Assembly (NCBI GenBank): GCA_947034885.2
Contig: OX344751.2
Span: 38,841,082-38,905,081, forward strand
Length of the DNA stretch: 64,000 nucleotides
Direction: 5' to 3'
Source: Thuidium tamariscinum
Taxonomy: Eukaryota > Streptophyta > Bryopsida > Hypnales > Thuidiaceae
Shown: positions 1 to 64,000 of the stretch, piece by piece
How the letters are laid out: each line of letters opens with the position of its first letter
Numbering within the stretch: position 1 is the stretch's first letter
The notes under the pieces: model-generated
Told to the model about the DNA's origin: nothing
Seen by the model: only the letters and a program-made list of their open reading frames with translations
Database searches by the model: none
Translations under genes and position numbers: made by a program

Positions 1-1400
1 CTTAAAATTAATTAATATGCTTCCACATATTTTCTTTTTATATTCCATATTCCCACTTTCCTAGTCACTCCAACACTTTATATTTTTTTTAATGTTACAT
101 CATATCACTCTAATTAGTCCAATACCCAAACCATTTTCATATTCAAATTACTCCACCATTCCATTTTTTTTAGGTGTGAAATTACATCATTCTAACATCC
201 AAACCATTTTCATATTCAACAACATTTTATTTCCCTCCTTATTTTTGTTTATCATTCATATCACATTAACATCCAAACCATTCCAAGTTTTTTTAATGTT
301 AGATCACATCACTGTAGCACCCAAACCATTTCCATATCCTTAGTCACTCCACCATTCCAAAAAAATTTAAAGTGTTAAATCATTTCACTCTAACACCCAA
401 ACAACTTTAATTTATTATTCCATCATTTCCTTCTAATTTCTTTTGCATCATAAGCAAAACTCTCCCATCCCAAGTCAATGCCATTTGTTTTTTGTTAAAT
501 CATTCCTTTTTCTATTTTTCTCTCCTCATTAATTAACAAAGCTTTTCTATTTTTTTCCTTCAATCCTAAAACTCTTTCATTCCAAATCATTGTCATTTTT
601 TTGGATGAATCATTCCCTTTCCCTTTTTTTTGGCTTCATTCCTAGAACTCTCCCATCTGAACTGAATGCCATTTTGTATTTGTTCCATCATTTCGTTTCC
701 TATGTTTTTTATTAATTAGCAAAGCTCTTCTTATCCCAATTCCATGCCATTCTTTTTGGTTTAGGTCATTCTCTCTCTTATTTTTTTGGCTTCATTCCTA
801 AAACTCTACCATCCCAACTCATAGTTTTTCTTTTAGTTTTTCTTGAATAATTCCATCTTCGTTTCTGTTTTGCTTCATTAATTAACAAGACTCTCCCATC
901 TTAATTCAAAGCCATTTTTCTGTAATTCCATCATTCCCTTTCCTTTTGGGGGGCCTCCTTTCTAAAACCCTTCCATCCCAATTGAAAGCAAAATGTTCAT
1001 TTTCTGTTCCATATTTTCTTTCCCTATTTTTTTGGCTTCATTCCTACAATTCTCCCATCCCAACTCATAGTTGTTATTCTCTTTTTTGTTGAATCATTCT
1101 TTTTTCTTTTTTGTTTACCGTCATTAATTAGCAGGACCACTTTATTCCAACTCATAGTTCCTCTTTATTTGTTGAATCATTCCCTTCCCTATTTTATTTT
1201 TGTAATATTTCCTAAAGTTCTTCCATCCTAAGTCAAAGCTATTATTTTTTTTGTTCCATCTTCCCTTTTCCTTTTTTTGGTTTCTCTTCATTCATAAAAT
1301 TCTTCCATTCTACTTCAATGTCATTCATTTTTTTGTTGGATCATTCATTTTCCCTTCTTTGAGGGGGCTTCATTAACTCCTAAAACATAGGCATAGTGGA
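1..1400. repeat. Decayed minisatellite, left arm beside the kinase/RING pair
   Basis: AT-rich DNA made of diverged head-to-tail units of roughly 60-130 bp. Positions 60-420 repeat a phrase like TAACACCCAAACCATTTTCAT. From about 430 to 1400 the recurring phrases are CATTCCCTTTCC, TTTTTTGGCTTCATTCCT and AACTCTCCCATCCCAACTCA. The same phrases appear in reverse complement at 6450-8490, so the two blocks form inverted arms around the kinase/RING gene pair. The left arm runs off the window. Positions 1401-1689, before the kinase stop codon, are AT-rich and show nothing recognisable. Confidence 0.7.
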
Positions 1401-1689
1401 AAAAATTAAGTGTATGCATTTTTATACCAAAGTATTGCATCCATAGTTTTCATTTACGTTTTATCATCAATTCATAGAAGTCATAAAAAATGCCATGAGG
1501 AAAGACCAATGAAAGGGCATATTAATATATTTTGGGATTTTGAGTATGGTACACAATTACACATCCGATTTAATATATATTCAAGCTGTTTGGCAATTGC
1601 CAAGTAGGTACATAGGCTCCTCTATGAAGATGATTTTCTTCTATGCCTGAAATATATGCTAAACTACAAAAAATATTAAAAACAAAATA

Positions 1690-3270
1690 CTATGTACGAT
1701 AACAACAATCCGGCATCGTCCAACAGTGGGGGGCCTTCTTCAATTTTTCTAGAACATCTGGCACTGTTGCCCTTTCACGCACATCTTCTTTTACGAGGCT
1801 TCCCAATTTGATCCTGAAATTCTGATACTGCTCTGGGTTTTTCGTTGTGAAGTATTTAGGGTCCCACTCTTCATTCCAAATTGCAGAAGCTATCCATCCC
1901 ACCGCATATGCATCAGCTGCCATAGAATACAAATGCGTTTTTTGCATGGCCTCAATGGAGTTTGATGAACCCTGCTCTCCGTATACATAAAACAATTCTG
2001 GGGCCGCAAACCTTTGCTTTTTTTTCTCCTTCGCAAGGATCTCCATACTGGGATAGCCATACCTTGATGGCTCCTTTTCCACAACTCGGCTAGAAAGTCC
2101 CCAATCACATATCCCTATGTACACCCTATTTCGTTCCCAAGGACCAAAATGGAGCAAAACATTGGATGGAGATATGTCGTTGTGCATGTACTGCGCATCA
2201 TGGCATTTCCCCACAATGTCAAGTAATGACAATGCCAATTTCACTCGATTTCTCCGATACGTTGCAACCCATGAAAGTTCCTCTTGCGTCAGCCCCGTAG
2301 AAAAATCACTCTCAATCTGATCCACATCCAGTGCTTCACTCACTTTCGCATTGCATTTGGACAAGAAAGAAATTAGAGATCCTCCATTCCACCATAGTGT
2401 GTAGCCTTCCATTGTTTTAGGGTGGAGGTACGCAATTCGAATGATGCCAGGATGATTCACTGGACACCCTCCTGCCTCATTGATGATTGCTTGGCGTTTC
2501 TCCTTTTCATTCTTAGTCTTCAAGCTCTTCCTAGCAAAAAATATCCAACTAGGAATGCTCTCAAGTTTCGTAAAGATCACCTTCCTCACGGTCCCATACG
2601 ACCCAATCGCAATTTGTTCTGGCATGGGGATGACTTTCACGGAACTTTCTAGCCACTTGAATGTTCCACTCACGCAATGAGCCGTTATCGCTTCTTCAAT
2701 TGTCACTTTCCATGGTGCTTGCTTTTTTCTACGTGAAGAAGAATATCGTTGAGCAAACGTTTGAATCTCCTTCATTTTTGTAACCATCTCTCTGTCCTCC
2801 GTGTCCCAGTCGCTACCATCTTCTTTCTTACCCGTGTGATAACACCAATTACACACTATATTGGTTGTCAAGGCGACCACTTGTTTATCCAGCCACTCTT
2901 GGTGCAACCAATAATCTGAGAAGTTGTTGAATTCTTCTGATTCTTCAAACTTTGTCTCCAGCTCCCTTCGCAGGTCCCTCGTCAGTTTGTGGTACCCTTC
3001 TTCGTCGTGAAACACATACTCCCTGTTCAACATATTTGTACTTCGACGAGTGTAGAACACTACAGCTATTTTTCTCCCTTCGACTATGAATTCATGTCCA
3101 GGTATTTGGGGATTTAGGGCTTTCTTGCGTTTTTTCTGGTTTGATGAGGAAGGATTTGATGAACCTGAGGCCATCAACGTGTTTGTACATGGAATTACCG
3201 TCTCACCAACATCATCCAAGTCTACAAAGATAGGACGTTTGTCCACCAATCCACTCCCTTCACCTGCCAT
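1690..3270 (-). CDS. Protein kinase with a novel N-terminal region, transposon-associated
   Basis: Intronless 526-residue protein. I start it at the ATG at 3270; the frame is open 21 bases further up but has no other ATG. The kinase fold covers about residues 215-510: glycine loop GSYGTV at 223-228, candidate ATP-binding lysine in ARKSLK at 248 or 251, alpha-C glutamate near 265, catalytic loop HND (363-365) followed by SPSNVLL with Asn370, metal-binding Asp389 in DWG (in place of DFG), and AAPE ending at 425. All core catalytic residues are present, so it could be an active Ser/Thr-type kinase. HND for HRD and DWG for DFG are unusual and place it outside the common plant receptor-kinase families. 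Residues 1-210 carry a basic KKRKK stretch and no domain I recognise. It is transcribed away from the RING gene from a shared promoter. Kinase is confident; role and substrate are unknown. Confidence 0.85.
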   Translation of the reverse strand: MAGEGSGLVDKRPIFVDLDDVGETVIPCTNTLMASGSSNPSSSNQKKRKKALNPQIPGHEFIVEGRKIAVVFYTRRSTNMLNREYVFHDEEGYHKLTRDLRRELETKFEESEEFNNFSDYWLHQEWLDKQVVALTTNIVCNWCYHTGKKEDGSDWDTEDREMVTKMKEIQTFAQRYSSSRRKKQAPWKVTIEEAITAHCVSGTFKWLESSVKVIPMPEQIAIGSYGTVRKVIFTKLESIPSWIFFARKSLKTKNEKEKRQAIINEAGGCPVNHPGIIRIAYLHPKTMEGYTLWWNGGSLISFLSKCNAKVSEALDVDQIESDFSTGLTQEELSWVATYRRNRVKLALSLLDIVGKCHDAQYMHNDISPSNVLLHFGPWERNRVYIGICDWGLSSRVVEKEPSRYGYPSMEILAKEKKKQRFAAPELFYVYGEQGSSNSIEAMQKTHLYSMAADAYAVGWIASAIWNEEWDPKYFTTKNPEQYQNFRIKLGSLVKEDVRERATVPDVLEKLKKAPHCWTMPDCCYRT

Positions 3271-3811
3271 AATGGAAAAAAAAAGTTCCAATGGGCCTCC
3301 GTATCAATCCCGAAGCAAGAAAGTTTCAAAAAAATTCAAAAAAACCAGGTCTCATATGCAGGCCAAGCCCAGCACCCACCAAACTCACTTGCACAGGCCG
3401 TGGGAACGAACTAGCATGTGAGGCATAGGGCGCGGACTTGGCAAAGGAATGAGGGCGGGGACTCGCTTTATATAGTCCCCCCACGCACGTCCCCGCCCCA
3501 TCCCCATCGCGTTCCTGCCCCAACACGTGGAGTTCCCGCCCTGATACACGCGTCCCCGCCCTGACGGAGACGTCCGCGCCCCGACAACGAAGGAGTCCCC
3601 GCCCTGACGGAGACGTCTGCGCCCCGACATCGATGGAGTCCCCGCCCTGCCAGCGATGGCGTCCGCGCCTTGACGTCCCCGACTGCCCCTATATAAACCC
3701 GTCCCCGCCTTGCATACTCTCAGCCTTCCACCTCTTCATTGAGTTGGTTGTGAGCTTCGTGCGGGGTCTTTTTGATTGCCACGTGGGAGGTTTTCAGATT
3801 TTCCCGTGAAA
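3271..3811. promoter_or_regulatory. Two-way promoter with GC-rich motif array
   Basis: A 541-bp spacer separates the divergent kinase and RING start codons. A minus-strand TATA box (TATATAAA) lies at 3467-3474 and a plus-strand TATATAA at 3690-3696. Between and around them GTCCGCGCCCCGAC, GTCCCCGCCCTGAC and close variants occur about ten times between 3440 and 3715. The word TGACGGAGACGTCTGCGCC at about 3606-3624 recurs exactly at about 19,585-19,603 inside the hAT right end. I infer that the array is a binding platform that controls both genes, possibly for the element's own transposase. Confidence 0.7.
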
Positions 3812-5914
3812 ATGGCTACACCGACAAGACCAAGGAAGGAGGAACGAGACAAGACCCGACCACGACCAGGAAACAAACATCGTAAGCGGTTGCATGTTTT
3901 ATGTAATCCCGCAAAGCTTGCATTCAAAGGGTGGGAAGACGTGCCTGACCCATGGACTTACGAAAACTGTGCCAATTACATCGAGTGGTGCCACATTGAC
4001 AAGGTCTTCCCAGAAAAGCGACACAACTATCACCGACGCTTCCACAGGGCAAATTTAAAACATTGCATTGATGAGGAGTTCACAAATCGGTGCATCGAAG
4101 TGTACCAGGCATTGTATGATGTCCCTATCGTCAAACGCAATGAAGTGCATCTCTTCATTGCACGAGGGGTACATGCGGAGCTAAAGTTGAACAAGAGAGT
4201 GGACTGGTCAACTTTGAAGACAATGGGGGACAAAGTCAACATTCCTACCCCAGCAAATGGATTCATTCCAAGGGGGGTAAAAAGGTACCCGCAAGGTGGA
4301 CTGGGTAAAACAACTACACAAGTTGAAGCACCACCATTACATGACACTGAGGACTCTGCTACAGATAACGACTCGGATGGATCTCATGTGCCACATGCAC
4401 TCAGCTATAGAACAAATCTACGGCTTAAAAAGAGGAGGGCTGAGCGTGCAACTGAAGAGGGTGTACAAGAAAATGTTGTGGAGGGACAGGTGCCAGCTAG
4501 TGATGAACCAACAATAGGAATTGTTGATGTTACAGCTGCTGCAGATCGAATTCAGAGTTTGAGGACTGAAGTGGAAGAGAGCAATGCGCATCTGCATTCT
4601 TTGTATGAAGATGTTAATAAATTGAGGGATGAACTCAAAGAGAAGAACAATATTATAAGTGAACAACAACGTGAGATAGAGGCGCTGCGGCATGCTCTTG
4701 AAGCAGCCACATTGGCCAATGATGGTCAGGATCCACGAGGGGGAGCGCAAGGGCCTCCAATCAATGATGAAATTCCAGTGCAACATGTTGAAGTTGGTGC
4801 AACACAGGGTACTCAAGATGATGCCCTGTCATTTGGAGAATTACCCACAAATGTAGGTCAAGCAATGCCAATTGACCAGAGCACTCAATTGACGGACGCG
4901 CTTGCAAACAATTTGATATTGAAAAAACAATTGAAAGCGTTGATGGAGCAATATTACCAGTGGAAGATGGCATGCGTCTTTTCTGTTGACAGGACTCAGC
5001 AAATGGTGTTAGAATTCCAAAAAATCGACAACAATTATGGCGCACACAATCAAGAGAGGGTTTTTGGGTTGACATCGTGGGCCCTCATGGATGATCATTT
5101 CAACATGGATGAAATGGTGACCAAAGACATTGGTGGTGGAACAACAATCATCGATTGGTCCAAACACCATTGGGATTTCAAGAATGAAGTTGGCTCTTCC
5201 CTTGACCAGAACGGCAATCCACTATTATTGTGGCCAAATCCTTCAAGCTTCGTGTATGATGGTACTACGTGTCCCATTTGTCTAAATCCATTTGGCCCTG
5301 AAGGTGGAATGCACCTAGGCACATGCGAACACTTGTACCATCCATTTTGTTTGATTAGCTTGATGGTTGTTCGTCGACGGTGTTCCTTGTGTAAGGCTCC
5401 TTTCCATGAGCGCTTGAATGATTTGTTTGGATTAGTTTCATACATGCCACCACATTGGGAATATAATGCTGAAAATGCCCCTGATCATGCTCAGAAGTGG
5501 GGAACGGACTTGGTGTGGAGTTGGAAATTGAAGGTCCATTCCTTGGATAAACAAAACCTTTCTGCCGAATGGGGTTGGGAAAAAAATCCAGCTCAAATAG
5601 TGGAGGTGTGTCAACACTTGATTCCAATGAAGGACAAGTATAGCCAAGGACGACGGAATTTCTTCTATCAGTGCTTCAATGGGCATTGGGACGAGGTTTT
5701 TGAGAACTTTCAATTTGGACCTCATCCTAAACAGTGGTTTTGGAATAGGGATGGAGTTCGTATCACTAACGACGATGGGATTCGTATGGTGGACGACATT
5801 GACATGCCTGACCCTGCTGAACTAGTTCAACTAGAGGAGTCAGAGTGGCGAGAAACCTTTCGACATGAAGGGATGGATTTCTTGCTTGAACAGCATAGCC
5901 CTCGAACTCTCTAA
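3812..5914 (+). CDS. Coiled-coil RING-finger protein, candidate E3 ubiquitin ligase
   Basis: Intronless 700-residue protein. I take the ATG at 3812 (context GAAAATGGCT); the open frame upstream has no ATG. The N-terminus (1-30) is basic. Residues 30-150 form a Trp/His/Tyr-rich region of unknown family. A long coiled coil spans about 240-303. The RING lies at 487-527, with CPIC, then TCEH, YH, FC and CSLC, giving a C3H2C3 (RING-H2) ligand order with all eight zinc ligands present. Beyond it, Trp-rich sequence runs to the end. RING-H2 proteins usually recruit E2 enzymes for ubiquitin transfer; the target here is unknown. It is divergently paired with the kinase. The frame stays open for 60 codons after the stop (see 5915-6097), so the annotated end may be a recent truncation. 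Confidence 0.85.
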   Translation: MATPTRPRKEERDKTRPRPGNKHRKRLHVLCNPAKLAFKGWEDVPDPWTYENCANYIEWCHIDKVFPEKRHNYHRRFHRANLKHCIDEEFTNRCIEVYQALYDVPIVKRNEVHLFIARGVHAELKLNKRVDWSTLKTMGDKVNIPTPANGFIPRGVKRYPQGGLGKTTTQVEAPPLHDTEDSATDNDSDGSHVPHALSYRTNLRLKKRRAERATEEGVQENVVEGQVPASDEPTIGIVDVTAAADRIQSLRTEVEESNAHLHSLYEDVNKLRDELKEKNNIISEQQREIEALRHALEAATLANDGQDPRGGAQGPPINDEIPVQHVEVGATQGTQDDALSFGELPTNVGQAMPIDQSTQLTDALANNLILKKQLKALMEQYYQWKMACVFSVDRTQQMVLEFQKIDNNYGAHNQERVFGLTSWALMDDHFNMDEMVTKDIGGGTTIIDWSKHHWDFKNEVGSSLDQNGNPLLLWPNPSSFVYDGTTCPICLNPFGPEGGMHLGTCEHLYHPFCLISLMVVRRRCSLCKAPFHERLNDLFGLVSYMPPHWEYNAENAPDHAQKWGTDLVWSWKLKVHSLDKQNLSAEWGWEKNPAQIVEVCQHLIPMKDKYSQGRRNFFYQCFNGHWDEVFENFQFGPHPKQWFWNRDGVRITNDDGIRMVDDIDMPDPAELVQLEESEWRETFRHEGMDFLLEQHSPRTL

Positions 5915-6097
5915 TGTCTTGAGAGCCTCAAACAATCACAGATCATGAGGGCTGTATTGGAGGAAGATGGACCAGCGCGGAGAACTCGATCCGCAGTTCG
6001 TAGACTACGTTTAGGCTCGGACGAAGACCTTCCCGTCATTGCAGGGACACATGACAACGAGGCTGGCCCAAGTGGCAGTGCAATGGACATAAACTAA
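5915..6097 (+). other. Open in-frame continuation after the RING stop codon
   Basis: Directly after the TAA at 5912-5914 the same frame runs without a stop to a TAA at 6095-6097. From the ATG at 5945 it reads as a 50-residue basic-then-acidic peptide (RRTRSAVRRLRLGSDEDLP, ending GSAMDIN). Its base composition is like the gene before it and unlike the AT-rich DNA after 6100. It is probably the former C-terminus of the RING protein, cut off by one base change; stop read-through or a sequencing error are alternatives. Confidence 0.5.
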
Positions 6098-6449
6098 GTG
6101 AAGTTTCTACTATCTAGCTAGTGAACTTATGTTTTCATAGAAGACTTAGGGTCCTAGCTTAATATAGGCTTATAGAATTTTGATCTCGGCAATAGATATT
6201 ATTCGTTATATTAGATATTGGCACATGCATTTTTAGATGGTGTCATGGTCATAGTAACCTCGTCATATACTTTTCCAACTATGTATTCCATGACGCTTAT
6301 GAAATATATATTATTTAGCCCAAAATCCAGGCCAAAATCACTTCGTTTTTTTTTTGCACATACTCTTTTGAAACAACATCATACATATACAAAAATTATA
6401 TCCTAAAATGAAATGTCATTGAATTGGAGTATTGTACTATGATTCATTT
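6098..6449. other. AT-rich 3' flank of the RING gene
   Basis: AT-rich sequence with no coding signal or repeat that I can recognise. It probably holds the transcript end of the RING gene. Confidence 0.4.
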
Positions 6450-8490
6450 CCATTTTTTCATGAATGAATAAAATTAGGGAAGGACAACAAATGCCATTAT
6501 ATTGGAAAAAAACTCATTTCTAATGTTGCTAATGATAGAAAACAAGTAAATGGCATTCACTTGAGATACCACCAAAAAATAGAGGGCATTCTGGTGAGAT
6601 GGAACAATTTCGCTAATCAAGCCCCAAAAAAATAGGGGGGAATGATATACAATAAATAAAGTGCATTGGGATGGCATGGGATAATGTTGCAAATGCAGCC
6701 AAAAACAATTAGGGAGGGAATGATATCCACAAAAAATGACATTCAATTGGGACAAAATAATCTTCCAAATCAATAAAATAAAACTATAAAGAGTTTAGGA
6801 AATAAATCGTCTTCTGTTGGGATGGAACATGTGGCTAATGAATTTCGAAGAATTAGGAAGGTAATGATCAAAGAAAAATGAATGGCATTCGGTTGGAAAA
6901 AAGTTAGGAAGACAAGAGTAGTGCCATTTCCTTCTTGTATAACTTGAGATGGAACAATTATGCTAATGAAGCCAAAAAAAATGAAAAAAAAATGAATCCA
7001 ACAAAAGAAAAGTTGAAAAGGCATTGACTTGGAATGTAAGTGATTTCAAAATAAATGCACCCAAAAGAGGGGTAGAGAGACCCAAGCTTTCGTAAATTTT
7101 ATTTGGGAATGATTCTAAACTTCACTTACAAGTTAAAGTGATTGACTATAATCCCAAACACTCATCCTTCAATTTCCTATCACGTAATTGCCAGACCTAC
7201 AATGGAAGTGTATTGTTACCCAAAGTACTAAAAAATGGGAAAAGTAAGTAGGGATGATTAAATTGGCATGGAAATAGGTACATATTTAATAAAAAATGGT
7301 TACCCAATTTAAAAAAATTTAGTGGCAAAAAAATCAATTTTCATTGACTTGAAATTGATGAAGTAAAATGTCATTGACTTGGAATAGGATTCAATCATAA
7401 AAACATGTACGGAATGAAATGAAAAGTCATTGAATTGGAGTGGAATTCATTTCCAATCTATGAAAAAAATTAGGTAAGGAAAAAAGACGTGATTTAGTTG
7501 GAGTGAAAGTGCATTTTAGATGTTCTTAATAGAAGCAAACAAATGTGAAAGAGATATGAAACAAACATTGTGTTTGATTACCTATTTTAATAAACGAGAA
7601 ATGGAAAGCGAATGGAAAGACTTCCATTTCTTACCATAAAAAACATTTATTATTGAGTTGGGATGGAAGAGTTTTTCTAATGAATAAAAAAAATAGGAAA
7701 GGGACTGACGGGAAAAAAAATTACAATTTATTAAGATGGAAAAGATTTCGGTTCAGGATTAAAAAATAAGGAATGAGAATGAGGGCGAAAAAAAATTGGT
7801 ATTGAGTTACATGGACAAGTTTTGCTAAACAATAAAGTAAAAAACATAATAAAAAATAGTAAAGAGGTTGGTTAGCTGGTGGTACAAAAAAAATTCCCAT
7901 TGACATTGGATGAAAGAGCTTTGCTAATCAATGAAGCCAAATACATTTAGGAAAGGCAATGCAATGATTCAACTAATAAATATTGGTATTGCTAATTACG
8001 ATAAAAGAGTTCTAGAAATTAATGAAGACCAATAGAAATGAAAATCTGAAAAGAAAATGGTGACAAAAAAAGATAGAATGATGCAACAAAAAAAGGATGG
8101 CATAGAGTTGGGGAATGAGAGATTTGCTAATTAATGGGAAATAAATAGGAAAACGAATGACGTAAAAAAAAATTGGCATTCAATTTGAATGCAAGAGTTT
8201 TAGGAATGAAGTAAAAAAAAAGGAGATAAAACGATTCAATAAATAAGGAATGATGCCACAAAACAAGGGGGCTAAATAATTCAACAAAAAGGAATGACAA
8301 TGACTTCGCATAAAAGAATTTTTGCATTAGAGGCCAAAAATATAAGAGTTTTGCTAATTAATGAAGCAAGAGAAATGGACAAGGAATTGAATTAAGAAAT
8401 AAAAAGATGGCATTGACTTCGGATAAGATAGTTTTGCTTTCGATGCATAAAAAATTGGAAAGGGGATGATGAGATGAAAAATTGAAGTGG
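6450..8490. repeat. Decayed minisatellite, right arm, inverted to 1-1400
   Basis: Purine-rich diverged units of about 80-130 bp, with phrases such as GGCATTGAGTTGGGATG, AAGAGTTTTGCTAATTAATG, AAGCCAAAAAAAATAGG and GAAAGGGAATGATTCAAC. These are the reverse complements of phrases in the 1-1400 arm. The repeats decay from about 7070 to 7560 and are clear again to 8490. Inverted arms of tandem repeats are known from Foldback and some Mutator-like elements. No unbroken genes lie inside. Confidence 0.7.
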
Positions 8491-8559
8491 CGTATTGGAG
8501 GTCTACAATTTTTTGTTTAAATCTCTACTACTTCTTTCATTTTAAACAAATTAAGTTTT

Positions 8560-9950
8560 ACCTTTGTATCTAGTACACTACATTTCCTCTATATTCCCTA
8601 AATATTTCCTCAAAATATCCGGAACATTTGCTAAATAGAAGAATTTAGACTTCTTTTTTTAAATCTAAAAATTCTTTTTAGTTCAAAGTACTAGTTTCTT
8701 CTTGGGGACACAAACAAGGTTCAAAGTAGTTCGGAGTATTAGAAGACATAAGGAACGACATGTTCCACCACAACAAAGGGTACATGCTCTTCTACGAAGT
8801 TTCTTCCAAATCTTAGTCCATTGAGCTCTTCAATTTGGCATCTTGCTTTCATGGTCTTGTCGGAATGTAGAACAAGTTGTTCTTCCTAAAATTAAAGGTT
8901 CCCCCGCTCCAAGAAAAGGAAGGATTGAAGGATCTCATGCCCAAGCGCATTTCAAAGTCCTCCCTCTTGTGCTGTATGCCCTGGCGTCCGCGCCCTGACA
9001 TCAAGTCCGCGCCCTGACGTCCGCGCCCTGACTTCAAGTCTGCGCCCTGGTGTCCGCGCCCTGACATCAAGTCCGCGCCTTGACATGAAGTCCGTGCCAC
9101 GTATTAGAATTGTCCGCCCTCAAGTCCGCGCCCTGCGTCCACGCCCTGACATAGCCAATGTCACGAAAACATTGGTGAGAGAAAGCTTTCTTGTCTCTCC
9201 ATCACTATAAAGAATCTAAAAGAAGGCATGACTGAATTTAATGGTTCCTGGTTTCCATGAAAGGAGGGACACAATCTTGTAAGAGCAATAAATAGGAGCA
9301 AGGAGGGATCCCATGCGGGAAGTCAACCTCATTTGCAGTGCATGCACGTTTGCGCACCAAGAATGGTCCGCGCCCTGACGTCCGCGCCCTCACTTGACGT
9401 CCACGCCCTGAGTAGCGCCAATGCAAGCCTCCAACTCCTTGGCTTCCCTGGTTCTCATGCCCGATCGCATTTCAAAGTCCTCCCTCTTGTGCTGTATGCC
9501 CTGGCGTCCGCGCCCTGACTTCAAGTCCGCGCCCTGGAGTCCGCGCCCTAACTTCAAGTCCGCGCCATGACCTCAAGTCCGCGCCCTGACATTAAGTCCG
9601 CGCCATGACACAGCCAATGTAACGAAAACATTGGTGAGAGAAAGCGTTCTTGTCTCTCCATCACTACAAGGAATGTAAAAGACGGCATGACTAAATTTAA
9701 TGGTTCCCGGTTTCCATGAAAAGGAGGGACACCATCTTGTAAGAGCAATAAATAGGAGCAAGGAAGGATCCCATGCGGGAGGTCAACCTCTTTTTCTTTG
9801 CATGCACGTTCGCGCACCAAGAATGGTCCGCACCCTGGAGTCCGCGCCCTGTGCTGGAGTCCACGCCTTGAAGTCCGCGCCCTCACCTGACGTCCCCGCC
9901 CTGAGTAGCGCCAATGCAGTGAAGTTCAAGCCTCCAATTCCTTGGCTTCT
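8560..9950 (+). repeat. Duplicated hAT promoter-like block with GC-motif arrays
   Basis: Positions 8560-9000 resemble 12,500-13,040 upstream of the hAT gene in the same order: a conserved tract with CAAATCTTAG, then TTGAGCTCTT, GGCATCTTGCT, TCATGGTCTT, CCCGCTCCAA and CTCATGCCCAAG. A unit of about 0.5 kb is then present twice (about 8940-9420 and 9455-9910). Both copies carry CTCCCTCTTGTGCTGTATGC, AAAACATTGGTGAGAGAAAG and AGAGCAATAAATAGGAGCAA. The copies of GTCCGCGCCCTGAC cluster at 8985-9150, 9365-9410, 9500-9610 and 9825-9905. No open reading frame in it looks real. It is either the outer 5' region of the same hAT element or a remnant of a second copy. Confidence 0.7.
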
Positions 9951-9972
9951 TGGGTTCAAAGGTTTTAGGAGT

Positions 9973-10016
9973 GTAGGGTTTAGGGTTTGGAGTATTAGGG
10001 TTTAGGGTTTGAGTTT
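9973..10016 (+). repeat. Short telomere-type repeat tract
   Basis: Two clusters of TAGGGTTTAGGGTTT occur within about 40 bp, matching the plant telomere unit TTTAGGG with short interruptions. It is an interstitial tract between the motif arrays and the satellite-like array. Confidence 0.6.
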
Positions 10017-10549
10017 GGATTGTTTGACTTTATTTCAGATGGTTTTAGGGTTGAATTAAAAAACAAATCAATGTATTCTAAACCTTCGGAAAAGAACCTA
10101 TGTCATGTTTCTGAAAAATATGTCTTCTAAGTTCATGTAAAAAAGATTTTATTGTAGCAATTATTTCTAATTGTGGATTCCATTTACAACCTTTCTACTT
10201 CAATTTAAGTTGTACGTTTTATTAAGGAAGAATCCATTGTAACAAGTATTTATAAAAATGGATTCTTTCACATTAAGAACAAAATATAACTTATAATTTT
10301 CCATTTCCCCACAAAAACCCTTGTAGTTATTATGCAGAAAAAAGAATCTTTGCTTGTGAATAATGGATCTGAAGAAATGAAACTCATTTGTTCATTTAAA
10401 AAATGCATTCTATCAATTATTCAAGAAAGTGAATCTTTTCATGTGAATCCAAAATAATGTAAAGTTCTCATTCAAAAGAAGAATCTCTTGTACCTTTTAT
10501 TTAGAAATGACTACCTTCTACGTGAATCTAAGAAACTGAACTTGGAAGT

Positions 10550-12040
10550 TTTAAAAAAATTATTTGTAACAAGCATCCACAAAAACAATTCCCTTCACGT
10601 GAATCCAAAAGAATGGAAGATCTAAGTTCTCGTTCAAAAAGAATCCCTTGTAGTTAAAATGGTCAAAAATGCATCCCCTTATAAGAATAGTGAATTCAAG
10701 AATATGATGCTCATACCTTAGGCTACACGAATTATTTGTAACAAGCATCCACAAAAACAATTCCCTTCACGTGAAGCCAAAAGAATGGAAGATCTAAGTT
10801 CTCGTTCAAAAAGAATCCCTTGTAGTTAAAATGGTCAAAAATGCATCCCCTTATAAGAATAGTGAATTCAAGAAAATGATGCTCATACCTTAGGCTACAC
10901 AAATTATTTGTAACAAGCATCCACAAAAACAATTCCCTTCACGTGAATCCAAAAGAATGGAAGATCTAAGTTCTCGTTCAAAAAGAGTCCCTTGTAGTTA
11001 AAATGGTCAAAAATGCATCCCCTTATAAGAATAGTGAATTCAAGAAAATATTATGCTCATACCTTAGGCTACACGAATTATTTGTAACAAGCATCCACAA
11101 AAACAATTCCCTTCACGTGAATCCAAAAGAATGGAAGATCTAAGTTCTCGTTCAAAAAGAATCCCTTGTAGTTAAAATGGTCAAAAATGCATCCCCTTAT
11201 AAGAATAGTGAATTCAAGAATATGATGCTCATACCTTAGGCTACACGAATTATTTGTAACAAGCATCCACAAAAACAATTCCCTTCACGTGAATCCAAAA
11301 GAATGGAAGATCTAAGTTCTCGTTCAAAAAGAATCCCTTGTAGTTAAAATGGTCAAAAATGCATCCCCTTATAAGAATAGTGAATTCAAGAAAATATTAT
11401 GCTCATACCTTAGGCTACACGAATTATTTGTAACAAGCATCCACAAAAACAATTCCCTTCACGTGAATCCAAAAGAATGGAAGATCTAAGTTCTCGTTGA
11501 AAAAGAATCCCTTGTAGTTAAAATGGTCAAAAATGCATCCCCTTATAAGAATAGTGAATTCAAGAATATGATGCTCATACCTTAGGCTACACGAATTATT
11601 TGTAACAAGCATCCACAAAAACAATTCCCTTCACGTGAATCCAAGAGAATGGAAGATCTAAGTTCTCGTTCAAAAAGAATCCCTTGTAGTTAAAATGGTC
11701 AAAAATGCATCCCCTTATAAGAATAGTGAATTCAAGAATATGATGCTCATACCTTAGGCTACACGAATTATTTGTAACAAGCATCCACAAAAACAATTCC
11801 CTTCACGTGAATCCAAGAGAATGGAAGATCTAAGTTCTCGTTCAAAAAGAATCCCTTGTAGTTAAAATGGTCAAAAATGCATCCCCTTATAAGAATAGTG
11901 AATTCAAGAATATGATGCTCATACCTTAGGCTACACGAATTATTTGTAACAAGCATCCACAAAAACAATTCCCTTCACGTGAATCCAAGAGAATGGAAGA
12001 TCTAAGTTCTCGTTAAAAAAGAATCCCTTGTAGAGTTGTA
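10550..12040. repeat. 172/174-bp tandem array, nine copies
   Basis: Nine head-to-tail copies start with ATTATTTGTAACAAGCATCC at about 10,558, 10,734, 10,906, 11,080, 11,252, 11,426, 11,598, 11,770 and 11,942; the last is truncated near 12,030. Copies differ by a few bases and by a 2-bp indel, hence 172 or 174 bp. Near-identity implies recent expansion. Older, strongly diverged units surround the array (about 10,080-10,550 and 12,040-12,380). Each copy opens a 66-codon frame on the minus strand, but 172 is not a multiple of three and nothing suggests a gene. Confidence 0.9.
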
Positions 12041-12499
12041 GTTAGAATGGTAAAAAGTGAATCCCTTCCATGTGATTGAAATAAAACAAAATAGTATTCA
12101 TTTAATGCAATGGTTTGCCACTCGTTTTAAAAACAAAAAACAAAAAACAAACAAAGCAATAGTAATTCATTAAAAAAAATCCCTTGTACGAAATATAAAC
12201 CAAAAATGAATTTGTTTACGTAAATCCAAAAGAATGTAAGATTTAATAAATCGTAAACCAGAATTGATCCCCTATAGCAATTGTTTAAAGAATTGAATGT
12301 GGTGAACATCAGTCTACAAGAATTGAATAACTTTCATTTCATAAATAATCCCTTTCAGCCAAACAATAATACTTTAAACATTCAACAAAATTGAGCATAA
12401 TTTATGAAACGTAGCCTTTACGCAAACAAAGAATTTGCTTGAGGAATGTTGAAAATGAATAACAAAATATTTTGAGTTGTTTGTTTTCATCAATACATA

Positions 12500-13662
12500 T
12501 ATTTCCCTTCAATGTTGTTTCTTTACAAAGTAAACAATGACATCTTCCAAATCAAAGAAGGGGACATGGTCTTTCAAGAAGTTCCTTTGCAATCTTTTTT
12601 TGTTGATCTCTTAATTTTGGTATCTTCTTTTTTTAAAAGAAAACAACCCTAAACCATTGCATTTATTAAACAACAAAGCCAAAGGTTTTGTATGAATGAT
12701 ACGGTTTAAGTATGTCCTATACATTTATTAAGTATTTCCTAAACATTCCTAAATCAAAGAATTTGTGTGATTTTTTTGGGAAATAAAATATTTCTTGCTT
12801 CAAAGTGGTAAAATGGTTAGGAGAACTAAGGAATGACATCTTGCAACACAAGAAACGGGACATGCACTTCCATAAATACCTTCCAAATCTTAGGCCGTTG
12901 AGCTCTTTAAGGTGGCATCTTGCTGTCATGGTCTTCTCTGAATTTAGAACAAGCTGTAATTGGTTACATTAATGGTTCTCCCGCTCCAACAAAAGGTGAA
13001 TTCAAAAATCTCATGCCCAAGTGCACTACAAATAGTGCTGGACGAGGACGTCTGCGCCCTGACTTCGAGTCCGCGCCCTGAAGTCCACGCCCTGTCTTCC
13101 TGTCCTCGCCCGGACCACTAGGGATTCAGGTGTGCATTTTGAACGTTGTCAAAGTTCACCGCCCTCAAGTCCGCGCCCTGACTCCCCGTCTCCGCCCTGA
13201 AGTCCCCGCCCTGACTTCCCGTCCCCGCCCTGACGCCAAGGATTCAGGTGTGCATTTTGGAGGTTGTCAAAGTTCACAAATTCTCCGCCCTGAAGTCCGC
13301 GCCCTGACGGCAGGGATTCAGGTGTGCATAGACTTTGGGACTGAAGTCCGCGCCCTGTTGACAAGGAGAACGGTGAAGTCCGCGCCCCTACCTTCCCCAA
13401 GTATATAAAGGAAATCCTGAACCCTGCATTCCCTACATTTGTCACCTTGGCCTCTATCTCTTGGACTTCAATTCATTTTGAGCTCCTTGTGAGTCTACTT
13501 GGGTGGCAGATTGCCCTGGTTTGCTGCTGAGGTGATGTCAAAATCAGTTCAAGCAGTGGATTAGCGCTAACTGATGTTACTGATACTTTGTCCGTTAGAT
13601 CTTCTGTCTTCTTAAATTCAACACAAAGAAGGGGAAGGCATTTCAAATTATCTGTGAATACA
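12500..13662 (+). promoter_or_regulatory. hAT transposase promoter and 5' leader
   Basis: A region related to 8560-9000 leads into a GC-motif array at 13,045-13,385 (GTCCGCGCCCTGA, GTCTCCGCCCTGAAG and variants). The array is interrupted by three copies of a GGATTCAGGTGTGCAT phrase at about 13,119, 13,242 and 13,313. A TATA box, TATATAA, lies at 13,402-13,408, followed by about 230 bases of leader before the ATG at 13,663. The layout matches the kinase/RING promoter: a dense motif array directly upstream of a TATA box. Confidence 0.7.
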
Positions 13663-16600
13663 ATGGCAAGTCAGAGGAGGCAGACCAAGGACTGGGAACC
13701 GTGGCTGAACTTCACGGAGAATGGGACTAAAGTGACTTGTGTTTTCTGTACTGGGACCTTCAGTTACAAACGTGAGCGTGCTTTTGCACATTTCGGATAT
13801 GGCGCGAAATCGGAGAGGTCAATTTGTCCAAATATGCCTCGTGAAGTGCGACATAGGTTTGCCAATTGTACAGGTTTTATCCCACTACGAGTGGATGCTG
13901 GGAACATGTGTGAAGGAGAACCAATTCAAAGTGGACCGACTAGAGCAACTCCGCTTGCAAGTTCAAGCGAAGCCACTGAAAATGAGGTGACGGATGGGGT
14001 CACTGGTGGGAGAGCGGAAGAACGGGCAAACGTTCCTGAAGGAAATGAAATTCTACAAACGTCCAATAGTCTTGCAGGTTCAAATTCTACAAGATCGGGA
14101 TCATTACGTCAGCAACGCATGGCGGACGCATTCAACATTGCAAAGAGGAAGGAGTTGGATGAGAAGTGGGCAAGTTTTTTCTATGAAGCAAATGTGCCAT
14201 TTAATGTGGCAAGGCATCCAGCCTTCATTGAGGCTATGAGGGCAACCTCAGTGGCGAGGTTTGAATATAGTCCACCTTCTTACCATCAGTTCAGGACTAA
14301 TTTAATTGAACCGAGGAGGTTGCAAATCGAGAAGAAGATTGAAGAGAAGGTTGGTTTTGCTGTCAAGCACTACGGGGTGACGATATGCACCGATGGTTGG
14401 GATGATGTCAATCGGAGGCCCCTCATGAATGTGATGATGTCATGCCCCGCAGGTGATGTATTTTTGGGGTCAATTGACACTACCTCACAAAAGAAAACCA
14501 TGCGCTATATAGCAGACCAAATGAAAGTTTACATTGAGAAGGTGGGTTCCAAATATGTGACACAAGTTTGCACAGATAATGCAGCAAACATGCTTGGGGC
14601 ATTGAGAGACATTACTGTAACCTATCCGCACATAGTTGCGCAAGGCTGCATGGCACATGCATTGGATTTGATGTTGGAAGATTGGGCCAAGATTCAGGAA
14701 TTTTCCGATTTAATTGACAGGGCAAGAAGATTGTGCCAATACATTCGAAACCATCATGCGACCATGTCGGTTTTTCGTGAGTTGAGTCCAAACCTACAAC
14801 TCGTAGTGCTTAGCAAAACTCGCTTTGCTTGTAATTTCCTCATGTTACAGCGAGTGGTGAAACTCAAAGGAGTCTTGGAGCGGTTGAATAACCACCCCCG
14901 TATTATGAATTACTATGATACCCTACGAAACGAACAGAATGGACCACAGGCAGCTACTGCTTCACATAATGTCAGAAGAACCATTGAAGATGTGGCCTTT
15001 TGGCAACGATGTGTGAATTACGTGTACATGACTGAAGACGTATTGAAGGCTTTGCGTGTGTTTGATGGACGAGAACCAGCCATGGGTCGGGCGTGGCTCG
15101 TGATGCACAACTTGCGAGGACATGTGTATTCTTTGAGAGAACCACCTTTTAGCTTACGAGATGACATAGCAGTGACTTTGGAGAGATCTTTCAATGAAAG
15201 ATGGGACATGATTTTTGAAGATACGCACTACGCCGCGGCCCTTTTGAATCTATACCTCTTGGATAACGTGGCGCTCAGGGTAGACGGAACTGCGCTACGT
15301 GCATTGTACAGAGTCATCCACAAAATGGAAGATGTAGTGGGTGTCACTTTTGATGATGTGTTGGCGGAATTAACTCAATTTGAGGAGGGTAGTGGACCGT
15401 ACAGTGCAGCTGAGACACCCAACATCCGTGTGACACAAATGCTTCCCCACCAATGGTGGCATAGGGTTGGAGATCGGGCTCTTTCAAAAATTGCCGTGCG
15501 TATTCTATCCCTCACGTGTTCGGCCAGCTCTTGTGAAAGGAATTGGAGTATGTATTCCTTTGTTCACAATAGGGTCCGAAATCGATTAGCCCCCGCGAAG
15601 GCAGAGTCATTGGTATATATTTATACTAATAGCCGTGTACTTCAGGAAAGACCAGGAGCCGATCCAGTTCGTTGGTATGATGCAAATATGTACTCGGAGG
15701 ATTCCGATCCAGATGCCCTTGGTCCGATCCCTTTGAATGAACGCAATCGGGAATTTGACGCAATGCAAGTAGAGGAAGAAGAAGAGGTTGGTGTGGAAGC
15801 CAATGAAGCACCTCAAGAGTATCCGGCGAACCCAGATCTTTGGAGGCGAGGTGCCGATCACCTCGAGGAAGCGAGAAACTACTATGGAGATGCTGACGAT
15901 GGAGAGGAAGAACCCGTTGGTGGTCGTTGGGGTCCTTGGGTACCCAATCATCGTCGCAGTCCTTCACCTCCTCTTCCTCAAAATGAAGGGGTCGCAAAAG
16001 TCCAAGCTTTGTCATCTTCTTCAGAGGCCGCCAATCCAAATGACGATGACGTAGATGATGGTATCTCCCATAACAACAACGACAATGATGACGACCTCCC
16101 TCCAGGAAATGGCGGCGGAAATGGAAATAGAAGCAATAATGGAAGTGGCAGTGAAAATGAAAATCGCGGCGGAAATGGAGATGGTGGTGGAAATGGAAAT
16201 GGTGGCGGAAACATGGGGAGGACTGCAAATCCAAATTGTGGAGGATCTTCTCACAATCAAGATGGCAATACAGGGCCTACAAAAATGGGGGCATCAGTTC
16301 GTAGCAATACAGTTGTTGAACGACACCATGACAGAAACGTTAGAAATGCAAGAATGGCACGCCCCATTGGAAGGAATCAATCGGCAAGTAATGTGAGAAG
16401 GCCTTTTGATCCAGAGCATGTAGACTACAATGATGTTTTTGCATTTATTGACGCATCAGAAGACCTTGCGCGTGAACCCACTCCAGTTCGTTCTGACCAA
16501 ACTAGCCAAGCGCCACATTCCCTAGACCCATCTTCACCAGCAACTTCCAATGCCATCCAAAGACCTTTTGAAGAAGGGTTAGGCTCTATGAGAGATGTTG

Positions 16601-17253
16601 ATATGACTCCTCAAAACATTTCTCGTGGTACTGTTGGTGGTAGACCACCTACGGCACCTCGGCCCTCCATTCATCATGAAGTGGGTCAATATCAACAAGG
16701 TCGTGGAAGGATGGGAGGCCGTGGAAGGACGGGAGGCCGTGGAAGGGCTGGAGGCCGTGGAGGGACTAGAGGTCGTGGAGGAAGAGAAGGTCCACATATT
16801 GGAGAAGCATCATCGTCAAGGCCTACTCATCGTCCACTCCTTGGAATAGAGGCAAGAGACTCAAATAGGGTGGTAGAACCGTTCTTGGATACATACGTAC
16901 CAGGACCTAGTAGGTCAACCCCAGCATTTGTTGTTCCTCGAGTTTCAAGTGGGCCCACTATAAATTCTGATGCAGAAGACCCCAACGCACTGCGACATAA
17001 GAGGTTCAAGCGCAAACGTAGTCAAGGTCAAACTATTGTAGAGCTTCGAAATGAAAACTTAGAGATTGAGGGACATTGGACCACAGATAGTGGTGAAGCA
17101 GAAGATGAATATGACAGCAACGAAGATGCCAATGACGAGGATGATCCAAACTGCGATGAGGCACCACAGGATGATGATGTTGTTGTTCGAGATGCTAATG
17201 TAGTGGATCCTAGTGGCCAAGAAGTTTGTAGGTCGAGTCGTTTCAATAACTGA
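13663..17253 (+). CDS. hAT transposase with BED finger, DUF659 and long RGG tail
   Basis: Intronless, 1,196 residues. I start it at the ATG at 13,663; the frame is open further up without another ATG. Order: a BED-type zinc finger at about 11-70 (Cys26, Cys29, His43, Cys55); a DUF659/RNase H-like core with Asp244 in TDGW, Asp305 in CTDNAAN and a CMAHALDLM motif; Glu625 in SSCERNWS; and the hAT dimerisation region to about 660. All three acidic catalytic residues are present. Typical members end soon after the dimerisation region. This one continues for about 530 residues: an acidic run (EEEEEVG, about 705), an Asn/Gly-rich stretch (about 820-855), an RGG-type repeat region (GRGRMGGRGRTGGRGRAGG, about 1015-1045) and an acidic C-terminus. 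It looks intact and so possibly autonomous. Confidence 0.93.
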   Translation: MASQRRQTKDWEPWLNFTENGTKVTCVFCTGTFSYKRERAFAHFGYGAKSERSICPNMPREVRHRFANCTGFIPLRVDAGNMCEGEPIQSGPTRATPLASSSEATENEVTDGVTGGRAEERANVPEGNEILQTSNSLAGSNSTRSGSLRQQRMADAFNIAKRKELDEKWASFFYEANVPFNVARHPAFIEAMRATSVARFEYSPPSYHQFRTNLIEPRRLQIEKKIEEKVGFAVKHYGVTICTDGWDDVNRRPLMNVMMSCPAGDVFLGSIDTTSQKKTMRYIADQMKVYIEKVGSKYVTQVCTDNAANMLGALRDITVTYPHIVAQGCMAHALDLMLEDWAKIQEFSDLIDRARRLCQYIRNHHATMSVFRELSPNLQLVVLSKTRFACNFLMLQRVVKLKGVLERLNNHPRIMNYYDTLRNEQNGPQAATASHNVRRTIEDVAFWQRCVNYVYMTEDVLKALRVFDGREPAMGRAWLVMHNLRGHVYSLREPPFSLRDDIAVTLERSFNERWDMIFEDTHYAAALLNLYLLDNVALRVDGTALRALYRVIHKMEDVVGVTFDDVLAELTQFEEGSGPYSAAETPNIRVTQMLPHQWWHRVGDRALSKIAVRILSLTCSASSCERNWSMYSFVHNRVRNRLAPAKAESLVYIYTNSRVLQERPGADPVRWYDANMYSEDSDPDALGPIPLNERNREFDAMQVEEEEEVGVEANEAPQEYPANPDLWRRGADHLEEARNYYGDADDGEEEPVGGRWGPWVPNHRRSPSPPLPQNEGVAKVQALSSSSEAANPNDDDVDDGISHNNNDNDDDLPPGNGGGNGNRSNNGSGSENENRGGNGDGGGNGNGGGNMGRTANPNCGGSSHNQDGNTGPTKMGASVRSNTVVERHHDRNVRNARMARPIGRNQSASNVRRPFDPEHVDYNDVFAFIDASEDLAREPTPVRSDQTSQAPHSLDPSSPATSNAIQRPFEEGLGSMRDVDMTPQNISRGTVGGRPPTAPRPSIHHEVGQYQQGRGRMGGRGRTGGRGRAGGRGGTRGRGGREGPHIGEASSSRPTHRPLLGIEARDSNRVVEPFLDTYVPGPSRSTPAFVVPRVSSGPTINSDAEDPNALRHKRFKRKRSQGQTIVELRNENLEIEGHWTTDSGEAEDEYDSNEDANDEDDPNCDEAPQDDDVVVRDANVVDPSGQEVCRSSRFNN

Positions 17254-17644
17254 GTTGCACCAATGGTAGATCTCGTGTCTTTAAGAGTTGAAGATAATTG
17301 TAGCAATTAAAAGAAAGATGGACAAGAAGCCAAAGGAATGTCTTTTCCCTAACCGATGAGAAAGTGGGCATATTTTGGAAGTATAGATTCATTGTATTGT
17401 TATTGTACTTTGCAAATTGCAATGCATGAATTTTATAAATACTTTTGGTTATCATAAAGATTGAAGCCTACTAATATGTCTATAATGTTTTTGTATTTGA
17501 CATTTTGACATGCATATTGGAAACATTGGTGAGTGCAATCATGTAATATATTTTGTAGGCTAATTCTATTTAATATGAGAGGCACTTTGACTTCAATGAT
17601 GAATTGGGTTTGATAGTTGAATTTAATTTCAAGGTTTGTGATGT

Positions 17645-19092
17645 GGCTATTTTATTTTGTACAATGGGGTACCATTGTACAAAAAAAGTCTTTTTCGAAT
17701 TTGCAGTGAGAATTTTTTTGGTATGGCCAACTTTGAAAGCCTCCCGAGAGCTCAAAAAGTAGTATTTAACCACAAAATTTTTACCACAACATAAAATTGA
17801 AGTTAATTATATATATGACAAATTTCAAGGCCAAAAGATTTAGGAAAGAGAAGTTATTCAAAATCTACCAAGATGGGTAGTAGTGAGAAACATTTCACTA
17901 CTTTCAACTTTGACACCTTTTTAAGGAGTAAGGATTGAGTCTTGGTTCTTTTGCCGTGAAATTTTTGTCATGGAATAATCTCTATGTTCTTAATATGTAT
18001 AAAAAATTTCAAGGTAAAAAAAGGTTTGGTGAAGAAGATATTTGAAATCTCTCAACAGGTGTAGTTCTCTGAAACTTTTGACAATTACCAATTTTGACAC
18101 CCTACCAAGGGCTAAAAAATAAGTTTCTTACCATGAATTTTTTTTGGTGAAGTCATCTCTATATTCATAATATATGCTACAAGTTTCAAGTTAAAATGAA
18201 CTACCCAAAAAAAGATATACAAAATCTGACAAGATGTGTGGTTATGAGAATTTTTTTACTATTGCCAACTTTGACACCCTCCCAAGGGCTGAAAATTTGT
18301 CTATTTAACATGGAATTATTTGAATAAAATCAACTTTATGTTGATGTTCCAAATTTCAAGTTCAAAACACATACCCCAAAAAAGATATTCAAAATCTCTC
18401 AACATGTGTAGTTGTGAGGTTGAGTTTCTACATTCGTGACAAACTTGGCTCCACAAAATAATACTATACTAAGGACTCAAGAACTTAATCTCATAACCAC
18501 ACATGTTGTGAGATTTTGTATATCTTTTTTTTGGTAATTCATTTTAACTTGAAATTTCTAGCATATATTACGAACATAGAGATAAATGCAGCCAAAAAGA
18601 ATTCATGGTAAGAAACTTATTTTTTAGCCCTTGGTAGGGTGTCAAAATTGGTAATTGTCAAAAGTTTCAGAGAACTACACCTGTTGAGAGATTTCAAATA
18701 TCTTCTTCACCAAACCTTTTTTTACCTTGAAATTTTTTATACATATTAAGAACATAGAGATTATTCCATGACAAAAATTTCACGGCAAAAGAACCAAGAC
18801 TCAATCCTTACTCCTTAAAAAGGTGTCAAAGTTGAAAGTAGTGAAATGTTTCTCACCACTACCAATCTTGATAGATTTTGAATAACTTTCCTTTCCTAAA
18901 TCTTTTGGCCTTGAAATTTGTCATACATATAACTAACTTCAAGGTTAAGCTGTGGTAAAAATTTTGTGGTTAAATACTACTTTTTGAGCTCTCGGGAGGC
19001 TTTCAAAGTTGGCCATACCAAAAAAATTCTCACTGTGAATTCGAAAAAGACTTTTTTTTTATTGGTACCCCATTGTACAAAATAAAATAACC
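17645..19092. repeat. 1.45-kb inverted repeat (giant hairpin) made of ~175-bp units
   Basis: The left arm, about 17,645-18,250, is the reverse complement of the right arm, about 18,489-19,092, with good but imperfect identity; a spacer of about 240 bp lies between. Outer edges read GGCTATTTTATTTTGTACAA and its mirror. Each arm is itself built of diverged direct units of about 175-180 bp carrying phrases like TTTGACACCCTCCCAAGGGC, TTTCAAGG and ATCTCTATGTTC; four or more units are visible from 17,705 to 18,420. Transcription would give a long double-stranded RNA. It sits between the transposase gene and the right-end arrays. Confidence 0.9.
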
Positions 19093-19429
19093 AATTGAAA
19101 ATTTTGCATGCTAAGCCTTATTACTACTTTTACTTTCCAAGGTTATTTCAAATAATTTAGATTGATTTTTCTATTTGTACTCATTTACATTCATTTTTTG
19201 CACCAAAAATTATAACAATTAGAAAATTGGTACAAAACAAACTGTAATTTCTCATGGTGATATAGAATTAAGAGTTTGAATTAGAATAAATTTCAGATTG
19301 TTGTTTGAACACTACCCATACTCAAAAGGCTAAAATTAGTTCACATAAGAAGTTTGACCACTTCACAATTGACAAAGTCCTTAAGGGGTTACGGACCTTC
19401 TACCCTATAGAACCCATAACTCACTAACC

Positions 19430-19620
19430 GTCCGCGCCCTGACCCTTATGTTGAGGTCCGCGCCCTAACACTAACGGTGAAGTCCGCGCCCTACCTATAC
19501 GCGTCCGCGCCCTGACTTACACGCTGAAGTCCGCGCCCTACTTGTTCGAGTCCGCGCCCTGACGCTAACGGTGAAGTCCGCGCCCTGACGGAGACGTCTG
19601 CGCCCTGGATCTCGCTTTCT
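19430..19620 (+). repeat. GC-motif array near the hAT right end
   Basis: About nine copies of GTCCGCGCCCTGAC or close variants, spaced 20-35 bp, in otherwise AT-rich DNA. Spacers such as TAACGGTGAAG recur. The array contains the 19-base word shared exactly with the kinase/RING promoter. Subterminal clusters of short words are the usual binding sites of hAT transposases. Confidence 0.8.
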
Positions 19621-19664
19621 AAGCTGATGTGTCAACCCAAAAAAATCCCACTACTTTGAAAAAT

Positions 19665-19765
19665 GGAGCCGTCCGGTACGTCCGGACATGTCCATCCGTC
19701 CGGTCCGCCTCGCCCGTCCGTCCGGGACGTCCGGTGACCCTGACTCGTCCGTTATGACAACCCTG
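19665..19765 (-). mobile_element. hAT right terminus with GTCCG subterminal repeats
   Basis: About 100 bp rich in GTCCG/CGGAC words, with around ten occurrences, ending GTTATGACAACCCTG. Read inward from the end this is CAGGGTTGTCATAAC, a hAT-type terminal inverted repeat. The array shares the GTCCG core with the longer GC motif. Bases 19,766-19,773 (CTTTTACT) are the expected 8-bp target site. Confidence 0.75.
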
Positions 19766-19773
19766 CTTTTACT

Positions 19774-21474
19774 CCTAGAAATCCATTTGTCAATTTGAGT
19801 CTCCAATCAAAATTTATGGACAAAATTCAAAGAAGATGTTTTAATAGTGGGAATGTCAATGAAAATGTCCCATCCAAACCTTTCTCAAATTTGTCCATGA
19901 TTTTTTTTATTGGAGGCTCAAATTATCAAATTTTTGAATGTTTTCAAGGTCAAATTTTTTTGAAAAAAACCCATTCTTCTATGCTTAAATGAGGTATAAA
20001 ATTCTAGTACAAACGCAATTCCTACTTTTAATTGACTTATCTATGAGCAATTTAGTTCTTTCTTATTCAAATTTATATATCTTACATAATTTGTTTTACC
20101 TTCTACTACCCTATATAGCTTGTATTCTCAATTCCAAGCACAAATAATGACTAACTTTTGAAGCTACTAAAGTAGTTTATTTAAATCATTCTTATAGTAT
20201 TACATTGTTGCCCATATCTCCTTGCATTATAAAAGATTGTTGTTCGTACTCAAGAATCTACAAAATTGATAGATTCAAACTTGTATAACAACAAATTGAA
20301 ATGTCAAAGACTTATGAATAGTTGTAAACTTTTTTCTAATAAACATGGTTTGGAAGCCTTGCAAACTTTGCAACCATGTAGGTTTGGTAGTTACAAAGGA
20401 ATGATGGTCTAAACACCTACTAAAAAAATCACATATAGAAAAAAATTTCAAAATCAATCCTCTCAAAGCCAATAAACCTCTCTAAAGTAATAGGCTAATT
20501 GGGCAATTGCAACTTGGGAAAATGATAAATAGTAACACTAAATGAGTTGCCAAAAAAATGAAAATAAACTTTTGAACAAGCTTCTTGGTCATAATGAGGT
20601 TCTTCTTTTCCTCAAAATAAGCCACCTATACAACTTCATTTGAAATAAGACTACACAATCTTCAAAGTACAAACCTTTCTAAATTAATATTGTTAGGTAG
20701 TCTTAGCCCTATTGACTTAGGGAAGTTCTATTCTACCATCATTGCAAAGAGTACTTGCTACGTCCATGTGTGAATGTACCATAATATTGTTAAGAAAGTC
20801 ATAAGTTTCTACACAATAAATTACTAGAAGCAAAATATTCTATTGTTGTGGGATTGTCAACTTTAATCCTAAGTAAAACAAAAGAAATTAGAAACCAACA
20901 ATTTACCTTAGTGACACAAGGGTTGCTATTAGGGGAGGAGGCTCAGTAATGAACCATCTAAGGGAAGAAGGCTCTCTGTATGGAGAAGGGTGGTAGTTCA
21001 GAGTTTGGAAAAATATGATAGGGAAGGAGAAATTGAAGAGGATTCAGAGCGAGTTTTTAGCATATTTTTTTGAGTCACCCATTTTTTTAAAAGCTTAATC
21101 AAAGTGGAAGTGCCTTAGGTCGCTATTAGTGTTCTTAGGCAGAGTAGTAATGAAAACCAAAATAATTGTAAACAGTACAAGTGAGGTTCTTAAAATCATG
21201 CACTACTAATGCTTATTTTATTCATTGCCCATTTCACAACCAGAGTACTACATTTCATTTACTCCACTTCCATCCCCTTCTAGTAATTCAAAATTCCTAC
21301 TTTTATTGGAAACCACTCATTCTAATCAGTGAATGCACATGCAATGTATCCATAAATCGCCCAAGCCTCTTTATTATTCATTGCAATTAAAAATTGCAGT
21401 CTCTGGAGTTCATCTTCTGCACGATTTCAAAAAGTTTTGTAGGGGTGGTTTGAAAAGCCTGAGCGGTTTTTGAA
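19774..21474. other. AT-rich DNA outside the hAT end, no gene seen
   Basis: AT-rich sequence without recognisable coding potential, RNA genes or clear repeats. Short open frames here look like chance. Confidence 0.4.
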
Positions 21475-21708
21475 CCTCCTCCTATATGTGAGCTTAGAAG
21501 TGTGAGCCTACAAGCTTGAAAGACTATATATGTATAATGTAAGTGTCTATACTATAATACCCTTCTATATTTATAATGCATATATGCTATAAATACCTAT
21601 ATTATAGGTATTTTTGTTATAAACACCTTCAATGGTTGTATGATATCTACTTATATTTATACTCAAGGTTCACATACTCACACTTTCATACTCACATATT
21701 AGCATTGT
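21475..21708. mobile_element. Small Mutator-like MITE, decayed
   Basis: Imperfect inverted ends: the left side has ATATGTGAGCTTAGAAGTGTG, and the right side inverted has ATGTGAGTATGAAAGTGTGAG. They resemble the GTGAGCC-rich ends of the element at 50,151-50,972. The interior TATAAACACCTTCAATGGTT recurs at 25,671-25,855. I see no convincing target duplication. Confidence 0.45.
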
Positions 21709-22260
21709 TGTTAGTGACACTAGTTATAAAAGGTTTGAACATAAATAAAACAAAATAAACCTTTACTACAAGGAATTAAGATACAAGAAGCCCATTTGCT
21801 TTGCAACCTTGGCTAGACAACCTAACCACAAACAAAGTGGTTAGTGTAAACAATGGAATCCCTCTAACTGAGTCAGGCCAAAGGGGCCTAACTGTATAAT
21901 TTTGGAGATGTTGATTGAATAAGATAGGCTTTGCACTACACAAGAAGTTGTTGCAAGGGGATATATGCAACATTTTTTAGGATAAGAACCTCATGCATCA
22001 TAACCAAGAAGTTGATTCAAAAGAATATTTAACCTTTTTTTGACAAGGTCTAAGTCCACAACAATTGCCTTGGCGGACTTTCATTTGGTGCTACTACATA
22101 TTTTATTTCTGAAGTCACGACTTCCTGGACCTATCAGTTTTCAAAGGTTTATTAGCTTATAGGACGCTTAGTTAGAGAGGTTCTAAGTTAGTGATTGTAA
22201 TTTTTTAGAAGAAGTGGGTGACACCATGATCCAGTGTCAATTGCACCATGGAAGACTAAC
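21709..22260. other. AT-rich spacer, no feature seen
   Basis: No coding signal, RNA gene or repeat recognised. Confidence 0.35.
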
Positions 22261-23189
22261 TTAACCCCTAAAGGACCGCAACTATATTTCTAACAAAATT
22301 GCTCCAAAATTGTCATTTTTAGGACAGCTACCAAATTTCACAAATAGAACATTTTTAGACACTTGTAACCGAAGGATCTCTTAGTGCACTATTTTGAAAA
22401 GGTGTAGAAAAAATTTCAGAATTTTTTGCCATGTAGATTGCAAGATATTAGTGTTTGAAGTTACAAAATCCTTTTATTACCACTGCAAAAATCTGGGCAG
22501 CTAGACTTCAAAAGGCCACATTTGTATGAAAAATGTCCAAAATGGTTACAACTCTTTGGATTAATTTTCCAATTCAAGTTGGCTACATGCTTGAAAATTT
22601 TCATATCATTTGGAATTGTACAACATGTATAAAAAAATAGTAAGTAGAAAAAAATAGAGAATGATTCAAAATACAAAAATGGTAACAACCTATTTATTGA
22701 ATTGAAAAATGTCAATTCCAATGGTTCAAATGTTGTAATAAACAATCTACACCCAATGTTTGTTTGTTTTTTCAAAAATATTGAAAATTGAGTAAAATAA
22801 AGGACTTCAAAGTTTATTTTAGAGTAGAGAATCCATAACTACCCGCAAACTAAAATTCTTCATAACTTTTGACTCATTAATCCAAATGGAATGTTTCAAA
22901 GCTTTTCACATATATATAAATCTATAAAACCAATTTCAAGTTTCGGATTCCAAAAAAAGTGATTTTTTTAATTTGCCCGAAGTGCCAGAGTCGATAAACA
23001 AATAACATATTGTGTGATAACTTTTCAACCATGAAGTCAAAAGTCACAAAAACTATTGGGCTTTAAAGATATTCCTTGTCTACACCTTTTATTAAATTTT
23101 GGTCCAAAAATATGGACATCTCTAGTCACACGTACCTGCCCCAAATCACTATGTTGCCAAAAAAGGCATGTTGGTCCTTTAGGGGTTAA
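22261..23189. mobile_element. 929-bp non-autonomous DNA element, copy 1
   Basis: It starts TTAACCCCTAAAGGACC and ends with the exact reverse complement, GGTCCTTTAGGGGTTAA, a perfect 17-bp terminal inverted repeat. The interior aligns along its length with 39,061-40,326 (for example ATTTGTATGAAAAATGTCCAA and CATTTGGAATTGTACAACATG). There is no long open frame. If the outer TTA/TAA is the target site, a PIF/Harbinger-type 3-bp duplication is possible, but the superfamily is not settled. Confidence 0.7.
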
Positions 23190-23230
23190 TCACCTAATAG
23201 CATCCCTATAGCTACACTTCGAAGCAACAC

Positions 23231-23276
23231 TTTGGACCATTGATCTTCCTTGTCAAAGGAAGATCAATGGTTCAAA
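23231..23276. repeat. Short near-perfect hairpin
   Basis: The arms TTGATCTTCCTT and AAGGAAGATCAA extend to about 21 bp per side with one mismatch and enclose a 4-base loop. It lies 40 bp outside the 929-bp element. The stem is too short to judge a function. Confidence 0.6.
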
Positions 23277-25670
23277 ATGTTTAAAGTGTGGCATTTGAAG
23301 AGCAGGTTTGGGGATGCTCTAAGGTGGCTGATAGATGAACATGGTCCAAAGTCCCAAGAGCTTCCACTAAGGTTTCACCATAAGGATAGGTATGATGATA
23401 CATCTATAACTATACCTCCTTCTACTAAAATGCTTCTTAGTTACTCAGAACTTCTTGAATTGATATGAAATTTTAGCCACAAAAACTAGACTAGAATGCA
23501 CAAAATTTCCAAAAATAATTATTAGAAGAAAAAAGTTGCCAAAATTCACTAAAATCCAAAAGTGTCTAGTTTTTAAAATTTTGAATTGCTCCCAATTCCC
23601 AAACATTCAAAACAACTTAGATTTCAATGAAAATTTGACCACTATAATTAGAATTCTAGAGGAACACAATTCAATAAATTTTATTGAAAACAAACATTGG
23701 ATGAAGGAGATAGAATCCCCCAAAGTTGCATCCATCAATTGTAGTTTGGTGAATTCAAATTGAATTGTGAAATTTGATTGGCTTCCAAAAAATTTGTACT
23801 TTTTGGGTTGATCTAAAATTTTTTACCACATAAAGTAGACTAGGATACAAAACTTTACCAACAAGTTTTATTGAATTCAATCATTGGATGCAAATGTTAT
23901 AGGACTTTGAATTAGATTTCCAGACTACGTGTGGCTACTTTTCAGCCCCTTGGGCAATGAGGGGTTAAATGCTCATTCAAGAATTATCCTATGGTTGTTA
24001 TTTTGAGAAGGTGAAAAAGAAATTAAAAGCCAAAGGCAACAAGAAGCAATTAATCCAACTCATGAGGCTTAGTTAGCATGGTAGACAAGCAAAAGGAGAG
24101 GTGCCACAAGGGCTAGTGAAACCTACAATTTTTATACTCTGAAGTACTACAAAGTTTGCCTAGCAATAAAGAAATAAATTGAAATCCTAATAGTGTACAA
24201 ATTTCTACCCATTGATTACTATTTGATTCCACAATTTTGCACTTTGGTCCTACATCCCAATGGTGATTAGCATTAATGAAAAGGCTTCAATGTTCAAATG
24301 TGTTAGTAAAGGAACAAATTATCCATACAAAATTAGTCAACTTAGACCATAGTGCATAAAAAAACATTAAACTTACTAGCTATGTAATTGATGAATAACA
24401 TGAAAGTTGAACAATAGATCTCATTAAGACCAAGTATTAGAAACCTTAGGCCATTTTTGGCTTGGTTAAGCGTTTAAAGATTAACTTAAGCTTAGTTCAT
24501 TGTTAGTCAATGCATTTAGGAAAATAACTAAATGAAGTGTCAAAATGGGGGATCTAAAACCAAACAAAAAATTAGTAAGATTGGAAACCAACTAGTGTGC
24601 AAAAATAAAGTTGAATATGTAGCTATCGCTTTTACAAAATTGTCAAATTTTTAGTTGCTTGCCATTTCAAATCCAAGGCTAATACCTAGGTTGTTGGAGG
24701 TGCATATGTTCTTAGGTAAGGTGATTATTACCTCAAGGTTGGTTGTTGAGGGGTCTAAATTTCTTGGATAAGATATGAGTAGGTATTGCTTTAGAATTGG
24801 AAGTGGTATTCCATCTAGTTTTGCTTGATGTAATGAAATTCAGAGTCTCAAATCAAAACCAATGTCTTTGGAAAAAAATGATTGTAGGCTTTATAAATTT
24901 GAAGCCAAAGGAAAGTAGTTGGTAAGAATTTTATAATAGACAAAATGAGCAAGGAGATTTTGGTAAAGAGAGGATGATATTGGTGGCTTCAAGAAAAAAA
25001 TGATTCCTACAAAGAAGACACAAACTATTAAGGCAACTTCCAAAATTTTCCGAATGTTGTGCATCCCTCCTAAAATGCCAAGTCATGGTAACTACTAAAT
25101 TAATGCCATTGTTACCATAGGAATCAGTAAATGTCTCCTCCAACCAAGAAGAAACTATTTCTTTATATCTTTAGTATTGGTATAAGGTAAATTCACCTAA
25201 TTGTGACCCTTTTCTAAAACTAACCTTTACAAATTTTGCCTAAAATGTATAATCTAATTTTAATCATTTGCTATTTATGAGATGTTAGGGGCATTATAGA
25301 TACATCTATTTTCAACATTTTGAAAATTTATAGTTTATTCATATGGAGGCCAAAAAATGTTTTAAGAAGAGAATCCAAAATCTTCTTTGAATTTCCAATG
25401 ACATCCAACAAAAAATAGGTAAAAATAGACAAAAAAAACAATGATAATGTTCAATTGCTTATTTTGACACATTTAGATGTAAATACCTTACAAGAAGATT
25501 CAGGAAAGAGAAATACCTCCTATTTCTTGTTGATACTGGTGTAAATGAAAAATCATTCTAAGAAGTCCTAAAATTATAGATTTTAAGCTAAAATTTTGGA
25601 AGTCATTTTTTCTAATAGGATTACATTTAATCACATTGTTAGTGTCATTTCAATAAAGCTTTCAAGGGTT
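23277..25670. other. AT-rich DNA with one coding-like fragment
   Basis: The first 190 bases (23,277-23,468, plus) read as a coding-like frame (FGDALRWLIDEHGPKSQELP, ending SELLELI then stop) with no recognised family; it may be a relic exon. The rest is AT-rich and shows no gene, RNA or clear repeat. Confidence 0.3.
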
Positions 25671-25855
25671 GCTAGTATGTGACCCTAGAGTCTCAATCCT
25701 ATGAGATTATGAGACTAGGAACCTAGACACCTATATGTTGTAGTTGTTTGTGTTATAGGTACCTATATATGTTATAAAAACCTTCAATGGTTATAAATTA
25801 CCTATTCATATCTAAATTGAAGGTTTGTAGGCTTACATGTCTAGGCTCACATCCT
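25671..25855. mobile_element. Decayed relative of the GTGAGCC-ended MITEs
   Basis: The left end has GCTAGTATGTGACCCTAGAG. The right end inverted has GGATGTGAGCCTAGACATG. The interior TATAAAAACCTTCAATGGTT matches the copy at 21,475-21,708. Confidence 0.4.
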
Positions 25856-26149
25856 GAAATCATTGATTTTTTGGTGTAAAACCATCTCAATAAAGATGTA
25901 AAAATATTATAGTGATTTTTGGATGAATTGCCCAATCTTTACAAATTAAAATTATTTAGTGTCTATTCTCTTAGGACTATCCACTTACTTAATCCTCCAA
26001 GTTTTTGTAAGGAAACTTTCCTATTCCAGATCTTCCTAAGATGCAACATTGCAAAATTAACATATTACACAGTCGCATGTTCATTTCAATCATAAAATTT
26101 TACCACAATGGTTTACTAACTCTTGTTACCCGCAAGCCCTCCGACATCC

Positions 26150-26900
26150 AATTTTTGTACGATGTACAAATTCAGAATCACTTTTGGCCATTCTTGGTCA
26201 TTGCAAGAAACATTTGTTGATTTTGTTGTGTTTTGCAATAAATAATACTCATGACTTTTTTTAGGAGTACTATATAATTAGAAAATTAATTTTTTTAAAT
26301 AAAAAAAATATGGATAATGTATACACCTCTAAGATGAAGGTTTTCACTAAAGGGAATGGATAGAAAATTCTTTTAGGAGAACTTGAAAAGTGCCAAATCT
26401 CAAAAAAATAGGTACTTTGATGTAAAAATAAGTAAATACAAAAAATAAAAAGTGACCATTTGCAACAACTTTATGGAGATGATCATTCACCAAAAAACCC
26501 ACCAAAATCATATTTCATATGTTTCAAAATACAAGCACAAAGAAGCTCACTTTATAGACCTCTACACCACATAAAATTAACTATTTTTGAAAATCCTTTC
26601 TAGAAAAGCTAGAAGTATACTAGAAGACCATCTCATCCAAATTTCATCTCAAAATCATTAAAAAAAGGTACTCCGTAGTACTAAAAAATCCTAAACTACA
26701 AAGTGTGACATTCAATTGGGGTCTATTTTTGGATAGCAAAATATTTTTGAAAATTATGAAAAAATTAAGGAAGGCGTATGATAGTTATGAGTACCTTTCC
26801 TATAAATCTTGAGTCATTTGGAGCCAAAACATAAAAGTTATGGCCAAAAAACAGATCAGCATGCAACGTGTGACAAAATAGTACAAGTGTTTCTTGCAAT
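26150..26900 (+). repeat. Dispersed AT-rich repeat A, copy 1
   Basis: It aligns with 28,290-28,790, sharing ACTTGAAAAGTGCCAAA, CATTTGCAACAACTTTATGG, CATTCACCAAAAAA and TATGTTTCAAAATACAAGCA. The copies are well diverged. No coding frame was found and the element type is unknown. Confidence 0.65.
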
Positions 26901-27749
26901 GACCTTTCTTATCCTCATTACTACTTGGATGGAAATCATCTTAATTTGTAAAGATACTTTATGAAGTTGTTGTCCTATCTAGTGGTTGGATTTAGTGCAT
27001 TAAAATACAAATGTGGAAGTATGTTAAGTGATTGACCAAGCTAAAATTGCATTCATCCTAGTTCAATACAAAATTTGCAAAAATGAGGTCATCACTACAA
27101 GAGAAAGGGGTGTTTTAATTATAATCCAAGAGATAAGATCTTAAGTAATGACCTCTATAAGAGATTTTAAGTAAGAAATATGTGTCTTTCAAGTAAAATT
27201 TTAAAACACAAAAACTTCAAAAAATCACCATATCAAGAGAACTTCATATCAAATCCATTCCAACAAATTTTACTCCAAAAATGACAATATTTTAACTTGT
27301 AATTGATTTACAAGAAAATTTGAAATTTTCCTTTCAAAATAAATATTGGTGATGGTATTAGTAAAACTAATTATGTGGATGGAATCTAAAACTCAAAGTC
27401 TAAAACTTTTGTTTGTATATCAATTCCAAAACATTTTAAATATTCTCTTATAATGATTTATTCCAAATTGCCAATTTAAAAAAAGATTTTGGACATTTAG
27501 AGGTTAAACCATGCATCCCAAAAGTAGATGTGATGTGGTCAACCTTGATTGTAACTTTCAGTACAACTATTTTTGGTATTTTACTCAAACTGAGAAAACG
27601 AAGCGTGATAAGTTTTCATTTGACTTCATCTTGAATTCTTAAAAAATCCAAAAATTTAAAGAAATATTTCAATTGCTAAAGATAGCAATTATATTTCTAG
27701 TGAAATTTTAGGAGTTAAATCTTCAAAATTCGTATAAATAAAATTGAGA

Positions 27750-28289
27750 AAAGTTAATTGCAAGAAAAACCAATCCTATTTGGCGCCACAATTGGAGTGT
27801 TGGAGTTGTCTTCAACTATAGCTTTGGAGGCATGAATCCAATTGATTTTAAATCTTGATTGAAGATGACTAACTTAATAGTATTGAGATATCTTATTTTT
27901 TGGCAATATCCAACAAATATTTTCTAATTAAATTTCAATTTTATCTAATTTCTCATACTTTGGAGTTTAGAAGTTTTTAGTATTGTGGGGTAGTAGAGTA
28001 TCTAAAATTTATAATGTAGACTTGAAATTTTTGTAGGCTATTCTCACACTTCCACATTAGAGACCTATGCCACTTGCAAAAAGAAATTAAGAAAGAATTA
28101 TTTTATATCCACGTTCATCGGTTCATACAAATAAGGCTCTTTACGCACATAATTCTAAACATTGAAAATGATTTCAAGATCATTCTTTTGGTAAAATCTT
28201 TCCACCATGAAGTCTTCCCAAATTGTCAATTTTTGTTTCTTTGAAATTTTTATTCTTATTTTATACAAATTAAAACACCAAAGACCAAA
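27750..28289 (+). repeat. Dispersed AT-rich repeat B, copy 1
   Basis: It aligns with 37,310-37,860, sharing CCTATTTGGC, AATATTTTCTAATTAAAT, TAGACTTGAAATTT/TAAACTTGAAATTT and CAAGATCATTCTTTTGGTAAA. In both places it is followed by CACCAAAG/CACCAAAA and a GAAATTTTG tract. Repeat A directly follows here, so A and B may be parts of one older, larger element. The stretch 26,901-27,749 between copies is AT-rich with nothing recognised. Confidence 0.65.
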
Positions 28290-28790
28290 GTACTGATTTT
28301 TATGAAATTTTGGGTGATTGCACAAAACACTTGTACTATTTGTCGCGTTTTGCAATAGTACCCCTCACTTTTTCTAGGGTACTATTAAATTAGAAAATTA
28401 ATTTAAAATTTAAAAAAAAATTATGTATACACCTTTAAGACAAAGGTAGTCATGGAAAAAATTGTATAGAAAAATTCTCTAAGTAGGAGAACTTGAAAAG
28501 TGCCAAACCTCAAGAAAATACATACCTTCATGTTTTAATTAGGAAAAAATAGTAAAAACAAGTAAATGAAAAAAATAAAAATTGTCCATTTGCAACAACT
28601 TTATGGAGATGGTCATTCACCAAAAAAACTACCAAAATAATATTTTATATGTTTCAAAATACAAGCAGAAGGGAACTCACTTTGTAGTCATTTGGAGCAA
28701 AAATGCAAAATTTATGGTCAAAAAACATATCAGTATGAGACGTGCGACTAAAAATTGTACAAATGTTTCATGCAATCACCATTTTGGACT
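28290..28790 (+). repeat. Dispersed AT-rich repeat A, copy 2
   Basis: This is the second copy of the 26,150-26,900 repeat, somewhat shorter. It is followed to 29,097 by AT-rich sequence with no other feature. Confidence 0.65.
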
Positions 28791-29097
28791 TTTTTAGTTC
28801 ACCTAATTAGAGAATTTTCTTAAAGTATGTTTTTCCTTCTTAGGGTACCTTCTTCTTAGAAGTGTATACATTAAATATTTTTTTAATTAAAAAAATATTT
28901 TTAAAATTATAATGTAACAATGTATTCCTGAAAAAAATATACATCATATTTTAAAATTTTGAATTGTACCTATCAAATGCTTCATTTTTGGGCCTCCTAG
29001 CTTGTACACATGTATAGTATCAAGATTCTACAAAAAATGCAGAGTCTAAAGTTTTTGCAACCACCTATAATTAGTAACTAATCAAATAATGATATAT

Positions 29098-29389
29098 GGA
29101 AATTTTCATTAAATTGGCAGTATTCCAAATGCCATTTTCAGACCGTGTAGTGACTGTGGTCTGAACTAAAAATTGACATCTTGGATATATATAGATTTTT
29201 AAAATCTAAGATGGATTTAGATTTCAGACCACGCGGTCTGAAACATCTTGGACAGGTATAGATTTTTAGACAACTACAATTTATATATAGATTTCAAAAA
29301 TCTATGACAGATTTAGATTTTAGATTGTACAGTTTGAACTGTCAAAAGTGTCAAACTAATGGAATGCCGCCATTTTAATGAAATTCACC
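29098..29389. mobile_element. 0.3-kb MITE, copy A
   Basis: Inverted ends of about 35 bp: left GGAAATTTTCATTAAATTGG, right (inverted) GGTGAATTTCATTAAAATGG, both followed by CAGTATTCCA or CGGCATTCCA. A second copy lies at 39,644-39,952. ATATAT on each side may be part of a target duplication, but the flanks are too simple to be sure. No coding capacity. Confidence 0.75.
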
Positions 29390-30213
29390 ATATATATTTT
29401 TCACATAATCTTATTTGATACTTTGATACAAACGTCAAAAAAAATTGGAATTTATATATTAATAATGCATTTTTGTTTTGTCCAAAATTATTGAATTTGT
29501 AGAGGTTAATAAATTTCATAATATTAATTGTCCTTAAGATATTAGGATATGTGGTTATGTATGGCCATTGTCATCATTGACCACAATGCAACACCTATTC
29601 TTATAACATGTACAAAAGTTAACCTAAACATTGAGAAGTAACACAATATGTATACAATTAAAACTTAAGAGGCTAAAAGAGCCTAAAGCCAAGTTATGGT
29701 ACATCTAGTTAGTAATTACTAACCATGAACTTGTAAATTTTATAACTTACTAGAGTGCCCTATATTGTTGCTATAGTAGTAACAATATAGTAAAGTAAAA
29801 GATTAAAAAAAAAATTTGAATTTGAATTCATAAAAACTTTGAAATTCAATATCTTTCATACTATAGGTCCAAACACCGTAAAACAAAGCTCATGCACCCT
29901 CTTTGTTGAAAGCTTTTTGATGGTACCAAAAATGGAACTATGGACACATGATTCAAGAGATCTCATCTTAACAAGCAAACAAAACAAACACCCTAAATCC
30001 CTAATCGTTAAGAAATGGATTCATGGTGTGCAAATAATGATTGCTAAAGTGGGTTCACTTGGAATCCTCTTCTCTCTTGCACACAACTTCCAAATAAAGT
30101 AATCTATGGCCGCACATAAGTAACTAACTTAGTATGCTCAGATGCTACTCGTCTCGATTACGGGCGCGGTCACCTTCGTTTGATCAAAGGTGCGATGCCA
30201 CTAGTGGAAGTGA
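29390..30213. other. AT-rich flank passing into a GC-richer island
   Basis: AT-rich and featureless to about 30,110, where base composition shifts sharply to near 50% GC. An open frame at 29,839-30,102 matches nothing I know and is probably chance. Confidence 0.35.
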
Positions 30214-30933
30214 ATGATCGACCCCCACTCACCGTCGCAGTGTCGAGGCACTTCAACTCAAGTGAGGGAAGGTTGGAAGCTCTACGTAGAACTGCACGGA
30301 GGATACCTGAATGGCGACAATCATGCCTCAAAAGTCAAGAGCACCATTCAGTTCACTTGGGAAATGAGCTCGGAAGGGACTTCACCGACTTATTTGAAGC
30401 TGCGCGCACATATGTGCAGAGTCGGGACAGTTAGACAAGGATTCAGAATTCCATTTCATTCTGCCGAGTGTCAAGTACCATTCCCAATAGTTACGTCACG
30501 TACCTTTCGCGTCGACGGAAGGGAAACAAAGTCACTCCACGCAGCGTCCCGCGCCCCGATTGTCAAGGGGAAGTACAACTCCCACCTCTGGGGACTAGCC
30601 TGCGAGATAGCTGGCTGGAGTGGGACCTGCGCGGGAGCTGCAGGTTGCAAGCTGTTGGGACTCACCCAATCCTCCGCCTTGCCGACTGCTGGGGTCGTCG
30701 TCGTCGTAGACGCCAAAGTCGCCAAGATTGCCACTCGAATGCCTGCATGCCCATCAACATTTAATTTGGAATTAAATTTACGCGACGAAGCCCCACGGCT
30801 ATATATCAGAACAAGCTTTGCACAACGATCACCACTGATTGCAACCTTCGATTTGTTCATCACACAGCGCGCTGGGAGCTGTACGAGTTTTCAGTCGATC
30901 GCAGCTGTCTGGCTAGAGATCGATTACCATTGA
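30214..30933 (+). CDS. Hypothetical open frame of 239 codons, doubtful
   Basis: An ATG-started frame of 239 codons in GC-rich DNA. No domain, signal peptide or membrane segment stands out; the middle has an Ala/Val-rich run (GVVVVVDAKVAKIA). A 130-codon frame overlaps on the other strand, and a TATA box candidate for the downstream gene lies inside it (30,800). Its length is above chance for such composition but could reflect GC-rich promoter DNA. Confidence 0.2.
   Translation: MIDPHSPSQCRGTSTQVREGWKLYVELHGGYLNGDNHASKVKSTIQFTWEMSSEGTSPTYLKLRAHMCRVGTVRQGFRIPFHSAECQVPFPIVTSRTFRVDGRETKSLHAASRAPIVKGKYNSHLWGLACEIAGWSGTCAGAAGCKLLGLTQSSALPTAGVVVVVDAKVAKIATRMPACPSTFNLELNLRDEAPRLYIRTSFAQRSPLIATFDLFITQRAGSCTSFQSIAAVWLEIDYH
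30800..30806 (+). promoter_or_regulatory. TATA box candidate for the tyrosine-rich gene
   Basis: TATATAT in GC-rich surroundings, with CCACGG just before it. It is about 970 bp upstream of the ATG at 31,776, so a spliced leader would be needed. TTTTCAG ending at 31,766 is a suitable leader-intron acceptor. Confidence 0.4.
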
Positions 30934-31214
30934 CACTTACAACTTAATTCAGTGCCGCCGGCTAGGAGGTTGCCACCAGCTTGAAGGTGTTACTTCTATT
31001 CGCCGAAGGTCCATCCCGTTAGCCCAGTGGGGTGGTTTTCTGAACGATTTTCCCAGCGCCAGCTTTCTCTACTCGTGCAAAGTTCGGCGTGACTCAGAGT
31101 TGCGGGTAGGTCTGCGAGTGAACTATTCAATCGACTTAGCTAATTTGCTTGTGTCGATTTTTGATGGAGTCAAAGTCGTGAAACGGGTGGGGAGGATTCA
31201 AAGTGACTAGCACT

Positions 31215-31625
31215 TTCAGTGTGCCACAAACCTCAGGTTTTGGTTTCGACCGAAAACCTCAGGCTTCCACTAACTCAATTGGTCGACCTTGGTTGTCGTG
31301 AGAGCTAGTGGTATTCAAGTCGTGCATAGCGACAAGATCTGGGTACCTTGTGACTGAGAACCTCAAATTTCGCTTCGACTAATTGAGTCCATCGTTGTTA
31401 TTAATTGCGAGACTAGAAAGTTCAGGTCGAATGCAGTATAATCTTGCACTCGAACAGGATGTCATGTTACCTCATGACAGAGCCAAAGCTTACCACCACT
31501 GCGAGCCTATGGGTTCCACCTCGGGTTCCATTAACAAAATTATTCCATCGTTCTTGTCATGAGAGCTAGTGGAATGTTCAAGCCGAATGCAGTATGAATC
31601 GTGATCTCGTTAACTTCTGACACAG
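31215..31625 (+). repeat. Diverged direct repeats in the presumed leader intron
   Basis: Three diverged units of roughly 130-170 bp repeat phrases such as AACCTCAGGTTT, GAGAGCTAGTGGTATTCAAG and TCGAATGCAGTAT (near 31,300, 31,430 and 31,575). They lie upstream of the first coding exon. Function is unknown; intron enhancement is one possibility. Confidence 0.5.
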
Positions 31626-31775
31626 ACTCATTTGGATGTTTTCAACAGGTAATTAACTCTGGACACCGGCGTGGAAGTGTTCGGTGAAAACAATCCGAAT
31701 CAACTCTCGGCTCTAGCTGCTCAAGGTCGAAATCGGAACCATACTTGCTAGGACACGACTTTTCAGTCGATCACC

Positions 31776-33010
31776 ATGGATCCGTTCTACGGATGGGGAT
31801 TCCAATACAACGCCAACAATGCCTTGAATGAAGAGGTGATCCAATCAAATCCAAAAGCCGTTTGTTACCCCCGAGAACTGGCAGTACAACACATTTTCTT
31901 AGTTGATCACTCACGTAGCTAGCTTCTTGCAGACGGAGTAGTATTTCGAGAGTTCGAAACTGCTTACGATATGCTTCGTGATCCCCTTTTCTCTAACATT
32001 TTTTCAGCTCCTTCTCGTGGTTGTTCATCGATCGTCGCTTACCCTCCATTTCCACTGCTTGCAGATCTTCGGGTACGGGTACCACGGGAATCCCAACTAC
32101 CGGTTAATGGACGAACCAGAAATCCCTGTGGAACAACCCCAAGATGACTTCCGGAATGAGTATCCCAGCAGCAACCACCAGCAGGTAAAGCTCCTATTGA
32201 CTTCGAAAACCGCTTTGTTTGCTGTTTAATTACAATCTGCTTGAAACCACGTTTTCCGAGTGGCGTTCTGAACTTCCTCCATGAACTTGAGCTTCCGATT
32301 GGCTCTATTACCGGAAGATGGATATAACTTTGTCCTGATCAACAGAAAATCTGTGCGCTGCAGATGCATCAAATGTATTACGACGAAGACCGGTACGGAA
32401 ATGACGGATATCACAGCCCCCGTCACGGTTCCTATTATCCTTACGCCCCGGAAAGGACCCCCTTCGACTACAACCAGGGGACCGAGTATCCCTCCTACCG
32501 GGTAACATTTGCAGTCGATGAATTGATTTCCATGTGACTTTTCAGCCTGTCGTTTGGCCAAAGTTTGTATTTAAGCTCACTGGAAATGGGCGTCTTTACT
32601 CTCTCCTCTGGGCTCGATCTCTACGTAGTTCTGCTGGTTCAGAGTCGAAGTCGGAGTGCACCTCCAATTACGAAGTGACTGACTGCGTGTACTTGCTGAT
32701 CACAGATATCAGTAGTCATTCGTCTCAGCAGCTCGAGAGTCATCGACAATCGCTTGCTGATTGGGCTCCAGCAGGAGGGTTTAAGTACGTCTCTTGACAT
32801 GAGTTTGTTTGGGTATTAATGGGCTTCACGAATCAGTAGATTGAGCGATTTGAAAGACTCCTCAGATTGAAGTGGTGTTTTCTCATGGTGACAGCTTGCT
32901 ATGCATTGTGCAGGTTGCGAAGTTCAAGGCAGCGAAATAACCGTTTCCGGTCACCCAGCAGAAGACGGCGAGGATGGATTTTTGGAGTTGGTCAAGCGAA
33001 TCTCAGGTGA
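31776..33010 (+). CDS. Candidate five-exon gene for a small tyrosine-rich protein
   Basis: Exons 31,776-31,835, 32,065-32,184, 32,364-32,501, 32,729-32,784 and 32,914-33,010 join in phase with GT-AG introns to give 156 residues. Donors include GTAAAG, GTAACA and GTACGT; acceptors include TTGCAG, CTGCAG and GTGCAG. The ATG context is ATCACCATGG. Residues 1-106 are rich in Tyr, Asn, Pro and Asp/Glu (MDPFYGWGFQYNANN, GYGYHGNPNYR, MYYDEDRYGNDGYH). The last exon is Arg/Ser-rich (NNRFRSPSRRRRG). I recognise no family; composition suggests an intrinsically disordered, possibly RNA-related protein. The last two exons are least certain: exon 4 could read on to a TGA at 32,795-32,797, giving a 128-residue form. 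Confidence 0.5.
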
Positions 33011-36000
33011 CGAAGGGGCTTCAATAGTAGGTTAATACAAGGTCTCAACATCTTTCTGTCGAGGACAATACCCCATTTTTTGAATCGACTTGTGTCAAAT
33101 TGACTGAAAAGGATCACAATCGGTATTTAGGATATTCATCTGTGACGAGTAGGCTCTGCAACATTGCAGAAATTAGGCCTGGCTTTCTTAGTTGAGGGTG
33201 CATTTTTTGTTGTACTACATTGATACGCTAGTGACCCCGGGGCTAGTATTTTTTGAGAGAATTAAAGATGCGTTCTTTTCTATTCGTTCAATTTTTTTTC
33301 AGGAAGTTAATTATTGTAAATACAACCTATTTCGACCGTCGGTTTTCAATTCTGCGTCCCTTGTTTGTCCTGAGCATTGATCAAACCGAATTATGGTTTC
33401 CACTTTGTGAATGGCCATAGCCATCGACCATCGATGTCGTTCTCTCAGCGTCCTTCGCAAGTATCGACATCTTTGCTTCCAGAATTCAAGCGTTTCTTCG
33501 AAACTTTCATACTTCATAATTTCAGAGTTCTTACCGACAGAGCACGGTCTTTCACAGAAATTGCTTGCAACTACAGTGCTTTTGCCCCACACGTAATGAC
33601 TTCACAAACACGCCTCGTACATTTTTTTAGGTTTAACACATCCTTCCCAGAGATAACTCTTCGGGTCATGAAAGAGGTTTCCAATTTGGGAGGGCTACGT
33701 TAATTAATTCGTATGTATCGTAGGAGTATTAAGTCGGTGAGAGAAGACAGCAACGAGGACAAGCAGTTGATGAGTTGTGTTCCTACATTCCTCCCGACTT
33801 TTTCCCGACTTTCTTATCAATATGAACAGTTGAACACGGTCTTTTATCGAGCTTGCTAATAGAAGTCTGAGCTTTTCAGGAACACGAACGATATCCGAAA
33901 TTAGTGCTAACGGTTTCCCAGAACGCGTACTGAGTTACGTATACAGTTACACAGACCAATGCCGACATGAATTAGGAGCTACAGGAACCCATCAGATCAT
34001 ATGATCAAATCAGAACGTAACTCAAAGAAATGAAGATTTCCAGGTGTTGCGGACGAAGACATTGCTCTGCAACATCTGTGGAGCGACCACATTCCTCAAA
34101 TGGGTCTGCGGTGGTCGGGATGCCAGCCCCGTTTTCAGAAAAATTCTACACTGACAGCAGCTGGGAAGGTGCTTCAGTTCCCTTCAAATATTCAAAGCGA
34201 ATTCAGTATCAGTTTGTGGGTCCTAACTCCTGAAGTGGGTTTCCAACTGGCAATTGGCAACAAATTCTTTGTGTAGAAATAGCTTAGTTCCAGGTCGTAT
34301 CATAGGTTTCGTGCCTGGAAATGGCAAAGTTTTCAACTCGGTCCCACGGAGGTCCCACAGAGTTAGGTGAAAATGGAACGGACCAATTGGTTTAGTCATA
34401 TGGGTTACGGTCTTAGTGCTTGTATTAGAAAATGTAGATGTTAACCCCATTTCCATGCATTACTGGTATGCCGAGTCGTGCTGACCCCACTTGCTAATTA
34501 ATGAGTCTACGGTTCATAGGAAAATATAGATGACGGTAGCTGTTGCTAACAGGGGATAGAAGAGGAGACAGGATCCGGTCCCTGACAGTGTTGGAATCAT
34601 CGACTGATGTGAAAATTTGCGCAATTTGTGAGCAACTGCTTCGATCTCTGGTCAATTTCGACACAAAAAATGGCTCATTCCAACTGAACGGCTCCAAACA
34701 GAAAGGCACTGGAGAAAATCTAGACTCTCTAGAAGGGTGCCAGGGTTTGACAAGCCACTCTATTTGGAGAGCTCCGCTGAGTTGGGAAAAGTACAAGATC
34801 TCTGATGAAATTGCGATTTATCTTGTGTGAATATCTTCACTATCAACTAAAATATGTCAGTTTTCTACAGCTTTCCTCCATTTGAACACAAGTGCTCATG
34901 TACCAAGGTTGACATTTGGCTGCACTACTGTACAGATGACACTTGGTGCACTATAGCTATAGGGGAAAAATTCTTGTCCATGCCAAATAAATGTAATCTT
35001 GGTCCCTTTTGACATTTCTTAACAGCCTTCTCAAGAGTCCAGATTTTCTCTAATGGTTATCCAAGTGATTACATGCGTTCCAAGTGTCCAATCTTCAAAT
35101 ATTCATGTTTGCAATTTGAAAGTTCTCTACTGAGTGGGTGAGTGGGTGGATTTAATCCAAGTGTGGTTTCTTTCCTCGCTATCATGCAAAACATACCTAA
35201 TTTTGTTTCCTCTCCCATCCTTTGATGTTCTCGACATTCTAATTGCAAACCTTTGCTACACATACCCCGGCCCCAAAGTCCACCAAACAGCAGAGTATCC
35301 AAGCGACACGGTAGTGACTGTAGCCATGATTTAGGTTGGATCTCATTACCTAAGTCGGTCTGAATCAATTGCTTTCATGCCTTTTGTCTGTGGATTCTCT
35401 TCTGCTGAAAAGGGCAACCTGGTGCGGAACATTTGCAATTGCGGGGTTGCTAATTTCTTCTTTCTGGCATGTTGAACACAGAATGATGAAATACACCCTC
35501 ACTCTGCCACAGGAATAACATCGACATTAGCCGCTAATGTTTAGAACTGCAGTTCCAAGACAGGAGTAAGTATTTAATCTTTAGAACTTGCCATCTCTAA
35601 TATTGAGAAAATTTTGGCAAGGCCAATGTATCTGTCAGAAAAAAACGTTAGTTTTGTTAAATGAATGTAATTCCATAACTTCGCCACTTTGCAGGGAGGG
35701 CTACAATCTTCAGTAGATTTTAGTTTCTAGTTTGTAGAGCTTTGTATAGAAGAATGTCACGGTTTGGGGCGCCAGAAATTGTATCAATTAATGTAAATAA
35801 TATCAAACATACACTTTATCATATGATTGTGAAAAATTCAGGTCTTACTTCGGCTGCATCGAAAATCAATAATTGGTTATGGACCGTTAAAATCCTTCCT
35901 GTAATTACCTGTTATAGCATTGAATTCTTCCTGTCTGAAAAGAATTGCATCGGTTTAGGGTTTAGGAACTTCAGGAATTAATACATTCCAAGGTGAGGGT

Positions 36001-36440
36001 TGATAGTCTTTCACTTGCAACAACCTAAATTAGCGCAACTTCCCAAGCTCTTGGCGAAATTGAACAGATGCACGCCCTTGTAAACAAGTTAAATTCTTCT
36101 TCCTCTTCTTAATTCTTGCTATTCCTTCACATTGGGCGTGGAAGAGAATGTTGTGCAGCTTGGAGTTTAACCTCAACTGCAATTCCATTTGTTTTCTGCA
36201 AAACTGCCACAGCAGAACACAAGATGAAAACAAGGTGGAGTGAGCCAATTTGTTATCTCTATTGCTATTTCGAACTGTCAGATTTTGTACTCAGATTGCA
36301 TGTTTCCTTCTCTACCAATTTCACAACCTATCTTTTGAGCATCTCCAAGATCATAATGTCCAAAGTAGCCCAAATGGAAAAAAAATTCAGGGAGATTCAT
36401 TCCCTGCTAAATGAGCTCCCCATATTCTGACCTCAAAAGT
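33011..36440. other. GC-richer island, no gene recognised
   Basis: Unique-looking DNA. It may hold further exons or the 3' end of the tyrosine-rich gene; TTTTTTTTCAG ending at about 33,301 is a strong acceptor in a usable phase. Short open frames (33,377-33,703 plus, 34,543-34,830 plus) match no family I know. A TTTAGGGTTTAGG telo-box-like word lies near 35,955. Confidence 0.3.
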
Positions 36441-37309
36441 CCGTCAAAAAATTGTTCATCCGCACGACCTTCTATTTGGTAAGCTCATTATTAGAATTTT
36501 ATTTGTATTCGAATTGTGAATTTTTGATGAAAATGATCATTTTGAAACAATGATAGTTTTGAAAGAATTTCATTGAAAGAACATTAAAATTGACTTATGT
36601 AAATTCTGATTAATACATAAGATTAGAAAAATTCAGGATTCAAAAAGAAAAGAGATAATCATACGGAAAAGATTTAGGGCTTTTTTAATTATTTCTTCTT
36701 TACCATTTCAAAACAACTTTTTAGAAGAACTTGATTTGAATTTAACCAAGAATAAATAATCTGATACATTTACTCCAAGACGTTGAATTTTAGAGTTGCA
36801 TTTGGATAAAAATCTCTATTCTAAATTATAGATTTAAAGAGAAAAAAATGTAGTTTGTTTTGTAAGTGAGATAGGTTGTCTTTGTTGACCTTCACTTCAT
36901 ATTCATTCTTTATTCCATCTTCAATGTTTAGCAAAATTTTATTTGTAGAGGGCCCTTAATTGTACCATCAATTCATCAAATTATTTGGATTATATTAGTA
37001 TTCATCTTTTGTATTTGGATTCCAATGGATTTCTTTAAAAAAAACTTTGATTTTTTACTTGTGTAACCAAATTATTTTGTGTCATATCTTTGTATGCATT
37101 CCAAATGACCATTTGAAATAATTTCAATCCTTGAAATGTATTTTATATTAATTAGTATTTATTCTACATATCTCTTTTATTCTATACTACTATAAAAGTC
37201 ATGTTTTTATATGAAAAATATTTTCTAATCTCTATATGTGTTTGTTTAGTTACTATACTGTGTTAAGTTTTAGTCACTCAAAGCTTTAGTAGCCCTATCG
37301 GCACTATAG
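36441..37309. other. AT-rich DNA, nothing recognised
   Basis: Composition drops sharply to AT-rich at about 36,440. I see no gene, RNA or clear repeat. Confidence 0.4.
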
Positions 37310-37860
37310 GGGTGATTGCAAGAAAGACTAGTCCTATTTGGCATGACAATTAATTGGAATGTCAAAGTTGTTATCAACTGTAATTTTTGGAGGATGAAGC
37401 CAATAGAATTGAATTTTTATTCAAGATGAACAACTTGATAGTAATGAGATTCCTTATTTTTTGAAAATATTCAAAAAATATTTTCTAATTAAATCTCAAT
37501 TTGGCTAATTTATGACATTTTAGGGTTTAGGATTTTTTAATACTGTGGAGCACTTTAAATTTATGATGTAAACTTGAAATTTGTGTAGGCTATTTCCACA
37601 CAAGAAAGGAATGTGTCTATCAAAAAGAAATTTAAAAAGCATTATTTTATGTCATCCACATTCATGCAAACTAGGCTTTTTGAGCTTGCAATTTTGAACA
37701 TTGAAAATGGTTTCAAGATCATTCTTTTGGTAAAACCTCTCTTCCATGAAATCTTTCAAAATTAACAATTTTTAGTTTCCTTGAAAAAAATTCCCTATTT
37801 TTACAAATAAAAACACCAAAATACCAAATTTTTTATGAAATTTTGCACTTTTCTTGATCA
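37310..37860 (+). repeat. Dispersed AT-rich repeat B, copy 2
   Basis: This is the second copy of 27,750-28,289, in the same orientation. Here it is not followed by repeat A. Confidence 0.65.
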
Positions 37861-39060
37861 CCTAGTTAGAAAATCTTCCTATGCTTTTCCTTCTTAGGGT
37901 ACCTTCTTCTTAAAGGTGTATACATTAAATATATTTTTTATATTTTTCAAAATTTTTTTTTCTAATTTTAAAGTATTTCCTAAAAAATCATGAGTCCTAT
38001 AGAAAATACTTCAAAAACAGGTCAATCTTTCTTCCAACGGCCCATGGATGGCACTCATTCTTGACCACCCATCCCATCATTGTAGGGTGGTCTATTTTCT
38101 ATCAATAATGACATTTTATGATAAAAACAACAACAAGACTCCTATTTAGTAAGGTGGCAACTTGCAATGAAGTACCCTTAATTGGTGCTATTATTTTCCA
38201 TTACAATAATGAAGTTTTATTGATTTTACAACTATACCTTGGTTGAAAATCGGATGACCTATATCATCAAAATGGAATGAATATAATCTTCAATTCAAAA
38301 ATTTATGGTAATTTCCTTTTGCAAAAAAAAATTTGGAAAATTTAAAAACCTTCTAGAGTCTATTTCTATACACGAGAAAATTTATCCATTGAAGAAATCC
38401 ACCTTGCGGATATGTGCAATGGCTTAAGTGGTCAAAAGTTGCTTGCCTCTCTTATATCTTAATTACACTTTAATTTGAAGGGCAAATAATGTTTGGAAGC
38501 AGATGTGTTAAAAAATACCAATTTCTAGGCCATTGACCAAAATTGAAAATTGAAACTTTTTTTTTAAACTCAAACTATGAAAATGTGTATAAGACTATTG
38601 TAGCAATGCATTGGAAAAAAAACCTTCATCCCATTTGATTGTGAGGATTGCAAGATTATAATGTTTGAAGTTTGAAAAAACATTTCTTTTCATCCCTATA
38701 GAAAGAGATCAACATACTTGATCCCTTTTAGATTGAGATTTTTACTCTGCATAAAATTGAAGATTTACATTATTCATTAGAATATCTTGCTAGGTACACT
38801 CATGCCAAAATCTAATAGAAAATAAGGGATCTAAATTACACTAAATCACCATGCAAAACAAGGTTAAGGAACACTGGTAGGCAACTTTTGAATGTCAGGT
38901 CATCATTTGTAGGTAGTTAGTATGGGCCTAGGATCCCGCCTAGGATCATGTGTGGACCTTTGTTCTATCTCATAGAAAAGCTCAAAGCTTCATCTTCTTC
39001 AATCGGGTAAGACTTGGCAATATGCAAAAAACACCCTACAATAATTGTAAGCTCTATATG
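37861..39060. other. AT-rich DNA, no gene seen
   Basis: TCTTAGGGTACCTTCTTCTTA at about 37,892 also occurs near 28,838, so part of this stretch is old repeat. No coding signal or RNA gene was recognised. Confidence 0.4.
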
Positions 39061-40326
39061 TTAAACTCTAAACATTCTTGACTATGTTTTCATCAAAAAT
39101 GCTCCAAAATTGCCATTTTTAGAACAAGTATCAAATTTTCAAAGAATTTTTTTTTTGGATGCATATAACTATAGGGTCTTCTAGTAAATTCTTTTGCAAA
39201 TACATAGAAAAAATTTCAGAAATTTCCAACTCATAGATCGCAAAATATTAAGGTTAGATTTGATATAAATCCATTTTTATGGCAATTCAAAAAATAGGAC
39301 AACTGCACTTTACAAGGTCTCATTTGTATGAAAAATGTCCAACATGATGGTTCTTGTTTAGATTCATTCCTCAAGTCAAATTGGATACATGCTTGAAAAT
39401 TTCCACATCATTTGGAATTGTACAACGTGTAGGAAAAAAATAGTAATAGAAAAAAGTAGTGAATGATTCAAAACACTAAATTATTAAGAATTTTTTTATA
39501 GAATCAAAAATATCAATGCCAGTGGTTGTAATGTTCTAATAAGCTATCTCCTTTTCTTTTCTTTTAATTTCAAAAATATTGTAAATTGAATTAAATAAAA
39601 GACTTCAAAGTTTACTGTAGAGTTGAGAGTTTATAACTTAAATGGCGAATTTCGTTAAAATGGCGGTATTCCATTAATTTGATACTTTTGACAATTCAGA
39701 CTGTACACTCTGAAATCTACACCTATCATAGATTTTTGAAATTTATACGTGTTGTAGATACCTGAAATCTATACCTGTCCAAGATGTTTCACATTGTGCA
39801 GTTTAAAATCTAAACCTATCATAGATTTTTGAAAACTATATATGTCGTAGATGTTTGAAAATCTATACTTGTCCTAGATACCAATTTTCAGTTCAAAATC
39901 GTGCGGTCTAAAAAATGGCATTTGGAATACCACCATTTTAACAAAATTGGTGATTTAACTAAAACTCTTCATAACTTTCATCTCATTAATCAAAATGGAA
40001 GGATTCAAATCTTTCCACATAAACATAATTCTAGGAAACCAATTTCAAATTTTTATTTCTTAAAATATTTATTTTTGAAGAATTTCTTTGAGCTACCTAG
40101 GTTGCTTACTAAACAATGAAAATTACATATTATACAATAACTTTTGAATTGTATTGTCAAAAGCTATAAAAAATAAATTAAGGGGCATTAAAGCTATTGC
40201 TCGAGTGCTCGAGGACTTGTTGTGTGAAAATTTCAAAGAAAAAAAATAAAATTTTTGTTTGTAATGAATTGCCCAAAATCACTATGTTGACAAAAAAATA
40301 ATGTTGTTTTATCCTTTAGGGGTTAA
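39061..40326. mobile_element. 929-bp-type DNA element, copy 2, with nested MITE
   Basis: It aligns with 22,261-23,189 and keeps a recognisable right end (ATCCTTTAGGGGTTAA); the left end is degraded (TTAAACTCTAAACATTC). A MITE at 39,644-39,952 accounts for most of the extra length and splits the alignment, so the MITE arrived later. Confidence 0.65.
39644..39952. mobile_element. 0.3-kb MITE, copy B, nested
   Basis: Same family as 29,098-29,389 in opposite orientation. The left end reads GGCGAATTTCGTTAAAATGG, followed by CGGTATTCCATTAATTTGA; the right end is its imperfect mirror. The interior has repeated short phrases such as ATCTATACCTGTCC and CTATCATAGATTTTT. Confidence 0.75.
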
Positions 40327-42100
40327 AATGCAAGCTCCTCGGTATGAGTTTTTTCTCCATTTTTCTATTTCAAAACCAAACATCATCTTTAGATCACAAC
40401 TAGTTTTTTTTAAATTCAAGTATGCATTCTTGTAAGAATTTCAGATAGTTCAAATTATCTATGTTTCAATTAAAATTAGTTTTCTTTATACATTTAAGCT
40501 TTTAAATTTTAATTAAGATTTGTTTCCCGCCAATAAATCTAAAGATCAACACACTCAATAGAACCTTTTTTTTTACTGAAATTAAAATTTTCACTAATCT
40601 AATGAGAAAATGTTTAATGTTTAATCTTCAACAAATTTGTGTTGAAGAGTTGTTATGTGTATGCAGCAAACACATGTGAAATGTCAAAATTCAAGTAATT
40701 AAATACACAAATTCATTTTTAAAAAAGGCCTCATATAATGAAACTTCATTGGGTAGTCAATAAAACAACTAAGTGTATTTTAAACTTATACTTCTATAAC
40801 TAGTTCAAGTAAGGTAGAAGCATCCATTTCTATGCTTGTTATTATTTATTGTTCCTAGACTCACCCAATTATGTCCCTACATCATAAAAGTTGGGACAAA
40901 TTATTTCATGGTTCCATTTTGACACCAAAGGCCACATTCTTGAAAATATAGGTCATTCTAGTGTTATTTTATCCAACTTGGGTTGGTATAAATGTTGGCA
41001 CCAATTTAACTTAATTGCATTTCAATGCACCATTATAGCACCATTAATATCTACATGCCTTGAGGTTCTTGATGTAAACTTTAATTAGTGAATGTGTATT
41101 CCAAATGTTTTACATTGATTTCTTCATGCATTTGAGGGACATATATTAATTTTAACTTTGAATCACTAACAACTAATTTTGGTAGAGTTCAAATTTGGGT
41201 GAAACCTATGTAACAATTTAGTGGTCTAGATAGCTAGTTCTTTGAAAAATCATAGAATTTATGTATGACATCCAAAAAATCTATTTTTTTTAATATTAAT
41301 ATTCATGATTTTCACTCGCTAATACTACAAAAATATTATTTTTATGAAAAGATGCCTCCAACTATGGTGAATTGCTTATATTGATGGTTTTGGGTGCTCC
41401 CACTTTATGTGGATTTATCCTAGTACTGCATGTGATATTAAATTATCAAGTCTCACTATTGCAAATGGAAGATACTAAATCCTCCATTTGAAGTGGGTCT
41501 AGTAAGGTTGATTTGTCTTGGAAAAAAATGCAAGGCTATTCTATTTTTTGCACAATTTTTTTTTTGCAAATTCTAAATTCATATTTTCAATTAGAGCCCC
41601 CAAATTAGCAGGGTAAAGTCTTGAACATACCCTAAACACAACACAAAATAGGGGGCTTTTTTTTACTTTTACACTAGAGAATCCAAGAATTACCATGTTG
41701 GGCACACTTTCAATGAAAAATTTAGAGTCTTGCACTATGAATTAATTGTGAAAATGACAATATCACTATATATTACCAATTTCCACCAAAATATATGTTG
41801 TAATGACAACCTTCAAAATCCCACAATGCATGTACGTCTTCTTTTACAAACTCCCATTTTCAATAAAACAATAAAACTTACTCAAATACCCACTTGTTCA
41901 GACATATGGATCTCTCTCTCTTAAGCACAAATTGAGTTTTAGAATCACACACAACAAATATCATAAAGCCAACTAGGGAACCACACCATCGAGAACATTT
42001 CATATGGCAACTGTGGGTGTTGGACCAAATGTAGTCATGAAAGGCACTCACAAGTGAAATCAAAAGCATGAAACATATTAAGTCATATTAATTATAACTG
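40327..42100. other. AT-rich DNA, nothing recognised
   Basis: No coding signal, RNA gene or clear repeat found. The small open frames look like chance. Confidence 0.4.
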
Positions 42101-42311
42101 TGACGTCGTGTTGAAGTCCACAAGAAAAGCAGAATTTTGGTGAATTGGGCTTGTTGGTCTGCTCCCAAAGTTCCACGCATATATGGATGCATGTTCCGGA
42201 TCCTTGGCACATCTCAAGGTGGAAGATGCGAGCATTAAGCTTCGGAAGTGGGAGTTCCAAAGCCAAATAACTCTCCTTTTCTGTGCACAAGGATTTGCAC
42301 AATATTGAGTG

Positions 42312-42563
42312 CCAGTGAGATCACAAGTGTGGCTTGCAAGGACTCCAAAAGCAGAAGAAGGAGCCACTCCTTTCGCTGGTTCAGATATGGTCCATCCAAA
42401 GGTACCACCAAGCAAGCGTTGGAAAACAAGCTCGCAACTCAGTGGAGTGAGTGGTTTTGCATCTCTTGAGTTTGGAGCTGAAACTGGAGGATCTCACACA
42501 TCAATTCAACATCTGGCAGCTGCCAAGATTGGAACACTGTGGCTTCCATGCATCAACAAGTAG
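42312..42563 (+). CDS. Possible terminal exon of an unknown gene
   Basis: A frame from about 42,312 to a TAG at 42,561-42,563 reads protein-like (VWLARTPKAEEGATPFAGSD, then KVPPSKRWKTSSQLSG, ending TLWLPCINK). It sits in a small GC-richer island (42,100-42,560) within AT-rich DNA. No start codon fits and no family is recognised; another plus frame and a minus frame are also open, so the call is weak. The last codons lie in the first copy of a tandem repeat. Confidence 0.22.
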   Translation, partial: PVRSQVWLARTPKAEEGATPFAGSDMVHPKVPPSKRWKTSSQLSGVSGFASLEFGAETGGSHTSIQHLAAAKIGTLWLPCINK

Positions 42564-43146
42564 GAAACATTCTTATTTTCATACACCACCGCCAGCAAAT
42601 TTTGTGTTCACTTTGTGAGTGGGTTGTTTGGCATAATTAGGGTTTCAAGTGGAAATATGTGGGTAATTCTGGATAACAAATTTTTCATCCAAACTGTACT
42701 CTATAGACTCTATATCATCTGTTTTCTACTTTGAACACTGTGGCTTCCATGCATCAACAAGTAGGAAACATTTTTATTTTCATGCACCACCGCCAGCAAA
42801 TTTTGCGTTCACTTTGTGAGTGGGTTGTTTGGCATAATTAGGGTTTCAAGTGGAAATATGTGGGTAATTCTGGATAACAAATTTTTCATCCAAATTGTAC
42901 TCTATAGACTCTATATCATCTGTTTTCTACTTTGAACACTGTGGCTTCCATGCATCAACAAGTAGGAAACATTTTTATTTTCATGCACCACCGCCAGCAA
43001 ATTTTGAGTTCACTTTGTGGGTGGGTTGTTTGGCATAATTAGGGTTTCAAGTGGAAATATGTGGGTTTCCAAGTGTAATTCTGGATAACGAATTTTTCAT
43101 CCAAATTGTATAGACTCTATAGACTCTTTATCATCTGTTTTCTACT
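42532..43146 (+). repeat. 201-bp tandem repeat, three copies
   Basis: Copies begin with GAACACTGTGGCTTCCATGC at about 42,532, 42,733 and 42,934. The first two are almost identical; the third has a small insertion and ends near 43,146. Near-identity implies recent duplication. The unit starts inside the putative terminal exon, so the 3' end of that gene may have been triplicated. Confidence 0.9.
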
Positions 43147-43159
43147 GGGCAGTCCATGC

Positions 43160-43274
43160 TGGGCAATGCTCTCTTTGTCGGAAATTGTAGGAAAAATTGG
43201 GTTTGACGAGGAAGGTGAAGCCTTTTTTGTCAACCCACTTTTTCCTGCAATTCCCTCCTCACACAGCATTGCCC
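43160..43274 (+). ncRNA. miRNA-precursor-like hairpin
   Basis: The arms 43,160-43,206 and 43,230-43,274 pair with about 45 bp per side and a loop of about 23 bases. Pairing is strong at the base (GGGCAATGCT with AGCATTGCCC) and near the loop (TAGGAAAAATTGGGTT with AACCCACTTTTTCCTG); the middle is bulged. Size and shape fit a plant MIR precursor or a young inverted duplication. Either strand could be transcribed. I assign no miRNA family. Confidence 0.35.
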
Positions 43275-43771
43275 AATATTTATTTATTTCATTTTCCTAC
43301 TATTGGGGTTGCAAGAATTTCATTGAAGATACTAATTTTGGCAAAACTCGTATAATATGTTTATTGTTGTGGTAAAGAAGGAGACTATATTTAATTTCAG
43401 CCACAATTCAAAAGTCACCCTAATATATATATATAATTTATTTTGATAGTGTGCATCTTAAACTTTCAAATGGATTCTATTGATACATTTGAGGTCAATG
43501 GCTATGAGGTGGTGCAAATAGCTACATGGTGTTAATGAAGGCTCCTACTTTAATTACAGTAATGAGTCTCACAAGCATAATAAGGTGACAAAATTGAATT
43601 TTGGAAAAGAGATTGAAATTCTCGTTTCCAAAAAGCAAGATTCTATTTTAGACTAGCTATTTATGTCACTTAAGGATGAAAACTTCTATATTTTACAAAA
43701 TGCTCAGGGAAGGCAAGAAAGAAGGGATGGATTTTAATTATTTTTCATACTTTGAGAATTTTTTGTTGGTC

Positions 43772-43987
43772 CACTAGTAGAAACCCTCGTTTAATGTGAC
43801 AAGGCCTAATTTTTCTTGACGGATTTTTCTAAGCATCAAAAGTAACAACCCGTGTTTTAATATCAACATTGATGTTGTGTTGAACATTTTTGTTGACATA
43901 AAAATACGGGTTGTTACTTTTGATGCATTGCAAAATCCATCAAGAAAAATTAGGCCTTGTCACTTTAAACGAGGGTTTCTACTAGTG
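43772..43987. mobile_element. CACTA-type MITE with 3-bp target duplication
   Basis: This 216-bp element begins CACTAGTAGAAACCCTCG and ends with the mirror CGAGGGTTTCTACTAGTG. The arms are about 90 bp with only a few mismatches. GTC flanks both sides (43,769-43,771 and 43,988-43,990), the 3-bp target duplication expected for CACTA transposons. It has no coding capacity and the high arm identity suggests youth. Confidence 0.9.
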
Positions 43988-44945
43988 GTCTCTCCTTACA
44001 CTTACCTCATGTGCTAGTGGTGATAATAGAAAGGTCAAAGTTTCCTTCTTAGTTTTCTCTCTTAAAGGGCCACATGTCTTAATTCTCAAGCTTCTTGCAA
44101 GTAAAAATGTTTTTTTGAGAAATTTGGGCATATAAATTGAAGTTTTAGATCTTCAATCCATTTTGTCACATTTTTTTCTTGAAAATATGACAACATAAAA
44201 ACTTGGGAATCTAAATTTTATAAAGATCCAACAATTGAAAAGAAGGTATGCAATTTTTAGTCCCAACTTCAAGTAAATACAACATCATTTTTCTTTCAAA
44301 ATTTCTATAATTCTTTTTAGCTTGAGGCTCTATTCAAATTTTAAGTCCCTTAATCTTCATTGCAAAGGAATTTTGGCTTATGAGGTCTAAAAGGGTGATT
44401 AAGCTACATTGTCAAAAGCTCAAGTAGTCTTGAAAAAAACACTTCACTTCGAAAGATTTATTCTCAAACATACATTATCCTTAAACTCCTTTTCAAAAGG
44501 TGCTAAGTTTTGGTAGTTTTGTGAGTATTTTCTTACTTCAAGCACATAAATCTTTAGGGGTAAGGAAACAATCTATCTTATCTCTAAGATTCAATTCTAA
44601 CACTTCCTATTGAATGAAACACCAATGGATAGAGAGAACCAATTAACAATTTGCAAGATTTATTTTACAAATGAAAAAATTCTTTCACCTAAAGGATTGA
44701 ATAGGAAGGTGGCTATACTAAAAAAAAATTTATTTAGTGTTATTTACACTAATTGCTTACTAAAGACTAATTTTTTTTACAAAAGATGAATATTTTTACC
44801 AAGAGTGGTGATATCATATTTTTCAAAGGAGAGGATCCCTATAAATATAGTTGGTAAAAATGTTCATTAAGAGTGAAAATTAATAGTATTTTTGAATCCA
44901 TTAGTGTATTAGGTGACATGAAATACATTTCTTAGTGTAGTCCTA
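43988..44945. other. AT-rich DNA, nothing recognised
   Basis: Possibly intronic, since a strong splice acceptor ends at 45,420. No coding signal found. Confidence 0.35.
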
Positions 44946-45390
44946 TACACAAAATAGTGAAATTAGATTGCCTCACATTAATTTCTCAACATTTGACACT
45001 TTATAAATATTTTCACTTATTGTACAAGAATGCACTACTTCAAATGAGATATTGTTGTAATTGGGACTCATGAATCTCCATGTATACAAATGGAAATATT
45101 CTTACAAACATTTGTTGACTTTGATGGCTTGTAAAGTAATTTTCTTGATGGCTTTGTAAAGGAAATCAAGAAAGCCATCAAAACCATCAAGAAAGTTACT
45201 TTACAAGCCATCAAAGTCAACAGATGTTTGTAAGAATATTTCCATTTGTAAACATGGAGATTCACTAGTCTCAATTACAATAATATCTCATTCAAAGTGG
45301 TGCATTCTTGTACAATAAGTGAAAATATTTATAAAATGTCAAATGTTGAGAAATTAGTGTGGGGCAACCTAATTTCACTTATTCTGTGTA
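44946..45390. mobile_element. 445-bp foldback element
   Basis: The arms, about 44,946-45,150 and 45,184-45,390, are reverse complements with few mismatches around a loop of about 33 bp. Outer ends are TACACAAAATAGTGAAATTA and its mirror. I found no clear target duplication. It ends 30 bp before the exon at 45,421, so it probably sits in the last intron of that gene. Confidence 0.8.
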
Positions 45391-45420
45391 GAGGATGAGG
45401 CTTCATCTCTTTCTTTGTAG

Positions 45421-45620
45421 GATTCAAGAATTCCACTGACGAAGCCATGCATGTTTCTATCTTGACAGATTCTGGTGATCATGTACAACAAGTTTTCGAA
45501 ATCATTCAACGAAACGTGGCTAAACTTCTCGTTTCCAAAAGGCAACAGGGCTTGAAGCTAGCTAGACCAAAGAAATCGACGAAATCTGGGATATTTAGCC
45601 GCAAAAAGAATCCGCTGTGA
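45421..45620 (+). CDS. Last exon of an unidentified gene
   Basis: A strong polypyrimidine acceptor (CTCTTTCTTTGTAG, ending at 45,420) opens a 200-nt exon in phase 2, reading 65 residues to a TGA at 45,618-45,620. The peptide contains DEAMHVSILTDSGDHVQQVF, then EIIQRNVAKLLVSKRQQG, and has a very basic end (ARPKKSTKSGIFSRKKNPL). No earlier exon was located; it must lie to the left, beyond the foldback, or be lost. A short fragment resembling its middle (ATTCTCGTTTCCAAAA) occurs near 43,618. I recognise no family. Confidence 0.5.
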
Positions 45621-46811
45621 TAGGTGGTTTCACCTTGAGCTCCGGGCATGCAAGCGTTGTGGGCCATCTGCAATACTCAGTCAACTGAGTACTCCATTCA
45701 TACGTTTGCATCACTTATTGCAGCAGCACTCTTTTCTCCACAATTTGGGAGTACAACAGCAGATAGTCGGTGCAGATTTTTACTGTTTTTTCCTTGTAAG
45801 TTGTACGCATTGGCTCTTTTTCTGTCACGATCCTCCACACATTCTTCCTAGTTACTACGCACCGTTGGCATCCCGCCGTGTGCACGGACAGCAACATAGA
45901 CGGACACGCACAATGAAAATATTGAATATACTTTCTCCAACGCTGAGCCGCTGTGTTCATTTACAAATGATTGTAATTACCCTTTGATTCTTACACATAA
46001 CGGTTTACTGTAAGAGAACACTCATCACTGAAATCAGAGCATTGGAGCACCGGCGGACCCAATTTGCAGACACTAGACAGCATGTTCCCTGACAACGAGT
46101 TTTGGGCCACGCACTGAGTAACTTTCCGCAGCTTTTTCCAGAGTCCTTGCAGATGCAAACAGGACACGAGATACCGTTCGTTGCAGGCAAAAGATAAGCT
46201 CAGGCAGACTCGGGGAACAGGTCAGAAATGACACTGTAGTTCGCCTACCTTCTGTTTGATTGAAGCCGCTCAACAAGGGTTCACTTTCGGAGAGTACTCA
46301 AGTAGTGAACTGCAGCCTTGGAAGAACAATTCATGTCCCTTGCGTCATGTCTTTTCCAGAGGAAATGCAGTTGCACTCGGTGCACAGAGCCACAGAGCCC
46401 CATGGCCCTAGTGCTCGTGCTCCCGCAGGAGATAACCTCCTTCCAGAGAGACACGCCTCTCTGATTAGTTCAACCATCCAAGTAGAAGAACAATAACAAT
46501 GCGTGGAAGTCAAGAGCACTCAAAAGAGTTTTGATTTTACCCCTTTCCAACACAAGTACTGCAAAAGTTTTGTTGACATTCACAACGAACCACATCTACG
46601 TGATTCGTGGAGCGGCTATTACTGCCTGCTACAAACTCTACCTGCGCTACGAACTCTAGTACGAACCGACCCAACAAACAAAAAGTTCACCAAACAGGGA
46701 GTGCTAACCTTCGACTCCCAGCAGTGAACAAGCGATAGAAGTGGAAACCTGTTATTCCATGGAAATGCAATCTAATAATGTACACTAACCAATGCCTCAA
46801 CACACACTCGC
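45621..46811. other. GC-richer intergenic DNA between convergent genes
   Basis: It holds the 3' flanks of the exon ending at 45,620 and of the HMA gene. Several short overlapping frames on both strands match nothing and look like chance. Confidence 0.35.
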
Positions 46812-48076
46812 TCAGTAAGCGATCTTGACATGCTTCAGGTAGTTGGGATTCATGTAAGGCATGGGCGGACCGTAGAAGCCCATGTTGTTGTTGAAGTCGG
46901 GGTAGAGCGGCGGGTAAGCTTGACTGGGCCTGTAGCCAAAGCCATAGGGAGGATACCCCTCGTAGATGGACTGATAAGGCGGATACTGCGCCTGCGCAAC
47001 ATTTGCTGGTGCCGTTGCCCCTTCCTTCTTCTCCTCTTTCTTCTCTTCCTTCTTCTCTTCTTTTTTTTCCTCCTTCTTCTCCTCAGTCTTGGTTTCTTCC
47101 TTCTTTTCCTCTTTCTTCTCCTCCTTCTTCTCCTCCTTCTTCTCTTCCTTCTTCTCCTCCTTCTTCTCCTCCTTCTTCTCCTCCTTCTTCTCTTCCTTCT
47201 TCTCTTCCTTCTTCTCTTCCTTCTTCTCTTCCACTACCACTACGACTGGGGGTGGGGGAGATGGGGGCCAAAAAGTGGCATGCTTGTCCACCCGCTTAGC
47301 CCTCCTCAAAACTCGGTCTGGGTCGGGTCTGCCCACCACGGTCACCTTGTTCATCTTCTGGTTGACATCCACACTGAACACGCCTGCAAAAGGAGAATTG
47401 GTCTTGCCTCTTTAAGTTTGCTTTCCAATTACCGATCACCAACACTCTGCAGAACATCTACTCGTTTCTTCAAATTTACCCTAATTTGAAAAGGAATTTG
47501 GCACTTACCGCCCAAATATCGAATTTCTTCAGACACTATTTCCGCACATTTGCTGCAACACATGCGCACTTTCAGCTCCACCTTGTGCATTGCGATCCTC
47601 TGCACAAGCCAACAACAGAAAATGAGTCTGCAGCCCATAATCGAACAATATAGGGTTTAAATCTACAACAGTCTACCAAACGAAGCGGATAACGAGCCAT
47701 GTGCACCAGAAATCAGCCTTCTCAAGGATCCAAATGGTGAAATCAAGAGAAAACTCGGCGAGCAACCTACGGTAGAACAGAGAAAACACCCAATCCAACT
47801 TACTGGCATTTTATCAGCGGTTTCCTGGGAAACTTGCACAGGGATAGCCCACGCGTTCTGGTCCAGCCATGCCGGAGCAGGGCCTCCAGAGTAGAGAACC
47901 TGCACACAAAAAGTACACCCCTTAGCAACAGAAAATTCCAACACCAAACCTCTCCAAAACAAATTTGTAATCCCTCAAAGCACGATACGGTGAACTATCG
48001 AGTCCAAATCTTGTCCACACCACATGCGCAAACCAAAGGCGGAAAAAAGAAGATTCCTTACCCCAGGGTCCTCCAT
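46812..48076 (-). CDS. HMA-domain metal-binding protein with KKEE-repeat tail
   Basis: Four exons, 48,076-48,062, 47,899-47,804, 47,599-47,509 and 47,383-46,812, join in phase to 257 residues (starting MEDPG). Introns have GTAAGG, GTAAGT and GTAAGT donors and TGTGCAG or TTTGCAG acceptors. Residues about 42-104 form an HMA fold: VELKVRMCCSKCAEIV carries the MxCxxC metal site, followed by GVFSVDVN and KVTVVGRPDPDRVL as in plant HPP/HIPP metallochaperones. Then come PPSPPPPVVVVV, a run of about 25 EEKK/KKEE blocks, and a Tyr/Pro-rich end (YPPYGFGYRPSQAYPP, ending HVKIAY). There is no C-terminal CaaX, so it is HPP-like and not isoprenylated. Expected role: binding or moving copper, zinc or cadmium ions in the cytosol. 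The N-terminal GGPAPAWLDQNAW segment is not part of the HMA fold. Confidence 0.85.
47025..47235 (-). repeat. Coding minisatellite in the HMA gene (KKEE)
   Basis: A purine-rich coding array of 12-bp units (GAGAAGAAGGAG type) that keeps the reading frame. Length change by whole units would keep the protein open, so this tract is likely variable between individuals. It produces long leucine/serine-rich shadow frames on the other strand. Confidence 0.85.
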
Positions 48077-48537
48077 CGAGTCTCGACTATCCAAACTTCT
48101 CCTCTGCCTCACAGATTCGAACCCCCACTAACACAATTCGGCTAAAAGATCTCAAAACGGACCACAGTGGCTGCAGACCCTTTCCACCACGACACGGAAA
48201 TGCCAACCCCAAATTTCGTAAATGCGACCCCAATTGCGAATACCAAGCTCTCAGATCGACAAGATTCCTTCAGAAATGTGTTACAATCTCTTTGATCGCA
48301 CTACAAGAAACGCCAAGTCTCTTTCAAAAATGGTAAAAATCTCGCTAATCCTTGAATCTCCAAGCAGAAATCCAGAAGCTATGAACAAAGCTTGGCACCG
48401 AAAGACTCTGCCAAGTAGCAGACGAAGAATGAGAAGAAGATGAAGAGGCAGAGACTCTCTGCTTCGCTCCCACCAGGAGAATCTCTCCAGAATGAAACCA
48501 CCACCACCACAGGAGGCAACACGCTGGTTAGGCCCGG

Positions 48538-48545
48538 TATTTAAA
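48538..48545 (-). promoter_or_regulatory. TATA-like element of the HMA gene
   Basis: Minus-strand TTTAAATA lies about 460 bp upstream of the HMA start codon in GC-rich DNA. The leader between it and the ATG may contain an intron. Confidence 0.35.
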
Positions 48546-48904
48546 CTTGCACCAAGTTCTCTGCGGAAGGCCCTGGAAGCCGGGAAGAGATGAATTCGAG
48601 TAGAAAACAGCAGCAATTCCCCACTGAATTAATGCGTCGAGGCTATTCGTTGCTGGCACGGCTGGGCAGGGCGGCGGGTTGCTGACTTGCTGCTTTCAAT
48701 GGGTGGTGGGTCGTCGCTGCTGTGGCTGCCGGCACACTTCTCCAGGGCCAGATCCTTTTGCTTTGGGAGGGTACCCCTGCTTCCCAGGCTGACAGTTGGC
48801 CAAAGCGGACTCTCCGTCCCTGCAACTCATAACTTATTATTACAAGACCGAGCACTCTGAGCCAGACGAACTGAAAAGAAAAAGGAGATTGTTCTCGGCT
48901 CCAG

Positions 48905-49210
48905 TAACAATCTTCAGTTGGTTGCAGAGTTTGCGGCAATGATCATCTTGCTATTTACTTACATTTGTTCGTGGCCTTGACTTGCTTTCAATAGATTCTC
49001 TTATTCTTGCAGAGATCTGATGATGCTCAGGCCGGCATTCTGAGCCAACGAGGAAGAAGAGAATTTCCTCTGGCTCTCAAACAATTTTCCTACTGCGTTG
49101 GCTGCTGAGTTCGCGGCAATGATCATCTGGTTCGTTTGCAATTTCTTCGTGGCCTTCGGTTCACTTGATTTCAGAAATCAATTTTCTCGTTGCCGGGAGA
49201 TCAGATCATC
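48905..49210. repeat. Diverged direct duplication upstream of the HMA gene
   Basis: Two units of about 120-130 bp at about 48,905-49,022 and 49,083-49,210 share TTCGCGGCAATGATCATCT, TTCTTCGTGGCCTT and GGAGATCAGATCATCTGG-like words. No gene is recognised between 48,600 and 49,560; a 96-codon frame at 49,190-49,480 has no known domain. Confidence 0.55.
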
Positions 49211-49564
49211 TGGCTGGTGAAAGGACCGTCGTGGTCAGCAGTAGGTGGGCGTTGGATCAGCCCAAGGCTTCTGTTGGGAGTTGGGACATGGTCGTTTCTC
49301 TTTATGGAAGGTGAGGTGCCTGTCACTTTTACCCTAAGAGACCCAACGGGGGATGGGACACAACATAAATGTGTACACGGCTCATTTGTGCTCTTGTTTG
49401 GGGGCCGGGGCTCCAATGAAAGGCCGATTCCATTGCACGATTCGCCAAAGCCTTTACAGCAGGAGATATCGCCCCCATAGAAACTGGTGCACACAAAGGT
49501 GTACACATTTCACATTTGTTTTGAAGTTTGCGCTAGAAGAGAAGAAGAATGCTAAGCAGAGCTT

Positions 49565-50140
49565 TTTCTTTCATATTTAAAAAAGTGCCATAGTGGCAAT
49601 ATAAAATGTTATAGTGGTGCTCCAAATTGCAACATTCATACACTTATTGAATGTATAGTGAGGTTTTCATCCACAATTAGGCGATTTCATCTAATATATT
49701 TTTTTAATTCAAAGTTGTTTGGTGATTTCATCACAGTTTTTTGGCATTTTTTGTAGTGTTTTTTAGCGAGATTTTTTTTGGTGCAATCTGGCACTAGAAA
49801 ACCTGAAAAAAAAAGCCCTAATGCTAAGTTTGTAACCCCTAAAGTTCTTAAGACATTGTTTATCAATAGAGCAAGGGGGCCTTTTGCATCTTTGAAAAGG
49901 AAAGGACCCCCCCAATCAACCAAATTGTCTTATATGGCTTGTCATGCAACCCCAATCTTTAAATTACTTGATAATTTCTTTCTTTGCATCTAATTCAAGA
50001 CAAAATATTTTCCTAGCATGACAAGGGTCATTGTTTGGTTGTACAATGTTATATTGACTTGAAAATATAATAAAATATTCTCAAAATTGTATGTAGACCA
50101 CACCTTGAACCAAAAAATTGTAAACTTGGTCTAGAATGAT
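49565..50140. other. AT-rich DNA, nothing recognised
   Basis: Composition changes abruptly at about 49,565. No gene or clear repeat found. Confidence 0.35.
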
Positions 50141-50150
50141 CTTAAACTAT

Positions 50151-50972
50151 CAACGACGCTAGTTTGTGAGCCTAAAAGCGTGAACTTGTGAGTTGTGAGC
50201 ATAGGTTTTGTGAGCCTAGAGAATTAACCAAAAAAAACAATGAATTTTTTAAGCCAAGAGAAAAAAAAAGTGAAGTCATTTAAAAAAAATCTATTTATAG
50301 TAAAATTTCAGCTTCATGACCATGGACCTATGACCGTGGAAATGTGGTTAATGTATTTTAAAATTTCAAACCCTACTATCTCCAAAGGGCCACTCAATAC
50401 CTTCCAAAAAAAATTTGAATTTTTGAATTTTTTTTTGAGGTTCAAAATCCAAAATCCAACAAGAGGTTTTCTAAGGTGATAGAGTCGTGAAAAAAAGGGG
50501 GGGGGTTCCAACTTTATCACCCTGAAATTGATCTCTCGGTACTGACAGAAGGTTTTCAAAGGTGAAAAGTCGCAAAAAAAATTAACTAGTAACATAGTCG
50601 GAAAATAAATAAATAAAGTTGAAAAAAAATGAAAAAAAAAGTTTTGAGAGCTCTAAAGCCCTCTACCTCCAAACCCCTTTCAATATCAAGAGGGATTTTG
50701 GAGGGTGATGGAGTTGCAAAAAAATTTGAAAAATAAAAAAAAGGACTGAAAAAAAATTTTGAAAAATTTTGAAATTGAAAAAAAAAAAAGTTTTGAAAGT
50801 CACAAATTTCAAATCCCATGAGGGGGATACTAGATATAAAAATCCAAAATTCTTAAAGCACAATAATAGGTATATGCCCTAAAAATCACTAAAAATTTCA
50901 CCAAAAATTCTAGGCTCACAAGCTTATAGGCTCTTAGGCTCACGCTCGCAGGCTCACAAAATAGCATCCCCG
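50151..50972. mobile_element. Mutator-like MITE with 10-bp target duplication
   Basis: CTTAAACTAT flanks both ends (50,141-50,150 and 50,973-50,982). The ends are inverted: left CAACGACGCTAGTTTGTGAG, right (inverted) CGGGGATGCTATTTTGTGAG, each followed by runs of GTGAGCCT-like words over about 65 bp. A 9-11 bp duplication is the mark of Mutator-like elements. The interior is AT-rich with long A runs and no credible gene. Decayed relatives lie at 21,475 and 25,671. Confidence 0.8.
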
Positions 50973-50982
50973 CTTAAACTAT

Positions 50983-51045
50983 TAGTTGATGGAGCAGAGG
51001 ATCCTTGCAACAAGAAAGTTGTAGGTTCAAAACCTAGTGGCACCA
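50983..51045 (+). pseudogene. tRNA-like relic or SINE head
   Basis: It has an A-box-like TTAGTTGATGGAGCAGAGG and a B-box-like GGTTCAAAACC at tRNA-like spacing, ending GGCACCA. A cloverleaf does not close well, so it is probably a decayed tRNA or the head of a tRNA-derived SINE. The Mutator-like element sits directly at its 5' edge. Confidence 0.35.
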
Positions 51046-51480
51046 GGTTCGTTTTTTACTTAAAATTAGCCTCTACTCCTAATAGAGCCCCTCGTAGTGT
51101 ATTTCCTCAACACGCTTGTGTCAAAAAAAATATAAACAAAATTTTATATATTTTGAAGATCTTCTAATTGTAAGGTCTCATTTTTGACTTGTGGTACAAT
51201 GACTTATAAAAATCTTTAAGTCTTCAAAGCATTACATGAGTGGCATTCATCACAATCACAAATTACTATATAAGAATACAAGTCAAATTTTTGATGAATT
51301 TTTTGATGAAATTATATATATCAAATGTGCAATAATAATATGTAGCATTGATTTTGATTTTACTTGCCTTGTGTTGGTTGGCTCTACACTTTTTAATTCA
51401 TCCTAAGGTTGCCTGAGGCACAAGTACCCAATCATTTAAACAATTTTGGATAAGATTGTATATAGTTTGAGGTGGTGGAA
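51046..51480. other. AT-rich DNA, nothing recognised
   Basis: No gene or repeat recognised. Confidence 0.35.
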
Positions 51481-51905
51481 TTTTCTCTCATGTAGAAAGA
51501 TAGGAAATATGGAGATAGAAAAAAATTCAGAATTTTATTCCTAAAATTGAAATTACTGTGAATTTTGGGAGCTAAAAAGTACTCTTGATCCATGGCCAAT
51601 GTCTAAAGTCTTTCAATTTCCAATCATTCAAGAATTACTTCCTTGCCCACTACTTCTTACTTCCTAGGCTCACTAACTGAGGGCATGTATCAAAATCTCA
51701 GGAAATAAGCATGAGTAATTGATCAAATAAGCTCATTTGGAACAAATAATGAGGAATAAGAGCTAGTAAAAAGAAAATTCTATGTTGAGGGAGATAGAAA
51801 ATATGGAGATACAAAAAAATTCAAAATTTTATTGTAAAATTTGAAATTACTGTAAATTTATAGAGCCAAAAAAGTGCATTGTACTAATATCCAATGTGTA
51901 GAGTC
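51480..51905 (+). repeat. Diverged direct repeat, period about 300 bp
   Basis: Units at about 51,490-51,610 and 51,785-51,905 share GGAAATATGGAGATAGAAAA, AAATTCAGAATTTTATT and TTGAAATTACTGT. Confidence 0.55.
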
Positions 51906-52179
51906 TCCTTACTCCAATTACTCTTAAAACTATTTTCCAACTCACTCCTTCTAGTCACATGTCATAACCTTATTAGTCCTAACCTTGAAAAAAACAAAAA
52001 CATTCATAGCTTGATTTCCATCCTAAGGTTGGAAATAATCCATCCTACAAGTTGTTATTTGGGTGTAGTTAGTTATTGGTGCTTCTTTCTCCCTTATCAG
52101 TCTCAATTTAGAAAAGGGCCAAAATAATGCAATTTAAGCTTTAGTTGGAAACCTATTTTGGCCTTGATTGGATATATAG

Positions 52180-52440
52180 TCAGTACACCCAAAAACAGAG
52201 CTGACCTTGAAGTGCCATTTAAAGTTTGTGTGCATTTCTAAAATCAATTATGTACATAGATTGTAAATGGAGCTTTCAAAAACAAACTTTGACCTTTTAT
52301 AACTTTTGCATATTGTATCCAAATGTTGCGTTCTTTGGTGCATTGGAAAGTGCTTTCACTTGCCAACAAAACTATATGAAAATCTGAATAACCTAATAAT
52401 AGTAACTAGGCATAGTACCAATTTCTAGAACTTTTGGATG
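52180..52440 (+). repeat. Dispersed repeat C, copy 1
   Basis: It aligns with 54,020-54,180, sharing AACTTTTGCATAT, ATCCAAATGT, TTTGGTGC, CTTTCACTTGCCA and AGTAACTAGGCA. The phrase GGGTGTAGTTAGTTATTGGTG at 52,058 also recurs in altered form near 52,480. From 52,441 to 54,019 I see no gene. Confidence 0.55.
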
Positions 52441-54019
52441 TACCCACCTTGCCGCCCCTACAACCGCACCTGTACAGGTTGGGTGTGGCTGGTTATTGGT
52501 GCCTCAACCTCAACTTAGACCCCAAATCTGAATCTGTTTCCAAAAAAATTGCACTCCATGGGCGCATGATTGATGTTTATTTAATATGTGTTCTTATTTC
52601 TCTTTCATTCTTTTGTCAACACAAATGGAGAAGATTTTTCTTTTTGAAAATTCATGTTCACGCATTAGAAGACTTGACTGGCGGATAAGAGTGAATCAAA
52701 TGGATTCCTCATGTTGATCACATACCTGACAAGAGCCAACTGGAAAAGTATGGTTCAAAGTTCAAGGCTTGTGCCAAATGGCTTCTGCATAGAGTTACCC
52801 CATTTAGCAGCCCATCGATGAATTGGAGATCCTCAGTTTTCTTTTATGGAATGTACGCTTAGCCTTGAAGTCCCAAGTGATCCATCCAAGAACACTTGAG
52901 GAGTCGAGGGTTCAGGCAGGTTGCCATGATCTCAAGTTTTGACATGTTTTTTTTTTAACTTCTTTTGAAGAGAGAATTGCACATGAACTTTTTAGGAACA
53001 TCATTTATTGTTTCAAGTAGTGTGAGGGAACAAAAGTTATATCACCCTAAGTTCAAAGAGCAACTCCACTAGGTACCAATTAAAACAAATTTGAAAACTT
53101 GAAATAGCTTTTTAAATTTTTTTCTAATTTTAAAATTCAATTTACATAGAAAACTTTGATTCATTCCATTTGGAATAGTGATATAAAAATTACAGAGCTT
53201 CTTGTTTTGCATACGATTCATTTCATCTTTAAAAAAAATAATGTATTGTATTCATTTTTTATTCTATTTTCATAACCCACCTCTAAAGTTCAACATCCCT
53301 TTGGACCAAGTGAACCTTTCAAACAATGTAATTGTATTAATGAGGTGTGAGTTAATAGTCTTGCATAGAAAAATACTTATTAAACTAGGGTTTAATCCTA
53401 TAGTAAACCTTGATTTTTGTATGATAGAGATAGAAAAAGTTAGCAAAGTCCAATTAGCAAATTTTGTGAATCTTTGCTCTAATTTCAATGTCCATTATGC
53501 AATGACCATTTATTCTTTAGAATTATCTCTAGAGTGAACCAAGAAGCATACAAATGGATTGAAAGAGAAACACAAAGAGGGTACCAACACCTAAGTATCA
53601 AACCAAACTATACAACATTTGAGTCAAGAATGAATGAGCTCTAATCACAACCAATGGAAAGCCTCTTAGAGCCAGCTTTTCAACATGAAACTACACAAAA
53701 ATTTGAATGAATCAAACTAGATCTCCACTTAACAAATTATCTCTATCTTTTGTGAAATTTTAGTTTCAAACTTTTGTGTGAAATTTCAATTTTCACTTTT
53801 GGGGACTTTCTAATGTTAGTTGTTTTTAATAGAATTGTAGAGCTATCTCCAACAAATGTCATTCTTGATGGTCTTTGGATGAGAATTTCTTTTTTTTTTC
53901 TTCTCCTAAGATTATTAAAGTGGATACACCCCAAATCACACCCTACCTAAAACCACCATCATCATTCCAAAATCAATATGTATGTATACGAAAGAAATGA
54001 TTTTAGAACCTCTACAGGA

Positions 54020-54180
54020 AAAAAAAGGTTTGATCCTTCTTAACTTTTGCATATGATATCCAAATGTCACATTGTTTGGTGCGTTGGAACTTCCTTTCAC
54101 TTGCCACCAAGAAGACATGAAAATTCGACCATTCTAATAGTAGTCAGTAACTAGGCACAGTACTAGCAAAAAGTGGTCAA
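54020..54180 (+). repeat. Dispersed repeat C, copy 2
   Basis: Second copy of 52,180-52,440. It lies at the edge of a small GC-richer island (54,180-55,110) in which no gene was recognised; an 85-codon minus frame at 54,202-54,459 has no known match. Confidence 0.5.
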
Positions 54181-54830
54181 TACCATCTGAATCTTTGATA
54201 TTCACAATGACAAGTGAGTCATCGTGGGATAGAGTGTCGCTGATGCAGACGATGGAGAAGTGCGCATAAATGTGAATGTATCACAGTGTGCCACATTTAC
54301 ATTGAAGATGACAATCCCGACTAAAAGGGACCCCCATTGACGAAGTCCGCCCAAACCCGCCAGCAACAATTCGAAGCCTGTGTCAGTCAGCTCTCCAGTC
54401 TCAAGGCATGCAGGAAAATAATGTGCTCCGTAACTTCTAAGCTGACTGTACAGGAACAAAAGCTGCGTGAAATGAAAGCCATTTTTCCAATCGCAGACTG
54501 AATGACTGACTGACCGACTGCAGGATAAAAGTCGGTCCTACTTCTTATTCAGTTGTTAAGGAGCCAGAGCAGACCTTAACCCCTCAGCATCACAAACCAA
54601 ACAGCTCTGAAAACGGGACTATTCTAAAAAAAAGCAACATAACTTAAATTTGAATTGATTATTACATTCCTCTTCATACAGATCTATAGCCAACAACCTC
54701 AGCAATCTAGACTCATGTTTTGGGGGAAATCCACTGTACGGATGCAAACATTACAAGGTTTGATGAACCCAGTCTCCCAGAATCAAGGTGTGAAAAACAT
54801 CCTTGTGACGTTCAAGGGTTAAGCAAGCTT

Positions 54831-54893
54831 GATAAGCTTGTTTAGAAATGATAAGCTTGTTTAGGAATGATAAGCTTGTTTAGGAATGATAAG
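54831..54893 (+). repeat. 19-bp tandem repeat, 3.3 copies
   Basis: Three consecutive copies of GATAAGCTTGTTTAGGAAT (the first with one mismatch) and a partial fourth. Confidence 0.95.
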
Positions 54894-55119
54894 TCATGAT
54901 GGACCCATGGAATTTGTTGGTATTCCTTGCTCCCACGCGGCCAACCAACCAGCCTCACAAAAACATAATTTCTTGTTGGCAGATGCTGGGGGGCAGCCAA
55001 CTGGCAAGTTATGTACTCGGGCTGTGTTGTGGCAGGAAAACAAAGACAAAGATGCAAGCACATCTTTGAAGTTAACCAACCCTTTTTTTTTGGCACTGTA
55101 GGGACAGATTGTGCCATTT

Positions 55120-55615
55120 CAGATTAAATATCTACTTTTTGTTGGATAAAAGTAATCTTTCCTTGTCAAAAAAATTCCATTTCTATTACAAATGTGGATG
55201 AAGTCACCAAATTTGGATGAAAAAGTGCATGGATGTGATTGAGATGTGCTTTTTTCTGTTAAGAAGATGGATGAATGTAGAAATAGAATGCTTCACCATT
55301 TTAAAGTGATAGGCCTTCTAATACTTTCTCAAAAAGAAATTTAAAAAGGGGTTGAAGTTAATCCCTAAAAGGACTAGGGATGCAAAGAACTGTATTGCAA
55401 AAAGCCACTTGGTGGCTTTGTGGTCCTTTGGTGGGTAAATAATGTGGTGGGCTTTCATGGAGATTAGCTCTTGCAAAGTAAGGTTGTCTAAGGAGCTATG
55501 GATAAGATACTTTATAGAAAATTGGTAGAATATTTCTCAAAGATTTTTTTTATGTAAGTAGGTGGTATTTTTCAAGGTATTGATCCCATCCCATGATGTC
55601 ACCACCTATCACCAT

Positions 55616-55658
<43 letters not shown>

Positions 55659-57690
55659 GATGCTTATTTTCTTAGATTTTTGGTTATCTTCATATATTGT
55701 AGATGTTGGATTTTTACATACGATATTAAAATCATAATTTTTGATTTCACTAAAGATTTTCTTCAATTTATCTACATTAAAAATAAACCTTGTTAACATA
55801 AAGTCATATTTATGATTTTATTTTATTTGTGTAAGGTCATGAAACCAAAACTAGTGCAAATAAATTACCAAGATAATAGAAAATTGTTGTTGTGGACCTT
55901 AGCGACTTTTGTTTGCAACTTCAAAGTAGAAGTAAAATAACTTTGCTAATTTTGTGACTATTCAAATAATTTTGGAATTACAATGCAAGTTTTATAGCAT
56001 CTTGAAGGACTTGGCTATTTTTGTTCACATAATGGTACTTAGAGTGATTTGCATATCATACTGTAGTACTTGGCATAATCCATCAAAGGATCACATTGGT
56101 TCATAAATCCTTTGTTAATTGATATTAGGAACTGTAGAAAGGCATATAATTTGTTGATTATATTAATTACATTATTCTATCAATTAGATTATAAGTATAT
56201 CAAAAAACAACTTATTTTTACAAAGAAGAGAAGGGATAGTCATCTATTTTCATAAAATTGATCACTTAATTATTAATATGATATAATATGATATAATATA
56301 ATTAATACTAAAAAATGATAAAATGTCATTCGATGACTTGTTAAGTATTGCCTTTTGTATACATTATTCAAAAATCAAGCAATTAAAGACTTCATAGAGT
56401 CTTTATTGTACCTACTTATATACCTTTCAAACCATAAAAGATGATATTCTATATTGTGTGCAATATATACATTTGTGTGTGTGTGATCGGATAAGTAAAT
56501 TTTAGTTGACTTATATGCAATTTTGTGCACTTGTGGGCATATTTTTTAGTGCAAGCTTACAACTATGGCTTGAAGAAAGTCTTAACGATTGATTAGAGTA
56601 TAAAGAGCCAAAGACTAGAGAATCCAAAATATGGTCATGACAATATACAATGTTCTACCTATTTTGCTCTAACATATGGCATTGTGCTTTGTTTTTTTAT
56701 ATGACAAAATATCATTAAAGAAAAGGTCATTGTTGCAAATTGCAATCCCTTTGAAGTGAACAAGAATTCTTATTATCATTTGGTATTTTTAATAGAATGC
56801 ATAAGTTAAATTTTTTGAATATAAGATCATTCCATAGTACTAAGCCAAATATATAACTTTCCTTTTAGGGATTGAAGTAGGGTGCTCTAAAAGTGACCTT
56901 GTTCTTAAAGTGATTGCTAACATAAGGTAAACTGGCCTATGACAATCCAACTACCTATAACAGGCTCCTAGTTAATTATCAATTAGAGTTTTCTATCTAC
57001 TCATAAGAGACTTTTCATGGCCATGTTAGGAAATCATATAGCCATGTTAGAAAATGTTGCGACTACTTTAGGTGGTAATATGACCATTATAGAAACACTT
57101 TTTGCTGATTTGGAATAGTCTACAAACTCTTATGGACCAAATGTATAGCACACTTCAAAAATTCATAAAAAATTTATACTTTGTCCGAAAAATAAAATTT
57201 CAATTGCTCTCATCATTCTTCACATTTGTCTTTGTATGAGAAAAAATGTGAATATTTTTGTGAATTGCAACAAGTTAGACCACTCATTTTACTTGTCATA
57301 GGTTGGTTTACCTTAAAAGTACATTTCGCTTTCTTCAATGTATCAACAATGTACATTTAAGGTGGTCGCTTTTACTGACCACTATGTTTTAACTTCAAAA
57401 ATTTGTAACTAATTCCATGAAGGTTCAAAAAATATGAAAGGCCTTGGGTTAGATGTCAACACCATTTTTCTTTGTACAAAGATTCACTGAAAATTGTTTC
57501 AAGGAGTTAAACTTTCCCCGAAATGCAATCAGCTCTTAAGAAGTTGCTTTTAAGAGCAGACTACCTTCCTACCTTTGCACACTTGGGGTCAAACTGTACT
57601 TGGTAGTCAATTTTCAGGTCAAGGAGTTTCAAATAATTTTACTAACTGAAGTTACAAGGAAAGTTCTTTTGACATTTGTCCTAATTTGGC
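55120..57690. other. AT-rich intergenic DNA
   Basis: No gene, RNA or inverted-repeat element seen. TTAATCCCTAAAAGGACTA near 55,349 resembles one end of the 929-bp element, but no partner end was found. Confidence 0.4.
55621..55654. repeat. (TA)n microsatellite
   Basis: About 17 uninterrupted TA dinucleotides; likely polymorphic. Confidence 0.97.
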
Positions 57691-60600
57691 AACTTGGAAT
57701 GCAATTTTAACCCACGTAAGCTTACACACCACCCAATGTGTCCTAAACTTCTTGGTGAGGTAAGCAGAACCATGCTTTGTCGTAAAAGGCTCATGAATCA
57801 ACAAACACATTCACTACCCAAGCATGTTTCACCTGCCCCAACAATCACTTCTACTGCCGTACAAGTCACCCAATTTGTGTCATGTGAATTAGGAATGTAC
57901 ATTGGTGAATTTGAATTGTGTGTTGCCTGCCTTTCCACAGCAACTTGTGCCACAAACAGGGTGATTTAGTTATCAGGTTTTCTGTAGGATGTTTCCAAGC
58001 TTCAGTCCACTATTTCACAAAGGTGAAGCACATCCAAATTGATCACGAAGATTCAATATTGGAGACTGTGACTCACAGTCTGGTTAAGTAAGGTGGCGGC
58101 TTGTTTTGTCATGTGTCTTCTGTTTGTCAGAGTTTTGTCTCACAACTGCTGAAGGGCTTTTGCTCATTGCAAGTGGGAGTCATTCCTATTGAATCTCTTG
58201 TGTGAAAAATGCAAGCATTCGGTCCATGGTCCATGTAAGTACGTTGACCAATGAGTGCAATTTTCACGTGTTTCACCACAGGGGATGAATTCACTGAGAG
58301 TTTTGTGACGAGTCTCATTTTTTTTGTATGTTGAAATCTTTTTTCTAAGGAAGTTAAAAAAAAAATTGGACCCTCAGATTCTGCTACTTTCGACTTCATT
58401 ACGCTGAGAAATCCTGAGATAATCAAGGCACTCATCTTCGATCACCATTGAACCAATGATACAGCAAATTCTGTTGAAAGCTACAGAAGCTAAAACCATC
58501 GTTAGCAATGTGAGATGGCAGGAGGGCATCATTTTTAAAGCGGTTGCAAACATTCAGAAGGAAAACATTGTCATCATGAGATACTAACATTGCCTTTTGT
58601 AATGGAGGGTATGCTATAATTGGTATGCTATACCAATTATTGCATTGCAAAGAACTCCAGAAACCAAGGGTATATTCAAGTGGCTTGTAGCGTGCATAAC
58701 TTCACTGAAAGAGTAAAGCAACAAAAAACCTGACCAGTCTCTGAGCTGCTTACTCCATGATTGTAGTTGAAATTGGTATACAACAAACCTGGAGTGTCAA
58801 GTGGTGCAATTTTCTTTTGTAGTTCAGGTAGGATAAGTCGCTCCATCTCATGGTCTCATCAACTTTAGGCGAATGAGAAGTCCTCAGACTTACATTGGTT
58901 TTACCATCGGATGGAGTTACGTACCTGGCACATTCATTTGCATGACGTGGGCAGTGCATGTTCGCATTTTGCAGGGAAAGAAAGTTTTTGACCTCAGAGA
59001 TTAAGTGAAAGAGCTTCTCACTGACCCCATCTCAGAATCCAAGCACAAATCCTTAGTATCAATTTGATAAGTGGTCTGACTGATCTCATTGGGATCATGT
59101 TGCAGGGGTCATGCATGTAACCCTTCGGAGACATGTTGCAAGGCTCAAAACTCTGTGAATTTTCAGTGGCCGCCCAGACAAACCAAGATGTTTACAGCAC
59201 TAACTTACTCGCCAGGTTCAGTTCTGCATCGGACGCACAAGCTTTCAGAGGACAGGCTGTCCCTGCGCGAGACTGAGGTTCAGGCACGTGGTCCGCAGTA
59301 GAGATGTGATACGGACAGAGTTCCTTGTCATGCTCGTGCAGCCGAGCCGGCAAGCAGGCAAGAAATGGAATATTGGCTTCGGTTTCGACTTCCACCCAGC
59401 CAGGCTTTTGCTGAAAGCAGGCCTCAAATAAGTACTTGCATGCTCTTGGAATTGCAGGTAGCCTGCCACATCAAGCCGTCCAGTTGGGTGATTCAGAGCC
59501 CACCCACGTGCTGGTTCAAAGCATGTGTCCTCTGGCATTCAAAGATGTGCCTCCCAGAAGTTAGTCCCAAATGTGATTCATAACAAGTTGGATAAGCGCT
59601 CCTAATTGTGCAAAACCTTCAAATTTATTCTATGGTAAATCAGTACTAGAATTTAGAGAGTATAGCAACGGTACGTTTTAGAACATGTAAAGTTTCGGAA
59701 TGCCGTACAGTCCAGTACATGAGAAATTGTTTTCAGCAAACATGTTCAAAACCGTTGTTCGCTTTCGACAACGCTTCATAGTACAGTTCGATGAATGTAA
59801 AATTGTGGAATTATCACGTTTGAGTGTTATTGGCAATGTTCAGTCCAATGTTGCTACAGACGTTGCTGTGGGGGGTGGAACCCTATGAGCTTATTCCCAT
59901 TCACTTCAATAGAAACTTTTTTGCATAGAAGGGTTTGCTAATGTCGCCACTTTTGTGAACACTGGTGCCTTCTTTCATGTGATCTGTGCATAATAATGAC
60001 TTGGATGCTGTTTCTCTCGAACAACTAAAATTTGTCTAGTCTGAGATTCTGAGTGTTGATTGATTTCTTGGAGGTTGAGTGAGGATCAGGAGGCCTATGA
60101 GGGGGCTGCACTTGGGGTTGTCTAGTTAGTGTCTACCTAACTTGACAGCCTTTAATACACTAGGAGCTCAGTAAAGACAGTCTCTGAGTAGAGGGAACCA
60201 CTCCATCGAGTGACTCATGATACGAAAACGGAACTGAGGATATTGCACTACTTGGCATTCAAGGCTTGGCAATTTGGCATACACCAATGTCAACTACTTG
60301 TGGTAGCTAACACTCCCAACTTACATTATGAGCACTCCACTAAGCGCAACATTGGCACAAATTCTGGAATTCCTGAAGTTGTAAAGAACGACTGATGCAA
60401 CAAATTTCCTGCACAACACTCTCTACAACGGTCTTAATGAAAACGGAGTTCCGCATACTAACTCAAATGCAACAATATAAATTAAAGGTGAAGGGCAACT
60501 GTCGAACACTAATATGGGTAAATATCACCACAGATTTTTGGACAAAGACCCTTGGAAACAAGAGATGCGTGCATACTAACCTTGGGAACGAAACCTAAGT

Positions 60601-60950
60601 GCATCATGCCAAAGCCACGTAGACTCTTGATTTGGAGTGGCTGCAAAGACGGGTAAATTGAAATTATGGAATCTAGGGAGGCATCGACTTTACTTGTAAC
60701 ATCTTGGTAAGATTTTGGTTTGATTCTCTACTGTAGTTCGGAGAACTTAATTTATTACATTGAAAATTCTGTCCATTTCGGGCTCAGGAATATGAAATCC
60801 ACTTCCTCTTCCACTTCGACTGCTAGTCAGATTTGTGGCGGCGCCTTCACATGCCTGTCCCCACAGGATGCCAGCAAGTTGTTTGGTGTTACAAAACGAA
60901 CACTCTTGATGCATCAGTGGTGGAAAAAGTGTCCACCTTGAAAAAGTAAT
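57691..60950. other. GC-richer island, no gene recognised
   Basis: Unique-looking DNA. Short frames (57,694-57,969 plus; 58,127-58,435 minus; 59,245-59,538 minus) match no family I know and have no consistent splice partners that I could find. It could hold promoter or exon sequence of genes not recognisable by eye. Confidence 0.3.
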
Positions 60951-61023
60951 CGCGCCAGGTAGGGGTCGAACCTACGACTTTCTGCTTAGGAAACAGACGC
61001 TCTATCCACTGAGCTACAGGCGC
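60951..61023 (-). tRNA. tRNA-Arg (anticodon CCU)
   Basis: Read on the minus strand it folds as a 73-nt cloverleaf: acceptor GCGCCTG with CTGGCGC, D stem GCTC/GAGC, anticodon stem TCTGT/GCAGA with loop TTCCTAA (anticodon CCT), a 5-base variable loop, T stem GTAGG/CCTAC with loop TTCGACC, discriminator G. There is no intron. The A and B boxes match consensus, and a T5 terminator follows at 60,941-60,945. It decodes AGG. Confidence 0.97.
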
Positions 61024-64000
61024 ACCAATTGTGGTTGGACGATCCGATTGCAATTATTATAGAGACATAGACTACATCAATTGGCGTCGATTTTCAACAA
61101 GTAATGTCAGGAGTAAGCTTTCGTGCACTCACGACCTCAATAATCCGATCCTCACCAATTGGACATTCAGTAATATTCCTCACACTTGTCACGTGTTCAA
61201 GTTAATTGACAATTACGGTAATAGATTGTCAGCCAGGTCATCACGTTGAGGTTAGAGAGTAAGAAAAACCCAATACTTCATTTTGTATTTTGAGTTAGTG
61301 AGGGTTTGAGTTGGCTTACTTGTGTGAAACCCATCTCTTTCTGAACTTGAATTACAGCAGGACATGCTTCATGATCCACACTCCACTCAAGAATTTTTCG
61401 TACAAATTTCTTTACGCTGGTAAGCAACAAGAGCACAGTGCAATACGAGAGCCGGTTGGACTCCCGCCCTAATCGTCCCTACGATAATCTCGATGACACT
61501 TCAGGTGGCAGAGTGGCAATGAATAAGAGGAGCTGCATTATAAGCCATGAACACTCCCATCTTGCGGTTCCTATTCCAACACTCAACTTTCCCAAGATTT
61601 TCTTGCTTCACTAACTATGTCGCCCACAATCATAACTCGAATCTGTAGCTCGGGAGAGGAGAAATTACATACATGACGGCTTGCTCAACGCAGCTAGCAA
61701 TATTTTTCAATAGCGATTTGAATTATCTAGTAAATAATTTCTGTAAACTAAGTAGATGCAGTATGTAGATCCAATTAAGTTACTCCTCGATTGCAAAGTA
61801 TAAAAGATAAAGTGAATCGGAGAAAAAACAAGGAAAAGCAGAAGCCCCAAAAGAGCACCACATAAAGATTCGGGCGCATTCATGGGCTCTCCGCAGGAAA
61901 ATCTTATGGAGTGATAGACAAGCATTGGTGCTTGACAAACTCCAAGTCTTCTTCAGCACCGCATCGCTGCCCTTCGAGATTGGACATAGAGAATTGAGAT
62001 ATTGCCCGCCTCAATTACAGAAGCAGCAGAAGACGAATAGGGCATCGATTCTCCAAGCCCTAATTATGGCTCTACACAATTTTGCTCTTCCCAGAGACAC
62101 AATATTGAGAAGCCTAAGGTCTTATAAGCAGTTCCAACGACTTGAGCTCAGCATTGTGACGGTCGACATTGCATCAGAAAATGCGAAATAGAAGAGCTAC
62201 GAATAAAAGAGTGACAAATAGAGTAGTCCTAATGCAGATAATCTTCTGCTAAATTCCAACAGCACAACGACCAGTATAAGCTAATCTCCTCACAGAGGTT
62301 TGCACTCGCCTCTTTCGTGACAACCTCTAAAGTGAAGTAAGACAATGTGAAACAGGAAAGTAGGGATGAATACCTTGTCCAGATCATATTGACCTAAATA
62401 AAAAGTTGTCGCTCCAGAGCCCTTGATGCCTCTCGCCAAGACATGAAAAGGAAAATGTCGGAATAGACATTTTCTACCGCAATTTGCTCACCAAGAGACC
62501 TGGGTCTTCAGTTAGCACCTTGGAGACGGGATTGGGGGCTCTTCATCTGCGGGTTCTGCAAAACATCGAGTCTAGAGGCAAACCCTAGAAGATGTTTGGT
62601 CTCCTCCAGTAGGTCCTTTACAGTACAAACTAACAGAAAACTCAAAGCTACTCACCGTCCTGCAATAAACTCTAACTACTTAGAAGGAACAATCCACGCA
62701 TTGTACATATCCTGTTAGCATACCACCATCATAAATTCCTTGCTTTTCATTCAGAATGGAATTGAGATAGCAAACACAATCGGCTAGATTGAATATTTGC
62801 AGGTAACTGCCAATCAATTCGAAAAAGCATTAGAAAAAGTCGGCGAGGAAAGAAGCCCAAGAAAGCCAGTGCAACCACTCCATGATATGAGCTGTGGCGA
62901 TCAATACATTCACATGGAATCGCAAGGACGGAACTACGGAAACATCTAATAAAAAAATAAATGTGAAACAGTAGCCATAAATTGATGCGACTTGCGAGTG
63001 GTCATGGACGTGTTCTTGCACGGTCATTGGCATGCCAACTGTATTACCAGAACTAATTTCATCCGGATTTAGGGTTTCTTATTAGGGTTAACCCGTTTCT
63101 GGCTGCGTATTTTAGTGTATATCAAAGCTTTTGTAATTTGAGACTAACACATTTAACTTCACTGCTGTATTCAAGTATAAATTCATTCCATAGTCTTGAG
63201 TGTAGAGAGAGGTGAACGTCCGTAGTAGTGCACTTGAGAGTGTGACAAACTTGCGCATTAATTCCCAAATGAGTGTGAGATAATGTTAATGCCACGGGGT
63301 GCACAAACTGAATTAACTTCTGGAGTATGTTCAGCATCATCTTTTGAACTATGCGTAAGGTGCTTCCGGCTGTTGAAGTCAACAAAAGCTTAGACCACAG
63401 CTCAAAGTGTGCAGCTTTATCAAGACCATCTCTTGCTATGGCGGAGGTTAAGTGGGAGAGTATGCAAGTATTGATGTTTTGGCGCTGGGTGAAATATAGG
63501 GTATTGCTGTTCTGCAACAGCGACTGTTGAAGCCTAAGAATCCACTTGAAACTGGCCCAAAGGAATAAATTTGCCCAGGCTCTCAGAGTCGGAGATGGTG
63601 GGACGCTTCGCTTGCGCTGTGGGTTAACACTTCAGGCAAATGAATGCTTTTACCATCCATATTGTATCTTAGAAAAACACTCCTTTAGAGATACGAGTAC
63701 GCGGACCCCCGATTATACAATCAACCTCTTTCACGCCCGCCTTCATCTACACAGGCATTCATGTTCTGCGTGTTTCCATCACACTACCGCCAAAAGCATC
63801 CTACAGACGAAGTTTGAATACCGTATTCAGAGACAATTCGAAACAGAAAACAATCTATCTCAAACCCCCTCTCACAATATTTTTTTGCAATTTCATGCTT
63901 AGTTACAAAGCAAGATTTGACTACTTCAGTTTACCCCTACATCCTGTCCAGCTCATTGGTTGACTTGTTCCTGATCCCTCAACGTTCAGACTGATTCCCC
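61024..64000. other. GC-richer DNA with telo-box promoter-like site
   Basis: TTTAGGGTTT at 63,068-63,077 and TTAGGGTT at 63,082-63,089 read as AAACCCTAAA on the minus strand, the telo-box common in plant 5' regions of growth and translation genes. A minus-strand gene may start below 63,060; the first ATG frame (62,830-63,033, 67 codons) is not recognised. Other frames here (61,925-62,191 plus; 63,546-63,902 plus) lack known domains. Confidence 0.3.

What the first reader, a model, noticed from the sequence alone, without database searches (positions are those of the whole stretch)
1..19765. Candidate giant hAT element carrying a kinase and a RING protein
Three intact-looking intronless genes (kinase, RING protein, hAT transposase) share one GC-rich motif in their promoters, and the same motif is clustered inside a hAT right terminus at 19,765. 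An exact 19-base word, TGACGGAGACGTCTGCGCC, is common to the kinase/RING promoter and the right-end array. Ordinary hAT elements are a few kb and carry only a transposase; a kinase plus RING-H2 cargo would be a new arrangement to my knowledge. No left terminus is visible, so nested elements with a shared motif remain possible.
Basis: partly seen in the sequence, partly recalled or inferred. Interest (0 to 1): 0.87.

Follow-up and report, generated by a model that had tools for sequence, protein, structure and literature searches.

The report
Giant hAT transposons carrying kinase and RING
The window holds almost all of a 20-kb jumping gene of the hAT type, from a plant that is probably a moss, which carries a protein kinase gene and a RING-finger gene as fixed parts beside its transposase; relatives up to 37 kb long sit at many places in the same genome, whereas well-studied hAT elements are small and carry only a transposase.

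Summary
The window copy is one 19,997-bp hAT element, C3:38,840,850-38,860,846. Its left end (CAAGGTTGTCATACC after CTTTTACT) starts 232 bp left of the window; the same 8-bp duplication CTTTTACT follows the right end at 19,765. Four complete copies (17.2-23.8 kb) at four loci each have a perfect 8-bp target duplication. Of 39 listed hAT loci of this family, 34 have both RING and kinase upstream in the same layout; none has RING in a wrong orientation. The trio recurs in a second family (16,969 bp, TSD TGACACAG), a third (36,774 bp, TSD AAAGCGGC) and, by fixed spacing, a fourth whose ends were not read. Proteins of families 1-3 are only 27-45% identical, so the trio is old. Each of families 1-3 has its own short motif, clustered at both ends and upstream of the genes (weakest in family 2). 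Best reading: an autonomous multi-gene hAT lineage whose ends and promoters share a site read by a co-evolving element protein; kinase and RING are probable helper or anti-silencing factors (inferred). I found no earlier description in 10 searches of an open-access library.

The parts
1..19765 (+). Part of the giant hAT element that lies in the window; the element is 19,997 bp (G000:C3:38840850-38860846), its first 232 bp (left end CAAGGTTGTCATACC, preceded by TSD CTTTTACT) lie just left of window base 1
1690..3270 (-). Protein kinase gene, 526 aa, one open frame; K248, E265, N364, N370, D389-W-G invariant and H363, D365 in at least 90% of a 26-sequence alignment
3812..5914 (+). RING-H2-type protein gene, 700 aa, stop about 60 residues before the C-terminus shared by relatives
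3425..3673 (.). Family-1 motif array in the divergent kinase/RING promoter, with TATA-like hexamers on both sides
8986..9904 (+). Large internal array of the same motif (possible relic of an older promoter, similar to the hAT upstream region by eye)
10558..12033 (+). Tandem array, 172-bp unit, 8.6 copies, inside the element
   Evidence: aligns in several registers in other copies
13050..13390 (+). Motif array upstream of the hAT gene, 5' of a TATA-like hexamer
13663..17253 (+). hAT transposase gene, 1196 aa (DUF659, Dimer_Tnp_hAT)
17678..19061 (.). Palindrome with 470-bp arms (97% complementary, 444-nt spacer) between hAT gene and right end
19430..19608 (+). Right subterminal motif array
19748..19765 (-). 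Right terminal inverted repeat (reads CAGGGTTGTCATAACGGA inward)
19766..19773 (.). 8-bp target-site duplication CTTTTACT, right copy (left copy directly precedes the left end, outside the window)

Best explanation
The finding is one member of a lineage of giant, multi-gene hAT transposons. SHOWN: the element is bounded by short inverted repeats (CAGGG...) and 8-bp target duplications, encodes a hAT transposase with DUF659 and dimerisation domains, and carries a kinase and a RING gene in a fixed layout in dozens of copies; the trio occurs in at least four families. SHOWN: each of families 1-3 has its own short GC-rich motif, clustered at both ends and upstream of the element's genes, often 5' of a TATA-like hexamer. 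INFERRED: the transposase moves the whole 17-37 kb unit by cut-and-paste, and an element-encoded protein (most likely the transposase N-terminus, possibly the shared N-domain of the RING protein) binds the motif, so that the same site serves end recognition and control of the element's own genes. INFERRED, weaker: kinase and RING are helpers of transposition, most likely by phosphorylating and ubiquitinating either the transposase or a host silencing factor, rather than genes useful to the plant.
For: Boundaries and TSDs: Wn CTTTTACT, C4 CTCCACAC, C3b GACATTGC, C6 ACCACATG; family 2 TGACACAG; family 3 AAAGCGGC. That is 6 of 6 elements for which both ends were read; a seventh, C8, has lost its right end to another insertion. 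Layout family 1: 36 of 39 listed hAT loci have RING upstream on the same strand within 60 kb, 35 the kinase within 70 kb, 34 both, 0 with RING in a wrong orientation; 40 of 44 RING loci have a divergent kinase within 10 kb. Family 3: 35 of 43 hAT loci have RING upstream on the same strand within 80 kb, 0.2 expected at random; 21 of 22 listed kinase loci have hAT downstream within 60 kb. Family 4: 13 of 13 RING loci have the kinase at 8.5-9.1 kb, and 5 of 5 hAT loci have the kinase at 10.7-11.0 kb. Motif, family 1: 38, 41, 33 and 50 copies inside four elements, 0 outside. Family 3: 42 inside, 39 of them in ends and upstream of all five genes, 0 in 8.2 kb of flank. No motif of one family was found in the fetched element of another, except two family-3 matches inside the family-2 element. 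Family 2: all four motif clusters at <=2 mismatches are at ends or upstream of genes. Selection: pairwise dN/dS of RING 0.33-0.46 and of kinase 0.53-0.77 over 10 pairs each; catalytic kinase residues kept at about 30% identity.
Against: No transposition, transcription, binding or enzyme activity was measured. Among the five fetched family-1 copies none has all three genes at full length. hAT dN/dS is above 1 in 3 of 10 pairs (1.11-1.34), which fits decay or alignment trouble in the repetitive tail. The left 400 bp of C3b has no motif at <=1 mismatch. The family-2 motif is loose: at <=2 mismatches it has 44 matches inside and 10 in 23 kb of flank, and at <=1 mismatch 0 upstream of RING, 1 upstream of kinase and 1 in the flank. 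The family-3 motif has 1 match in each of the fetched flanks of families 1 and 2; the family-1 motif has 7 in the family-2 flank, where a family-1 relic lies. Eight of 43 family-3 hAT loci show no RING within 80 kb upstream, and one of these has a RING in a wrong place. 5 of 39 family-1 hAT loci lack one or both partners in the lists. Limits of family 4 were not read, and 2 of its 5 hAT loci have no listed RING. Only one element of families 2 and 3 each was read base by base. 19 of 38 family-1 motif copies in the window element lie outside the ends and promoters tested, in the internal 9-kb array. No control was run for the TATA-like hexamers.
Confidence: 0.8

Rival explanations
1. Nested elements: a kinase/RING element and an ordinary hAT element that happen to lie side by side and share a GC-rich motif.
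For: No left terminus was visible in the window; nesting does occur elsewhere in this genome (the family-2 element lies in a roughly 52-kb interruption of a family-1 hAT gene at C2; C8 is cut by another hAT end).
Against: Four complete copies with the same order between one pair of ends with 8-bp TSDs; 34 of 39 hAT loci have both genes in one orientation; the trio also in families 2-4.
Confidence: 0.01
2. Kinase and RING are passive passengers: host genes captured once by an ancestor and carried along without helping the element.
For: Many copies are broken; no activity is known; other DNA transposons are known to capture host genes (recalled).
Against: Both genes persist in four families; the hAT proteins of families 1-3 are only 42-45% identical; dN/dS below 1 for RING and kinase; both genes carry the element's own motif upstream; 44 of 78 family-4 kinase matches have no stop in the matched N-terminal part.
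Confidence: 0.15
3. The shared motif is a binding site for a host transcription factor (or a relic of array amplification), not for an element protein.
For: In 8 of 11 genes motif copies lie 5' of a TATA-like hexamer, as enhancer arrays would; the arrays are GC-rich and vary in copy number between copies.
Against: The motif differs between families in one genome and is nearly confined to its own family in the fetched regions; it is mirror-imaged at the two ends of family 1, as expected for end recognition; Ac transposase binds such subterminal repeats (PMC3260210, passages).
Confidence: 0.3

Closest known systems
Maize Ac/Ds (hAT superfamily); passages of PMC3260210 seen
   Same: Short TIRs, 8-bp TSD, a hAT transposase, and short repeats within the terminal 200 bp that the Ac transposase binds.
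   Different: Ac is 4.6 kb with a single transcript that encodes the transposase. Here 17-37 kb, three to five genes, and the terminal motif repeated upstream of the other genes.
VANDAL21 and VANC anti-silencing proteins (Mutator-like, recalled); PMC5735166, passages seen
   Same: A DNA transposon with extra genes; a family-specific short motif in dense arrays in non-coding parts that changes together with the element's protein.
   Different: Not hAT; VANC is not known to me as a kinase or RING protein. VANC similarity was not sought here, and no methylation was measured.
ToxhAT of fungal wheat pathogens; PMC6737239 (passages) and PMC12506042 (passages)
   Same: A large (about 14 kb) DNA transposon with several genes, named for a hAT-like transposase gene next to ToxA.
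   Different: Single copy, 74-bp TIRs, and a later paper finds a TA duplication and says it was misclassified (Tc1/mariner-like). Here dozens of copies, with 8-bp TSDs in those read, and a fixed kinase/RING pair.
Starship giant transposons of fungi (listing and abstract starts)
   Same: Giant transposons with several genes.
   Different: Starships use a tyrosine recombinase (recalled) and carry diverse cargo; here a hAT transposase and constant gene content.

Membership tests
hAT superfamily | 8-bp target-site duplication | tested here: met
   6 of 6 elements with both ends read
hAT superfamily | short terminal inverted repeats | tested here: met
   CAGGGTTGTCATA.. at both ends in family 1 (one mismatch at the left end of the window copy); CAGGGTTG.. 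in family 2; CAGGGTTTTCT.. in family 3
hAT superfamily | hAT transposase with C-terminal dimerisation domain | tested here: met
   PF05699 and PF04937 above cut-off in families 1, 2 and 3
hAT superfamily | intact catalytic acidic triad | not tested
   no alignment to a characterised hAT transposase was made
VANDAL-type anti-silencing element | family-specific motif in dense arrays in non-coding parts | tested here: met
VANDAL-type anti-silencing element | Mutator-like transposase | tested here: not met
   Pfam gives hAT domains in families 1-3
VANDAL-type anti-silencing element | VANC-family protein | not tested
   no comparison with VANC was made; Pfam scans show kinase and RING domains, and no family for the two RING-N paralogs
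VANDAL-type anti-silencing element | loss of DNA methylation at motif arrays | not testable with these tools
   needs methylation data
RING-H2 E3 ligase | eight metal ligands of the RING-H2 pattern | tested here: met
   C487, C490, C505, C524 invariant; H510, C513, C527 in >=90% of 23 rows; the eighth ligand H507 is present in the window copy but replaced (for example by C) in some relatives. Pfam scores are below the curated cut-offs. Ligase activity untested
active protein kinase | catalytic K, E, HxD, N and DxG residues | tested here: met
   K248, E265, N364, N370, D389, W390, G391 invariant and H363, D365 in >=90% of 26 rows; kinase fold in the model. Activity untested

The most novel reading that the evidence does not exclude
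A previously undescribed class of autonomous hAT transposons that encode their own signalling pair: an element kinase marks a target protein and an element RING ligase removes it, disabling host silencing (or timing the transposase). All element genes and both ends are wired to one family-specific site that co-evolves with an element DNA-binding protein. This would be the hAT counterpart of the VANC anti-silencing system.
Probability: 0.35. Interest if true: 0.93.

Novelty: new variant of a known kind. Interest (0 to 1): 0.84.

Why it matters
Well-studied hAT elements such as the 4.6-kb Ac encode a transposase and little else. Here 17-37 kb hAT elements carry a fixed kinase/RING pair in four families in one genome, with one site shared by ends and promoters that differs between the three families read. 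It gives a directly testable case of a eukaryotic transposon with its own phosphorylation and ubiquitin enzymes, and a possible independent parallel to motif-guided anti-silencing. It also warns that such kinase and RING genes may be annotated as host genes.

Tried and rejected
Rejected: nested elements. Rejected: a left terminus inside the window. Viral contigs: 2 scans, 4 and 13 pattern stretches, no relative of RING or kinase. Prokaryote genome contigs: 30 stretches, no relative of the kinase alignment. RING model was poor (mean pLDDT 62) and Foldseek gave no hit at E<=0.001 in PDB, so the N-terminal domain stays unexplained. Kinase profile: no PDB sequence at E<=1e-5; Foldseek finds kinases in general and does not place it in a subfamily. 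Paper searches gave nothing on point: 10 searches; the library holds open-licence PubMed Central papers only. Empty-site search with joined flanks of the C4 copy did not complete.

Rows dropped before counts. One search used 53 of 72 rows (16 family-3 rows and 3 diverged rows at 56-71% left out), 58 of 84 rows (22 family-3 and 4 other rows left out) and all 41 rows; rows on one strand less than 6 kb apart were merged into loci. One search used the 22 family-3 kinase rows, 8 RING loci (each made of two matched pieces) and 43 of 48 rows. One search used 41 family-3 and 13 family-4 rows and 43 plus 5 rows. One search used the 78 family-4 rows of the 124. Genome searches score only the best candidates (64 of 1319, 82 of 630, 39 of 864, 48 of 735, 54 of 1326, 124 of 582), so counts are lower bounds and an absent partner may only be unscored.
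Full report
Where the window lies. The window is C3:38,841,082-38,905,081 of a 363-Mb genome in 19 contigs. The transposase has its nearest named eukaryotic relative in the moss Ceratodon purpureus (42% identity over 48% of the query); that the host is a moss is an inference.

Observation. All three genes are present as single open frames: a kinase at 1690-3270 (-), a RING protein at 3812-5914 (+) and a hAT transposase at 13663-17253 (+). The exact 19-base word is at 3605 and 19586 with none expected by chance. The wider motif has 50 matches in the window, all in 3425-19608, against 0.21 expected. One correction: the RING frame stops about 60 residues before the C-terminus of its relatives.

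The element. The 19-base word occurs 7 times in the genome. The 3-kb loci around these held kinase/RING at four places and right ends at three. Forty-kilobase regions around the five places outside the window, and 30 kb left of the window, were fetched. Five loci carry kinase, RING and hAT in the same order, at 92.6-100% protein identity to the window copy. Pairwise alignment runs from one end to the other apart from internal insertions and deletions. Exact ends were read in four copies. The window copy is 19,997 bp with TSD CTTTTACT; C4 is 17,190 bp with CTCCACAC; C3b is 23,831 bp with GACATTGC; C6 is 17,679 bp with ACCACATG. In all four the 8 bases on the left equal the 8 on the right. The fifth, C8, has a left end but its right end is replaced by the terminus of another element.

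The trio is the rule in this genome. RING, kinase and transposase were each searched against the whole genome (capped lists). Of 39 family-1 hAT loci, 36 have the RING gene upstream on the same strand, 35 the kinase on the opposite strand, 34 both, and none has RING in a wrong orientation. Of 44 RING loci, 40 have a divergent kinase within 10 kb, mostly 510-690 bp away. One of the hAT loci counted as lacking the partners, C8:16,523,997, has RING and kinase on the same chromosome about 68-70 kb upstream, beyond the cut-off used (rows). Seven of the 44 RING loci have no listed hAT within 60 kb (my count from those rows).

Diverged families. At C2 a separate element of 16,969 bp with TSD TGACACAG lies in a roughly 52-kb interruption of a family-1 hAT gene (pieces). 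It holds a 787-aa RING gene, a 553-aa kinase and a 1044-aa hAT transposase, all open. A third family was read at C1:6,390,094-6,426,867: 36,774 bp with TSD AAAGCGGC. It has an 832-aa RING protein, two proteins of 496 and 463 aa that share only the RING protein's N-terminal part, a kinase broken into two frames, and a 947-aa hAT transposase. Thirty-five of 43 family-3 hAT loci have RING upstream on the same strand within 80 kb, 21 of the 35 at 28.4-29.5 kb and the rest at 24.3-66 kb, where random placement gives 0.2 loci. Twenty-one of 22 family-3 kinase loci have the hAT gene downstream. A fourth family shows up as 5 hAT loci at 67% identity to family 3, 13 RING loci at 71-72% and 78 kinase loci at 67-71%. 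All 13 RING loci have the kinase at 8.5-9.1 kb and all 5 hAT loci have it at 10.7-11.0 kb; 3 of the 5 hAT loci have RING at 20.6-20.8 kb and 2 have none listed. Ends of family 4 were not read. Between families 1, 2 and 3 the proteins are 27-37% (RING), 30-31% (kinase) and 42-45% (hAT) identical, so the association is old.

A shared site that differs between families. Family 1 uses TCCGCGCCCTGA: 38, 41, 33 and 50 copies (<=1 mismatch) inside the four complete elements and none in 74, 23, 16 and 22 kb of flank. In shuffles that keep local composition (300 per zone) none reached the observed count in any of the five zones of the window copy. Copies at the left end of the window element are in the opposite orientation to those at the right end. 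Family 3 uses GCAGTCGCCC: 42 copies inside, 39 of them in the two ends and the 900 bp upstream of all five genes, 0 in 8.2 kb of flank. Family 2 uses GGACGGCCTGG, loosely: at <=2 mismatches 44 inside, every cluster at an end or upstream of RING, kinase or hAT, and 10 in 23 kb of flank; at <=1 mismatch RING has none upstream and kinase one. Inside the fetched elements families do not share motifs, but for 2 family-3 matches in the family-2 element; in flanks there is 1 family-3 match beside each of families 1 and 2, and 7 family-1 matches beside family 2, where a family-1 relic lies. In 8 of 11 genes a TATA-like hexamer lies 122-261 bp before the start codon with motif copies 5' of it. The array of family-3 RING-N1 straddles one at -368, family-3 RING-N2 has one only at -753, and the family-3 kinase has none in 900 bp (no shuffled control).

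The proteins. The kinase alignment of 26 sequences keeps K248, E265, N364, N370 and D389-W-G in all rows and H363 and D365 in at least 90%. Its model has a kinase fold behind an extra helical N-terminal domain (mean pLDDT 80.5; Foldseek matches are general kinases). The RING protein has a RING-H2-type finger in a long protein with long helices (probable coiled coil) and a conserved N-terminal domain with no known match. Relatives of RING (21) lie on contigs of at most 4.9 kb and relatives of the kinase (28), but for one on 27 kb, on contigs of at most 7.2 kb, in a database of 5.8 billion proteins; only one kinase relative bears an organism name, a 'Bacilli bacterium' bin, probably contamination. 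Pairwise dN/dS between family-1 copies is 0.33-0.46 for RING, 0.53-0.77 for kinase, and 0.45-0.57 for hAT in 7 of 10 pairs but 1.11-1.34 in three.

How it most likely works. Shown: mobility signature, gene content, layout, motif placement. Inferred from established hAT biology: cut-and-paste by the transposase, as for Ac, whose transposase binds subterminal repeats (PMC3260210, passages). [quoted passage not shown] Kinase and RING as helpers against host control is the weakest step. The alternative that they are passengers is less likely because both persist in four diverged families, and in the three that were read they carry the element's own motif upstream.

What is known. ToxhAT, the obvious precedent for a large multi-gene hAT, has 74-bp TIRs (PMC6737239, passages) and was later found to have a TA duplication and judged misclassified (PMC12506042, passages). 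A survey of plant hAT elements defines them by TIRs of at least 8 bp and 4-8 bp TSDs and found none in Physcomitrella (PMC6027215, passages). No description of a kinase/RING hAT was found in 10 library searches; Repbase, most preprints and most subscription journals were not searched.

Noticed in passing
G000:C1:6390094-6426867 (L031-L035): Family-3 element of 36,774 bp with three genes sharing the RING N-terminal domain, two of them without a RING finger; the N-domain probably has a job of its own.
   Followed up: partly
G000:C8, oriented region 29290 onward (L028, L027): The right end of the C8 family-1 copy is cut by another CAGGGTTGTTCTG terminus with GGGCGACCTCGGGTA repeats, similar in start to family 3; possibly a further family.
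   Followed up: partly
G000:C11:729129-737264 and C5:29559447-29563220: Diverged RING/kinase pairs (RING 58 and 71%, kinase 62 and 68-71% to family 1) that suggest older or further families; left out of the counts.
   Followed up: no
window 17678-19061: Large palindrome (470-bp arms, 97%) between hAT gene and right end; the C6 copy lacks its right arm in the alignment. A possible hairpin RNA source.
   Followed up: partly
window 10558-12033: 172-bp tandem array of 8.6 copies inside the element; it aligns in several registers in other copies.
   Followed up: partly
window 431-1146 and 6938-8460: AT-rich stretches on either side of the kinase/RING pair hold ten short inverted matches of 31-70 nt at 70-84%; they may be old inverted repeats of the pair or shared low complexity.
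   Followed up: partly
P0023, P0085: Kinase and hAT relatives credited to a 'Bacilli bacterium' metagenome bin; probably plant DNA binned wrongly.
   Followed up: no
window 42532-43146 and 46812-47411 (-): A 201-bp tandem array (3 copies), and a Lys/Glu-repeat ORF of 199 aa with only weak Pfam matches.
   Followed up: no
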